This document shows positions 1 to 64,000 of a stretch of 64,000 bases of DNA, one piece after another. The position numbers and the translations under genes were made by a program. Where the stretch lies: positions 248,001 to 312,000 of the forward strand of contig JAEHOE010000118.1 of assembly GCA_016858145.1 (NCBI GenBank), read 5' to 3'. The notes beneath the pieces are model-generated. The model did no database searches. It was not told where the DNA came from and saw only the letters and a list, made by a program, of their open reading frames with translations. The first letter of the stretch is position 1, and each line of letters opens with the position of its first letter. The stretch is from Edaphochlamys debaryana. Lineage: Eukaryota; Chlorophyta; Chlorophyceae; Chlamydomonadales.

Positions 1-3000
1 ATTTTGCCTGGTGCCTCCATACGGGCTATGTACGGGCCGCTAGACTCGCCCAGCGGCTCCACGTCCGGCACACCCAAAGGTGCGACTGTCGTTCGGTTAC
101 TTTCGCTCGGGGTGGGTGACCGCGCTTTGTGGCCAATTTCCCCCCCCCCCCCCCCCCCCCCCCTCCCCCTCCCCCTCCCCCTGCCTCTGTCCTTCCCCCC
201 GCAGGCCCCTCCTGCACAGGCGGAGGCCACGGCGAGGCCCCTCCGTCCGCTGCGGGCGCACACCCGCACCCCAGCCCGCGGTCACCGCTGGGCCGGCAGT
301 CGAGCCACAACATGCAGCTGCCCAGGTGGGCGGTGGGCACTGACCAACAGCCCTGCACCCCCCCCCCCTTCACACACCCCTGCTCACATGCGCCATGCCG
401 CGCCTGCCCTCGCCCACCCCAACGCCTGCATCCCTGCGCACATCGCCTCAGCCGCCGTCTACGCAGAGCTTCTTGCTCTTTGCGCTTGCTGTGCACGACC
501 AGTGCTCTCGCCCCTCGTGCTTGAGCATCCACACATGTGGCCACGTCGTCCACCTCTCCTCCTGACGGTACCCGCCCCGCCCCGCCCCCCTTCCCCCCAG
601 CAGCCCCCTGTGCACCGCCACCGCCACCCCCCTGGCGCGCCACCTCGCCAACCGGGCCCTGCGCAAGGCAGGGGACGCGTCCCCAGTGTCACTGCCCTCC
701 CTGACGGGCGGGGGGGCGACCAAGGTCAGGGACATGGCACACGGTGTCATCGGCGGAGGTGCGCTCTCCACGGGCCCGCCCACACTCTCGCTCACAGTCC
801 CTGACGGCCCCGACGGCGCGCCGCGGCCCCCCGGCGCCTCCACCTCCCCCAAGGGAGGCTCCCCGCGCGTGCGCCGCGCAACCACCATGGACATCCCCCC
901 CGGGACCGGGCCGGGGGGCGCGCCCGACCTCTCCCCCACCGCCTCGGCTGAGCTGGGCGCAGTGGGGCTGGGCAGCGGCAACACCTCGGCCCCCATCAGC
1001 CCCAGCGCCTCCGCCGGGAACCTGTCTGCACTGGGCGCGACCTCGGGCCCCGCCGGCCCCGCCACCGGCCCCGGCACCGAGCGCTTTCAGAGGGTGCAGT
1101 CGCTGCAACATACCAGCAGCGCCGCCCCCGGGGCAGGGTCGGGCCACCACTCGCAGCCGTACCAGCACTCCCACCTGCACCCCGGCTCGCCCTTCCACAC
1201 CTCCCACGCCGACGCCTCCGCCCACCTGGCCTCGGCCCCGCCCTACCACGACCCGCCCAAGCCCCGCCACTCCATCAACGGGCCCCTCTTCACCTCCGCC
1301 TCGGCCCGATACGAGGACAGCTCGCCCTCCCTCGCCAGCCCGCTGGGCGCTCCCTCGGACGGCGCCCTCCCCGGCGGCGCCTCCTCCCGCCCCCTCCCCG
1401 GGCCCCTGCTCAGCCCCCAGCGCCAGGCCCTGCTCCAGCGCGAGCGGACGCCCGACTACCGCCGCCGCAGCGAGATGGCCATCGCGGTGGGGGGCGTGCA
1501 GCCGCCCGAGACCCCCCTGCCCAAGCTGAGGGTGGCGGCCACGGTGGCCGCCTCCGTGGCAGCGGAACACGCGGCGGGGTCCGGCGTCAGCCCCGCCCCG
1601 GCCTCACCCTCGGCTTCGGCCGGTCAGCACATGGGCTCGTCTGAGCTGAGCGCGACGATTCCCGAGGAGGGCGAGGGCGGAGAGGGGCAGAGCATTGGGG
1701 GCCAGGCCGCCGCCGCGGGCGGCGTGTCTCCGCGCATCGCCTCGCCCGCGCCCCCCTTCGCCACGGCCCCCGCCGCGGCGAGCCCCTCCCGGGCGCTGTC
1801 GCAGCGGCATCGGCAGCAGGCGCAGAGGGAGCAGGGCGAGAGCGAGGAGCCGGCGGCGGCGTCGGAGGACCTCCTCCCCACCAAGCCCGAGCCGCTGCGC
1901 CTGCCCCACGCCGCCGCCGGCTCCTCCCGCAACGCCCTCTCCCCCGTGGTGTCCGCAGCGGGCGGCGCGGGGGCGGACGCGCTGCCCTCCCTGGCCCCCG
2001 CCGTCAGCTCGCCCAAGCTCCAATCGCCCCGGGACCTCGCCGGCCCCGGCCCCGTCAGCCAGCCCCTCAACGTGCTCTCCCCCTCGGCAGTGGCAGCTGC
2101 GGCTGCCGCTCCCGCAGCCCCAGCTGCGGCCGTGTCCCCGGCCCCAGCCGCAGCGCTCTCGCCCCAGCCGCCGCCCCGCCCCGCCTTCACGGCCCCCAAG
2201 CCCGCGCCCCCCGCCGCCCCCTCGCCCACCCCCACCGCCTCCCAGCCCGCCGGCAGGCCGCCCGTCGCGCCCTCTGCCTCCTCCTCCGCAGCCCCCGCCC
2301 CAGCCGCTTCCGCCGCCTCTGCTGCCGCCGCCCCTGGCAAGGCGTCACCCGTGCAGCGCACCCCGGCCCCGGCGCCCAAGGTCCCCACCCCCGCCGGCCC
2401 CTTCCAGGCCCGACCGGTCCCCCACGACGGCCTGCTCCACCTCTCCCCCGGCGCCCCGCCCGCCATGCGGCGCCCCGTGTCCGCCTGGGGCGTGTCTGAC
2501 TACAAGATCGTACGGAAGCTGTATGCGGGGTACGCCAGCAGCGTGTACAAGGCCACGTGTAACGCCAGCGAGGTGCGTGCGGTGACGTGGCGCGGCGTGC
2601 GGTGCGTGCGGCACAAGTGGGGAGGGAGGACTTGGGCGGGCCGAGTCTGGGGGTTAGGCGGGATCGATGGCCGAGGCCCGGGGGCCTTACTAGTGTGCTG
2701 CCAGGGAGGAGGGCCCGGGGCTCGCGCCTCCATGTTTCTCGGCCCCCTCCCCACCCTAACCCCCCCTGTCCCCCTCCCCCCCTCCCCCCAGACGGATGTT
2801 GTGCTCAAGGCGTACAACCTCATGGGCCTCTCGGCCTTCCTGCGGCACCAGGTGGGGGGGCGGAGGTGTGTTGAGGATGCGTAGGGTCGGCGGAGGTGTG
2901 TTGAGGATGCGTAGGGTCGGCGGAGGTGTGTTGAGGATGCGTAGGGTCGGCGGAGGTGTGTTGAGGATGCGTAGGGTCGGCGGAGGTGTGTTGAGGATGC

Positions 3001-5142
3001 GTAGGGTCGGCGGAGGTGTGTGTGGGGGGGGGGGAGGGCGAGCAGGAAACTGGTGGCGCCGGCATCACCGTGCCACGAAACACACACGGTCTGACACCCC
3101 TCCCCCCTCCCTCCCTCCCCCCCAGGTCCTCCGCGAGCTGGACATCCACTCGCGCCTGCAGCACCCCTCCATCGTGCACCTCATCGCGGCGTTCAAGGTG
3201 GGGGGGGAGGGAGGGAGGGGGAGGGGAGGTCGATAGGGAGGGAGGGGCGGAGGGAGGGTGACAGGGGGAGAGGCGGGTGGAGGGGGGGGGGGGGTGCTGC
3301 AGGCCAGGGGTGCAGGCAGGGGCGTGTGGGCGTTCTGTGGGCATCAAGCTTGGGATTCCTTCCCTCAACTCCTCCCCCCTCTCTTCCCCCCTCCCCCGCC
3401 CCCAGGAGGGCGACATCCTGGTGCTGGTGCAGGAGTACGTGCGGGGCGGGTCCCTGGACAGGGTGAGGAGGGGAGCGGGGGAGAGGGGGGGGCAGGGGAG
3501 GTGGGAGGGGAGGGGAGGGGGGCGAGCCACGAGGACGTGTGTCGGGGTGCCAGGGATGGGCAGGGGCGAGGAAGCGGGGGCTGGGCGGGGTACGAGGTCG
3601 GGCAGCGGTGGCAAGGGCTTTGGCTCCTGCTCAGCTTCACCCCCCCCCCATCCCTCTCCCCCCCCTGTCAGGTCCGCCGCAAGCTGGGCGGCCGCATGAC
3701 GGAGTTCCAGGCCATGCACCTGGTGCTGCTGCCGCTGCTCAACGTGCTGGGGCACCTGCACGGCCGGGGGATCATACACAGGGACATCAAGCCGGTGGGG
3801 GGTTGCGGGCTGTGGGGGTGGGGGGGGGCTTGGGTGGGGGGAAGGGAGCGGGCGGCGTGAAGGTTACGGGCGCAGTGTAAGGGCTGTGGATGGAGCTCTG
3901 CCGGTAGCGTGATAGCTGAAGCGCCTGTCTTTATGGTTGGGGGGCTGTGGAGAGCTCACGGGTGCAGTGTGAAGTGGATGGCTTGCAAATGGACTCCACT
4001 CTCTGATGTGGTTGCTGAAGCTCTGCTGCTCTCCCTTGCCCCCCCCCAGGAGAACCTGCTGTTCACCGAGGACTGGCAGCTCAAGGTGTGCGACTACGGA
4101 GTGTCCATCTGCCTCACGGAGGAGCGGGCGGTGACGCGGACGGGCAGCCGGGAGTACATGGCCCCGGGTGGGGCCGGGTGGGGGGCGGGTCCGGGGGGGG
4201 ACGAGGGAGGGGGGAATGATGGGGTGGGGGAGGGGAGGGGAAGGGAAGGAAGGGGGGGCGGCCGACAGGGAAGGCCGAGACGGCAAGGGGTCAGCAAGTG
4301 GGGCCTGCACAGAGGGCTAGCATGGCTGCCAACACGCCTCTCCCTCCTCCTCCCCCCCCCGCAACCAGAGGTCAACATCTGCCCGCTCAAGCGCGGCCCC
4401 GACGACAACAAGGACAACACGGGTCTGGCCTACTCGCCCGCGGTGGACGTGTGGTCGCTGGGGGCGCTCATGTACGAGCTGCTGGTGGGCTTCACGCCCT
4501 TCCCGGGGGGGCCGCCGGCCATGAAGGACGCAAACGGTGGGGGCGGGGGCGGGGGCGGGGGTTGTAGGGCCGGGGGGTCGTGCGGGGAGGGGAGGGTGTG
4601 GCGGGCTGGTGGTGTGATGAGAGGGAAGGGGCATGGCCAGGGCCCGGTGGGCTGGGAGGCAAACCCGGACCGCCCGCAGCGCAATCCGCCCAATGCCAAC
4701 CCCCAACCCCACCCCATGCCAAGCCGCATCCTCCACCCACCCACCCCCCAGGCAACCCCCCCGCCGCCAAGGCTCTGGCCTTCCCCGGAGGCGTGAGCGG
4801 CGAGGCCCGCGCCTTCGTGACCTCCTGCCTGGAGCTGCACCCGGGGGACCGACCCACGGTTCAGCAGCTGCTGGCGCACCCCTGGATCGTCAGGAGCCTG
4901 GTGGGGAGGGGGGAGGGGAGGGGGCTGTGCTGTGCTGCTGTCAGTGGGTCCGGGAGGGGAGGGGGGTCGAGCTGTGGGGGGGCCAGGTTGGGTGGGCAGA
5001 GCGGAGCGGAGCGGGAGGGGCGCAGGGCAGTCGCTCCCATGCTGGGTGCTGAACCATGCTGCGTTCCCCTGCTGTGGCGCCCCGCCTCCGCCCCCGGCCC
5101 CTGGCCCTGCAGGAGCAGGACGTGCCCAAGCCCGCGGTCTAA
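1..5142 (+). CDS. Ser/Thr protein kinase, volvocine Aurora-like type (5'-partial)
   Basis: Eleven exons fit one frame: 1-79, 205-325, 601-2572, 2792-2851, 3126-3197, 3406-3462, 3672-3794, 4050-4167, 4369-4536, 4752-4900, 5113-5142. The visible protein is 982 residues; the start lies left of the window. Residues 1 to about 690 are Pro/Ala/Ser-rich and look disordered. The kinase domain follows (about 695-975): VVLK holds the likely catalytic Lys (about 730), HRDIKPEN the catalytic loop (about 823), and YMAPE ends the activation segment. DYG (about 843) replaces the usual DFG. The stretch after APE (CPLKRGPDDNKDN, then LAYSPAVDVWSLG) and TRTGSREYMAPE match, from family knowledge, the Aurora-like kinases expanded in Chlamydomonas. 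All catalytic residues seen are present, so activity is expected; the glycine-rich loop is weak (KLYAGYASSV). Substrate unknown. The family call is firm, the subfamily call less so. Confidence 0.92.
139..175. repeat. poly-C run in kinase intron
   Basis: An unbroken C-run of about 25 bases followed by CCCCCT repeats lies in the first visible intron of the kinase gene, just before the acceptor at 204. Confidence 0.9.
2861..3020. repeat. 30-bp minisatellite, 5.3 copies, in kinase intron
   Basis: Five identical 30-bp units (2861, 2891, 2921, 2951, 2981) and a 10-bp partial lie in the intron between exons 2792-2851 and 3126-3197. The array starts 10 bp after the donor. The perfect identity suggests recent expansion. 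Confidence 0.97.
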
Positions 5143-8100
5143 TGGGGGAGGCAGGCAGCCCGCCGGGAGGAGGAGGCCGGGGCGATGCGGTATGGGCGGC
5201 ACTGGCGCAGGGCGGGCCCACGCCCGCGGTGAGCCGGTGGCGGGAAGGGGCATCGGGCCCGGAGAGGGGCGGATCGGGCGGCACCGGAACTGAGCTGCAT
5301 GGCAGACTGGGGAGCGACAGAGGGGAGCCAGCCGGGCCGGAGAGCCCGGGAGCGAGGTGCGGCGGCGGCGGAGCGGCAGCCGAGCGGTGTGGGGTGGGGG
5401 TGGGGGGCTATTGCCAAGCGGCCCCAGCAGGGGGCAGGGGCTTTGAGCGGGACTGCGGCGGGGCCTCGGCTGCTGCCACGACGGGGGCAGGGAGCAGCCA
5501 TGGCTGCCGCGAGCGAGGATGGCGGCCGCGGCGGCGCAGGAGCCAGCCGAGCTGTGTGCGGGGCCACGGGCGGTGGGGCTGGACACACCGGCGCCCGCCC
5601 AGAGAGCGGTGGGGGAAGCAGCAGACGGAGAAGCGGAGCTGGGGGCGGCAGGGCACGCAGGGCAGGGCACCGGTCTGCATCTGTGGGGCTGGAGTGGGGC
5701 AGGGAGGAGGAGGCGGGGGCTGAGGCTGCTGAGGCCCAGCGCCGCGGGGGAGCAGGCCCGGGCGGAGCATCAACGGCGGCACGGAGGGACGCATGCAGCC
5801 GCTGTCACACAGAGGCACGGGCGGAGGGGATGGGCCTCGAAAGGAGGCCTCGGAAGGAGCTTTTCTCGTAGTTTGTCCCTGCCGAGAGCGGACGAATGCT
5901 ACTTGCTGGATCGCGATTACAAGGCGACTTGGGTTTGGCAGCTAGTCCTGCTGGGTTACTAGTAAGGCGGGCCCGAGCGCGGGTTAATGTTACTTACGGT
6001 AATTTGAATCTCTGACTCGACTTCAACGAGCGCGGGTCCTTAGAGCGCTTGACCTGCAGCTGGCGTGTCAGGCTGAGGCCGGGCTGCGGCTTCCGTCGGC
6101 CACAGGGGGGCGTGTAAGCGAGCGGAGGGGGTAGAGGCCTGGCCTGGAGCTGCCTAGGGGGGCCTGGGTCCCCTTCGGTCGGGACATCTGATGAGGGCCC
6201 TGCGCTGCGGGCAGGGGCGCCCGCCGGTTCTGTGCGGTGCAGGGCATTGGCTGGAGGCGACCACTCTTTCCTCGCATCATCGCCGGCACTGTTTCTTTCT
6301 TATCAACTCTGGCCTCACAAGCCTCCCGGCTTAGACCAGGGCTTCGCTGCGAAGTAGCACAGGCGCAAGTAAGGCCCGTGCGTGTGTGTAGGGCCTAGCA
6401 TTTGGTGGGGGCAGCTAGGGGTGGGCTGTGTATGCTGTGTCGCAGCGCTGCTCGCTGGCTTGACGCGCACTGTCGGGTGGGTGCTGACGCGAGTACTTGC
6501 TTGAAAGCGTGGTACGAAGGTGAAGGGACTTTATTGCTGCCTGCCTGGTGTTGACACTCTGTCGCCATGATCTAGTTAGTACGCAGATGCTAGGGCAGCG
6601 CATTGCCAGTACCGGTTCAGGGCCCCGTGTGGGTGTGTGGGCGCGAAATGCGCGGGTGACTTGGGGCGATGTGGGGAGTGCCTGGGAACGGCCGTTGCAG
6701 CCGTTGGGCCCAGCCGTCGTCCTGCCTCCAACCCTGGGGCGGCGAGGGCGGGGCGTGAGGGCCGGTTGGACGGGATGGCAGGGGCAGCCGAGGGACCCTG
6801 CCTAGCAGCAGCTGAGCGGCCCCGTGTGTGTGGAGGGTGGGGCTGTCGGGGTTGCGGACGAGACGGAGCGTGGACGGGACGTTTCAGGCAGGCACAGCCG
6901 TGGTATGAACGGTGCGGTACTTGGGACGGGATGACTATTTTTGTGCGCTTTCACCCACAGACGCTTCGCCGAGCAGGCGGAGGCGTCTGTGAGGATCACT
7001 CATGCGAGGGACTGGGCAGGCGCTTGCGTGCTTTGATCAAGGGTTTCGTGTCGGGCAACTCTCAACGGTTGCTCTTGCTGGGGCCTGCATGCGGTGTGGC
7101 TCGTGATGCTACTTGTCTTGGGCAAGGCTTTGCGCATTCAAACTCTTCTTCTACTTTCTTCCCATCGAGCGACCCGCCCGCCGCCTGTGTCGCTGCGCGA
7201 GGCAGGGCCGGCTGTGCAGGGGGCAGCGGCGGCTGCCCCTCTGGTCGGACAGCAGACTGCTAGGACGTGAATGTCTGACGCGTGTGCGTGTGTGCGCGGA
7301 CGTTGATTAGAATTGTCGACTGGGCTAGGCGCTACCCATGCGAAGATGTATGGTAGGTGCTGAGGCTTCCGGCAGCGGCCCTGCCTTGGGCGTTGACCTT
7401 GGAGGGCCGCGGACAGGCGGGGATTGTGTCTCCACAACATATCGAAAGGACTGCGGATCGTGAGCGTGTTCCTGCGTGAGGCCTCGAACCTGAACTAAAC
7501 AGCTTTCCGAGGGACATGTGTGCAGTAGATTACCTGCATCCTGTCTCTGCATCTCTTCAGCTTGAGCCTTGCTGCCGGGAAAGTGATTGTGTGCTGTGTG
7601 AAGGTGGTGGTGTCTAGCGGTAGTGCACGGCTGTCGCCAGGGGCTCAGGGACACTTGTCTCCGCGGGCACCCGGTCTCCTGTGCGGAGGGGGGCGCTATG
7701 TGCTACCGGTTGTAAGAGCATGTACTACTCTGCGGCCCATCAGCGGAATCGTGCAGGAATGCGCCCATCCAAGGGGCACTGCGGTAGGGCCGCCCTCCAG
7801 TCGGCTCCCGTTACCAGGCACTCATCCCTCAGGACCCTCACGGTCGTGTCGTTGGCGCCACTCACCGCTCGCCCCCCCGTGCGCACTCGCTTGCGTGGCA
7901 CCCCTGTTCCTAACCCCTCGCCCACCACTCACCCCTTCCCCCTTTGGCTGAGGCGAAGGGTGGTAGAGGGTTGACGGGAGCACGGGACCCGCACAGCCAC
8001 GGCCCTGTACCGTCAGCTGAACTTGTGCGCCCCGCTTTGCCTCGCCCTGCGCCTCGACGCAGCCATGCGTGAGGCTCCCTGCCCTCCCCTCAACACCCCG

Positions 8101-8867
8101 CCGTGCTCCCCCTCAAAGTGCTTTACGCGGACCCGGCTAGCTGCCCGTTGCATCGACCCCGTGGTGCCCTTCGCTGCCCCACGCCTTCACGCCGACCCCT
8201 GTAGCAACTGCATCAGTCGTCGACGGCAATGCAGTGGGGAGGAGTCTGTCACGGCTGCGGCTGTGGGCCTAACCGGGGGACCTGGACCACTGAGCCCGGC
8301 TGCACCTCAACCCCCAACACCACCACGCCCCGGCAGGGCCCAGCACATGGGTCGCCAATGGGGCAGGGATAGTGGGTTGGGAGTAGCGCAGGATCAGGGC
8401 CAACCCACATCACCAGTTGTGGGGCGGCACACATGCATGAACTCGGCGGGAGCTTTCAACACCATGCGTCACATGATTCCGCCCTCGGCACGATGCGTTC
8501 GTACTCGATCACCCCCCTTGCGTTGGGGCTAGCTACCCCTGTGCCCCCCCCCCCTTCGACCGCGCCTGCACCTCAATCTCCCTGCGCATAACCCATGACC
8601 CCCCACCCCACTCCCGAATTCCCTCCCACCCGATACCCAAGGAGACACCACACCGCATACACCTTCCCAAGGATACTTGGCAAGTGTCTTGCAGCCACCA
8701 CCAACCCTCCACTGAAGGCATGCTGCGCTCCCACTCGGCCCCAACTTGAAACTCCGGCTGCTGCCCCCAATCAACCTCCCCATCCATCGGCGCCCTCAGC
8801 CTCACCCCCCAGAGCCTCACGCCCTGCGCCCAACGCTACCCTACCCCCCGCTCGCTCCCTCCCTCCA
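5143..8867. other. Intergenic / 3' UTR region between convergent genes
   Basis: No coding exon chain was found on either strand. The left part should be the kinase 3' UTR: TGTAA, the volvocine poly(A) signal, occurs on the + strand at 6113-6117 and 7711-7715. The right part should hold the 3' UTR of the minus-strand gene ending at 8868, but I saw no TGTAA on that strand. Base composition is less extreme than in the flanking exons. Confidence 0.6.
6113..6117 (+). terminator. Candidate poly(A) signal TGTAA for kinase gene
   Basis: TGTAA lies 971 bp after the stop codon. A second TGTAA at 7711-7715 is the alternative. In volvocine algae cleavage normally occurs 10-20 nt after this pentamer. Confidence 0.35.
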
Positions 8868-11800
8868 TCACGTCTCATCTACGGGCGCCTGCGTGATTAG
8901 GAACGTGGGCCCGGGCTCCCCGGGCTCAGGGCCCGGCGCCGCCACCGCAGGCGGCAGCGAAGGGGCAGCCGCGTGCGGAGGAGGCGGCGGCGGGGGCCTG
9001 GGCTCTGGCGGCTCGGGGCCCAGGCGCGCGAGCTGCGCGGAGAGGCGGGCCCGCTGCGCCGCGATCCAGCCGGGCGGGGGGGCCTGGGCGCTGGCGGACC
9101 AGGCGTCGCCGGCCTGGGGGGGGGGGGCGGGGGGGTAGAAGGCAGGTGAGTGTGTGTGGGGGTTCGGGTCGGAACGTCCCGCAATGAATTGAGGCCGGTC
9201 ACCGCACAGGGGCCGGAGTGCAGGAGGCTTCCCGGTGCCCCCCCTCCTCCCCCTCACCGGCGCCTCGTACCACCGCAGCAGCTCCGCCAGCAGCCGAGCG
9301 AATAGCGCCTCACCGCCCGACCAGGGACCGCCGGGTCCCGCGCCCGCAGCCTCCATGGCCGCAGCCAGATTGGAGGGGGACAGCAGGCCCCCGCCCCCGG
9401 CCCCGCCCGGCAGAGCGAGGGGCTGCAGGCGGGCGGGGGGAGGCTCGGGGGCGGGGCTGGAGGCGGCGGCGGGGCTGCCGGGGGTGGCGGCGCCGCCGGT
9501 GGAGGGGCGGGGCCTGGGGCCGTCGGCGCCGGGGCCCCGGCCGCCCCTGGGGCTGGCTGTGGGGGAGGCCAGGGCGTCGTCCAGGATACGCCCCGTGCTG
9601 CCGCTCCTGGGAGGGGGAGGGATGAGCGCAGAAGAAGGTAAAGAGAGGTAACGAGAGAACGTAAACAAGGGGAAGCGTGGCTCGTGATCCACTTTGCAGA
9701 GTGCCAGCAGCGGGGCACTCACCTAGTGAGCAGGGGGGGCAGTGCGGGCAGGCGGCTGGAGCCGGCGTCGGGGGCCTCTGCGTCCGCAGCGCCGGCGGAG
9801 GCGGGGCGGGGGGCGCCGCCGGCAGAGGGCGACGCGGGCCGGCCCGGGCCCCCCCTGGCCGCGGGGGGCAGCACCACTCCCCCCGCCCCCGCCCCAACCC
9901 CGCTGCGGGAGGCTGGGCTGTCGGGTGCGTTGCGGCCGAGTGCCGGGGAGCCGGGGGCGGAGGGGCTGTCGGGAGCCCCCAGCCGCCCCGAGGAGCCCTC
10001 GGGGCCGAGGGGGTTGTGGGCCGCCGAGTTGGTGGGTGGCAGGAAGGCCCGCTGCAGCGGCCAGGGCGGCAGCGTCTCGCGGGGGCTGCCGGCCTTGGCG
10101 GCGGCGTACGACGGATTCGCACGTGCCGGCATGGACTTGTACTGCAGCCCGCCAGCCGGCAAGCCGATGGATGTCGGGCTGTTGGTCCCGGAGCCGTTGC
10201 CGTACGAGGCCACGCTGTACGGGTTGGGCACGGCGGCGGCGTAGGGGTTTCCGTACGGACCGCCGCCGCCCACGTGGCCCCAGCGGTTGGCGGTTGCGTC
10301 TAGCAGGGAGCCGCCGGCTGACTGAGTCATGGGCGGCGGCAGGCGGCGCGTAACGCCCTGGTCGCCGAAACCACGTGCGTAACCGGCGGGCAACGGCCGC
10401 AGTATGCCCGACTCCGGCGGCCCCGTGGTAACCATCGACCGGCGCGCCGCCGCCGACCCGCCCGTCATGCCGCTGGCCTCCGGGTACAGCGGCTGCGGCG
10501 GCGCGTACGACGTGTACGGCTGCGTTGCGGCGTAGTACGGCTGCGGTACGGCGTACGACTGCGTGCCCGTGCTGCGGTACGTCTGGGTCTGGGCCTGGAG
10601 GGTCTGGGCCTGCAGGGGCTGGGCCTGGTACGGGTGCGCCGGCGGCGGCGGCGGCGGTATGGCCTCCAGCATCCAGTCCGCCTCCGCCAGCGCCCCTGCC
10701 CGCGCCGCCGCCACCACGGCCAGTCTCAGGACCGACGGCGCCGCCGCCTCGGGGTCCAGGCCGCCGCCGGGGGCAGCGCCGCCTGGGGTGGGGGTGGGGA
10801 GCGGCGGGGGACGGGGGGGGGGAAAATGTGAGGAGGGGAAGGGCATGAGCCAAGAAGTAAGGGGTGGAGTTGAGCATGGAGCGCCCGACCCTGGGTGCGC
10901 GGTTGAGCTGACGCCCTGCAGCGCTCGAGGGCGCAGACATCCCAATCCCAATCCCAATCCCCCCAGGGCACCCCACGCAGTGTCAACCCCACGCAGTGTC
11001 AACCCCACGCAGTGTCAACCCCACGCAGTGTCAACCCAAAGCAGTGTCGCTCACCTGGTGTGCGGTGCAGCAGGGCCGACAGCACCGACGCCACCGCCTG
11101 CGTTGCAGCCGCCTGCTGCGCCTGGGTCATGGGGGGTGGCGGCGGCGGCGGCGCGGCCGCGACCGGGGCCGCTCCCGCGGACCCCGCCGACGTCGCCCTT
11201 GCCGGGGCCGCCGCCACCGTCGCTCCCGCCGCTGCGGGCGCCTCCGCTGCGGCTGCCACGGCCGCCGGGCCCTGCTCGGGAGCCGGTGCGGGTGCGGGTG
11301 CGGGTGCTGGCCATGCCTGGTGCGGCGCTGAGCGGTCTGCGTTCCTGGACTTGCGCAGAGTGGCTCCGAGCATTCGGGAGAGCAGGCGCACGAGGGGGGG
11401 CTGCAGGGGCTGGGGGGGGAGGGGCTGGGGGGCGAGGGGCGGCTGGCTGGGACCGGCCTGAGGCTGCTGGGGCTGCGACTGCTGGGGCTGGGGCTGGGGC
11501 TGATGGGGTTGTTGGAGGGGGTGGGGGGAGGGCTGGGCGGGCTGCTGGGCACCAGCGGAGGGGCCCTGCGGCGGGGGCGGAGGGGCGGGCGCCGGCACGG
11601 CTACCGCTGCGGCGGTGGCGGCGGGGGCGAGGGCCTCGGGCCCCACCAGCCGGAGTAGCGTACTGTGCAGGTAGCTGGGGGTGGCGGGGCAGCAGAGGGA
11701 GAGAGGGAAAGCAAGTGGCAGGATATGAAGCTCAGTGACTAGCGTCAGTTGCGGCACGCCTGGAGCCCACACATCCCAATTCCAAACAAATAAGGCGCAA

Positions 11801-13008
11801 TGGCCGACAGGCAGCGCAGATGAAGAGCAAACTCCGTTTCTAGCCGTTCATTCCCCCCCTGCGCTCCCACCCACCCACCCTGCCAGCTGGTCCTCCAGGC
11901 CCGCAGGAACACCGTCAGGCGCCGCCGCCGCCGGCCGGGACCGCCCCGTCAGCCACCGCAGCAGCTGTCCAGCGGAGGCCGGCGGCGCAGCGGCGGCGGC
12001 GGCGGCAGGGGCGCCGGCGGCGGGCGAGGAGGAGGGCCGGCTGCCGGCCGCCGCCGCTGCGGCGTGGGCGGGCGGGGCGGCGTAGTGGAAGTCATGTTGT
12101 GGGGGGCGCCGCGGTTGCTGCTGCTGCTGTGCAGGCGCTTGCGGCGGCGGCACACCACCTGCGACCGCGACGGCGGCGGCGGCGGCTCGGCCCGGCGGCT
12201 GAGCCACCTGCGCCAACTGCCCGCCGCCGCCAGGGACGTAGGCGCCGCCCGCCACAGGAGGTTGGCCGTTAGCGAGCGGTTGCTGCTGTGGCGGCTGCGG
12301 TTGTTGGCCAGCGGCGGTGCTGGCGGCGGCGGCGGCGGCAGCGGCGGCCTGGGCCGGCGGCACGGCCAGCGGCGGCGGCAGCATCGGGGCAGGGCCGCTT
12401 CCGGAGGGCCCAGAAGCCTGCGGCCCCGCGCCACCTCCGCTGGGGGCCGCTGCCTGCTGCGCCCCTGCCCCTGCCGCCGCCTCCGTCGCGCCGGGCACCT
12501 GTGGCCGGGCTTGCAGGGGAGCCAACTGCCCCGCCGAGCCCGGCCGGGCCGACGAGGCCGGGCCCTGCTCCGCCGCCGCCCCCACGCCGCCGCCGCTCGG
12601 CTCCGACGCCGCCGCACCCCCGGACCCTGCTCCCGACGCGCTTCCCGCCACACCGTCTGTGGCGCCGACGGAGGTCGTGGATGCGGTCTGGGACCCTCCG
12701 CCTAACCCCGCATCCGTGGGAGCCGGCCCTGGCCCCGGCCCTGCCGCCCCGGCGGGGCCGCCGGAGGCTGCAGCAGTAGCAGCAGGGGCAGGGTGGCGGG
12801 CGGATCCAGATCCGATGGGTGGGATCCCGGACAGCAGCTGCTGTACGGGGTCCTGGGCGGAGGGGCTGGAGGCGGCCGAGGCTTCTGCCTCTGATGCCTC
12901 CGACTCTGCCCCCGACAGGTTGGGGATGGAGGTGGCCTTGCTGAGGCGGGACTGGACGGGGGCTTGCTGCGGGGGGGAGGCGTAGAAGGGGAGGGGAGGG
13001 GGCGTCAT
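8868..13008 (-). CDS. Low-complexity Ala/Pro/Gly-rich protein, unknown function
   Basis: Five exons join in frame: 11879-13008, 11055-11674, 9723-10782, 9258-9606, 8868-9113, giving 1134 residues with a TGA at 8868. I do not recognise the protein. Most of it is Ala, Pro, Gly, Ser and Gln runs, probably disordered. Short hydrophobic helical stretches stand out near intron positions: GQLLRWLTG, LVRLLSRMLGATLRK, AVASVLSALLHR, LRLAVVAAARAGALAEADWMLEAI and LLAELLRWYE. The middle exon is Tyr/Gln-rich (TQSYAVPQPYYAATQPYTSY). The chosen ATG has a good context (GCAGCCATG) and an in-frame stop lies upstream. An alternative start is an exon at 13134-13236 (ATG at 13236), whose end phase fits an acceptor at 13011 and would add about 35 residues. 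It converges with the kinase gene. Confidence 0.72.
10971..11034. repeat. 16-bp tandem repeat, 4 copies, intronic
   Basis: Unit CCCCACGCAGTGTCAA is repeated four times exactly, with a fifth degenerate copy after it. It lies in the intron between exons 11055-11674 and 9723-10782, just downstream of the donor of the first. Confidence 0.95.
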
Positions 13009-13676
13009 GGCTGCCCCAAGGGACGCCCAGATTCAGGTCCTTTCCCCCCTTCGTCTCTTCCCTGCTCCCCCTCCCGCTACTCCCCACCCCCCTGCCCCGC
13101 CCACCCTCCCCCCTCCTTCTCCCCCCCTCCCACCTCCCCACACCCCAACGTAGGACTCCTCCCCACCGCGGGAGCACACCGCCGTACGTTTTTTCCCCGG
13201 GATTCTTTTGCTCCACGCGCCTTTGCGTGTTTCCATTCTTTAGCTCCCCCACTTATTTAGCTTCTCCCTGCGTACTGCGCGACCGCACGCACGCCAGTGC
13301 ACGCCTCCAACCTTCCGCGCTTTCCCATGTTCTCACTTCTCTCGCCCTTCCCCTCCCCGCCCGCGTTCCGCCGTGCCCTCTCCTCCGTGGTGGTTTCTTC
13401 GATATGCCCAGGTGAGTCCGGGACGAGGCGGGTCTCGTTTCGGGGGATAATGTTATGTGCCTTTCGGGTGGTGGTGTGCGGCGCGTTGCACTTGCATGCC
13501 CAAAGCACCCCAGCGACCTGCCGGTCTGTTACCTGCGACTATATAGTGCTTCGGGATAGCGTTCAGCCGCCGCTGCCTACGCCACTTTCAGCTCCAGACT
13601 CAGCGCACGCCTCTTCCACGGACACCCGACCCTATCATGGACACTGTGGCGGTATGTACCTTCTCCGGCAATCCCA
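13009..13676. other. Intergenic region with promoter of the 8868-13008 gene
   Basis: About 670 bp separates the stop codon at 13677 from the next ATG at 13008 on the same strand. It holds the possible upstream exon 13134-13236, a TATA-like box, and two short words (CTACGCCACTTTCAGC at 13577 and an ACGCACGCCAG word near 13283) that recur in an insertion at 57575-58069. No TGTAA is visible on the minus strand for the gene ending at 13677. Confidence 0.5.
13539..13546 (-). promoter_or_regulatory. TATA-like box CTATATAG
   Basis: Palindromic CTATATAG lies about 300 bp upstream of the candidate upstream exon start at 13236 and about 530 bp upstream of the ATG at 13008. It is the only TATA-like element seen in this gap. 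Confidence 0.3.
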
Positions 13677-13718
13677 CTAACGATTCGATGCTCTCCCGCT
13701 TATCAGCTTCAAACACCC
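13659..13718 (-). repeat. Dispersed ~55-bp intronic element, copy 1
   Basis: Sense-strand core GTTTGAAGCTGATAAGCGG through GTTAGTGGGATTGCCGG. It overlaps the predicted last codons and the TAG stop (13677) of the large minus-strand gene. Related copies lie at 47761-47816, 55153-55213, 61594-61640 and, partial, 61948-61970. Confidence 0.85.
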
Positions 13719-16700
13719 CCCTCCCCACCCACCCTCCCCACCCACCCTCGTGCCCCGGCTGTAGCCCGGGTCGCTGATGCGCCCAGTGCCGGGCAGGGAG
13801 GCCCCGCCCTGGGGCCCCGCGCCGCCGCTGCTGCCCCCCGCGAGGCCGGTTGACGAGTTGCGCCCCCGCGGCAGCCCCCCGCCCGACACGCCGCCCTCGG
13901 GGCCCGCGCCCTCCCGCCCCGCCAGCGCCGCAGCCCCGTATGAACCGCCCGAGGCGGCTGCGGCGGCTGCGGGGAGCGAGACGGCGCCGCCGCCGGAGCC
14001 CGCCAGCAGGCGAGGGTCCGTGCTGCGGAGGGGGGCGGGGGGTAACGAGAGGGGAGGGAGGGGGTACGGCACATGGTCACATGGGGTAAGGCTTGGCTGG
14101 GTAAGGAGCTACTGGGCAGCAGGGCCGAACGAGAGGCAGTACAGGCAGTACAGGCAGTACAGGCAGTACAGGCAGTACAGGCAGTACACCCCACCTGAGG
14201 AAGGCCCGGATGTCGTCCGTTGTGAAGGCGGCCTGGGCCAAGGCAATGGCCACCTGAGGGGTGGGGGGTTGGGGGAGGAGAGGGAGAGGCATGACTCAGA
14301 CTACGGGGCTACGAGGGAGAGCCGGGGTGATCCGACCTGTCGTACACCGCCGCCCGCCACATGCATGCCCTTGGCAGCCCCTCCCTCCCCCCCTCCCTAC
14401 CATTGCCGGGTCCTGCGCCACCGCGAAGTCCAGGGAGGGCAGTGCGCCGCTGCCGCCCGCGCCGGATAGCACGGAGGAGGCGCGGCTGCGGATAGAGGCC
14501 TGGGGGGGGGGGGGTAGGCAAAGGGGTGGGAAGCGGCGTGTGGGAATGGTGTAAGGGAAGGAGGCTCCACTCCTCTCCAAGCAAGACGGCGCAGCTCCGC
14601 ATCTCCCAGAGCGTCCCATTAGCCAGCCTTCCCCCTGACATCCCGCAGCCCCCTCCTGGCGCTGAGGCACGCGGCCTTGCACCCCGTCATCACCCTCTGT
14701 TCGCCCCCCTTCCCCCGACTCCCCACCTGGTGTGAGAAGAAGGCCTCCTTCATTGACGCCAGCTTGGCGGGGGGCAGCAGTGACACAGGGGGGGGTGCGG
14801 GCGCGGGGGCGGCCCGGGCGCCCCCCCGCTCGCGCTTGGGCGACTGCCCGTCCCCCCGGCCCCCCGTGCCAGGATCGCTCTGCGTCCCCGCCGGCGGCTG
14901 AGAGTTGGCCAGCGAAACCGCGCGGAGCCGGGAAGGCGAAACGTCGCGGCCCGTGTTGGGCCCGGATCCGAGTCCAGATCCGAGCCCGTCCGGAAGCTGC
15001 AGGGAAGCTGCCAGCGCCGCCGCGCCGCCGTCGCTGCCCGTGCTGTTCTCGCCCCGCATGGGGGGTTCAGAGAATGCCGACTCGGAGGGGGGCGGGAGGG
15101 AGGAGGCGGGGGGCGCGGGCTGCGGCAGCGGCAGGCCGGGGATGGCCATGAGCTGGCGGATGACGTCGGATGAGTAGCCGGCGTCGTGCAGGGCCGCCGC
15201 CACCTCGGCCAGGGTGACGGCGTCTGGGGGGGAGGGGAGGAGGGGCAGGGGGTCGGGGGTAGGGGCAAGAGGGGGTTGAGGGATGGGCACGAAGAGAGGA
15301 AAAAGCCAGGCAAGGGCGCATCACACGCACCTGCCCACCCCCACCCACCCACCCCCACACCGCCCAACGTTCCATCCCCTCTAACCCCCCCAGCCCCCCT
15401 CCCACCGATGTCCTCTGCCAGCTCGTTGCCCTCGGGGCTGAACACCTTTTTGACGCGCTCTCGGCTGAAGCCGGGCGCCCGCTCCAGTGCGGCCCGCAGG
15501 GAGTGCGCCAGGGCGGGGGACACACCGCCCATGGGGCTGGGGGGTGGAGGGGTGGGTGGAGGGACGGGTGGAGGGGGGGTGGAGGGGGCGTGGGTGGGAG
15601 GGGGCGGCCGAGTGGTGTTTAGGTGGGAGGAAAGGAGGGAAGGAGGGAAAGGGAGCCCATTCCTCCTGGTGCCAATGGACGGCCCAGGCCCCTTCGTTCA
15701 AGCGCCTCCCACACCCCATGCCCTCCACCTCCCCCCCCACACACAGGGCCTCACCGGCAGAACATGCGGATGGTTGAGGCGGGGAAGTTGGCAACAGACA
15801 TGGCGGCAACCACCTGGGGGGGGAGGAAAGGGGAGACCGTGAGAACAGGTGAGGAGATGGTATCGAGTTGTGGGGGTTGGAGGAGTCAGCTTACAGTCCG
15901 CCCTACGCCCATGCTCGCCACCCCACCCCACCCTGGTCCCCCACCCCCGCCCTCCCACCCCCTCCGCCCGCAGCCCCGAGCCGTCCCCCGACACGCAAAA
16001 CACACACGCTTCCCCTCACCCCCCCTGCCCCCCCACCTGCGCCAGCCTCAGCGGCCCCACGTCCGCCCGCAGCCCCGTGCCGTCCCGCTTGATCATGCGC
16101 GCCATCACGTCTCGCCCGTACCCCGCCGCCAGCAGCGCCTCCCGCACCGCCCCCGCCACGGGGGGGGGCAGCGCTGCGGCGGCGTCGTTGTGGGGCGTCA
16201 CCGAGGGCGGGGGGCGCAGGAAGTGGCGGATCTGGTCGGCGGTGGCGCCGGAGGCGGCCAGCGCGAAGCAGACCGTGGCGAGCTGAGGGATGGGTAGGGG
16301 AGGGGGGAAGAGGGACGAGGGGGCAGGGGGAAGAGGGGGCGGGTTGGACAAGGAGTGTGCGCGGCGCCTTGGCTGCCACGGCTCCCGGGCCGTGTGCCCC
16401 TTTGCGCCGTGCGCCGCACTGCCCCCGCCCGCTACCCGCACCTGCAGCGGCGATGCGGTCTGGAGCACCACGTTGCCAAAGTTGGTGTTGTTGGCGGGGC
16501 CCAGCAGAGCCTGGGGTGGGTGGGTGGGGGGTGAGGGTGGTATCGGAGGAGCACGGGTGGAGGGCCGAGGTCCCGATCGTGGAGTCCCATCCCCCAGGGA
16601 TCTCCCCTAGCCCCTGCCCCCCCCCACCACCTTGAGCTCCGCGTGTCCGAACCCCGCCGCCAGCAGCGTGGCGCGTACGGCAGCTGCCGTAGTGGTGTCG

Positions 16701-19700
16701 AACTTGCCGTACTCGGATCCGCCGTGCGGGAGCAGGAAGTACCGGACCTGGCGGGTGGAGAGACCAAGGGAAACCCGCGTCAGGAGGGATGTGGTATGTG
16801 GCAGACCCTCACTTCCCCAGCCGGGTTGCTGTCCCCCATCCCTCCTCCCCCCCCTTTCTTGCCTCCCCCTGCCTTCCCCCCCCCCCCCCCCTCTGCCCCC
16901 CTTACCTGTGCCGGCTTGAAGCCCTGGTTGGCCATATGCTGACCTCCCCACACACCCCTCCTTTCCCCCCCCCTTTCCCCTCCCCCTCTTGCCTCCCCCC
17001 CCTCTGCCCCCGTTACCTGCGCCGGCGTGAAGCCCTGGTTGGCCATATGCTGACCCACTCGCTCCACGACCCGCGGGTCGGCGTGGGGCGTCATGCCCCG
17101 CCCGTCGGGCCGGATCATATCGGCCAGGGCCCGGCTGCTAATGCCACAAGATGCCGCCACGTTCCGTACATCCATGACCCCCCTCGAATCCAGGGCCTCT
17201 GGAACCAGGGCCATAGCGGATAGGAGCACCGTAAGGCCGAGGGCGGAGGCGGCGGTGGCGGCGGCGGAGCCGCCGGCGGGGTTGAAGGGCTGCGGCGCGC
17301 CGGTTGCGGCGGTGGCGGCGGCGAGGGCGGCGGCTGCGGTGGCTGCGGTGAGGGGCTTGGAGGTGGGGTTCATGGCGGGGAGGGACATGCCGGTGGGGGA
17401 GGCGGTGGCGGCGGCGGCGGAGGCGGCGATGGCGGTCAGCAGGGGAGTGAGCAGGCCGCGGCTGCCGGCGGTGGCGGGGGGCGCGGCGGCGGCGGCGGCC
17501 GAGTTGGTGACGGGGGAGGGGCCCAGGAACTGACACAGCTGGCCGGTGGAGAAGCCGGCCTGGGGTGTGTGTGGGGCGAGTCGGATGAGTGAGTAAAAGA
17601 TGGCATGGGAGAGGATGTCGACACGACGTCCGCCCCTAGCGCGGACGCCGCGGCAACTCCCCTGCCCCCTGCCCCCAAACGCCCCTCCCCCCCTCCCCCA
17701 CCCCACCCCACCCCACCCCACCCCACCCCACCCCACCCCACCCCACCCCACCCCACCCCACCCCACCCCACCCCACCCCACCCCACCCCACCCACCCCAC
17801 CCCACCCCACCCCACCCCACCCCACCCCACCCCACCCCACCCCACCCCCCACCTGGCTCAGTGCCGCCGCCATCTGCGCCAGCGTAGTGGCGTCCACCAC
17901 GGGCCCCGGGCCCGAGTGGTCCCGGCGGAGGACCAGCGCCAACTGGCGGCGGGAGAAGCCGCAGTCCTGGGGTAGGGGGTGGGGGGTGGGGGAAGCAGAG
18001 AGAGGGACATCAGGTGACGGCCCCGCAAGGGACGCTGCAGTGTGCGGAGGGCAAAGCAGGTGGAGCTTGAAGTCAGGGGAACGAACCCCAAACCCTCCCC
18101 GGTACGCAGAGCATGAGGTAACGTCCCCATGCACACCTCTCTCCCCCCTCCTGCCCCCCGCCCCCCACCGCCACCCCCACCAGGAGCGCCTCGTTGATTG
18201 AGCCCAGCGTGTCGGGCGTGAGCGCGGGCACGGGCGGCCCCGTCGTGAGCTGGATGCGGATGAGGTGCGCGGGCCACCCGGCCGCCGCCATGGCCGCCAC
18301 CAGCATGGCGCAGGACTCGGAGTCCCAGTCGGGGTCCAGGCGGCGGCGGTCGGAGGCGAAGAGCGACTCCAGGTGCGCGTCCGTGAAGCCGGAGGCCTGC
18401 AGGGGGGGGAGGGGGAGTGGAGGGGGGAGGGTTCCCACGCGAGCACGGCAGCCGGGCGAGAATGCAACCCGCCGCCAGCCCCAGAAACCCCAGCCCCTAA
18501 CCTTGCTTTCTCTCCAATCGGGCCCTCCCCGTTCGGCACAACCAGGCCCCCCACCCCCTACCCCAGTGACGGTACCTCCCGGATGCCCCCTCCCTCCCCC
18601 GCCCCCCCCCCACCTTGAGCAGCGCCCGTATGAGCGCCAGCAGCGAGGGTGTGATGTGGTCGAACACGTCCACCCCCGCAGCCGCCTCCGCCGCCTCCTC
18701 GGGGTCCACCTGCCCCGCGTCAAGGGCGTCCTGGGGTGGGGGGTTAGGGATGGGGGGGGAGAGGGAGGGGGGTACTGTTTGATACGTCGGGGGGAAGGAG
18801 GAGGGGGGGGGGGATTGCAGGGGTGACACTGGTGTGGGGGACCGGTGGTGTTGGGGAAGGGGGTGCAGAAGATGGCAGAGGCACGGCTGATAGGAGGGAG
18901 AGGGGGGGGGCAGGGGTTGAGCACCGGCGTTGTGTGGATGCGGGCGCGGAGCCTGGTGGCAAGCACGACTCGGAACAGCCCGTTGCCTGATGACGCCTGG
19001 GCCTGGTAAGCGAGCCGGCCCGCGTCCCTGCCGGTGACCCTGGCTCCAGGGGCTCACCTGTGCGGCCGCCACCACCGGCTGAAGGAAGAAGCGGCGGATC
19101 TGAGGGTGGAAGAGGGGGGGCGGGGGAGGAGAGGTGAGAGACGAGGAGGCATGCGGCGTTGGGAGGCAGCAAGCGCACTGCAACCACTGCACCCGGCTGC
19201 GCCCCCCGCCCCCCACGCAAGCCTGTGCCCCGCCCCAGGCCTTCCCCCTTGCGCACCGCCCCGATCACCCCTGCGACGTTCATCGTTGTCCCCATGCCCA
19301 ACCCCCCAACCCCGCACCTGGGCGGGTGAGAAACCCTCGTACGCCAGGCCGCGGGTGATTCGCTGCGTGACCTGGGTGTGTGTGGGGAGGGCGTGGGGAG
19401 GGGGAAGGAAGGCACAAGGAGGTGTTGAGGCGAGAGCAGGAGGGACACGCACATGGGGCCACCTGGCCTACGCTACCGCTACTAAGCTACCCTCATCCTA
19501 GTAGGTGGGCGACCCCCCCCTTTCCCCCCTCCTTTCTCATGTCCCCCTCCACACGCCGCCGCTTACTATGCGCACTGGCACCTGGTTATCGCGCATCAAC
19601 CCCGAGCACCTAACCACACACCTGGTGGTCCGAGGGCAGCCAGGGGCGCACGGGCGCGGGCGGAGGCGCTGAGGGCGCCAGGCCCGAACCCAGCATGTGC

Positions 19701-22700
19701 GCTCCCGCGGAGGGGGTGCCGGGGTTGCTACCGGCCGTGACGCTGCCACCCCCGCCGGCGCCACCCGCCGAGATATTTATCCCGGCGGCACTGGCGGTCG
19801 CGACGGGCAGGACCGCCGTGTTCGGGCCCGGGCCTGAAGCGGGCCCGGCCGGGCCCGCGGCGGCGGCGGCGGCGGCTGCGACGGCGCCCACCGCCGCCGC
19901 GGCGCCGGCGGGGGGCGCGGTGCCGGTGATGGTTGTGACAGCGCTGTTCCAGGTATCTCCCAGGTGGGGACCCAGCTGTCGCATCTGTTTGAACGTCAGG
20001 CCCTTGCAGCGTTTGGGTACGGCGAATCGCATGGCGCCTAGCGTCTCATCATCCAGGACCAAGCGCCCCAGCGGGCTCGTCTCCTTCTCCACGGCTCGTG
20101 CCATCAGGGCCGCCGCCGCAGCAGCAGCCGCAGCCTTTGAAGCCTCCACCGAAGCCGACGGCACGGGGACCTCCTCGGCAAACTTGATCCCGCCCTTAGT
20201 GACTGGCCGCGACTTTCCGTCTCCCTTGCCGCCGGTTTTGAGTGCGCTCTTGGGCTCGGCCTCCTCCTCGCCGCCCTCGGCGGCGCCGTGGTGGGCGCCC
20301 TCGCCCTCGCCGCCGTCGGGGCCCGCCTGGGCCTGGCCGGGGCCCGCGTGGGCCTGGGCCTCGCCCGAGTCGGACCGGGCCCGGCCGCCCCGGTAGCGGT
20401 GGGGCCCGTGGTCCCGCTCCGGCTCCGGCTCCCCGCCCTCCCCCTCGGCTCCCGGCTCCGTGGCAGCCTCGGGGTGGGCAATGATCTCCACCTGCGGATT
20501 GGGAGGGTAGTACCGGCGTGGGCAGGGGAGGGAGGATGGGGAGGATGTGGAGGGTGGCGCCGCCTGCGCGGGGAGGGGGGAATGAGAGGTCGCCCCACCC
20601 AACCCCGCCAACACCACCGTGCTCCCGGCCCATCTCGCTCCGGGCCTCGCTGCGAGTCGAGCTTACTGACCGCCGCCTTTTTCGCTCCAACACATGACCC
20701 CAGTTCCCCCCCCCGCCTCTCCCTCCCACCTGCGCGCTCCCCAGCTCCTCCCCCGGCGATGAGAATATCCCCGCCTCGATCTCCCGCCGCTCCTCCATCT
20801 CCGCTGCGTCCTCCGCCTCCTCCTCGTCGGAGTCCAGCAGTCCGTCCTCGTCAGTCACCTGATGGGGGGGGGGGGCGGAAGGGGGGGGGGGGGTAAGGAG
20901 GGAGGGGTGAGGGGTGAGGGGCAAGGGGGGAGAGGGGGAGGGGCGTACGTATGAGGCAAGGACAGGAGCCTGGTGACCAAGCCGGGGGTCGAGCGGTGGG
21001 GCGTCCTCGGCGTGGCACGGCGGTACGTCGGACGAAACACGGAGAAACCCGGGGTCCAGGCAAAAGGCATGGGTACCCGCCGTGGCCTGGGGCAGGGGGG
21101 CGACCCGGGGGCCGGGGTCTCACCTCCCAGGGCGCGGTGGTGGGTGCGGTGGACACGGCCCGGCTGACGTGACCGTCCTCCCCCCCGGTGTGCCAGATCT
21201 GGTAGTAGCTGCGAGGGGGGGGGGGACAGGAGAAGGGAGAGAAAGGGGACGGAAGAGAGTCAGCAAAAGTCCGACGCGCTTCCTCCAACTTGGCAACCAT
21301 TTATAGCTCCTGAGCCAGGGGCACCTCCCTTCCCCTTCTGGCCAGCCCCATTTCCCCCATTAGTCATCCCCCCCAACCCATGCTCACCGGCCCCTCTCCG
21401 CCACGTCCACGGGGATCAGCGGCAGCGCGGGCGCCAGGTACTGGGCGATGTGGAAGGTGGGGAAGCCGGCGGAAGCTAGTACGACAGCGATCTGGGACAT
21501 GGCCAGGGGGTCGGGCTCGGGATCCGAGGCCAGGCCCAGGCCGTCGTACCGGATCAGGCCCTGACAGGGGGGGGAGGGAGGGAAGGGATGAGGCAAGATG
21601 GGGGGGAGGGGTGGGGAAAAGATGGAAAGAGTGAGGCCGTATCAGGGAAGGACTGAACGGCCGTGGGCTAGGCCTCTGAACTGCTTGCACGGCCTTAACC
21701 CCTTCCCAAATACACTACAGCCCCTCGACCCCCCCCCCCTGCCCCCCACCTGCAGCTGCCCGCTGGGGAAGCCGGCCTGGCTGAGCGCCGCCCGCGCCGC
21801 GGCCGCCTCGGCGGGCGTGAGGGCGGGGGCGGGGTCGCGGAGGGCAATGTAGAGCTGGATCTCATGGCCCCTGGGGGTGCGCGTGGGGGGTTGGCGGGGG
21901 GGCGAGCGGGCAGGCGTGAACGTCGTGGTGCGGCCATCCACAGCCACACGCACACACGCACACCCTACGCATCCTAAACATACCCACACGTACCTGAACC
22001 CCGCCGCCGCCAGCGCCGCCACTGCCCTGCAGGCCAGATCGCTGTCCGCGTCCGGATCCAGGCCCCTGCCGTCGGGGCGGATGAGATCCATCAGGTCCTG
22101 ACAGGGGGGGGCAGGTAAGGAAGGGAGGGCGACAGCCGGTTGGCAGGGTTGGGACAGCCGGTTGGCGACAGCCGGTTGGCCGTCACTTCCCGACAAGGCG
22201 GTGGGGATGTGGAGAGGGGAGGGGCATCGGGGGCATGGAGACGGTCTGGCGAACGGAGGAAGTCACGGCACTAAGCCCAACTCCCAGCGGCAGAGAGGAA
22301 CGGTGCACCACAAAATGCCATTGCGCCACCGAGCCCCCACAGAGCCCCCACAACCCCTCCCGCAACCCCCCACCCCACGCCCCCACCTGCGCCGTGAACC
22401 CCGCCGCCATGAGCACGGTGCGGAAGACCACAATGTCGCGAGCGGTCAGGTGGTGTCGGCGGGGCAGGGCGGGGGGCGCGGGGCCGGGGGGCCCGGCCCA
22501 GCCGATGCCGCCGGACTGGCTCTGTGGAGGGGTGGGGGGAGGGGGTTTAGGTTTGGACGCAGCCGGGACCGATATCGGCACTCAGGTGCCATCATGCACG
22601 TACCCGAAGTTCCCCTTATCCCCCCATGCAAGGGTGTTCACGCCCCCTCTCAAATGTCCTCTCGTCCTGTAACCCCGTGCCCCTACGCCCCCCCTCGCAC

Positions 22701-25700
22701 CTGCACCAGGGGGCTGCCGGCGAAGCTGCCCGCCACACCCGCCACATTGGCCGCCCAGCCGGGGTGCGCCTTCCCACCCGCCTGCAACCCCAACCCCCCC
22801 GCCCCCCCCCCCTGAGCTGCCAGGTTGAGTCCGGGCGGCACGGGCACGCCGTAGGGCGGCCCCGGCTGCCCGGTCTGCCCCGGGATGCCGGACCCGGGGG
22901 CGTACGAGTTGGCCCGGGATACGTCCGGCATGAGGAATGCGCGGATCTGGGAGGGCTTGAACATGGCTTCGACCAGGGTGGAGCCGACCTGTCAGGGGGG
23001 GGAGGGGAGGGGAAGGGGGGTTTGCAGCCATTGGCACGGTCGTTGCTAAATCCAGCCCGCCCAAAAACTCCCCTTCCCATCCTCCCCAGTGCCCCGCGCG
23101 CCTCTCCCCTGCACCCATCCCCCCCCACACCCTCGATCGCTCCCCTCCACCCCCCAGCCCCCCAAACCGCCCCCCCACCTGCGCCACGATGCCCGCCCCC
23201 GCCTCCGGCGCCACCCCCGAGAAGTCCGGCAGCATGGGCACCACGCCCGCCTCGGGGATGATGAAGCGGTTGGGGGAGCCGTTGAGGCCGGCCTGGGGGG
23301 GGGGAGAGGGAGGGAGGGAGGGGGGGAGGGAGGGAGGGGGGGAAGGTCGGCGGTGCGGGCCTGAAGCGCTGAACTGGGTTGGCGCTGGACAACAACAATG
23401 TTGTGAGTAACCCCATCAAACACGCAGAAGCAGCGCACCACCTCCACCCTCCCCCCCCCACCTGCTCGATGGCGTTGTTCATGGCCGAGATCGTGGTGAC
23501 ACCCGCCCCGCCTGACACGCCCTGACACGCAAAACACACGCACGTTTCCCCCCCCTCCCCCCTCCTTCCCCCCTCCCCCCCACCTGCTCGATGGCGTTGT
23601 TCATGGCCGACAGCGTGGTCACGGGCAGCGGCTGCGCCGCCCCCCGCACCACGTCGTAGCGCAGGAAGCGGCGGATGAGGTCCACGCCCATGCCGGCACG
23701 GACCAGGGAGGCGACCAGGCGGGCGAGCTGCGGGTGGGGTGGGGTGGTGAGGGGTGGTGGGGGGATGGGGTGGGGGTGGGGTGGGGTGGGGGTGCAAAAG
23801 AATGCAGGATGTAATGGGAGGGTCATGGACTGAGGCACGGCTCCTACCCCGTCCACTGGCTTCAGGCCCCTCCTCGCACCACCCGGCTGCTCCACCCCAC
23901 CCCACCCCACCCCCCACCCCCTCCCCCACCCCCTCCCCCACCCCCACCCCCCACCCCCTCCCCCACCCCCTCCCCCACCCCCTCCCCCACCCCCTCCCCC
24001 ACCCCCTCCCCCACCCCCTCCCCCACCCCCTCCCCCACCCCCTCCCCCATCCCCCACCCACCCCCCCACCCCCCATCCCCTCCCTTCCCTCCCCCTCCAC
24101 TCACCGTGACCGCCCCCACCCCGTCCTGCAGCGCCGATCCGTCCCCCACCAGCACCGCCCCCGTCAGCTCGTCCTCACTGAAGCCCTCGGACAGAAGCGC
24201 ATCGCGGACGGACTGGAGCAGGGCTGCGTTGTGCGTGTGGAGGGGGAAGAGCGGGGGGGTGGGGGGAGGGAGGTTAGAGGGGAGGGGAAAGATGGGACAG
24301 GAGCGCGTCGCGGACAGACTGGAGCAGGGCTGCGTTGGGGGTTGGTGCAGGAGGGGCGAGGGGTGCGTGAGTGTGTGGCGGGTGGTATGTGGCGTGGGGG
24401 GGTGGACGTAAACGCGGGAAACGCTGGGAACGGATGTCAAAAACCCGCATACTAACAAAACCGCAAGTGCCCTCCAACCCGAAGCCCCCAGCCCCCACCC
24501 CAGCCCCGCCCCACCCCAAGCCCCGCACCCATCCCCACCCGGCTCCAGGGGGGGCACGGCCGCCGCGTCCGCCCCCATTGCGTGCACCATCTGCTGCGCC
24601 GTGAACCCCGCCATGGCCATGGCCTCGGCCGCCTCCGCGAGGTCGGGGCCGCTCATGGCGAGGCTGAGGGTGCCGTCGGCGCGGAGGAGGCCCGCGGCGG
24701 CGGCGGGGGTCAGGCCGCCCCTGGTGTGTTGGAGGGCGGGGTTGAGGGGAGGGGTCGAGGGGGAACATGCTCCTTGCAGCCCCGGTTACGGCACCCGGCC
24801 CTACCTCTCTGCCATACCCTCCCTTGCCACCAACCCCCGTGTGACCACCCCTCCTTTCGCCCCCACCTGTGCAGTGCGTCAATGAGGGCCGTGGAGGCCG
24901 CGGGGGCGATGAAGCGGTGCACCTCCAGGGGGGTGAAGCCCGCGGCCTCGAGGGTGGCGGACATGGTCTTTGGGGGGGGAGGGGGAAGGCAGGAGGAGGT
25001 AGGGGGGGTTGGTTGAAGCTGGGCGTGTGCCGTCGCCATTCAGCAGCCCCAGCTGTACGGGCACATCGGTACGTACGACACCGTACGACACTGCACCCAC
25101 CTGGATCGTACGGATGTCGGCCGCCCATGTGCGGACCAGATCGATCTGCTCCGCCATGCCCGCCTGGGGGTGGGCGGGCGGCAGGGGCGTGCGAGGGTGG
25201 GATGGGTGGAGGAAGATTTGACTCCAGTACAGTGCTCCATGCAAACCACGAGCGCCTCCCCTTTCCTCCCGCGTGGCCGGCGCCCCACCGCAGGACCTGG
25301 CCGCCTCAAAAGACACCCGATTATCGCCTGCGCTGCCCACCTCCTTGCCCCCCCCCCCCCCCCCCCTTACCTTGTCCAGTGCGTGCTTCATGGCGTTGAG
25401 CTGCACGTCGCCCCCGCCCCCCGACACGCAAAACACACACTTCCCCCTCCCCTCCCCCCCCTCTCCCCCCCCTTACCTTGTCCAGTGCGTGCTTCATGGC
25501 GTTGAGCTGCACGTCGCCCCCGCCCCCCGACACGCAAAACACACACTTCCCCCTCCCCCCCCCCCCCTCCCCCCCCCCTTACCTTGTCCAGTGCGTGCTT
25601 CATGGCGTTGAGCTGCACGTCGCCCCCGCCCCCCGACACGCAAAACACACACTTCCCCCTCCCCTCCCCCCCCTCTCCCCCCCCTTTACCTTGTCCAGTG

Positions 25701-28700
25701 CGTGCTTCATGGCGTTGAGCTGCACGTCGCCCCCGCCCCCCGACACGCAAAACACACACTTCCCCCTCCCCTCCCCCCCCCCTCCACCCCCCGACCTTGT
25801 CCAGTGCGTGCTTCATGGCGTTGAGCTGCACGTCGCCCCCGCCCCCCGACACGCAAAACACACACTTCCCCCTCCCCTTTCCCCCCCTCTCCCCCCCCTT
25901 ACCTTGTCCAGTGCGTGCTTCATGGCGTTGAGCTGCACGTCACCCCCGCCCCCCGACACGCAAAACACACACTTCCCCCTCCCCTCCCCCCCTCTCCCCC
26001 CCCCTTACCTTGTCCAGTGCGTGCTTCATGGCGTTGAGCTGCACGTCCCCCCCGCCCCCCGACACGCAAAACACACACTTCCCCCTCCCCTCCCCCCCCT
26101 CTCCCCCCCCCGACCTTGTCCAGTGCGTGCTTCATGGCGTTGAGCTGCACGTCGCCCCCGCCCCCCGACACGCAAAACACACACTTCCCCCTCCCCTCCC
26201 CCCCCTCTCCACCCCCCGACCTTGTCCAGTGCGTGCTTCATGGCGTTGAGCTGCACGTCGCCCCCGCCCCCCGACACGCAAAACACACACTTCCCCCTCC
26301 CCTTCCCCCCCTCTCCCCCCCCCTTACCTTGTCCAGTGCGTGCTTCATGGCGTTGAGCTGCACGTCACCCCCGCCCCCCGACACGCAAAACACACACTTC
26401 CCCCTCCCCTCCCCCCCTCTCCCCCCCCCTTACCTTGTCCAGTGCGTGCTTCATGGCGTTGAGCTGCACGTCACCCCCGCCCCCCGACACGCAAAACACA
26501 CACTTCCCCCTCCCCTCCCCCCCTCTCCCCCCCCCTTACCTTGTCCAGTGCGTGCTTCATGGCGTTGAGCTGCACGTCACCCCCGCCCCCCCGACACGCA
26601 AAACACACACTTCCCCCTCCCCTCCCCCCCCTCTCCACCCCCCGACCTTGTCCAGTGCGTGCTTCATGGCGTTGAGCTGCACGTCGCCCCCGCCCCCCGA
26701 CACGCAAAACACACACTTCCCCCTCCCCTTCCCCCCCCTCTCCCCCCCCCTTACCTTGTCCAGTGCGTGCTTCATGGCGTTGAGCTGCACGTCACCCCCG
26801 CCCCCCGACACGCAAAACACACACTTCCCCCTCCCCTCCCCCCCCTCTCCCCCCCCTTACCTTGTCCAGTGCGTGCTTCATGGCGTTGAGCTGCACGTCA
26901 CCCCCGCCCCCCGACACGCAAAACACACACTTCCCCCCTCCCCTCCCCCCCTCTCCCCCCCCCTTACCTTGTCCAGTGCGTGCTTCATGGCGTTGAGCTG
27001 CACGTCGCCCCCGCCCCCCGACACGCAAAACACACACTTCCCCCTCCCCCTCCCCCCCCTCTCCCCCCCCTTTACCTTGTCCAGTGCGTGCTTCATGGCG
27101 TTGAGCTGCACGTCGCCCCCGCCCCCCGACACGCAAAACCACACACTTCCCCCTCCCCTCCCCCCCCCCTCCACCCCCCGACCTTGTCCAGTGCGTGCTT
27201 CATGGCGTTGAGCTGCACGTCGCCCCCGCCCCCCGACACGCAAAACACACACTTCCCCCTCCCCTTTCCCCCCCTCTCCCCCCCCTTACCTTGTCCAGTG
27301 CGTGCTTCATGGCGTTGAGCTGCACGTCACCCCCGCCCCCCGACACGCAAAACACACACTTCCCCCTCCCCTCCCCCCCTCTCCCCCCCCCCTTACCTTG
27401 TCCAGTGCGTGCTTCATGGCGTTGAGCTGCACGTCGCCCCCGCCCCCCGACACGCAAAACACACACTTCCCCCTCCCCTCCCCCCCCTCTCCCCCCCCCG
27501 ACCTTGTCCAGTGCGTGCTTCATGGCGTTGAGCTGCACGTCGCCCCCCGCCCCCCGACACGCAAAACACACACTTCCCCCTCCCCTCCCCCCCCTCTCCA
27601 CCCCCCGACCTTGTCCAGTGCGTGCTTCATGGCGTTGAGCTGCACGTCGCCCCCGCCCCCCGACACGCAAAACACACACTTTCCCCCTCCCCTTCCCCCC
27701 CTCTCCCCCCCCCCTTACCTTGTCCAGTGCGTGCTTCATGGCGTTGAGCTGCACGTCACCCCCCGCCCCCCGACACGCAAAACACACACTTCCCCCTCCC
27801 CTCCCCCCCCTCTCCCCCCCCCTTACCTTGTCCAGTGCGTGCTTCATGGCGTTGAGCTGCACGTCGCCCCCGCCCCCCGACACGCAAAACACACACTTCC
27901 CCCTCCCCTCCCCCCCCTCTCCCCCCCCTTACCTTGTCCAGTGCGTGCTTCATGGCGTTGAGCTGCACGTCACCCCCCGCCCCCCGACACGCAAAACACA
28001 CACTTCCCCCTCCCCTCCCCCCCTCTCCCCCCCCCTTACCTTGTCCAGTGCGTGCTTCATGGCGTTGAGCTGCACGTCGCCCCCGCCCCCCGACACGCAA
28101 AACACACACTTCCCCCTCCCCTCCCCCCCCTCTCCCCCCCCTTACCTTGTCCAGTGCGTGCTTCATGGCGTTGAGCTGCACGTCGCCCCCGCCCCCCGAC
28201 ACGCAAAACACACACTTCCCCCTCCCCTCCCCCCCCTCTCCCCCCCCTTTACCTTGTCCAGTGCGTGCTTCATGGCGTTGAGCTGCACGTCGCCCCCGCC
28301 CCCCGACACGCAAAACACACACTTCCCCCTCCCCCCCCCCCCCCCCTCCACCCCCCGACCTTGTCCAGTGCGTGCTTCATGGCGTTGAGCTGCACGTCGC
28401 CCCCGCCCCCCGACACGCAAAACACACACTTCCCCCTCCCCTTTCCCCCCCTCTCCCCCCCCTTACCTTGTCCAGTGCGTGCTTCATGGCGTTGAGCTGC
28501 ACGTCACCCCCGCCCCCCGACACGCAAAACACACACTTCCCCCTCCCCTCCCCCCCTCTCCCCCCCCCTTACCTTGTCCAGTGCGTGCTTCATGGCGTTG
28601 AGCTGCACGTCGCCCCCGCCCCCCGACACGCAAAACACACACTTCCCCCTCCCCTCCCCCCCCTCTCCCCCCCCCCGACCTTGTCCAGTGCGTGCTTCAT

Positions 28701-31700
28701 GGCGTTGAGCTGCACGTCGCCCCCGCCCCCCGACACGCAAAACACACACTTCCCCCTCCCCTCCCCCCCCTCTCCACCCCCCGACCTTGTCCAGTGCGTG
28801 CTTCATGGCGTTGAGCTGCACGTCGCCCCCGCCCCCCGACACGCAAAACACACACTTCCCCCTCCCCTTCCCCCCCTCTCCCCCCCCCCTTACCTTGTCC
28901 AGTGCGTGCTTCATGGCGTTGAGCTGCACGTCACCCCCGCCCCCCGACACGCAAAACACACACTTCCCCCTCCCCTCCCCCCCTCTCCCCCCCCCTTACC
29001 TTGTCCAGTGCGTGCTTCATGGCGTTGAGCTGCACGTCGCCCCCGCCCCCCGACACGCAAAACACACACTTCCCCCTCCCCTCCCCCCCCTCTCCCCCCC
29101 CCGACCTTGTCCAGTGCGTGCTTCATGGCGTTGAGCTGCACGTCGCCCCCGCCCCCCGACACGCAAAACACACACTTTCCCCTCCCCTCCCCCCCCCTCT
29201 CCCCCCCCCTTACCTTGTCCAGTGCGTGCTTCATGGCGTTGAGCTGCACGTCGCCCCCGCCCCCCGACACGCAAAACACACACTTCCCCCTCCCCTCCCC
29301 CCCCTCTCCCCCCCCCCTTACCTTGTCCAGTGCGTGCTTCATGGCGTTGAGCTGCACGTCGCCCCCGCCCCCCGACACGCAAAACACACACTTCCCCCTC
29401 CCCTCCCCCCCCTCTCCCCCCCCCTTACCTTGTCCAGTGCGTGCTTCATGGCGTTGAGCTGCACGTCGCCCCCGCCCCCCGACACGCAAAACACACACTT
29501 CCCCCTCCCCTCCCCCCCCTCTCCCCCCCCTTACCTTGTCCAGTGCGTGCTTCATGGCGTTGAGCTGCACGTCGCTGAGGCGGGAGCCCGAGGCCGCCTC
29601 CAGCGCCTCCTCGGGCGGGAACAGGAAGGATACGATGGTCTTGGACTCGAAGCCGGCGGCGGCCAGGATCTGGGGGTGGAGGCGGCGGGGGGGGGAGGTA
29701 GAGGGGGGGGAAAGGAGGGGGGCTTGGGGGAGATCTTTGACGATTTAGAGGTGTTATAGCCCAGGGGGGCTTGGGGGAGAGAGGGTGCTGTGGAGGAGGA
29801 GGTGGGGCTGGGGACAGGGCGCACAAGGGCTGGGTTGGAGGCGGTGAGCGGGGTATGCACCCTTCTTCCACCAACTGAACCCCATTGCACCCCTCCAGAC
29901 GAGGGCCATTACAGTTACAGCAGGCGTGGAGGCGCCCCTGACAGACTCCTCTCACATACACCACACCAACCTGCAGGGTCTCGCCGGGCTTTGGCTTGCT
30001 TACGGTTTCCTCGTTGGCTAACACCACACCAGCCCACCCGAACCTAGCACCCCGCTGCTCACGTCCGCGACCTTGGTCAGGATCTCTGGCGGCACGTCCT
30101 CCGTGAGCCCCAGGCCGTGGGGGGCGATGAGGTCGGGCAGCGCGGCGCCGCCCAGGTCCGCCTCCTGAGAGGGGTTAGAGGGGGTGTGTGCATGTGTGTC
30201 AAGGTGGTGTGTGGAAGGGGGGAGGCGGAGCTGCGCGGGCTTGCGAGGGCTGACTCAGGGAGGCAGCGGGTTGAGGGACAGGGGGGCAAGGCGTGCTCGG
30301 GCCACGGGCGGCCCAATAGCCCCCAGACAACCCCCATCCCTCACGACCGCCCCTCAGGGAGGAAGGGGTCAACGAGGGTGCTTCAGAGTCGGAGCTGGAT
30401 CGAGCCCCCCCATTCCGGCCAGTTCCTTAACCCCGTCTCCGAGCCCTGACCCTTCCAGCCCTCAGACCCCTCAAGCCCCATCCCCATTCCATCTCCCAAC
30501 CTCCCCGCACCTGCAGCGCCGCCCGCATGGCCGCCAGTGTAACGGGGTCCAGCAGCAGCTCCCCCTGCTGCACCCCCTCGCCCTCGCCCTCCTCGCCGCC
30601 GCCGTCCTCGCCGCCCTCCTCGCCGTTACCCCCCTCCTCCGTGCCCAGGCCCCCGGCGCCCGAGCCCCCGCCCTCCACCAGCAGATCACTCGGCTCGCCC
30701 CCCAGCGAGGGGGGCCCCGGGCCGGGCTTGCCCGCGCCCGGCGCGGCGGAGGGCTCGGCGGAGAGCAGCACCGAACCACCTGGCCCGAGCGAGGACGAAG
30801 CCGCGAGCGCCGAGGAATCCAGGGACCCGAGCGTCGCCTGACTCGCCCCCACGCCCACGGAAGAAGCCGACGGGTCCTCGCCCGCGCCCTCCGCACCCTC
30901 CATAGCGGCAAACAGCGCCGCACGCTGGGAGGGGTTGGCCATTGCCGCCATGGAGCCGGCGCGGGACCGGGAGCGGCCCAGCCCGGGCGCCGAGGCGGCG
31001 GCGAGGCCCGCCGCCAGGCCGTGCCGCCGCAGGCCCGTGGACCCCACCCGCTGGGCGGGCGGGAAGGCCTGGACGGGGGCTGGCCGCGGGCCGGTGAAGT
31101 CCGTCATGAGCAGTCGGATGTGGCGCGTGTTCATGCGCTTCATGTCCACAAGGACCTTGATCAGGCCGGCAAGCGTGCCCGAGCCGACCTGACAGGGTGG
31201 GGAAAGGGGGGTGGGGGTGGGGGGAAGATGGGGGGAGAGGGGGAGGGGAGAGGTAGCAGACAGGGGTGGACGGACGCCTGAGGCTCCACCACCACAATTC
31301 CTGCCCCGCCTCCCGAACTTGCCCGTACTCTACTTTCCGCGCCTGCCCCCAACCCGCCGAGCCCCACACCAGCCCTCCAGCTCCACCCAATCCCTCACAT
31401 CCAACCGCCCTATCCCCACACACACACCCCACCCATCCCGCCCCACCTGCTGTACGGCGATGGTGCCGTCCGCGCGCATGGCTCCCTCCGCCCCCGCCCC
31501 CACCTCCCCCAGGGCGTCAGTGACCGCCTCCCTCAGCGTGGCCAGGATGGGGGGTGGGCCCTCGCCGGGGTTGAGCTGGAAAGGGGGGGGGGGGTGAGAA
31601 AGAGTGGGTAAGGAGGGGGCGGGCGGCTTTTTCGAGGGTTCCCCACCTTCACCTGGCCCTCGACGCCCTTGTCCATGCGGCTGACTGCCACTGCAGACAC

Positions 31701-34700
31701 CCCCTGCCCTCCTGTCCGTCGCCCCGGCTCAAAAGTTCCCCCCTACCGCACCTGTCCCTTGACGCCCTTGCCCATGCGGTTAACCGCCACAGGCGACGCC
31801 GCCCGACTGTCGCTGTCCTTATCCAGCTCAGCGGGCAGAGCCGGAACCGGGAAGTTCTGCCAGATACTGTTGATGGATCCAGCATCCGTGCCGCCGTCGA
31901 CGGTTGGATCCCGCGATTCGTACAGCGATCCGAAGGCGTCCGGGTGCTGCCCCTGCGAGCCGCGGCGGCCCTCCGCCTCCGCCGCCTCGGCCTCCGCTGC
32001 GTCGGCGGCGGCGGCGGCGGCAGCGACCTCCGCCAGGGCGCGGTCCCGGGCGGCCTTGGCCTGGGGGGGAGGGGTGGAGAGGGGGGGGGGGGCGAGGCGG
32101 GGTAGGGAGAAGCGGGCCAGAGCGTGAGGCGCGCCGGGCGCGTCAGGAGACAGTGGGGTCGGGAGAACGACACGCTGGGCAGTGCTGTGCACCGCTCGCG
32201 CAAGGCGCTCCGCCCGAGCCTCATACCCCTTTACCCCTAAACTCTTCCCCCCCTATCCCCCTCACCGCCCCCTCACCGCCAGGAACTTGCGGTGCCGTCC
32301 CCCCCCTCCCTCTCCCCCCCACCCTACCCTCCCCCCTCCCCCCTCCCTCTGCCTTCCCCCTATCCCCCCTTACCCCCCCTCACCGCCAGGAACTTGCGGT
32401 TCCGCTCCACCACCTTGGCCCACCAGTTGGTGGCGGCGGCGTGGTCGTCGCCGTCGTCCTCGTCAGCCTTTTGTGGGGGGAGGGGGGGAGGGGAGGGGGA
32501 GAGAGGGTTCGGTTAGACTGGGCGGGGCGGCCGGACGCTGTTTGGATCCATGCCAGCGCAACGTTCTGCTCACACCGCTCGATCGCCCGCCACCGGTAAT
32601 CTGGCCTTTGCTGGCCCCGCGCATCCCATCTTCCCTGCCCCCACAACCCCCGCCTCCCCTCCCCCCCCCTTCCAGCACCCCCCCCCACCCCCACCAGGGC
32701 CTGCATCATTGCGTCCGCCTCGTCCCGCTGCGCCGCCGCCGCCGCCAGCGCCGCCGCCTTAGTCACGGCGTCCCCCGATGCGGAGAGGTGGGGGGTGTCG
32801 TCAACCGCCACACCCGTGCGGGCCTTGCCTGGGGGGTGGGTGGGTGGGTGGGTGGGCACGGGGGGCAAGGGTAAAGAGGTGAACGGGGTGGGTGGGAAAC
32901 AGGCAACGAGGGGCTGAAATGGGGATTGAGGGTTGACGGTAAGGGCGAGGGGGAGGGCTCTCGGCCACGTGGCTGCAGCAGCTGAGAAACGGTTGGCCAC
33001 GTGGCCCACTCGCCTTCCTTGCCGTCGTACTCCACGACGTAACCGCCGCTGATCGGCAGTTGGTGCTCGGCCCGTGCGCCGTACTTGCGCTGGTACTTGC
33101 GGAGGAGCTTGGAGAAGAGCCCGTGTCGGCCCTCGAGCGTCTGGGGGCGGAGACGGGTGGGTTGCATGGGGTTGCATGGGGACCATCGCCAGCACCCCCA
33201 ACCGCCACCACTACGCCAACCACCCAACCACCAACCGACCGCCGTACGAACCACCTATCGTACCAACCGTCGCTCCGTACGGATCGCCTCTCACCTTGAC
33301 CTGCTCCAGCAGCTCCTTGACGATGGTTACGTAATCGTCCACCTCGATGGTTGGGCACCACATGTCGGCCAGCTCGAACAGGGCCCCCAGCAGCTGCGGG
33401 AACAGCAGGAAGCTGCGGGAAGGTGGGGGAAAGATGGGGAGGAGGAGGGCGGGGAGGGGGGGTGGAGGAGGGTGCAGGACCTCGGGGGGGGGGGGGGGTC
33501 GGGCGAGGCAGGAGGGCAGGGCAGGGCAGGGCAAGCCGGCCCCGCCGGTAGCGGGCGGAGGGCGGTCACCAAGGGGCCAGGCGCTGCGGCGAATTCCACG
33601 GCAAACCGTCGACTGCGGACCATGAGATGCTGCTGCTGTTGACCGTTGACAGGGCAGGGCAGGGCAGGAAGTGCGAGAGCAGGCCGAGGCATTAACGCCG
33701 GACTGCTGCTCTGCACACTTGGGACCAAGGCGCTCACCGCTTGCCCCTGCAGTCGAAGTGCCAGTCCTCCTCCGGCTCGTAGTTGATGTTGGGCTTGACG
33801 CCGAAGCGGGGCAGCAGAGCCTGCGAGGAGGGGGGGGAGTGGAAGGGGGCTAAGGGGGTAAGGAGAGGGCGCCAACATTGGCTGAATGCACCGAGGGTCA
33901 GCAAAAGAGCGGGTGTGTGAAGGAGGGCGAAGCATGAAGTGGGGTGTGGCAGGGAGCGCAGGCCCCGGCGGTTGGGGCTGTCGAGCAGCGCTGCGCCGTG
34001 CCCTGCGCCGTACCAGTACCGCCCCCCCTTTTCCGTACCCGCTGGATGATGGCCGCCATGGCGCAGTACACGGGCTTAGTCATGCCGCGCATCTCCTTGG
34101 GCATCAACCGCTCGTCAATGGTGAGTCGGCTGGGGGGCGGGAGGCGGGTGGGGTAGATGCGAAGGGGTGTGGGGGTCGTGCTGGGAGCGGGCGACCCGAG
34201 CCCCTTAGTGTTCCCATGTCGCATCCCCGAGCTCCCCCATCTCCCGCCTCTGCTTCCCCTCCCTTCCCTTCCTTTCCCTTCCCCTCCCTCCCCTTCCACT
34301 CCCTTCCCCTTCCCTCCCCTTCCCTCCCCCCCTCCCTAGCCCCTCCCCCCAGCTCACTCCTCCGGCGGCATGGTGCACAGCGGTAGCCACTGCCACCAGC
34401 CCCGCACCGCCGCCCGGAACTCCTCCGTGCTCTTGATGGCCAGGCGGGCGGACATGGCCTCTGGAGTGTAGAGGGAGGCGTCGCCCTGAGGGGGGAGGGG
34501 GGAGGAGGAAGGGGGAGGGGGATGTAAGGGAAGGGGAGGGCGCGGTCGCGTGGGCAGGTCAGCGGGTCAGTGGTTGGCCGACTGGCGGACCCAACTGCGG
34601 CCGGCCGGGCCCCGTCATCATCCTGTGACCCTTGCAGGAAGCTCGGCCCCAACTGAGAGCCAGGTAAGCGGCCAGCCCCAGCCCTTGGCGCTGACCCTGA

Positions 34701-37095
34701 CCCCTCTGCATGGAGGTTTGAGCCCTCCCCGCGAGTCGGCACCCCACGGCACTCCCCCACTCACTCCACCTCCCACCCACCCCCCACCTCCCACTCCCAC
34801 CCCCCCAGCCCCCCACCTGGTTGAGGTACGACAGGTGCTGCAGCTCCTCCCTCCCAGCCTTCCGGCATGCTCACACTGATTCCCCCCCAACCCCCAACCC
34901 CCCCACCCCCACCTGGTTGAGGTACGACAGGTGCTGCAGCTCCTTCTCGCTGCGCACCGTCAGCTTGACGCCCAGCACGCCCACGGCGGCCAGGCGGAGG
35001 GCCTGTGTGTGTGTGGGGGGGGGGGGGGTTGGGGGGGGGATGGGGGTGCGGGGTCAGGAGGCGGGGGCCGAGCTGGAAGGGAAAGATAAGTGTAGGACTG
35101 GACGATGGCCATGCCTTCCAGGCGGAGGGCCTGAGGGGGGGGCGGAGGGGGGTGGGGGGATGGGGGGGGGTGCGTGTGTGGAAGGGGGGTTGGCAGGAGG
35201 CAAGGACCGAGCGGAGCACCGCCCCAGCACCGCCCCAGCGCCGCCCCAGCACCGCCCCAGCACTGACCACAGCCCAATGCTCCCGTGCCCCCTCCCGCGC
35301 TGCCGCGCACCTCCTGTGCCGCCGAGGCGTAGCCCTTCTTCTCCTTGTCCACAATCTCCATCATCCTGGGCGTGGGTAAGAGGCGAATAGAAGGGCAGGG
35401 CAGGGTGAGGCGCGTCAGCCTCTTTGCTTGTACAGGAGCTCAGTGTGTCCACGTGAGGAGGACCCGTTGCGCCGCATTCCCACGCGCCGTCATGCGCCCG
35501 TGGCGCCCTGCCGCGAGCACTGCCGCCCATGCCGGCATGCTGCCTCGCGTCCCCGCCGCGCCGCCACGCAACCGGTGAGCCCTGCCGCGAGCGAGCGCCG
35601 CCCTGGCTGGCGGCCCTCAGGGAACCGCCGGGGGGCTGCCGGCTGAGAGCCCACTAGCGTTAGTGCGGTGGCCACAAGCAGGAGCCGCCTTCCGAGAGCC
35701 AAAGCCGAGAGGGGGCCGTGGAGCGGAGCCCGGCAACGCAGCACCCCCCGAGCGCATTGATCCGACCCCCCTTCACCCCACACCCCAGGCATCCGCCGCT
35801 CCTCAGCAGCCCCTGGAAGGTATCCGCCAAGCACGGGGGGCAGCACAGCCCCGCCGCCAGGCGGGCGAACGCGTGCGCACCTGCTCCACCCACACACCCT
35901 ACGACCCCAGCCATCCGCCGCTCCTCATGCAACCTGTGTGAGCTGTCGTGGCTCCGCCACATCCACATTCCGCTCAGCGACCGCTGGGCGGCGTCCGCCG
36001 GGCGACTGCGAGCCGCAGCGCCTCCCGGCCCCCAGCCCTGCCACCCGTCCACCCCCTCCCCGACCCACTTTGACACGCCCCCCGCCGTGTGTTTGAGCAT
36101 GTTGCCAATCTCCTTCCACTTCTTGGCCACGATCTGGGTCGGGGAGGCGGGGTAGGGTTGGGGGTTGGGGTTGAGGTTTAGGGGTCGGGGTGGGAGGGAG
36201 GTATCTGGACTAGGTGGCTAGGTGGTTGGTTCGCCCCGCTCAAGTTGGGGGACGGCGCAGTGAATCCCTGGAGGACAGAGCAGGGCCGCGAGGCAGGAGG
36301 CCCCTGTAACTGCCCCACTACAACGGACCCTGAATTCGCAGCCCTCCTGGCCTTACACGCTGCCGTAGCCGTGCCAAGCGCTGCGCCCCCGCTGCGCGCC
36401 GGCCCTTGTTACATCCTCCACCCACCACAAACACAGCCCTCCCTCCCTCCGTGTAAGTCATTGAGCACACGAGCTCTGACGGACCCGTTTACGGAAAGCT
36501 TGCTTGGGACCGCCGTCCTCGGCACAAATCTCCTGGTCTGGCCAGGTCTCAGCGCCCGAATCCCCCCCTCCCATGTCTCAGTCCCCTGACCCCCCCCCTT
36601 CCGTGCCTCAGTCCCCTGACCCCCCCTCCCGTGCCTCAGTCCCCTGACCCCCACCTGGTTCGCCACCGTGGCCCCCATGCCTCCCTTGGCCATGCGGGTA
36701 TGCGCTGCCATCTTAGCAAGCTGGGCTGTGACGCGGAACTGCTTGATGCCCTGCTGCCGCCGCGTCTCCGCCATCTGCTTGTTGTCCTTGCTCTCCTGGG
36801 TGATGTGCACCGGGCGGGCACGCGGACGGTACACGGGCGCCGGCTGCGTTGCCCCGCCGATGAAGGACTGGTTCCGCATAACCATTGAGCCCGGGGCCTC
36901 CTTGTGCGACACGCTGCTCTCCCTGTGAACGCCGCGTATAATGAAGCCATCCTCCATCTCGGCTCCACCTCCCGCTGAGGTTTGGGAGCTGAAGCTGTTG
37001 TGGAACTCTGAGTCGCGAGCTCCAGCCTTAAACCGTAACATCATGTGAGCCTGGGGCCCCAGCCCTGGGGGCCCCGACCGGCTAGACACCGACAT
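13677..37095 (-). CDS. Giant AGF-repeat protein, 2701 aa, 45 exons, unknown function
   Basis: Forty-five exons keep one open frame through every junction (8106 nt in total), so this is treated as one gene. Exon coordinates are given in the three segment entries. The start is the ATG at 37095; a TTG at 37101 precedes it. Residues 1 to about 430 form a basic, partly helical N-terminal region with a WWQWLPLCTMPPE stretch and an ALFELADMW stretch. From family memory this combination occurs in protist, largely ciliary, uncharacterised proteins; that is a weak clue. After Glu- and Ala-rich linkers come about 26 helical repeats of the form L..a..AL..AGF....I..FL, often followed by R-x-D-G-x-G-L. The last exon reads into a dispersed element that supplies the stop. 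A donor-like GTGGGT at 13745 is in phase 0, so one more exon may exist. A role as an alpha-solenoid scaffold is inferred only from repeat form. Confidence 0.82.
14135..14188. repeat. 9-bp tandem repeat GGCAGTACA x6, intronic
   Basis: Six exact copies lie in the intron between exons 14195-14253 and 13677-14022, a few bases after the donor. Confidence 0.95.
15963..16008 (-). repeat. Exon-fragment duplication with junction motif
   Basis: Positions 15963-15989 copy part of the upstream exon (16061-16087, encoding DGTGLRAD) with a few changes. The sense-strand motif GTGTGTGTTTTGCGTGTC (15989-16008) sits immediately before the copied piece. The copy lies in the intron and lacks an acceptor. Confidence 0.7.
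16902..16943 (-). repeat. Duplicated exon end plus donor in intron
   Basis: This repeats the last about 12 codons of exon 17017-17559 (HMANQGFTPAQ, here HMANQGFKPAQ) and its GTAA donor, about 110 bp further into the intron. It has no acceptor of its own. Confidence 0.85.
17696..17846. repeat. (CCCCA)n microsatellite, about 30 units
   Basis: About 150 bp of CCCCA units with one shortened CCCA unit near 17791 lies in the intron between exons 17853-17966 and 17017-17559. On the sense strand it reads TGGGG and is G-quadruplex-capable. Confidence 0.97.
23461..23541 (-). repeat. Duplicated exon end with junction motif
   Basis: Positions 23461-23500 copy the end of exon 23584-23727 (TTLSAMNNAIEQ, here TTISAMNNAIEQ) with its GTGGGG donor. 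Upstream on the sense strand, at 23523-23541, lies CGTGTGTTTTGCGTGTCA. It has the same layout as one unit of the large array at 25367-29574. Confidence 0.85.
23916..24050. repeat. 12-bp C-rich tandem repeat, intronic
   Basis: About eleven units of CCCCTCCCCCAC in the intron between exons 24105-24223 and 23584-23727. Confidence 0.9.
24302..24335 (-). repeat. Duplicated acceptor and exon start
   Basis: This copies the acceptor and first about 11 codons (LLQSVRDALLS) of exon 24105-24223, about 80 bp upstream of the real acceptor. Here the exon start, not the exon end, is copied. Confidence 0.8.
25367..29574 (-). repeat. ~107-bp tandem array, about 39 copies of an exon end plus donor
   Basis: Each unit holds the last 13 codons of exon 29535-29669 (DVQLNAMKHALDK), a GTAAGG donor or the altered GTCGGG, a G-rich stretch of variable length, and GTGTGTGTTTTGCGTGTC. 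Counting the recurring exon core gives 40 occurrences, the rightmost being the true exon. Spacing averages 106.8 bp. None of the copies has a pyrimidine-rich acceptor, so they should be intronic. Variants (GTAAGG, GTAAAGG or GTCGGG donor; one G/A site after the exon core) recur in blocks every 11-13 units, which shows higher-order repeats. Confidence 0.97.
31650..31691 (-). repeat. Duplicated exon end in intron
   Basis: The VAVSRMDKGVEGQ-GTGAAG stretch copies the end of exon 31752-32060 (VAVNRMGKGVKGQ-GTGCGG) with several changes. It lies about 60 bp downstream in the intron. Confidence 0.75.
32273..32293 (-). repeat. Short duplicated exon end in intron
   Basis: The end of exon 32384-32467 (RKFLA and its GTGAGG donor) is repeated about 110 bp downstream. 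Confidence 0.7.
34815..34847 (-). repeat. Duplicated exon end plus donor in intron
   Basis: The end of exon 34913-35002 (ELQHLSYLNQ and donor GTGGGG) is repeated exactly about 97 bp further into the intron. A 12-bp copy of the acceptor side of the same exon also occurs at 35121-35132. Confidence 0.85.
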
Positions 37096-39396
37096 GGTCA
37101 AGTTGCCCCCGCTTTTATTGCGTCATAATTTCAAGTGCTACGGACCCTAAGGTCAACGGTGCGGCCGCTGCGAAGTACACTTGAAGTTGGGCATTGCTTC
37201 GAGCATAGACAAACCACGGTCTGCGTCAGCAGTGGCCGTGTTCTATCATCTTGCTATGGGACTGGATTCATCACGCATTGCTTGCAAGCATTCCGACCTT
37301 GCCCGCCAACGTCGACGACGTACAGAGAGACACGAAACACACGCCGGCGGCCCCGGCCGCCCCTCGTCCCCCGACCTTCGTGGTTGGCCGGTTGGCCGAG
37401 CTCCACGATTGAGACTAGGGCAGTCGCGACGGAGGTGTGCACTACCCGACGTCCGACACGCGAGCGCGCTCTGCTGCTTGCCCACCTCATCCTCACTTCT
37501 TGCTTTGCCACCGCCGCGAGGTGACTGGGGGCGTGGAGCCAAGCGTGCCATCGTGCTCTGCGCTGCATTGCACTTTGCTTGAAACCCGTCGTCCATGAAG
37601 GGCGAGGTTGGTCCAGGCCGAGTTGAGGTCGGCAACGGGCCGTTGGTGTGAGGCTCACGGATGGGGTGGGGGCACTCTTGGCCGTCCCCCAACTTGCTTC
37701 CTACTGGCCCCAGCAGGAAGCAGGGCCGCAGGAGGAGGAGGGGCCGAGGGGGTGGCGGGTGCACAGTGTTGGCGACGCACTACTTCTGCCTTACCACTGC
37801 TTCTGCCTCACCACTGCATCTGCCTCACAACTGCATCTGCCTCACCACTGCTTCTGCCTCACCACGGCATCTGCCTCACCACTGCTTCTGGCCTTCTGCC
37901 TCACCACGGCATCTGCCTCACCACTGCTCACCTGTGCTTCTGCCTCACCACTGCCGTGCCTCTGCCTCACCACCCACTTTTTCCCCTCGGCCCGCCCGTG
38001 CCATCAGCTGCTGTCGGGGAGACCGAGGGAGAATGGCCCCGGGGGGCTCCGGGGGGCTCCGGCGAGACTGGCCGCCCGTGCAAAGTCTGCTAACCCCACT
38101 ACCCCCACTACCCCACACGGCCCCTGCGCACTCGCTTGCCTGGCACCCCTGTTCTTAACTCCACTACCCATTCCCACCCCTCGTCCCCCCGGCCCCATTC
38201 CCCTCTCTTTCACTTGCACCCATCGGCCAGCGCAGCACCACGCGGAGCATGGCCTCGAACGGCCGAGCCCCGGCCCCCGCCACCCATCCTGGGATCCATC
38301 CCCCAACGTACCGCGCCCTGTGACGCCCGCGCATCACGCACCGGAAGCCTTGCCTGCGTCGTACCGCTCCCTCTACCGACAACGCGCGCGTGGCGTGACT
38401 GGCGTCCGTCTGAGCGGCCAGCGGCGCTGGCGGGCGGCGGGGCAGTCGCGGGCGGTGGTCGGCTCGGCCCAGGCTCGCCTGTCTAGACTTAGCTCCGAAG
38501 GCTGTGTCGGTCCGTTCGCGTTTATCCTCGGGCCAGGGCCGCCGCACAGGATGCGATGGTCACAGCGGGAACCGCCTCCCAGCCCTTGCCACAGCCCCCG
38601 GACCGGCCCCTGCGAGCACAGAGCCCCCGAACCGGTACACTTGCCCCTCCGCGCCGTCGTGACCGTTACACGGAGCTGCTTCTGAGCCAGCACACCCCGC
38701 CCCTACCCCGCCGATCACCGCCCGTCACAGGGGCAGGTGCACGGGCCTCGGAGCCAGCACCCGCCTGGCATCGCCTGGCACCCTCCTCGGCCCCGCACAA
38801 CCCCCGTCGGCTTTCAACCCACAAGGGTCCCCCTTGCGTCGGCCAACAATGCGATACCAACACACCGCGGCACTACGCAGCCTTCTCAAAACAAACCCCC
38901 TTGCGCCCCACCGCCTTGTTCACAGGCTCCGTACCGTGACTGCTTCCGCGCGCCCTACATCTTACGCACCCGTTGAACGGCATGCCCACCACGGCGCACT
39001 CGGGCAACCCAACACCCCCTTGCCCTTACTCGACTCGTTCCCACCGCACACTCGTACGAGCACTTGTACGGCACACTCGTTCGGGACACCCGTACGAACA
39101 CGACGAACTCAGCATCACACGGTCCCAGGGCCTTCCAACCCACCTACTGTAAGGCGCACTGCTAACCTTTCCTTCACCCCCTCGCCGTCCCCATGCACGA
39201 TTCCCCTGGACTGCCAACAGACACCCGTGAGCGCCTTCCGCCTGCCCGCGTTCGGCAAAGACCTTGCAGAGTAATCGCGAGAGATAGTGAACACCTTCCG
39301 GCCTCCCGCCGCCCTCCCGCTATCCCATGCCGCTCACGCCTTTTCCCCCTTTTTACCCTTTCCCCTCCCCTCCCCTCCCCTGCGCTGTGCAGTGGC
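37096..39396. other. Intergenic region, no gene recognised
   Basis: No exon chain with protein-like content was found. The left part should hold the promoter and 5' UTR of the gene starting at 37095. A degenerate repeat lies at 37785-37975. A stretch near 38118-38160 (CACTCGCTTGCCTGGCACCC core) resembles one near 7880-7915. A long + strand frame at 37648-38685 runs through the repeat and is not convincing. Confidence 0.55.
37785..37975. repeat. Degenerate CTGCCTCACCACTGC repeat
   Basis: About ten imperfect copies of a 16-20-bp unit (CTGCCTCACCACTGCTT and variants) occur in tandem in intergenic DNA. Confidence 0.85.
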
Positions 39397-39593
39397 TCAG
39401 GTGCTGGCCTCCGGCGCCTCCGCACCCGGAGCCCCTGCCGCCGACCCTCCAGAAGCCACTGGGGCCAGCAGCGGCGGCGGCCCCCTGCCTCCATCCCTCC
39501 CCCTCATCCCTTCCTGCATCCCTTCCTCCCCAAACCCTCTGCCTCCCATCTCCCCCCCCTACCGTGCCGCCATGGCCAGCCCGGAGGCAGGGT
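39397..39593 (-). pseudogene. Third scrap of the ABC transporter gene (copy C)
   Basis: Positions 39397-39486 match the end of the transporter last exon, including its TGA (copies A and B end in GAEAPDASA; here GAEAPEAST). At 39561-39593 is a piece matching the exon end ALAMAAR found at 61374-61410. Everything between these in the intact gene is missing. The same scrap-plus-junction layout occurs at the right end of copy A (49456-49488), so it marks the duplication boundary. Confidence 0.7.
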
Positions 39594-39656
39594 TCAAGCC
39601 CACCGGCTCATCACACGCCGACGCCAAGAGCGTGCCCGGAGCAACAAGGATGCTCC

Positions 39657-39766
39657 CATGGTCTTTACAACTCAGACAGGCTGTCCTTCACTTCGCTGCC
39701 CTCTCTGTTGCTGCGTGGCGAGGGCAGCGAAGTGAAGGACAGCCTGTCTGAGTTGTAAAGACCATG
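39657..39766. repeat. Perfect 47-bp inverted repeat (hairpin 1)
   Basis: Arms 39657-39703 and 39720-39766 are exact reverse complements with a 16-bp spacer. Because of symmetry TGTAA occurs on both strands; the minus-strand one at 39665-39669 is about 505 bp after the small-gene stop at 40171 and could be its poly(A) signal. Unit B has only half of one arm. Confidence 0.97.
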
Positions 39767-39875
39767 AGAGCACACACGAAATGCATGCTGGCTGCACCCG
39801 TAAACCTGTGAAGCCGGCTGTGCGCTGCCGCTGCACCTGAGCTTCACCCTTCCTGCCTGTCAGCGGCCCCTAGGG

Positions 39876-40033
39876 GTAGGGTGGGGTTTGTTGTCATGAG
39901 AGGATGGGTGCGTGGACAAGGAGTGAAGCGGAGACTGAGAGGCCTCACTAGCCTCACCCTGAGAGGCCTCTCAGCCTCCGCTTCACTCCTTGTCCACGCA
40001 CCCATCCTCTCATGACAACAAACCCCACCCTAC
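39876..40033. repeat. 71-bp inverted repeat (hairpin 2)
   Basis: Arms 39876-39946 and 39963-40033 are reverse complements with one mismatch and a 16-bp spacer. In unit B the left arm is present (50075-50145) and the right arm is absent. Confidence 0.97.
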
Positions 40034-40170
40034 CCCACCCTCCCCGCTGCCGGTATCCCCGTGCCGATATCCGTGCTAGTATCTCCACCCGCCAGCCGCC
40101 CCTCTGGTACCTCTGCTGACCGGACCCCACCCGCCTCCTCCGCCTTCTCACGACCCCGCCCGCTTGCTGC

Positions 40171-42606
40171 TCACCCCTGAGCGCCCCCCTCCCCCTTCCC
40201 ATCCCCCAGCTTGGGCTTCTTGGCGGCGGGCGCCTCCTCCTTCCCCGCGTCCCCCTCCTCCTGCACATCCCCCTCCTCCCCCGCGTCCCCCTCCTCCCTC
40301 CCCTCCACGGCGGCCCCCAGCTCCTTGGCAGCGTGCTTGCTGCCGCCCTGCCCCAGAGCGCCGCCGGCCTGCGTGGGGGGAGGCCCGGGAGGAGTGGGGG
40401 GGTGACATGCCGCGGGGGAGGGAAAGACATGGAGGGAGTCGGAGGCCGCTGTGAGGGGCGGCGGCCGACACATTCCACCTCCAGCCCTGCGCGCGTGCGA
40501 CCCCGGCCCCACCCCTCGCGCCCCCGCCTGGGGCTGGGCGCATCCTTGGAGCGGCACCCAGCGAAGTATGTACTCGGCTGGGCTGGGAGCGGTGCCCAGC
40601 GGTGCCCAGCGGTGCCCAGCACCTCCCCTCCCCCTCCAGCCCTTGTCCGCTGGGTTCATTCCCACAAGCCTGGGCCCGCGACCGACTACTTCCGCGTGCC
40701 CCTGCCCCTGCCCCCCCGTTAGCAACCGCCGCACGCAACACAGCCCTTAGCAACGGCGCAGTCCCCGGGGTCCCTCGCCGCAGACCTCCACTCCCTTCTC
40801 CCTGGCCCCGCTGGTTCTGCCGCCAACCTCTGCGTGCCCCTGCCCCTGCCCCTGCCCCAACAGGGACCTCTGTTCCCCACTCCCTCGGGGCCCCTCGCCG
40901 CCCGTACCACAGCCCTGGGGCCTCACCGGGGGGGCGCCGCTGGGGCCCGCGGCAGCAGCGGCGGCGTCCGAGGTGCTGGCGAGGAGGGGTGCCTGGGGCG
41001 GAGGCAGGGGGCGCAGCGGCAGGGGCGGTGAAGTAACGCATGGGGTAACGGAAGGAATGTATGCGGTCTGGTTACCGCTGCGCACCCTCTTCACACCTCC
41101 TCCCCTCCCCCCGCTTGGCCCCCTCAGCCTAGAGCCCATAGCTGTCGTGCAGGCGCCAAATTTGCCCCGTCCCCCTGCTCACCCCACGACTGCCCCGCTC
41201 GGCAGCCGCCCCCGAGCTCGCCCCGCCCCAGGCCTCACGTGCGTGCCCGCGGCGGCGTTGGCGTTGGCGGCGGCGTTGGCGGCGGCGTTGGCGGGGTCCA
41301 TCAGCTGAGGGGGGCGCGGGGCGAGGGCAGGGAGGCAGCCAAAGCATCGCGTTTGTGTGTGTGGGGGGGGGTGCCATGGGCAGGCATCAGCACCCATACC
41401 ATGCAAGGTGCCGCACCCGTTGGCACTCCAACTTTGCTGCCCAGCAAGCAAGCGTGCTTAGCTCAGGCACATCCGGGCCACCTCCACACACGCATCAGCA
41501 TCACAAACATCTAGCCCCTCATCCATACATCTCAGTCCCCCTCCCACCGCTCACACCTGCTGGAACCCCGCCCTTCACGCTCCCACCCCGCGGCTCACCC
41601 AGGTGGCCACTTGTTGCAGCAGCGCCTCCTGCCGGCGCGAACTGGCCTTGAGGTCGGCCACCTCCGCCTTGACGTCGGCCAGCTCCGCCTCCTGCCGGCG
41701 CGAACTGGCCTTGAGGTCGGCCACCTCCGCCTTGACGTCGGCCAGCTCCGCCTCCTGCCGCTGCAGAGTCGCCGCCATGGTCTGCAGCGTGCCGCCGACG
41801 GCAGTCTGCGAGGAGGGACAACCACAATTTCATCGGGCGAAACTGAGGACTGGGAAGTCGGGCGGCAAACCAGAACCGTTCAGGAGAAAGGTTGCATAAA
41901 TCGAACCGGCCTGGAGGACGGGATGCTGATATTGAAGGGTTCGGCTCATATGCAGTGGCATTTTGAGCACAGTGCGCCCCAAATCGGACGTATGCGCTCG
42001 CCTTGCGCCCTCGAGCGACGCTGGACGCATGACGCGCTCTGTAGGGGCACTGCTTATCAGGATGCAGCTTCGCGAGAAGTCGCTTGACGTGCGGGGGTGA
42101 ATGCAGGAATCTTGCGGCGTTGGCCAAGGCTGCTGATGGTCCGGCGTCGCTAGGAAGCTCCATCATTGTGTGCTGTTATCTTCTATTGGATGCGCAAAGG
42201 GGGCTTCTCTACCGGTATGTCAGCTCACCGCGTTGCTGGCGGCACTGCCGTCCTCGCTGATGACGCGCCGACGGCCGGAACCAGACCCCACCGGGACTGC
42301 CGCCGCCGCAGCAGCGGCCGCAGCAGCCGCAGCAGCCTGTGCCGCCGCAGACTCCGCCACCGCTGCCGGCTGGCCTGCGGCGTCAGCCGCCGCGAGCGCA
42401 TCAGCACCCGCGGCCTCGGCCTCGACGTCCGCGTCCGCGCCCTCGGCCCCGCCGCCACCAGCAGGAGGCGGAAGCTCTGCTCCCCCGGCTGCCCCCCCGG
42501 CTGCTGCTTGAGCAGCGGCCTGGGCGTTGCCCCCAGCGCCACCGGCCCCCCCTTGGACCGTAGGGTCACTGCGCGAGGCGGGGTCTTCTGGCACGCCGGT
42601 GTTCAT
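40171..42606 (-). CDS. Small coiled-coil protein, copy A, unknown function
   Basis: Five exons, all phase 0: 42229-42606, 41599-41805, 41239-41304, 40927-40992, 40171-40368, giving 304 residues. Residues 1-126 are Ala/Gly-rich with an Asp/Glu cluster and end GRRRVISEDGS. Exon 2 (69 residues) is a clear coiled coil made of a 21-residue unit containing QEAELADVKAEVADLKASS, repeated twice and identical at DNA level. Exons 3 and 4 are Ala/Asn-rich. The C-terminus is Glu/Gly-rich with AAKKPKLG, a possible nuclear localisation signal. I do not recognise a family. The paralogue at 50316-52753 has the same length and exon plan, which supports the model. It lies about 930 bp downstream of the transporter end on the same strand. 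The exon 3 donor (CAC|GTGAGG) is weaker than in copy B (CAG|GTGAGG). Confidence 0.68.
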
Positions 42607-43534
42607 TTCTCTGCCGGCTACAGGATGAGCAGGCGCAAGTTGCAGCCGGGAAGGCTGTGCAAATATGCAAGCTGGCGCGTGCACTGCGCGGCTTTATGTG
42701 CGCGGCGCACGCACGCATGGGGCGAGCCGGCCCATCCGCGGCACTGGAGCTCAAACGTTGGCGCTCACTGACCTAGGCCCACTTCCCCGTTTGGGGTGCC
42801 GCCTGCCACTCCACTGCGCGCCCGTCCTTCAGGATAGATAGCGCGCTCTCGCGCCCGCGGTGCTTGCAGGCTGCCCCCCTGCGGCAGCAGCGGCGGGCTC
42901 TCCCTGCTCCCGCCGCGAGGTCCGAGAGCCCCCGGTGCCCCCCCCTCCTCCCGTCCCTGCCCTGCCTTGACAGCGTTCTTCCTCCCAAGCAGCATCGCTA
43001 TGCTGCTCTGCTGCCCACAGAGCCTAGCCGTCCGCGCAAGCCCCACAGGCCGCTCCATAGTCCGCACCGCCGGACAACACGGGCTGCAGGCCGCACCACC
43101 CCAAACGAGGGACGCACGCTAGCTCCCATCCGCACGCCCCCCACGCACGCACACCCCACACCCCACAGCCGTGCCAGATGAGCTCCGCTTCAGCGGTGCA
43201 CGCCATCAGCCCCCACGCACCCGTGTCCCTGCATACTCTCACCACGCACGGCTGCGTGCGACCACAGGCCACTATAGCATCGTTGGCGTGCTTGCCAACT
43301 GTTGCACCGGACACTCGTACAACAGCCTCAGTACATGCCGTCAGTCCATCCTCCCAGTCCGCACACGGATCCGTACAAGTCCGTACACATCCGTACACTG
43401 CACCTGCCCTGCCGCGGTCCCCCAGCCACCCTCCACGCATGTACACACGGCCAGCCACCTGCTGTCTCCTCGACATGCTACCCCTGCAAGTCCTCCGCTC
43501 CCCTCCCCTCCCCTGCCCTGCGCTGTGCAGTGGC
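42607..43534. other. Intergenic gap: ABC copy A 3' flank and small-gene promoter
   Basis: No gene seen. On the minus strand CACATAAAGC (42691-42700), about 90 bp upstream of the ATG at 42606, is a possible TATA-like element and is conserved in unit B at 52838-52847. No TGTAA for the transporter was seen. Confidence 0.5.
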
Positions 43535-44785
43535 TCAGGCGCTTGCGTCCGGCGCCTCCGCACCCGGAGCCCCCGCCGCCGGCCCTCCAGAAGCCACAGG
43601 GGCCAGCAGCGGCGGCGGCGGCGCGGCGGCGGCGCCACCGCCACCCCACGCCCCCGCCGCCCAGGCACGCTTCATAGCCACCGCCCCCGCCCGCGCCTCA
43701 TCGAGCAACGCAACGCACCGACCCAGCGCCGCCCGCGCCGCCGCCAGCGACGCCACGTCAGCAGCAGCGGCGGAGCCGCCGCCACCGCCACGGCCGCCGC
43801 CGCCGCCACCCTCGTCGTCGCTGCCGCCGCCGACACCGCCGCCGCCGCCGCCAGCGGCGCCCATGACCATGGCCAGATCGTCGACGGCGGCGCCGACGGT
43901 GCCGCCGCCGCCGGGGCCCCTGGCGGCGGCGGCTGCCTCCGCCTCCGCCGCGCGGTCCATCTCGCGGCGCAGCTCCTGAGGGGGTGGGGGACGGGGGTGG
44001 GGGCGCAGGAGCACAGAAGAGAAAGGTCATGACAGCGCAAGAGGTGTCTGCAAGACGAGCGCGCGCGATGGGGCTTAACGCCAAGCCCCTTCATGCTCCC
44101 CCTCTTCACAATCTCCCATTGCCCGCGCCCTGTGGGCCACCCCAGTCACGCAAAACACACAGGCCCTCCCCCGCCTCCACCCCGCCTTTCCCCCACCATT
44201 CCCCCCTCCACCCCCCCCCTCACCTGCACCATGCGGGCCACCGCGCACGACCGCCCCGCCACCGCCGCCGCCAGCGCCGGCAGCGGCAGCGGCACGCCCG
44301 CGTCCCAGTCTTCCCCCGTCCCCATCCCTCCGCCCCCGAAACTCATGCCCGCGCCGCCCCAGGGGCAGCTCCCGCCCTCTCCCTCTCCCTCTCCCTCCTC
44401 CAACAGAGGCTGCGACACCCCTCCCGCAGATGCCATGGCGCCGCCCCCCCGGCTCCGGCTGAGCAGCCGAGACAGCCCCGCTCCAAAACCCGAGCCACCG
44501 CTGCGGGTGGGGGGCAGGGGCCCGCCGTGGGTGGGGGAGGGGGGGCCCCCGCCGCGGCCGGGGCCGGTCGAGTTGATGCGGGATAGGCCGGGGCCGGGGG
44601 GTGGGGCGCGGCCGCTGGAGGCGAGGCGGGCCAGAGCGGCCTTGGCGGGGCCTCGAGGAGGGCCTGGGGGGCGGATGGTTGAGGTGAAGTAGGTGGGAAG
44701 GGAGAGGGGAGAGGGCTCTTGAGAGGCCTAACGGTGTGGTCGTCGCACTCCCCTCCCTTCACGAGCCCTCGTGCCAGCAGCCCTG

Positions 44786-44950
44786 TCAGGACCCCTCCCT
44801 GTCAGGAGTCAGGACCACCCCCCCTGTCAGGACCCCCTCCCTGTCAGGAGTCAGGACCCCCCCCTGTCAGGACCCCCTCCCTGTCAGGACCCCTCCCTGT
44901 CAGGAGTCAGGACCACCCCCCCTGTCAGGACCCCCTATCAGGACCCCTTT
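44786..44950. repeat. CTGTCAGGACCCC tandem repeat (unit A)
   Basis: About nine imperfect copies of a 14-23-bp unit built on CTGTCAGGACCCCTCC lie in the intron between exons 44968-45102 and 44224-44663. Unit B has a rearranged version at 54930-55150. Confidence 0.9.
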
Positions 44951-45733
44951 CCCCCTAAGGACCCCACCTGCACGCCCCCTCCGCCCCCCGCCGCCAGCGC
45001 CCGCAGCTGCCGCGCCGATGCCTCCCCCGTTGCGTCAACCAGGCGGCCGAAGGCGAAGCCGGGGGCGGCCAGCAGCGCAGAGGGGGAGTCGTACTCGACG
45101 ACCTGAGGGGGGGGAGGCGGGGTAGTGGGTTGGGCAGGGAGGGAGGGGGGAATGTTAAGGGGTCGGGGGAAGGGTGAGGAAGTCTCTAGGGGTGTGTGGT
45201 TTGGGGCAGGAGGTTCAGTTTTTCCCTCCTGGTTTGGGGTGTGGAGTCTGGGGGCGCGGGACACGTGACACGCAATACACACACGCCCTCCCCCCCCCTC
45301 CCCCCCTCCTCTGTCCCCCCCCACCTGCCCCGCCTCCAGCACCAGGATGCGCGTGTATTCGATCACGGTGGCCAGGCGGTGCGCGATGGCCAGCAGCGTG
45401 CGGTCGGGGAACTCGGAGCGGAGCGTGGACTGGGGGGGGGGGGGGAAGGGGGGGAGTTGGAGGGGGGGAGTTGGAGGGGGGGTGAGAGGGGGATGGCCCA
45501 ACTCAGCGCGCTGCACCGGAGTCTGCAGTTCGAGGGCTTTGCTGCGGTGGCTTCGACTGACCCCCTGCTACCCCTCCCCCGCCCCCATGCCCCACACCCC
45601 TTGGCCCCCTGCTCCTCCCTTTCCCCTTGCCCCCACCTGGATCAGGGCGTCTGTCTGCAGATCCACATTTGCCGTGGCCTCATCTGCGTACGGCAGGATC
45701 TCGGTGAGGTACGGCACACCCACTTCCACTCAA

Positions 45734-45779
45734 CGCCCGCGCCAGGGCCATGAATCTACCGGCAGCAAACACACACGTT
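45734..45779 (-). repeat. Exon-fragment duplication with junction motif (unit A)
   Basis: Positions 45734-45758 are a diverged copy of the MALARAL stretch of exon 45826-45923. Just upstream on the sense strand is GAACGTGTGTGTTTGC. The orthologous piece in unit B is 56066-56112, so this event predates the segmental duplication. Confidence 0.7.
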
Positions 45780-47465
45780 CTGCCCCCCCCTCTGCCCCCC
45801 TTTCTCCCCCCCGACCCCCACCCACCCAGCACCAGCACCCGCGCGGGGCTGAGCAGGGCCCGGGCCAGGGCCATGAGTTGGCGCTGGCCCGCGGACAGGG
45901 GGGCACCGCCCTCGGTCAGCTCACTGGGGGGGGGGAAGAGGGCGGGGAGATAGGGGAAAGGGGAGGGGGCAGGGGGGGGCGGGGGGGGAATGGGAGGGGG
46001 ATAGGAGAAAGGAGAGGGGTCAGAGGAAGCGAGGAGTCATTGCACCGGCCGATGCCCCATGCCTATTTCCCATGCCCCTCTAATAACTTCCCCCTTCCTT
46101 CAGCCCTGTGAGGGGACCCCCGGGGGTTTATCGTCCCCCCATTCGTCCCCCCGTTCGTTCGATCTTCCCCCAAAGGACGCCCCCCGAAGATGCTCACGTG
46201 TCCAGCCCCGCCGGCCATGCCTCCACGGTGGGGGCCAGGTGCGCCCTCCGCAGCGCCGCCCACAGCGCCGCGTCCGAGTGGGCTCCGAAGGAGGAGAGGT
46301 TGGTGCGGATGGAGCCGGCAAACAGCACCGGGACCTGACAGGGAGGGGGAGGGGGAGGGAGGGAGAGGGAGGAGGGGAGAGGATGGTCGTGCGATGCATC
46401 ACTGGTTGCGAAGTTGCCCACCGGTCCCCAACCTAAGGGTCCCTGGCAAGCCCACATCAGGGCACCCACGTCCCGTCCACCCAGGTCACGCCCACGCCAG
46501 GCCCACCTCAGGCCCGCTTGAGGGCCCAGGTCGGGCCCAGGCGCACCTGGGGGATGAGGCTGAGCCTGGGCCTGAGCTCCCTCAGCGCCATGCGGCCGAT
46601 GTCCAGTTCGTCGATCAGGATGGAGCCGCGCTCGGCCTTGGGGGGGGGAGGCGTGGGGAGAGGAGTGAGGGGAGAGGAAAGGGGGGGGGGGGGAGGAAAG
46701 GGGGGAGAGCCGGAACGAAGGCAGGAAGCGTGGGCTGCAAGGTTATGAAAGCGGGTCGGGCCGTGCCTCTCTCTCTCCTCGAGGCTGGAGGTGCTGGTGT
46801 GCCCTTCACGAAGGCCCTCCCCCTTTCCTCCCTCCCTTTATCCCACCTCCTCCCCTTTCCCCCCTCACCTCCACCAGCCTGAACAGGCAGCCCAGGAGGG
46901 AGCTCTTGCCGGCGCCCGTGCGTCCCACAACGCCGATCTTTGGGAGGGAAGTGGGGGGGGGCGGAAGAGCAATGGGAGGTGGGGAGAGGGTCAAGCAGGC
47001 TTAACACGGTCAAACACGGACCTTGAGGGAAACGAAAACGGGACCGCCCCCCTCCAGCCCCCCTCTCTCCCCTTCTCCCCCCCCACCTTGTCCCTGGCCT
47101 CGGCCGGGAAGCTGACCCCCCTCAGCACCAGGGGCAGGCCCTTCCCCTTCCCCCCCTCCCCCTCTTGCCCCCCCTCCCCTCAGCAACAAACACCCCCCTC
47201 CCCTCCCCCCCACACCTTGTCCCTGGCCTCGGCCGGGAAGCTGACCCCCCTCAGCACCAGGGGCAGGCCGGGGCGGTACCGCAGCCACACGCCCCGGAAC
47301 TCCACCGCCCCCTCCTGCGGCCAGCCGGGGGGCGGGGGCAGGCGGGGGGGGGCCCCGGCCGGGGGCGGCTGCTCCTCGGGGGGGAGGGACGAGTACTCGA
47401 CCACACGCTCGACTGGGGGGGGAGGGGGGGCGTAGGAAGGGGGGGTAAGGTAAGAGGGGGGGGAA

Positions 47466-47579
47466 CGCGTGTGTTTTGCGTGCCAGGGCGGGGGGAGGGA
47501 CGAGTACTCGACCACACGCTCGACTACGGGGGGAAGGCGGGGCAGGTGGGGGGGGGGACGTGTGTGTTTTGCGTGTCGG
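47466..47579 (-). repeat. Duplicated exon start with junction motif
   Basis: Positions 47496-47525 copy the acceptor side and first codons ([12 protein letters not shown]) of exon 47214-47412. On the sense strand the copy is followed directly by GGCACGCAAAACACACGCG (47466-47484), the reverse complement of the motif found before copied exon ends. A second motif copy is at 47561-47579. Confidence 0.8.
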
Positions 47580-47760
47580 GGTGGGGGTGAATGAGAAGAG
47601 GGTGTCAGGGCCAGGGCGAGGGGGCACAGGACACCCTGGAGCCCTCCCCCCCCCGTTTCCCCCCCGCCCCCACCCACCCGCGTTCAGCATGTTCTCGGCC
47701 ATGGAGGCGGCACGGACAGTGATGGACACAGCCGTGGTGATCTGAGGGGGGAGGGGGAGG

Positions 47761-47816
47761 GGAATTTGAAGCTGTGCGAGAGAACGTCTTGTTGTTAGTG
47801 GGATTGTCGGAGAGGG
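47761..47816 (+). repeat. Dispersed ~55-bp intronic element, copy 2 (diverged)
   Basis: TTTGAAGCTG then GTTAGTGGGATTGTCGGAG; it has several differences from the other copies and the opposite orientation to copy 1. The matching unit B intron (58839-58963) lacks it. Confidence 0.65.
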
Positions 47817-48406
47817 GGAAAGGGGGAAAGGAGGCGGGGGAGAAGACGAAGTCAGGGGCACATAACGTGAAGGCCTACATATGGCACGAACGCAACCCCT
47901 TTGTCAGACATGCGCAGTACGGCATGATCCCCTGGCCTCTACAGCGGCCCCCCTGACGAAACCCACAGGAACCTCCGTCCGAGAACTGTGCCCCGCCGGT
48001 CATCTGATACCAAGCAGTCAATACGCAGTCGTACCTCATTTAAGCGCAGTACGGCACGATCCCCTGTCCCCTCGTCTCCCTTCGTCTCCCGCCGTACCTG
48101 CAGCGCGTAGCTCATGACTAATCCCGCGGCCCCCGCGGACGCCCGCTGCTCCACCGCCACCGCCCCGGCCAGCAGCGCGGCGGCAGCGCCCAGCAGAACC
48201 TTCGGGAGGGGGCGGGGGACGGGGGACGGGGAACGGGGGAGGGGGGAAAGCGCTTTGCCCCTGTAGACTCAGCACCCTAGATCCCAGGGACTTTCCCAAG
48301 ACCCCGTCCCAAGGCCGCCTCAAGCCCCCACCTCCCCGTAGCGGGTCTTCATAAAACACCCACCCACCTCCAGCCGCACGCTGAGCCATCCGGGATCCGG
48401 GATCCG

Positions 48407-48434
48407 GGATTCCGGGATCCGGGATTCCGGGATC
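48407..48434. repeat. CCGGGAT short repeats in copy A intron
   Basis: Several tandem 7-8-bp CCGGGAT(T) units next to the remnant exon end at 48365-48390 (LSVRLE). This is absent from unit B. Confidence 0.85.
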
Positions 48435-49560
48435 AACCAAGGCTTCGCGCGCACCAGGCCTGGTCGGCCTGGCCAGCATACTGCCTAGGGGTAGTGGGTG
48501 GGGGGGTAGGAGGGTAGGGGGGTAGGGGGGGTAAGGGGAAAGGGTTGGGGGAGAGGATTAGTGTGCAGGGATGAGCGTTGCCATGTTTGTGAGCACGCAC
48601 TCCCGCTTGGGAGCCACTTGCCCACCTGCCCCACCTGCTCTGCATAACCCCCCTTTCCCCCACCCCTCCGTTCCTTGCCTGGCGCACTGACGCCTGGAAG
48701 TAGGCGTAGAGCCAATAGAAGCCCGCCAGGATCACCACCAGGGCCTGACAGGGGGGGCAGGTGAAAGGGGGTGAGTTGTGGGGTATTGGAGCGTGTAGGG
48801 AAAGATAGAGCGGCAGCCAGCGAGCCCGAGGGTCAAGGGGGTAAGGCGGGGATGCCAGCTGGTGAGCGGGATCGCAGCTGCGCCTGTGAAGCGCCAGGGG
48901 ATAAGGGGTGAGGTTTGAGGGGTGGGGGATGAGGTGAGGAAGGTGCCGGGTTGAGGTATGACCCCAAACTGGCAGGAAGGGCAACGCTGCTGACCTCACC
49001 TCACCCTGCGCCCCTTCCCCGCTTCCCGCTCCCACCCCTTGACCGGTATCCAACAGCTTCGCAACCTCGCTCACTCGCTTCCCCTTGTCACCCCGATTAC
49101 CCCGATGCACCCCGCCTTCCTCTTCGTGCGTTGCGGCAGCGGCTGCACCGACGCGCCCAGCAGCATCCCCCGTCAACGTCCTGAGTCTCCTGACTGCACT
49201 GCACGGCCCCTGCGAGCGAGCACAGTACCCCTCTCCCCCCCTTACCGGCAGTCCATACGGTGCCACCGCCCCCACCAGTGGAGAGGAGCGCGAGGAAGGA
49301 CGTGGGGGGGGGGAGGGAGGGGGGAGAGGAGGAGCTGCAAGGGCGGGGAGGGGGGGAGGCGGGGACTCGGAGGAGGGAGGGAGCGGCAGCGATAACGGGG
49401 GCAGCGCATCCCTTCCTGCATCCCTTCCTCCCCAAACCCTCTGCATCCCATCTCCCCGTGCCGCCATGGCCAGCCCGGAGGCAGGGTTCAAGCCCACCGG
49501 CTCATCACACCCCGACGCCAAGAGCGTGCCCGGAGCACCACGGATGCATCCATTGGCTTC

Positions 49561-49970
49561 ACAACTCAGACAGGCTGTCCTTCTGTTGAAGTTTGGGGCA
49601 GCGCCTGACCGTAATGCTGAGCGTCAACCGAGCAACCACGAGAGACGGCAATAGCACAGCAGTCTTCCTGGTTACAGGCTTCAGCTCGGGACTCTTCCTA
49701 GGTAGCCCTAGAGTCGGGACAGGAGAGAGTGAGGATGGGCGACGCGAGTCGCCAACAAGTATCCTCTGCCGTACACAACAGCATCGCAACGGGCTATGAC
49801 TGGTGCACGCAACGGGTACACAACGGGTACCATCCAGTATAACACGGATTCACACGACCATCCAGGAAGGTGGTCGTGACCTGCGGGACGCGGGGTCTGA
49901 CCGCACTAGCGCTAGCACGCTCAAACTCTCAACACCTGCACTTCGCTGCCCTCGCCACGCAGCAACAGAG
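49561..49970. repeat. Unit B-specific ~355-bp insertion beside hairpin-1 remnants
   Basis: Positions 49561-49582 match the left arm of hairpin 1. About 355 bp with no counterpart in unit A follow, then 49939-49970 matches the hairpin arm end and spacer, with the spacer in the opposite orientation. An internal fold-back (CACGACCATCC...GGTGGTCGTG) lies near 49853-49879. No open reading frame of note. Confidence 0.7.
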
Positions 49971-50315
49971 GGGCACACACGACATGCTGGCTGCACCCGT
50001 AAACCTGTGAAGCCGGCTGTGCGCTGCCGCTGCACCTGAGCTTCACCCTTCCTGCCTGTCAGCGGCCCCTAGGGGTAGGGTGGGGTTTGTTGTCATGAGA
50101 GGATGGGTGCGTGGACAAGGAGTGAAGCGGAGACTGAGAGGCCTCACTAGCCTCACCCTGAGAGGCCGCACCCCACCCTACCCCACCCTCCCCGCCGCCG
50201 GTATCCCCGTGCCGGTATCCGTGCTAGTATCTCCACCCGCCAGCCGCCCCTCTGGTACCTCTGCTGACCGGACCCCACCCGCCTCCTCCTTCTCACGACC
50301 CCGCCCCCTTGCTGC

Positions 50316-52753
50316 TCACCCCTGAGCGCCCCCCTCTCCCTTCCCATCCCCCAGCTTGGGCTTCTTGGCGGGGGGCGCCTCCTCCTTCCCCGCGTCCCCC
50401 TCCTCCTGCATGTGCCCCTCCTCCCCCGCGTCCCCCTCCTCCCTCTCCTCCGCGGCCCCCAGCTCCTTGGCAGCGTGCCGGCTGCCGCCCTGCCCCACAG
50501 CGCCGCCGGCCTGCGTGGAGGGAGGCCCGGGAGGAAGGGGGGGTGAGATGCCGCGGGGCAGGGAAAGACATGGTGGGAGTCGGAGGCCGCTGTGAGGGGC
50601 GGAGGCCGCTGTGAGGGGCGGCGGCCGACACATTCCACCTCCAGCCCTGCGCGCGTGCGACCCCGGCCCCACCCCTCGCGCCCCCGCCTGGGGCTGGGCT
50701 CATTCTTGGAGCGGCACCCAGCGATGTATGTACTCGGCTGGGCTGGGCTGGGAGCGGTGCCCAGCGGTGCCCAGCACCTCCCCTCCCCCTCCCGCCCTTG
50801 TCCGCTGGGTTCCCAGTAGCCTGGACCCACGACCGACACCTTCCGCGTGCCCCTGCCCCCCAACCGCTAGCAACTGCCGCACGCAACACGGCCCTTAGCA
50901 ACGGCACGCGCTCTACAATCCCCCGGGGTCCCTCGCCGCAGACCTCCACTCCCTTCTCCCTGGCCCCGCTGGATCTGCCGCCAACCTCTGCGTGCCCCTG
51001 CCCCAACAGGGACCTCTGTTCCCCACTCCCTCGGGGCCCCTCGCCGCCCGTACCACAGCCCTGGGGCCTCACCGGGGGGGCGCCGCTGGGGCCCGCGGCA
51101 GCAGCGGTGGCGTCCGAGGTCCCGGCGAGGAGGGGCGCCTGGGGCGGAGGCAGGGGGCGCAGCGGCCGGGACGGCGAAGTAACGCATGGGTAACGGAAGG
51201 TTGTATGCAGTCTGGTTACCGCACAGCACCCTCTTCACACCTCCTCCCCTCCCCCCGCTTGGCCCCCTCAGCCTAGAGCCCATAGCTGTTCTGCAGGCGC
51301 CAAATTTGCCCCGTCCTCCTGCTCACCCCACGACTGCCCCGCTCGCTCGGCAGCCGCCCCCGAGCTCGCCCCGCCCCAGGCCTCACCTGCGTGTGCGCGG
51401 CGGCGTTGGCGTTGGCGGCGGCCATGGCGGCGAAGGGGAAGGTGGCGCTGTTGGCGGGGTTCATCAGCTGAGGGGGGCGCGGGGCGAGGACAGGGAGGCA
51501 GCCAAAGCACCGCGTTTGTGTGGGGGGGGGGGTTGCCATGGGCAGGCACCAGCACCCATACCATGCAAAGGGCCGCACCCGTTGGCACTCCATCTTGCTG
51601 CCCAGCAAGCAAGCGTGCTTAGCTCAGGCACGTCCGGGCCACCTCCACACACGCATCAGCATCACAAACATCTAGCCCCTCATCCATCTCAGTCCCCCTC
51701 CCACCGCTCACACCTGCTGGAACCCCGCCCTTCACGCTCCCACCCCGCGGCTCACCCAGGTGGCCACTTGTTGCAGCAGTGACTTGACGTCGGCCACCTC
51801 CGCCTTGACGTCGGCCACCTCCGCCTTGACGTCGGCCAGCTCCACCTCCTGCCGGCGCGAACTGGCCTTGAGGTCGGCCACCTCCGCCTTGAGGTCGCCC
51901 ACCTCCGCCTCCTGCCGCTGCAGAGTCGCCGCCATGGTCTGCAGCGTGCCGCCGACGGCAGTCTGCGAGGAGGGGACAACCACAATTTCGTCGGGCGAAA
52001 CTGAGAACTGGGAAGTCGGGCGGCAAACCAGAACCGGTCAGGAGAAAGGGACGTAAAATTCGAACCGGCCTTGAAGAAGGGCTGCGGAAATCAAAGGGTT
52101 CGGCTCATATGCAGTGGCATTTTGAGCACAGTGCGCCCCAAACCGGACGTATGCGCTCGCCTTGCGCCCCCGAGCGGCGCTGGACGCATGACGCGCTCTG
52201 TAGGGGCACTGCTTATCAGGATGCAGCTTCGCGAGAAGTCGCTGGACGTGCGGGGGTGAAAGCCTGAATCTCGCGGCGTTGGCCAAGGCTGCTGATGGTC
52301 CGGCGTCGCTAGGAAGCTCCATCATTGTGTGCTGCTATCTTCTATTGGATGCGCAAAAGGGGCTGCTCTACCGGTATGTCAGCTCACCGCGTTGCTGGCG
52401 GCACTGCCGTCCTCGCTGATGACGCGCCGACGGCCGGAACCAGACCCCACCGGGACTGCCGCCGCCGCAGCAGCGGCCGCAGCAGCCGCAGCGGCCTGTG
52501 CCGCCGCAGACTCCGCCACCGCTGCCGGCTGGCCTGCGGCGTCAGCCGCCGCGAGCGCATCAGCACCCGCGGCCTCGGCTTCGACGTCCACGTCCGCGCC
52601 CTCGGCCCCGCCGCCACCAGCAGGAGGCGGAAGCTCTGCCCCGCCGGCTGCTGCTTGAGCAGCGGCCTGGGCGTTGCCCCCAGCGCCACCGGCCCCCCCT
52701 TGGACCGTAGGGTCACTGCGCGAGGCGGGGTCTTCTGGCACGCCAGTGTTCAT
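50316..52753 (-). CDS. Small coiled-coil protein, copy B, unknown function
   Basis: Five exons, all phase 0: 52388-52753, 51756-51962, 51387-51467, 51073-51138, 50316-50510; again 304 residues despite different exon 1, 3 and 5 lengths. The N-terminal Ala/Gly-rich region has 4 fewer residues than copy A. The coiled coil is reorganised (EVGDLKAEVADLKASS, then ELADVKAEVADVKAEVADVK), with an extra DVKAEVA heptad and no exact repeat. Exon 3 reads LMNPANSATFPFAAMAA where copy A has a plain Ala/Asn repeat. The C-terminal AKKPKLGDGKG is conserved. Keeping frame through all five exons in both copies suggests both are or were functional. Function unknown. Confidence 0.68.
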
Positions 52754-53683
52754 TTCTCTGCCAGCTACAGGATGAGCAGGCGCAAGTTGCAGCCGGGAAG
52801 GCTGTGCAAATATGCAAGTTGGCGCGTGCACTGCGCGGCTTTATGTGCGCGGCGCACGCACGCATGGGGCGAGCCGGCCCATCCGCGGCACTGGAGCTCA
52901 AACGTTGGCGCTCAATGACCTAGGCCCACTTCCCCGTTTGGGGTGCCGCCTGCCAACCCACTGCGCGCACGTCCTTCCAGGACAGATAGCGCGCTCTCGC
53001 GCCCGCGGTGCTTGCAGGCTGCCCCCCTGCGGCAGCAGCGGCGGGCTCTCCCTGGTCCCGCCGCGAGGTCCGAGAGCCCCCGGTGCCCCCCCCTCCTCCC
53101 GTCCCAGCCCTGCCTTGACAGCGTTCTTCCTCCCAAGCAGCATCGCTATGCTGCTCTGCTGCCCACAGAGCCTAGCCGTCCGCGCAAGCCCCACAGGCCG
53201 CTCCATAGTCCGCACCGCCGGACGACACGGGCTGCAAAGCCGCACCACCCCAAACGAGGGACGCACGCTAGCTCCCATCTGCACGCCCCCCACGCACGCA
53301 CACCCCACACCCCACAGCCGTGCCAGATGAGCTCCGCTTCAGCGGTGCACGCCATCAGCCCCCACGCACCCGTGTCCCTGCATACTCTCACCACGCACGG
53401 CTGCGTGCGACCACAGGCCACTATAGCATCGTTGGCGTGCTTGCCAACTGTTGCACCGGACACTCGTACAACAGCCTCAGTACATGCCGTCAGTCCATCC
53501 TCCCAGTCCGCACACGGATCCGTACAAGTCCGTACACATCCGTACACTGCACCTGCCCTGCCGCGGTCCCCCAGCCACCCTCCACGCATGTACACACGGC
53601 CAGCCACCTGCTGTCTCCTCGACATGCTACCCCTGCAAGTCCTCCGCTCCCCTCCCCTGCCCTACCCTGCGCTGTGCAGTGGC
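52754..53683. other. Intergenic gap: ABC copy B 3' flank and small-gene promoter
   Basis: Almost identical to 42607-43534. No gene seen. The candidate TATA-like CACATAAAGC is at 52838-52847 on the minus strand. No TGTAA was seen on the minus strand. Confidence 0.5.
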
Positions 53684-56600
53684 TCAGGCGCTTGCGTCCG
53701 GCGCCTCCGCACCCGGAGCCCCCGCCGCCGGCCCTCCAGAAGCCACAGGGGCCAGCAGCGGCGGCGGCGGCGCGGCGGCGGCGCCACCGCCACCCCACGC
53801 CCCCGCCGCCCAGGCACGCTTCATAGCCACCGCCCCCGCCCGCGCCTCATCGAGCAACGCAACGCACCGACCCAGCGCCGCCCGCGCCGCCGCCAGCGAC
53901 GCCACGTCAGCAGCGGCGGCGGAGCCGCCGCCACCGCCACGGCCGCCGCCGCCGCCACCCTCGTCGTCGCTGCCGCCGCCGACACCGCCGCCGCCGCCGC
54001 CAGCGGCGCCCATGACCATGGCCAGATCGTCGACGGCGGCGCCGACGGTGCCGCCGCCGCCGCCGCCGGGGCCCCTGGCGGCGGCGGCTGCCTCCGCCTC
54101 CGCTGCGCGGTCCATCTCGCGGCGCAGCTCCTGAGGGGGTGGGGGACGGGGGTGGGGGCGCAGGAGCACAGAAGAGAAAGGTCATGACAGCGCAAGAGGT
54201 GTCTGCAAGACGAGCGCGCGCGATGGGGCTTAACGCCAAGCCCCTTCATGCTCCCCCTCTTCACAATCTCCCATTGCCCGCGCCCTGTGGGCCACCCCAG
54301 TCACGCAAAACACACACGCCCCCCCCGCCTCCCCCCCGCTTTTCCCCCACCATTCCCCCCTCTACCCCCCTCACCTGCACCATGCGCGCCACAGCGCACG
54401 ACCGCCCCGCCACCGCCGCCGCCAGCGCCGGCAGCGGCAGCGGCACGCCCGCGTCCCACTCCTCCCCCGTCCCCATCCCTCCGCCCCCGAAACTCATGCC
54501 CGCGCCGCCCCAGGGGCAGCTCCCGCCCTCTCCCTCTCCCTCCTCCAACAGAGGCTGCGACAACCCTCCCGCAGATGCCATGGCGCCGCCCCCCCGGCTC
54601 CGGCTGAGCAGCCGAGTCAGCCCCGCTCCGAAACCCGAGCCACCGCTGCGGGTGGGGGGCAGGGGCCCGCCGTGGGTGGGGGAAGGGGGGCTCCCGCCGC
54701 GGCCGTGGCCGGTCGAGTTGATGCGGGAGAGGCCGGGGCCGGGGGGTGGGGCGCGGCCGTTGGAGGCGAGGCGGGCCAGGGCGGCCTTGGCGGGGGCCTC
54801 GAGGAGGGCCTGGGGGGCGGGGGGTTGAGGTGAAGTGGGTGGGAAGGGAGAGGGGAGAGGGCTCTTGAGAGCGGCCTAACGGTGTGGTCGTCGCACTCCC
54901 CTCCTCTTCACGAGCCCTCGTGCCAGCAGCCCTGTCAGGACCCCTCCCTGTCAGGAGTCAGGACCCCCCCCTGTCAGGACCCCCCCCTGTCAGGACCCCC
55001 TCCCTGTCAGGAGTCAGGACCCCTCCCCCCTGTCAGGACCCCCTCCCTGTCAGGACCCCTCCCTGTCAGGAGTCAGGACCACCCCCCCTGTCAGGACCCC
55101 CTCCCTGTCAGGACCCCTCCCCCCCTAAGGACCGGTCAGGACCCCTCCCCCCTTCCTCCGGCAATCCCACTAACGATTCGATGCTCTCCCGCCTATCAGC
55201 TTCAAACACCCCCCTAAGGACCCCACCTGCACGCCCCCTCCGCCCCCCGCCGCCAGCGCCCGCAGCTGCCGCGCCGATGCCTCCCCCGTTGCGTCAACCA
55301 GGCGGCCGAAGGCGGAGCGGGGGGCGGCCAGCAGCGCAGAGGGGGAGTCGTACTCGACCACCTGGGGGGGGCGGGGTAGTGGGTTGGGGAGGGAGGGAGG
55401 GGGGAATGTTAAGGGGTCGGGGAAAGGGCGAGGAAGTCTTTAGGGGTGTGTGGTTTGGGGCAGGAGGTTCAGTTTTTCCCTCCTGGTTTGGGGTGTGGAG
55501 TCTGGGGGCGCGGGACACGTGACACGCAATACACACACGCCCTCCCCCCCCCCTCCCCCCCTCCTCTCTCCCCCCCCACCTGCCCCGCCTCCAGCACCAG
55601 GATGCACGTGTAGTCGATCACGGTGGCCAGCCCCCCGCCCACACACGCCCTCCCCCCCTTGCCCCCCCTTGCCCCCCCTTGCCCCCACCTGCCCCGCCTC
55701 CAGCACCAGGATGCGCGTGTAGTCGATCACGGTGGCCAGGCGGTGCGCGATGGCCAGCAGCGTGCGGTCGGGGAACTCGGAGCGGAGCGTGGACTGGGGG
55801 GGGGAAGGGGGGGGGTGAGAGGGGGATGGCCCAACTCAGCGCGCTGCACCGGAGTCTGCAGTTCGAGGGCTTTGCTGCGGTGGCTTCGACTGACCCCCTG
55901 CTACCCCTCCCCCGCCCCCATGCCCCACACCCCTTGGCCCCCTGCTGCTCCCTTTCCCTTTGCCCCCACCTGGATCAGGGCGTCTGTCTGCAGATCCACA
56001 TTTGCCGTGGCCTCATCTGCGTACGGCAGGATCTCGGTGAGGTACGGCACACCCACTTCCACTCAACGCCCGCGCCAGGGCCATGAATCTACCGGCAGCA
56101 AAACACACACGTTCTGCCCCCCCCTCTGCCCCCCTTTCTCCCCCCCGACCCCCACCCACCCAGCACCAGCACCCGCGCGGGGCTGAGCAGGGCCCGGGCC
56201 AGGGCCATGAGTTGGCGCTGGCCCGCGGACAGGGGGGCACCGCCCTCGGTCAGCTCACTGGGGGGGGGGGGGAAGAGGGCGGGGAGATAGGGGAAAGGGG
56301 AGGGGGCAGGGGGGGAAGGGGGGGGGGAGGGGGAGGGGGGTAGGAGAAAGGAGAGGGGTCAGAGGAAGCGAGGAGTCATTGCACCGGCCGATGCCCCATG
56401 CCTATGTCCCATGCCCCTCTAATAACTTCCCCCTTCCTTCAGCCCTGTGAGGGGACCCCCGGGGGTTTATCGTCCCCCCATTCGTCCCCCCGTTCGTTCG
56501 ATCTTCCCCCAAAGGACGCCCCCCGAAGACGCTCACGTGTCCAGCCCCGCCGGCCATGCCTCCACGGTGGGGGCCAGGTGCGCCCTCCGCAGCGCCGCCC

Positions 56601-59600
56601 ACAGCGCCGCGTCCGAGTGGGCCCCGAAGGGGGAGAGGTTGGTGCGGATGGAGCCGGCAAACAGCACCGGGACCTGACAGGGGGGGAGGGGGGAGAGGGA
56701 GTGGGGGAGAGGGAGGGGGGGGGAGGGGGAGGAGGGGAGAGGATGGTCGTGCGTTGCATCACTGGTTGCGAAGTTGCCCACCGGTCCCCAACCTAAGGGT
56801 CCCTGGCAAGCCCACATCAGGGCACCCACGTCCCGTCCACCCAGGTCACGCCCACGCCAGGCCCACCTCAGGCCCGCTTGAGGGCCCAGGTCGGGCCCAG
56901 GCGCACCTGGGGGATGAGGCTGAGCCTGGGCCTGAGCTCCCTCAGCGCCATGCGGCCGATGTCCAGTTCGTCGATCAGGATGGAGCCACGCTCGGCCTTG
57001 GGGGGGGGGGGGGAGGCGTGGGGAGAGGAGTGAGGGGAGAGGAAAGGGGGGGGGGGGGGGGGGAGGAAAGGGGGGAGAGCCGGAAAGAAGGCAGGAAGCG
57101 TGGGCGGCAAGGTAATGAAAGCGGGTCGGGCCGTGCCTCTCGCTCTCTCCTCGAGGCTGGAGGTGCTGCTGTGCCCTTCACGAATGCCCTCCCCCTTTCC
57201 TCCCTCCCTTTATTCCCCCTCCTCCCCTCCCCCCCCTCACCTCCACCAGCCTGAACAGGCAGCCCAGGAGCGTCACGGAAAACACACACGCCCTGTCCTG
57301 CTTCCCCCCCCCTTTCCTCCCTCCCTCCCCCCCCTCACCTCCACCAGCCTGAACAGGCAGCCCAGGAGGGAGCTCTTGCCGGCGCCCGTGCGCCCCACAA
57401 CGCCGATCTTTGGGAGGGAAGCGGGGGGGGCGGGGGGGGGAAGAGCAATGGGAGGTGGGGAGAGGGTCAAGCAGGCTTAACACAGTCAAACACGGACCTT
57501 GAGGGAAAAGAAAACGGGACCGCCCCCCTCCAGCCCCCCTCTCCACCCCCCCCTCCCCCCCCTCCCCCCCCTCCGCTAACGTGTCCCATGCAGGTCATTC
57601 CGTACACAGCCTCCGCCATATTGCTGCCGCGCTCTTCTCCGCACTCTGTTGCTTCACATAACTAGCTCGCGCGCCATCATGCACGCCATTGCACCGCACT
57701 CCCTCTTTTCTTTTGTGGCCAATTCTAACCTCTTGCTCCTTTGTGCCCCGCCCCTCTTTCGCGGCGCGTGTTTCTCGCGGTGGGTCTCGCTGTCTTCGAC
57801 TTCAGGTACGTATGGGTTCAGGTTGGGAGTTCAGTTCTGCGTCGGTGCGCGCTTTGCGGCGATGCACGCACGCCAGCTGATCACCACAAAACACACCACA
57901 CCACATTTACTCTAGCCTAGCCGCTCTAGACTACGCCACTTTCAGCGCAGACTACGCTCTCCAGTCGCCGCTCGGAGGTCGGACCTTTCGCTCTGGACAT
58001 CGGTGCGCATCGGGCTCGCTGGCTGCCGCTCCTACTCTCCTTCCGTTCTCCAGTTTGTCAGAAAATCACCCCCTCCCCCCCTCCCCCCCCCCACCTTGTC
58101 CCTTGCCTCCGCCCTGAAGCTGACCCCCCTCAGCACCAGGGGCAGTCCCTCCCCGCTCCCCCTCCCCCCCCTGCCCCCCACCTTGTCCCTTGCCTCCGCC
58201 CTAAAGCTGACCCCCCTCTGCACCAGGGGCAGTCCCTCCCCGCTCCCCCCCCCCCCCCCCCCCCCCCACCTTGTCCCTTGCCTCCGCCCTAAAGCTGACC
58301 CCCCTCTGCACCAGGGGCAGTCCCTCCCCGCTCCCCCTCCCCCCCCTCCCCCCCACCTTGTCCCTTGCCTCCGCCCTAAAGCTGACCCCCCTCAGCACCA
58401 GGGGCAGGCCGGGGCGGTACCGCAGCCACACGCCCCGGAACTCCACCGCCCCCTCCTGCGGCCAGCCGGGGGGCGGGGGCAGGCGGGGGGGCGCGCCGGG
58501 CGGGGGCGGCTGCTCCTCGGGGGGGAGGGACGAGTACTCGACCACACGCTCGACTGGAGGGGGGGGAAGGGAGTGGAGCGGGGAAGAGGGTGTTCAGGGC
58601 TGCTCGTGTAAAGGCCAGGAAAAGCGTAGGCGCGGTGATTAGCCGGCCGGAAGAGGGTGAGTGTGGAGGGCTCGTGAATTAGGGAAGTAGAAGAGGGTGT
58701 CAGGGCCAGGGCGAGGGGGCACACGACACCCTGGAGCCCTCCCCCCCCCGTTTCCCCCCCCCGCCCCCACCCACCCGCGTTCAGCATGTTCTCGGCCATG
58801 GAGGCGGCACGGACAGTGATGGACACAGCCGTGGTGATCTGGGGGGGGAGGGGGTACCGGTTTTGGCCAAAGGGGTTCAGGGGTTGGCGAAGTGGGTCAA
58901 CACAAACAAGGGTAGCTCATGACTAGTCCCTGTCCCCTCGTCTCCCTTCGTCTCCCACCGTACCTGCAGCGCGTAGCTCATGACTAATCCCGCGGCCCCC
59001 GCGGACGCCCGCTGCTCCACCGCCACCGCCCCCGCCAGCAGCGCGGCGGCAGCGCCCAGGACCTTCGGGAGGGGGCGGGGGACCGGGGGGGGGACATGGG
59101 CGTCAGGGTGTGTTTTGCCGACGCGTGCCAAGGTGTGCGCCACACCCGTACCAGCATTGATGGCTTCAAACCGGGGTCCTTCTCTGGGCCTGGCGCAGAC
59201 GAAAACACCCTAGAACCCACGGATACGGTACCCCCAACAATCCCCCACCTCCCCCAAGCCTCTCTCCCGCCACCCACCTCCAGGCGCACGCTGAGCCCCC
59301 GGTTCCCGGACCCAGGGTTCGCGCGCACAGGGCCAGGTCGGCCCACTGCCAGCATACCGCCTAGTTAGTCCCTGCTCATCTTGATACTCGATAATTCTTG
59401 ATAATCCTGATACTCGATACTACTCGATACCTATATGTAACCTATATAACTACCTACACGCGACGTATACGGCATGCTGAGACGTACGCTTACCTCCAGG
59501 CGCACGCTGAGCCACCGGTTCATGGACTGACTGGCCAGGGCCAGGGCCGAGAGGGAGTCGAGCAGTCGGGCGGAGCGGGCCAGGGCGCGGGGCTGGGGGG

Positions 59601-62600
59601 GACGGAGGGGAAAGGGCGGGGAAGGGGAGGGGGCGTGTGTGTTTCGCGTGTGCGCGTAAGGCGACGGGGGCGGCGGCGGCGGAGGGGGTGAGGGGGTGAG
59701 GGGATGGCGGGAAGCTGCGTGGCAACCGGCCCCCGCTCCCCAACCGCCCTATCCAAACGCCCCCCCCCCCATTCCTCCCGTGTGCGTGGCTGCCCCGCCC
59801 CCAACGCTCATCCCTGGTTTAAGAGCAGCTCGGCCCTCCAACTCCCCCCGCTCGCCTGCCCCCCAGACCCCAAGGGTGACCCGCCCCCCCCCCCCACCTG
59901 CGCTCCGTAGGCTGTGTAGGTGGCAGTCCCCGCCAGCGCCTCCCCCAGGGCACTCAGCACGGGGGAGCGGGAGGCGGCGTCCAGGCGCTTGAGCTGGGGG
60001 GGGTAGGGGGTTAGGGGAGGGGAGGGGGCAGATAGTGAAAGGGTTGGGGGAGAGAAAAGGGGGAGAGGGAGGAGAGGGAGGAGAGGGAGGAGAGGGAGGA
60101 GAGGGAGGAGAGGGAGGAGAGGGAGGAGAGGGAGGAGAGGGAGGAGAGGGAGGAGAGGGAGGAGAGGGAGGAGAGCGTCTCCAGGACACTGGGTTGGCAT
60201 AAGTGGGGAGCTCGTCCCACCGGCTCTGTACACCCCCCTTCCCGTGCTCCCCCCCCCTTTCCTTGCCTGGCGCACTGATGCCTGGAAGTAGGCGTAGAGC
60301 CAATAGAAGCCCGCCAGGATCACCACCAGGGCCTGACAGGGGGGGGAGGTAAGGAGGGGGGGCAAGCGTATAAGGTAAGGGGCCTGTCAGGGGCGGGGTG
60401 AGGGGAGAGGGGGCAAAGGGGGAAGAGGGGCTAAGCAAGGATCACCACAAGGGCCTGAGATGGTGGGTGGGTGGGTTAAGGAGAGGGTCTGGCTTAGGGG
60501 TAAGCAGGGGAGAGAGAACATCCGGCTCAGGGTTAAGAAGTAAGGGAAGAATAAGGAGGGGACGGGGCCCCGTCGAGGGGGCCTGGCGGGGCCAAGATGA
60601 GGTCGGCCCCGCCAGCCGCTGTATCTGGGGCTATATCTGTATCTGGTACGGAACAATCCTCCACCCTTCAACCGCCACCTCGACCCTCAATCCCCCCTTC
60701 CCCACCATCCCCTTACCGGCAGTGCAAACGGCGCCACCGCCCCAACCAGCACCATAGTAGAGAGCAGCGTCAGGAAGGACCTGGGGGGGGGGAGAGATGA
60801 GGGAACGGCCTTGGGAGGGGCCCAGGAGAGAGGCGAGGCCGGGCACTGTAGGGAATTGGGGGGGCGGGAGGGAGTGAGGGCACGGCATCGAGGGGGGCTA
60901 AGAAGAAAGAGGAGCGCGGGAGCTGCAGGAGGGGACCCTGTGGCCTGGGAGGGGGGCAGCATGAAAGATGGGGCCGCAGCTGCTTACCGCCTGGAAGGAC
61001 ACGCCAGCCGACGCCCCATGCAGCCGTCTACGGGTGTGTGGCCCACCTTGCCAACCCCTCTATCCCACCTCTCTGCCTCCCTCCACCCCCCTCCCCCCGA
61101 CGGGACCCCCCCTCCCCCCCCTCCTCCCTCACCGTGCCGCCATGGCCAGCGCTGAGGCCAGGTTGCGGTCAGTGCCTCCCCCCCATCCCTCTACCCCCCT
61201 CCCTCTTTACCCCCCTCCCCCCTCGCCCTGACAGGGCCCTCCCCCCCCTCACCGTGCCGCCATGGCCAGGGCCGAGGCCAGGATGCGGTCAGTGCCTCCC
61301 CCCTACCCCTCTACCCCCCTCCCTCTACCCCCCCTCCCCCCTCCCCCTGACAGGGCCCTCCTCCCCCCCTCACCGTGCCGCCATGGCCAGGGCCGAGGCC
61401 AGGTTGCGGTCAATGTCGGCCGTGTCCCGCGTGAGGCGGTTCACCACCCGGCCCAGGGGGGTGGCGTGGAAGAAGGCCATGCGGGCGGACAGGAGGGAGG
61501 AGAGGAGGCGGGCGTGGAGCTGGGGGGGGGAGGAAGGGGGAGAGGGGGGGGGAGAGGCGGGGGGAGAGGGCAGGGGAGAGGGGGGGGGGAGAGGGTGTTT
61601 GAAGCTGATAAGCGGGAGAGCGTCGAATGGTTAGTGGGGGAGAGGGGGGGAGGGAGGCAGGTAAGGGAGAGGTAAGGGGGAGGGGAGAGGGAGGTCCGGG
61701 GGAGGGAGGAGAGGAGGCGGGCTTGGAGCTGGGGGGGTGGGGGAGGAAGGGGGAGACGGGGGGGAGAGGGGGAGAGAGGAGGAGGGAGGAGAGGAAGCTG
61801 GGCACTGTGAACTGGGATAGGTGGGATAGGTGAGCAAAGTGGCCGCGGTCGCTAACCGTTTACAACTGAACCCGAGGGGGGTCACGCCCGGTGGGGTTGT
61901 GACGAATCCCAGCACCGGCCCCTGGGCCTCCGCCTCCCCCCAACCCCCTTATCAGCTTCAAACACCCCCAAACCCCACCCCGCCCCCCGCCTCACGTGCC
62001 GCGCCGCCCCCAGGCCCATGCGGCTGATGTCGAGGGTGGTACCGGCCTGGGGGGTGGAGATGGGCGGTGGGAGGAGATGGGGAGGGGTGGGGGGTGGGGG
62101 GGGGTCCGTCTAGGAGGGCAGCACGGTCGGGGCTCCCCTCCCCCGCTCACTATCAAACCCTGCACCCCTTCCCCGCCTCCCCCACCACCCAACTGCAAAC
62201 CCCTAACTCCGACACCGAAACACACACACGGTTTCCCCCCCGCCCCCCCCCCCCACCTGCACCGCCAGCTGCACCCCGCTGATGGCCGCGTACACCCCCA
62301 GGTACCACATGGGGGAGCGGCCACCGGGGGAGGAGGCGTCCGTGGAGCCTTGGGGGGGGGGGTTGGGGGGGGGGGGGGGGGGGGGGGGGGTTGGGGGGGG
62401 GGGGGGTTGGGGGGAGCGTGTGTGCTTCGCGTGTGGGGAGGGGGAGGGAGCGGTACCACATGGGGGAGCGGCCGGAGGCGGAGGAGGCGTCCATGGAGCC
62501 TTGGGGGGGGGGGGGGAGAGGTGAAGCGGCGTTTGGGGGGAGAGGGCAGATTGGCAGGGTGGGTGGCGGCACCCGCAGCCCGAGCCGTCTCGCCCCCGCT

Positions 62601-64000
62601 TGACGAGGGACCGGGGACGCTTTGAGTACCTTGCGTCCCTCTGAGTCCCTTGAGTCCGGACCAAGCTCATCGGGGCGCGTGAGCCTGCCCTGACCCTCCC
62701 CCCACTTCCTCAATGCCCCTCCCCTCCCACTTCACACCTCTGCCCCCCCCTCCCCTCCCGCCTCCTCCCCTCCCCCCTCCTCCCCCCCCCACCTGTCCAC
62801 TGCGCCAACCACACCGTCGTAGCCACACGCAGCGCCTCCGCCGCCACCAGCCCCCACGCAATCCAAACCCCCGCCTCCAGCGCCCGGCCCCTGCCGCCTC
62901 CGCCCCCTCCCCCACTGCCCTTGCCTCCCCCCCCACAGGGCCCCAGTAGGGCCCCCAGGGGCGCCAGGGGGTGGGGCATGGCCGCGAGGTAGGCCCCCAG
63001 GGCCGCCCCCGCCGCCCCCTCCTCGGCAGAGGTGGACTCATCGGCGGTCAGGCGCACGGCCGCGGCCTGGGGGGTGGAGAGGGGGAGCGGGTGGGGGGGA
63101 GTGAGGGAGTGCGGAGGTGCGGGGTGGTGTTTGCGGCCTTGGCGGGTACAAGGTGGAGGGCGGGGGAAGGGCGGCCAACGGCCGCGGCCTGGGGGGGTGG
63201 GGGGGGGGGGGGTTTGAAGGGAGGAAAGCGACTGGAGGCGGCCGGGTGGGACTCGGGGCCTGACGTGCTGACACCCCTAGCCCCCACGCTGCCCGCCCAC
63301 CCGCCCCTGCCGGCCCACACACACATGCAGGCCCTCCCTTCTCCCCCAAACCTCCCTTCCTCCCCCTCCCCTCCCCCTCCCCTCCCCATCGCCATCCCCT
63401 GCCCGGTGTAGCTCACCTGCGGCGGCGCGTCCCCCTCCGCGGCCCCCTCCGCAGCACCTCCGCCTCCGTCCGCCTTGCCCTTGACCGCGGCCTCGCCCTT
63501 GGCCTCGCCCTTGCCGTTGCCTGCGGCTGCGCCCTCCCCCGCCTCCTTGGGAGAGCCGCCCTCGCCCTCACCCTCAGAGTGCTGCGGGGGGTGGGGTGGG
63601 GTTGGGGGTGGGGTCGGGGGCAGGGGAGTGCTGCCAGGGATGGGGTGGGCGGTGCGGGGACACCGGGGGAAAGGGGCGCGAGTCAGGAGAAGCAAGAACG
63701 GGCTCGGACAGCACAGGCGAGTTCGGGCCACCGCAGGCACACCCCACCACACCCCGCGTCCGCACCTGCCCGCACCCACATTCAGACCCAAACCCCACCC
63801 ACCTCCTACACATCCCCCAGGCACTAACAACCACACCACGTCCCCCCCTTCCCCCCGGACAGTGCAAATGTACGTGGTTAGGACGGTGGGTCCCCTTGCC
63901 CCCTCCTTCCCTCCTCCCCTCCCCCCTTTTTCCCCCAAAACAAACCACCCACCCACCTCCTCGCCCGGCCCCTGCTCCCTCAGAATCGCCGCGAAGGCGC
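53684..64000 (-). CDS. ABCC/MRP-type ABC transporter, second half (5'-partial)
   Basis: Twenty-two exons in frame: 63957-64000, 63417-63581, 62793-63066, 62257-62348, 61996-62046, 61374-61519, 60717-60780, 60267-60332, 59898-59993, 59494-59592, 58964-59062, 58775-58838, 58357-58553, 57339-57407, 56907-56996, 56537-56673, 56160-56257, 55970-56016, 55689-55793, 55227-55361, 54375-54809, 53684-54130. About 1005 residues are visible: an acidic linker after NBD1, the second membrane domain ([39 protein letters not shown]), then NBD2 with Walker [27 protein letters not shown], signature LSAGQRQL, Walker B VLVLDEATA and H-loop AHRLAT. These are ABCC-subfamily hallmarks: ATP-driven export of conjugated or anionic organics across a membrane. 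About 290 residues beyond NBD2 (Gly/Glu-rich, then [14 protein letters not shown]) are unusual. The intron after 60267 uses a GC donor. Confidence 0.94.
54930..55150. repeat. CTGTCAGGACCCC tandem repeat (unit B)
   Basis: Rearranged counterpart of 44786-44950, with more units. It lies in the intron between exons 55227-55361 and 54375-54809 and is adjoined by the ~55-bp element at 55153. Confidence 0.9.
55153..55213 (-). repeat. Dispersed ~55-bp intronic element, copy 3
   Basis: Nearly identical to 13659-13718. Unit A has uninterrupted sequence at the matching place (near 44955, CCCCCTAAGGACC). The insertion point is immediately before CCTAAGGACC. Confidence 0.92.
55578..55650 (-). repeat. Duplicated exon end (unit B only)
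   Basis: Positions 55578-55631 repeat the end of exon 55689-55793 ([17 protein letters not shown] and donor, with one change giving YTCILVL). On the sense strand it is preceded by GGGCGTGTGTGGGCGG (55634-55650), a partial motif. Unit A (45325-45429) has a single copy. Confidence 0.85.
56066..56112 (-). repeat. Exon-fragment duplication with junction motif (unit B)
   Basis: Counterpart of 45734-45779: motif GAACGTGTGTGTTTTGC followed on the sense strand by a diverged MALARAL copy of exon 56160-56257. Confidence 0.7.
57236..57293 (-). repeat. Duplicated exon end with junction motif (unit B only)
   Basis: The last about 10 codons of exon 57339-57407 ([10 protein letters not shown]) and its GTGAGG donor are repeated about 100 bp downstream. 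The sense strand reads GCGTGTGTGTTTTCCGTGAC directly before the copy. Unit A (46869-46937) has no second copy. Confidence 0.92.
57575..58069. repeat. ~495-bp insertion in unit B intron
   Basis: Present in the intron between exons 58357-58553 and 57339-57407 and absent from the matching unit A intron. It is less GC-rich than its surroundings and shares CTACGCCACTTTCAGC (57931-57946) and an ACGCACGCCAG word with the region near 13283-13592. No clear terminal repeats or protein were seen. Confidence 0.75.
58093..58322 (-). repeat. Three tandem copies of an exon end plus donor
   Basis: Pieces at 58093-58145, 58180-58235 and 58267-58322 repeat the end of exon 58357-58553 ([17 protein letters not shown] and GTGGGG donor), spaced about 88 bp. 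Two read LVQRGVS. Unit A has one such copy at 47085-47145. Confidence 0.92.
59275..59303 (-). repeat. Duplicated exon end in intron
   Basis: This copies LSVRLE and the donor side of exon 59494-59592. The counterpart in unit A (48365-48390) is all that remains of this exon there. Confidence 0.75.
60063..60174. repeat. 9-bp GGAGAGGGA minisatellite, about 12 copies
   Basis: Near-perfect 9-bp units lie in the intron between exons 60267-60332 and 59898-59993. It creates Leu-Ser-Ser repeats on the minus strand that are not coding. Confidence 0.95.
61129..61292 (-). repeat. Two tandem copies of an exon end plus donor
   Basis: Positions 61129-61172 and 61249-61292 repeat the end of exon 61374-61519 ([13 protein letters not shown] and GTGAGG donor), spaced about 120 bp, in the downstream intron. 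Confidence 0.9.
61594..61640 (+). repeat. Dispersed ~55-bp intronic element, copy 4
   Basis: GTGTTTGAAGCTGATAAGCG core on the + strand, so it lies antisense to the gene, unlike copies 1 and 3. Confidence 0.85.
61705..61732 (-). repeat. Duplicated acceptor and exon start
   Basis: This copies the acceptor and first about 8 codons ([10 protein letters not shown], here [10 protein letters not shown]) of exon 61374-61519, about 210 bp upstream of the real acceptor. Confidence 0.8.
61948..61970 (-). repeat. Dispersed intronic element, partial copy 5
   Basis: Only the GTGTTTGAAGCTGATAAG end is present, about 25 bp after the donor of exon 61996-62046. Confidence 0.7.
62351..62408. repeat. Long poly-G run interrupted by TT
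   Basis: G-runs of up to about 20 bases broken only by TT lie directly upstream (sense) of the acceptor of exon 62257-62348. It is a likely assembly and sequencing trouble spot. Confidence 0.9.
62416..62502 (-). repeat. Duplicated exon start with junction motif
   Basis: Positions 62451-62502 copy the acceptor and first about 15 codons of exon 62257-62348 ([16 protein letters not shown], here [16 protein letters not shown]). On the sense strand the copy is followed by ACACGCGAAGCACACACGC (62416-62435), the reverse-complement motif, as at 47466-47525. Confidence 0.85.

What the first reader, a model, noticed from the sequence alone, without database searches (positions are those of the whole stretch)
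15963..62502. A recurring junction motif at partial exon duplications in several genes
Copies of exon ends in introns are preceded on the sense strand by GTGTGTGTTTTGCGTGTC or close variants (15989, 23523, 25367-29574 array, 45763, 56096, 57271). Copies of exon starts are followed by its reverse complement (47466, 62416). The motif therefore sits at the inner breakpoint, between copied exon and unrelated intron, in two unrelated genes. A mobile element terminus or a sequence that triggers template switching would both explain it. I know of no described element with this layout.
Basis: partly seen in the sequence, partly recalled or inferred. Interest (0 to 1): 0.85.

Follow-up and report, generated by a model that had tools for sequence, protein, structure and literature searches.

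The report
Splice-edge inserts carrying a 27-base tag
In this green-alga-like genome, short pieces of new DNA about 113 bases long have repeatedly been inserted just inside introns, each repeating the neighbouring exon edge and often carrying the same short tag, which points to an unusual and little-described way for introns to grow.

Summary
The 18-mer occurs 49 times in the window at up to 3 mismatches versus 0 in shuffles, and 66 times genome-wide at up to 1 mismatch versus 0 for a reversed control. It is one variant of a dispersed family. A second subfamily has a 27-nt block, GCGTGTGTGTGTTTCGTGACGCGTGGG, with a sharp distal end and no longer element visible behind it (28 loci).

Layout: exon edge, ~40 nt G-rich intron edge, block, 0-39 nt filler, copy of the exon edge. 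It sits at both splice sites, on the strand reading exon to intron (19 donor, 15 acceptor). In 24 hand-picked two-unit loci the new DNA is 113±8 bp: 40±11 bp of duplicated target plus 73±10 bp of insert, lengths negatively correlated (r=-0.68). In 24 of 33 testable loci the second unit lacks the motif, so there the motif came with the insert.

The motif is neither necessary (about half of 38 G-junction duplications lack it) nor sufficient (36 of 70 loci show no copy). Best reading: a nick in the splice-edge G-run, extension on a C-rich template, rejoining ~40 nt upstream. DNA versus RNA template is unresolved.

The parts
15990..16007 (-). motif, 0 mismatches; followed by a ~16-nt copy (about 15972-15987) of the exon side
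23524..23541 (-). motif, 1 mismatch; copy of the exon edge at about 23466-23497, source about 23588-23619, period 122
25348..29575 (-). tandem array of 39.6 units of 106 bp: exon edge + GTAAGG/GTCGGG + G-rich + motif
44145..44162 (-). motif, 2 mismatches, ~62 nt inside the intron; only a degenerate exon copy follows (paralogous position 54300)
45267..45284 (-). motif, 1 mismatch, single unit with no exon copy (paralogue 55521)
45750..45790 (-). degenerate motif (one base shorter than at 56093) followed by a degenerate exon copy
47467..47484 (+). motif on the antisense strand at an acceptor; exon-start copy beyond it (between 47485 and 47530)
47560..47577 (+). second motif of the same acceptor, end of the replaced intron part
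54300..54317 (-). motif, 1 mismatch (paralogue of 44145)
55521..55739 (-). motif at 55521-55538 plus an extra exon-edge unit (55532-55630 versus 55640-55739, period 109) whose junction holds only a truncated motif GCGTGTGTG; the extra unit is absent in paralogue A
56093..56110 (-). motif-like block, 5 mismatches ungapped, followed by a degenerate exon copy
57218..57368 (-). 98-bp insertion relative to paralogue A: exon-edge copy (57218-57270 versus 57316-57368) with motif at 57272-57289
59635..59652 (+). motif, 2 mismatches, no copy detected
62418..62435 (+). motif, 3 mismatches, acceptor side; source 62303-62322, copy 62454-62473, period 151
16902..17055 (-). exon-edge duplication without the motif, period 111
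24189..24363 (+). exon-edge duplication without the motif, period 106
58158..58410 (-). three exon-edge units without the motif (paralogue A has two, 47075-47269)

Best explanation
These are splice-edge insertional duplications. SHOWN: about 113 bp of new DNA sits just inside the intron. Reading from exon to intron it consists of a G-rich stretch, often the conserved block, a filler, and a second copy of the last 21-56 nt of the exon with its splice site. INFERRED: a nick or break occurs in the short G-run next to the splice site, on whichever strand is G-rich. The G-rich 3' end anneals to a C-rich strand elsewhere (most likely another intron edge that carries the block, often nearby) and is extended through the block. 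It then rejoins its own locus about 40 nt upstream in the exon, duplicating the edge. If it rejoins downstream instead, the intron edge is replaced or lengthened without a copy. Some units are later repeated in tandem. The block is then a passenger that spreads as filler; whether it also marks the switch-back point is open.
For: Strand-symmetric at donors (19) and acceptors (15), which argues for a DNA-level process. In 24 of 33 testable loci the second unit lacks the motif (9 have it; background 2 of 576), so there it came with the insert. In 24 two-unit loci: target duplication 39.8±10.8 bp, insert 73.2±9.9, total 113.1±8.4, r=-0.68, 3 of 20000 permutations as tight. In 21 such loci the first 35 nt of the intron average 72% G in the inserted unit but 53% in the second, pre-existing one. 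Same-length duplications without the motif exist (107.9±13.6, 20 of 21). Paralogue pair: a 98-bp insertion at 57272, a 109-bp insertion with truncated block at 55587, and a replaced intron end at 47467-47577. One exon (L095) is flanked on both sides, inverted, by block copies sharing a rare variant. Loci cluster: subfamily 2, 8 pairs within 100 kb among 31 loci against 0.66 expected, 0 of 5000. Paper passages describe small tandem duplications made at breaks with complementary 3' overhangs of 43 bp or more (PMC8355091).
Against: Local copying is not supported for subfamily 2: near pairs are no more alike than far pairs (0.728 versus 0.731, 2792 of 5000). It is supported only in the mixed, mainly subfamily-1 set (0.736 versus 0.662, 0 of 2000; 2 of 2000 without C118 but with 7 near pairs). 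Subfamily-1 clustering disappears outside C118 (1 pair against 0.13, 619 of 5000). The sharp distal end of the 27-nt block is easier to explain with a template of fixed length. The constant total length has no explanation in this model. In the paralogue pair, loss in A by deletion between the repeats cannot be excluded. In 9 of 33 loci the second unit has the motif, so there the motif may have come first. Nicks, breaks and annealing were not observed.
Confidence: 0.45

Rival explanations
1. Target-primed retroposition of a very short non-autonomous element. An RNA starting with CCCACGCGUCACGAAACACACACACGC and ending in a C/U-rich tail is reverse-transcribed from a nicked G-run, and the staggered second nick gives a 22-63-bp target duplication.
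For: Defined 27-nt block with a sharp distal end in 28 loci, including 7 positions outside the search pattern at 75-96% identity. Fixed polarity, target duplication, genome-wide dispersal and no similarity gradient with distance in subfamily 2.
Against: The G-rich stretch that would be the tail is not conserved beyond G-richness. About half of the splice-edge duplications of the same length lack the block. Target duplications and inserts compensate in length. 36 of 70 loci have no detectable duplication. Loci cluster. No Rfam family matched above its cut-off in 4 loci, and no RNA source was found.
Confidence: 0.25
2. A short DNA transposon or introner whose terminus is the block, with splice signals inside the element.
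For: Both intron ends can carry the block in inverted orientation (intron in L045), and dispersal is in introns only among the loci I looked at.
Against: No partner terminus: L079 is a complete ~120-nt intron with the block at one end and an ordinary acceptor at the other. No conservation outside the block. The duplicated stretch is 22-63 bp, not the 3-9 bp reported for introners (PMC9860276 passages). The introns pre-exist without the block in the paralogue at two places.
Confidence: 0.08
3. Plain tandem duplication and minisatellite growth in intron edges that already carried the block, with breakpoints just after it.
For: 9 of 33 testable loci have the motif in the second unit too. C222:64593 has one unit with the block and no copy, while the related exon at C222:57.2-58.1 kb has 8 block-bearing units. 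The 40-unit array.
Against: 24 of 33 second units lack the motif, and in several of them the intron leaves the G-run quickly, so the block cannot have been there before. It also does not explain dispersal to unrelated genes.
Confidence: 0.12
4. A functional intron signal (splicing enhancer or pairing of intron ends), kept by selection, with exon copies as side effects.
For: Conserved position ~40 nt from the splice site.
Against: Present as the reverse complement in the RNA at acceptors (15 of 34). Single introns carry it at one end only (L079). Rare in the genome. No stable DNA fold (G-quadruplexes not modelled).
Confidence: 0.05

Closest known systems
Small tandem duplications from repair of staggered breaks (CST-Pol alpha fill-in; PMC8355091, passages seen)
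   Same: Duplicated stretch of tens of bases; a G-rich single strand could be a CST substrate (recalled, not in the passages I saw)
   Different: Here a 52-88-bp insert with a recurrent block lies between the copies, the site is always next to a splice site, and the total length is nearly constant
Templated insertions and template switching (Pol theta end joining, MMBIR)
   Same: Short copied segments joined at a break, partial blocks, local sources in some cases
   Different: The same block recurs at dozens of unrelated loci in one polarity
Introners (PMC9860276, passages seen)
   Same: Repeated sequence spreading in introns of a eukaryote
   Different: Does not create the intron, no terminal inverted repeats, long target duplication, only an intron edge is shared
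Non-LTR retroposons (SINE/LINE, target-primed reverse transcription)
   Same: Fixed polarity, variable-length target duplication, low-complexity stretch on the priming side
   Different: 27-nt body, no known RNA source, half of comparable events lack it
Intron gain or growth by tandem genomic duplication (for example PMC4974935, listing and start of abstract only)
   Same: Duplicated stretch spans a splice site
   Different: No new intron; an existing intron grows and gains a decoy splice site

Membership tests
Introner | Near-identical whole introns | tested here: not met
   In 28 subfamily-2 loci only the 27-nt block is conserved; flanks are G-rich without conserved order
Introner | Intron absent at the site before insertion | tested here: not met
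   In the paralogue pair the intron exists without the block at 46.9 kb and at 58.6 kb; two loci only
Introner / DNA transposon | Terminal inverted repeats and short (3-9 bp) target duplications | tested here: not met
   One block per edge, ordinary other end in L079; duplications of 22-63 bp
SINE/LINE retroposon | Target duplication flanking the insert | tested here: met
   24 two-unit loci, 39.8±10.8 bp; but 36 of 70 loci show none
SINE/LINE retroposon | RNA source gene and transcript | not tested
   No RNA data; Rfam on 4 loci gave only 5 sub-threshold matches; U6 comparison not convincing
SINE/LINE retroposon | Tail of uniform composition on the priming side | tested here: inconclusive
   G-rich side present but variable in sequence
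Tandem duplication by staggered-break repair | Direct duplication of tens of bases with intact flanks | tested here: met
Tandem duplication by staggered-break repair | Dependence on the repair enzymes | not testable with these tools
   Needs mutants
Minisatellite | Head-to-tail units in one place | tested here: met
   Array 25348-29575 and arrays listed; most loci are not arrays

The most novel reading that the evidence does not exclude
A dedicated process in this lineage inserts a fixed ~113-nt dose of newly made DNA at splice-edge G-runs and uses a 27-nt block as its template head, so the smallest known self-spreading intron unit makes introns grow from both ends and copies working splice sites into them.
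Probability: 0.25. Interest if true: 0.85.

Novelty: new variant of a known kind. Interest (0 to 1): 0.6.

Why it matters
How introns lengthen and how decoy splice sites arise are open questions. Here the events are recent enough to read: target, insert and duplication are separable, present on both intron ends, and the new DNA has a near-constant length. A sequenced laboratory alga with this pattern would let the enzyme and the template (DNA or RNA) be tested directly. It also warns gene annotators: copied exon edges with intact splice signals sit inside introns.

Tried and rejected
U6 snRNA as source: I recalled that U6 holds GACACGCAAA. The genome's U6 matches the first variant weakly (6 of 300 shuffles as good, the best of four comparisons) and the second not at all. 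Rfam on 4 loci gave no match above a family cut-off. Single-strand folding as DNA gave nothing unusual (G-quadruplexes not modelled). A longer element behind the block was not seen. Local-donor spread as a general rule: for, against. In arbitrarily chosen sequence (4 x 8 kb, L091-L094) I found 0 splice-edge G-junction duplications and only 2 unrelated repeats, so the density in the window is not typical.

Mended after checking: 'second unit lacks the motif in 22 of 24' was counted without gaps on loci picked by eye, leaving out loci with motif-bearing second units. The full count with gaps is 24 of 33 testable of 34 (21 of the 24). Rows dropped: one search skipped motifs within 230 bases of a sequence start (most of L096-L115) and array-internal copies. 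One search used 34 of the 43 rows (8 arrays or periods over 150, and L085 with an unclear boundary, left out), with splice boundaries set by eye. The tally contains 3 misplaced rows in the 'none' class and 1 doubtful row in the 'motif' class. Lists are capped at about 100 places. In one search I dropped three segmental-duplicate partners.
Full report
Genome and setting. The window is C118:248001-312000 of a 141.89-Mb, 502-contig assembly, 70% G+C in the window (base counts). Size, contig number and intron richness fit Edaphochlamys debaryana (142.14 Mb, 527 contigs, 67.1% GC; PMC8226300, passages only). That naming is my inference.

Observation. The 18-mer occurs 49 times in the window at up to 3 mismatches against none in 100 shuffles. 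In the genome there are 66 hits at up to 1 mismatch against 0 for the reversed control, and 506 against 270 at up to 3, so 3-mismatch hits are about half noise. About 40 of the 66 are the array at 25348-29575.

It is a family. Adding the G-rich flank to the pattern gave 119 hits against 4 and revealed a second subfamily, GCGTGTGTGTGTTTCGTGAC, with 116 hits against 0 at up to 2 mismatches. The shared core GGGGGRRCGTGTGTGT has 157 hits against 47. In 28 subfamily-2 loci the conserved block runs over 27 positions, seven of them outside the search pattern (75-96% identical), and stops sharply. Upstream there is only G-richness.

Architecture. At the loci fetched the order on the motif strand is exon edge, splice dinucleotide, about 40 G-rich bases, block, filler, then a copy of the exon edge. 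Of 70 loci with a G-rich upstream, 34 have a scored adjacent copy. Of the 14 further subfamily-2 loci fetched last, 8 have one at score 15 or more. For 34 loci with splice boundaries set by eye: splice to motif 40.0±8.3 nt, motif end to copied splice site 54.5±11.0, period 112.5±8.1, r=-0.68, 1 of 20000 permutations as tight; 19 donors and 15 acceptors. Period is not a product of the search range (45-260 bp), and duplications without the full motif have a similar one (107.9±13.6, 20 of 21 below 150).

Direction of change. In 24 of 33 testable loci the second unit lacks the motif, against 9 that carry it (background 2 of 576 windows). In 24 two-unit loci picked by eye, the duplicated target is 22-63 bp and the insert 52-88 bp. 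In 21 of them the inserted unit starts with 72% G on average, the second with 53%, and 7 of 21 second units fall below 50% against 0 first units. So in most cases both the long G-rich stretch and the block came with the insert. The tandem paralogues in the window show the same: a 98-bp insertion at 57272 and a 109-bp insertion with a truncated block at 55587 relative to the other copy, and an acceptor-side intron end replaced at 47467-47577. Loss in the other copy is not excluded.

Motif as driver or passenger. Controls: 49 of 596 motif-free G-tract ends have a strong local copy, against 20 of 45 motif clusters. But splice-edge duplications also occur without the motif (17 with, 2 partial, 19 without by script; about even after correction by eye), and many motif loci have no copy (36 of 70). 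The related exons on C222 (one block-bearing unit against eight) suggest that the block can also precede duplication. I therefore treat the block as filler that spreads, perhaps with a secondary role at the switch point.

Spread. Subfamily-1 loci are concentrated on C118 (46 pairs within 100 kb against 0.39 expected, but 1 against 0.13 without C118, not significant). Subfamily 2 is clustered without C118 (8 against 0.66, 0 of 5000); one of those pairs is the related exons on C222. Likeness of neighbours is raised in the first set and not in the second. One exon carries the same rare variant on both flanks in inverted orientation (L095). Evidence for local donors is therefore mixed.

Mechanism. 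Strand symmetry and the paralogue comparison favour a DNA-level event starting in the splice-edge G-run. The sharp block end leaves room for an RNA template. The compensation of duplicate and insert lengths to ~113 bp is unexplained by every model that I considered.

Literature. Searches in open-licence PMC papers returned nothing that I recognised as this pattern from titles and abstract starts; I read passages of four papers only. 'Introner' does not occur in the main text of PMC8226300, and Edaphochlamys does not occur in the main text of PMC9860276; supplements were not available.

Noticed in passing
window 39600-49500 versus 49800-61000: Tandem segmental duplication of an ABC-transporter gene end (aligned blocks of 5.8 kb at 91.9% and 1.7 kb at 93.6%); Pfam ABC_tran in two joined peptides.
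   Followed up: partly
window 57571-58051: About 480 bp in an intron of paralogue B without counterpart in A.
   Followed up: no
window 39651-39772 and 39873-40036: Self-complementary (inverted) repeats of 89% and 93% identity next to the duplication border.
   Followed up: no
window 2859-3021: Perfect 30-bp tandem repeat, 5.4 copies at 100%.
   Followed up: no
window 13659-13722, 55151-55215, 61573-61638: Short dispersed repeat (65 bp at 97%; 67 bp at 90% inverted).
   Followed up: no
L033 925-1071: Tandem exon-edge units with a further block variant (GTGTGTGTGTTTTGGGAC) in the second unit too.
   Followed up: partly
G000 C54:466022-467464, C4:876637-877411, C20:51349-52085: More block-bearing arrays with periods of about 103, 126 and 119 bp; only the end of the C54 array was read (L113).
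   Followed up: partly
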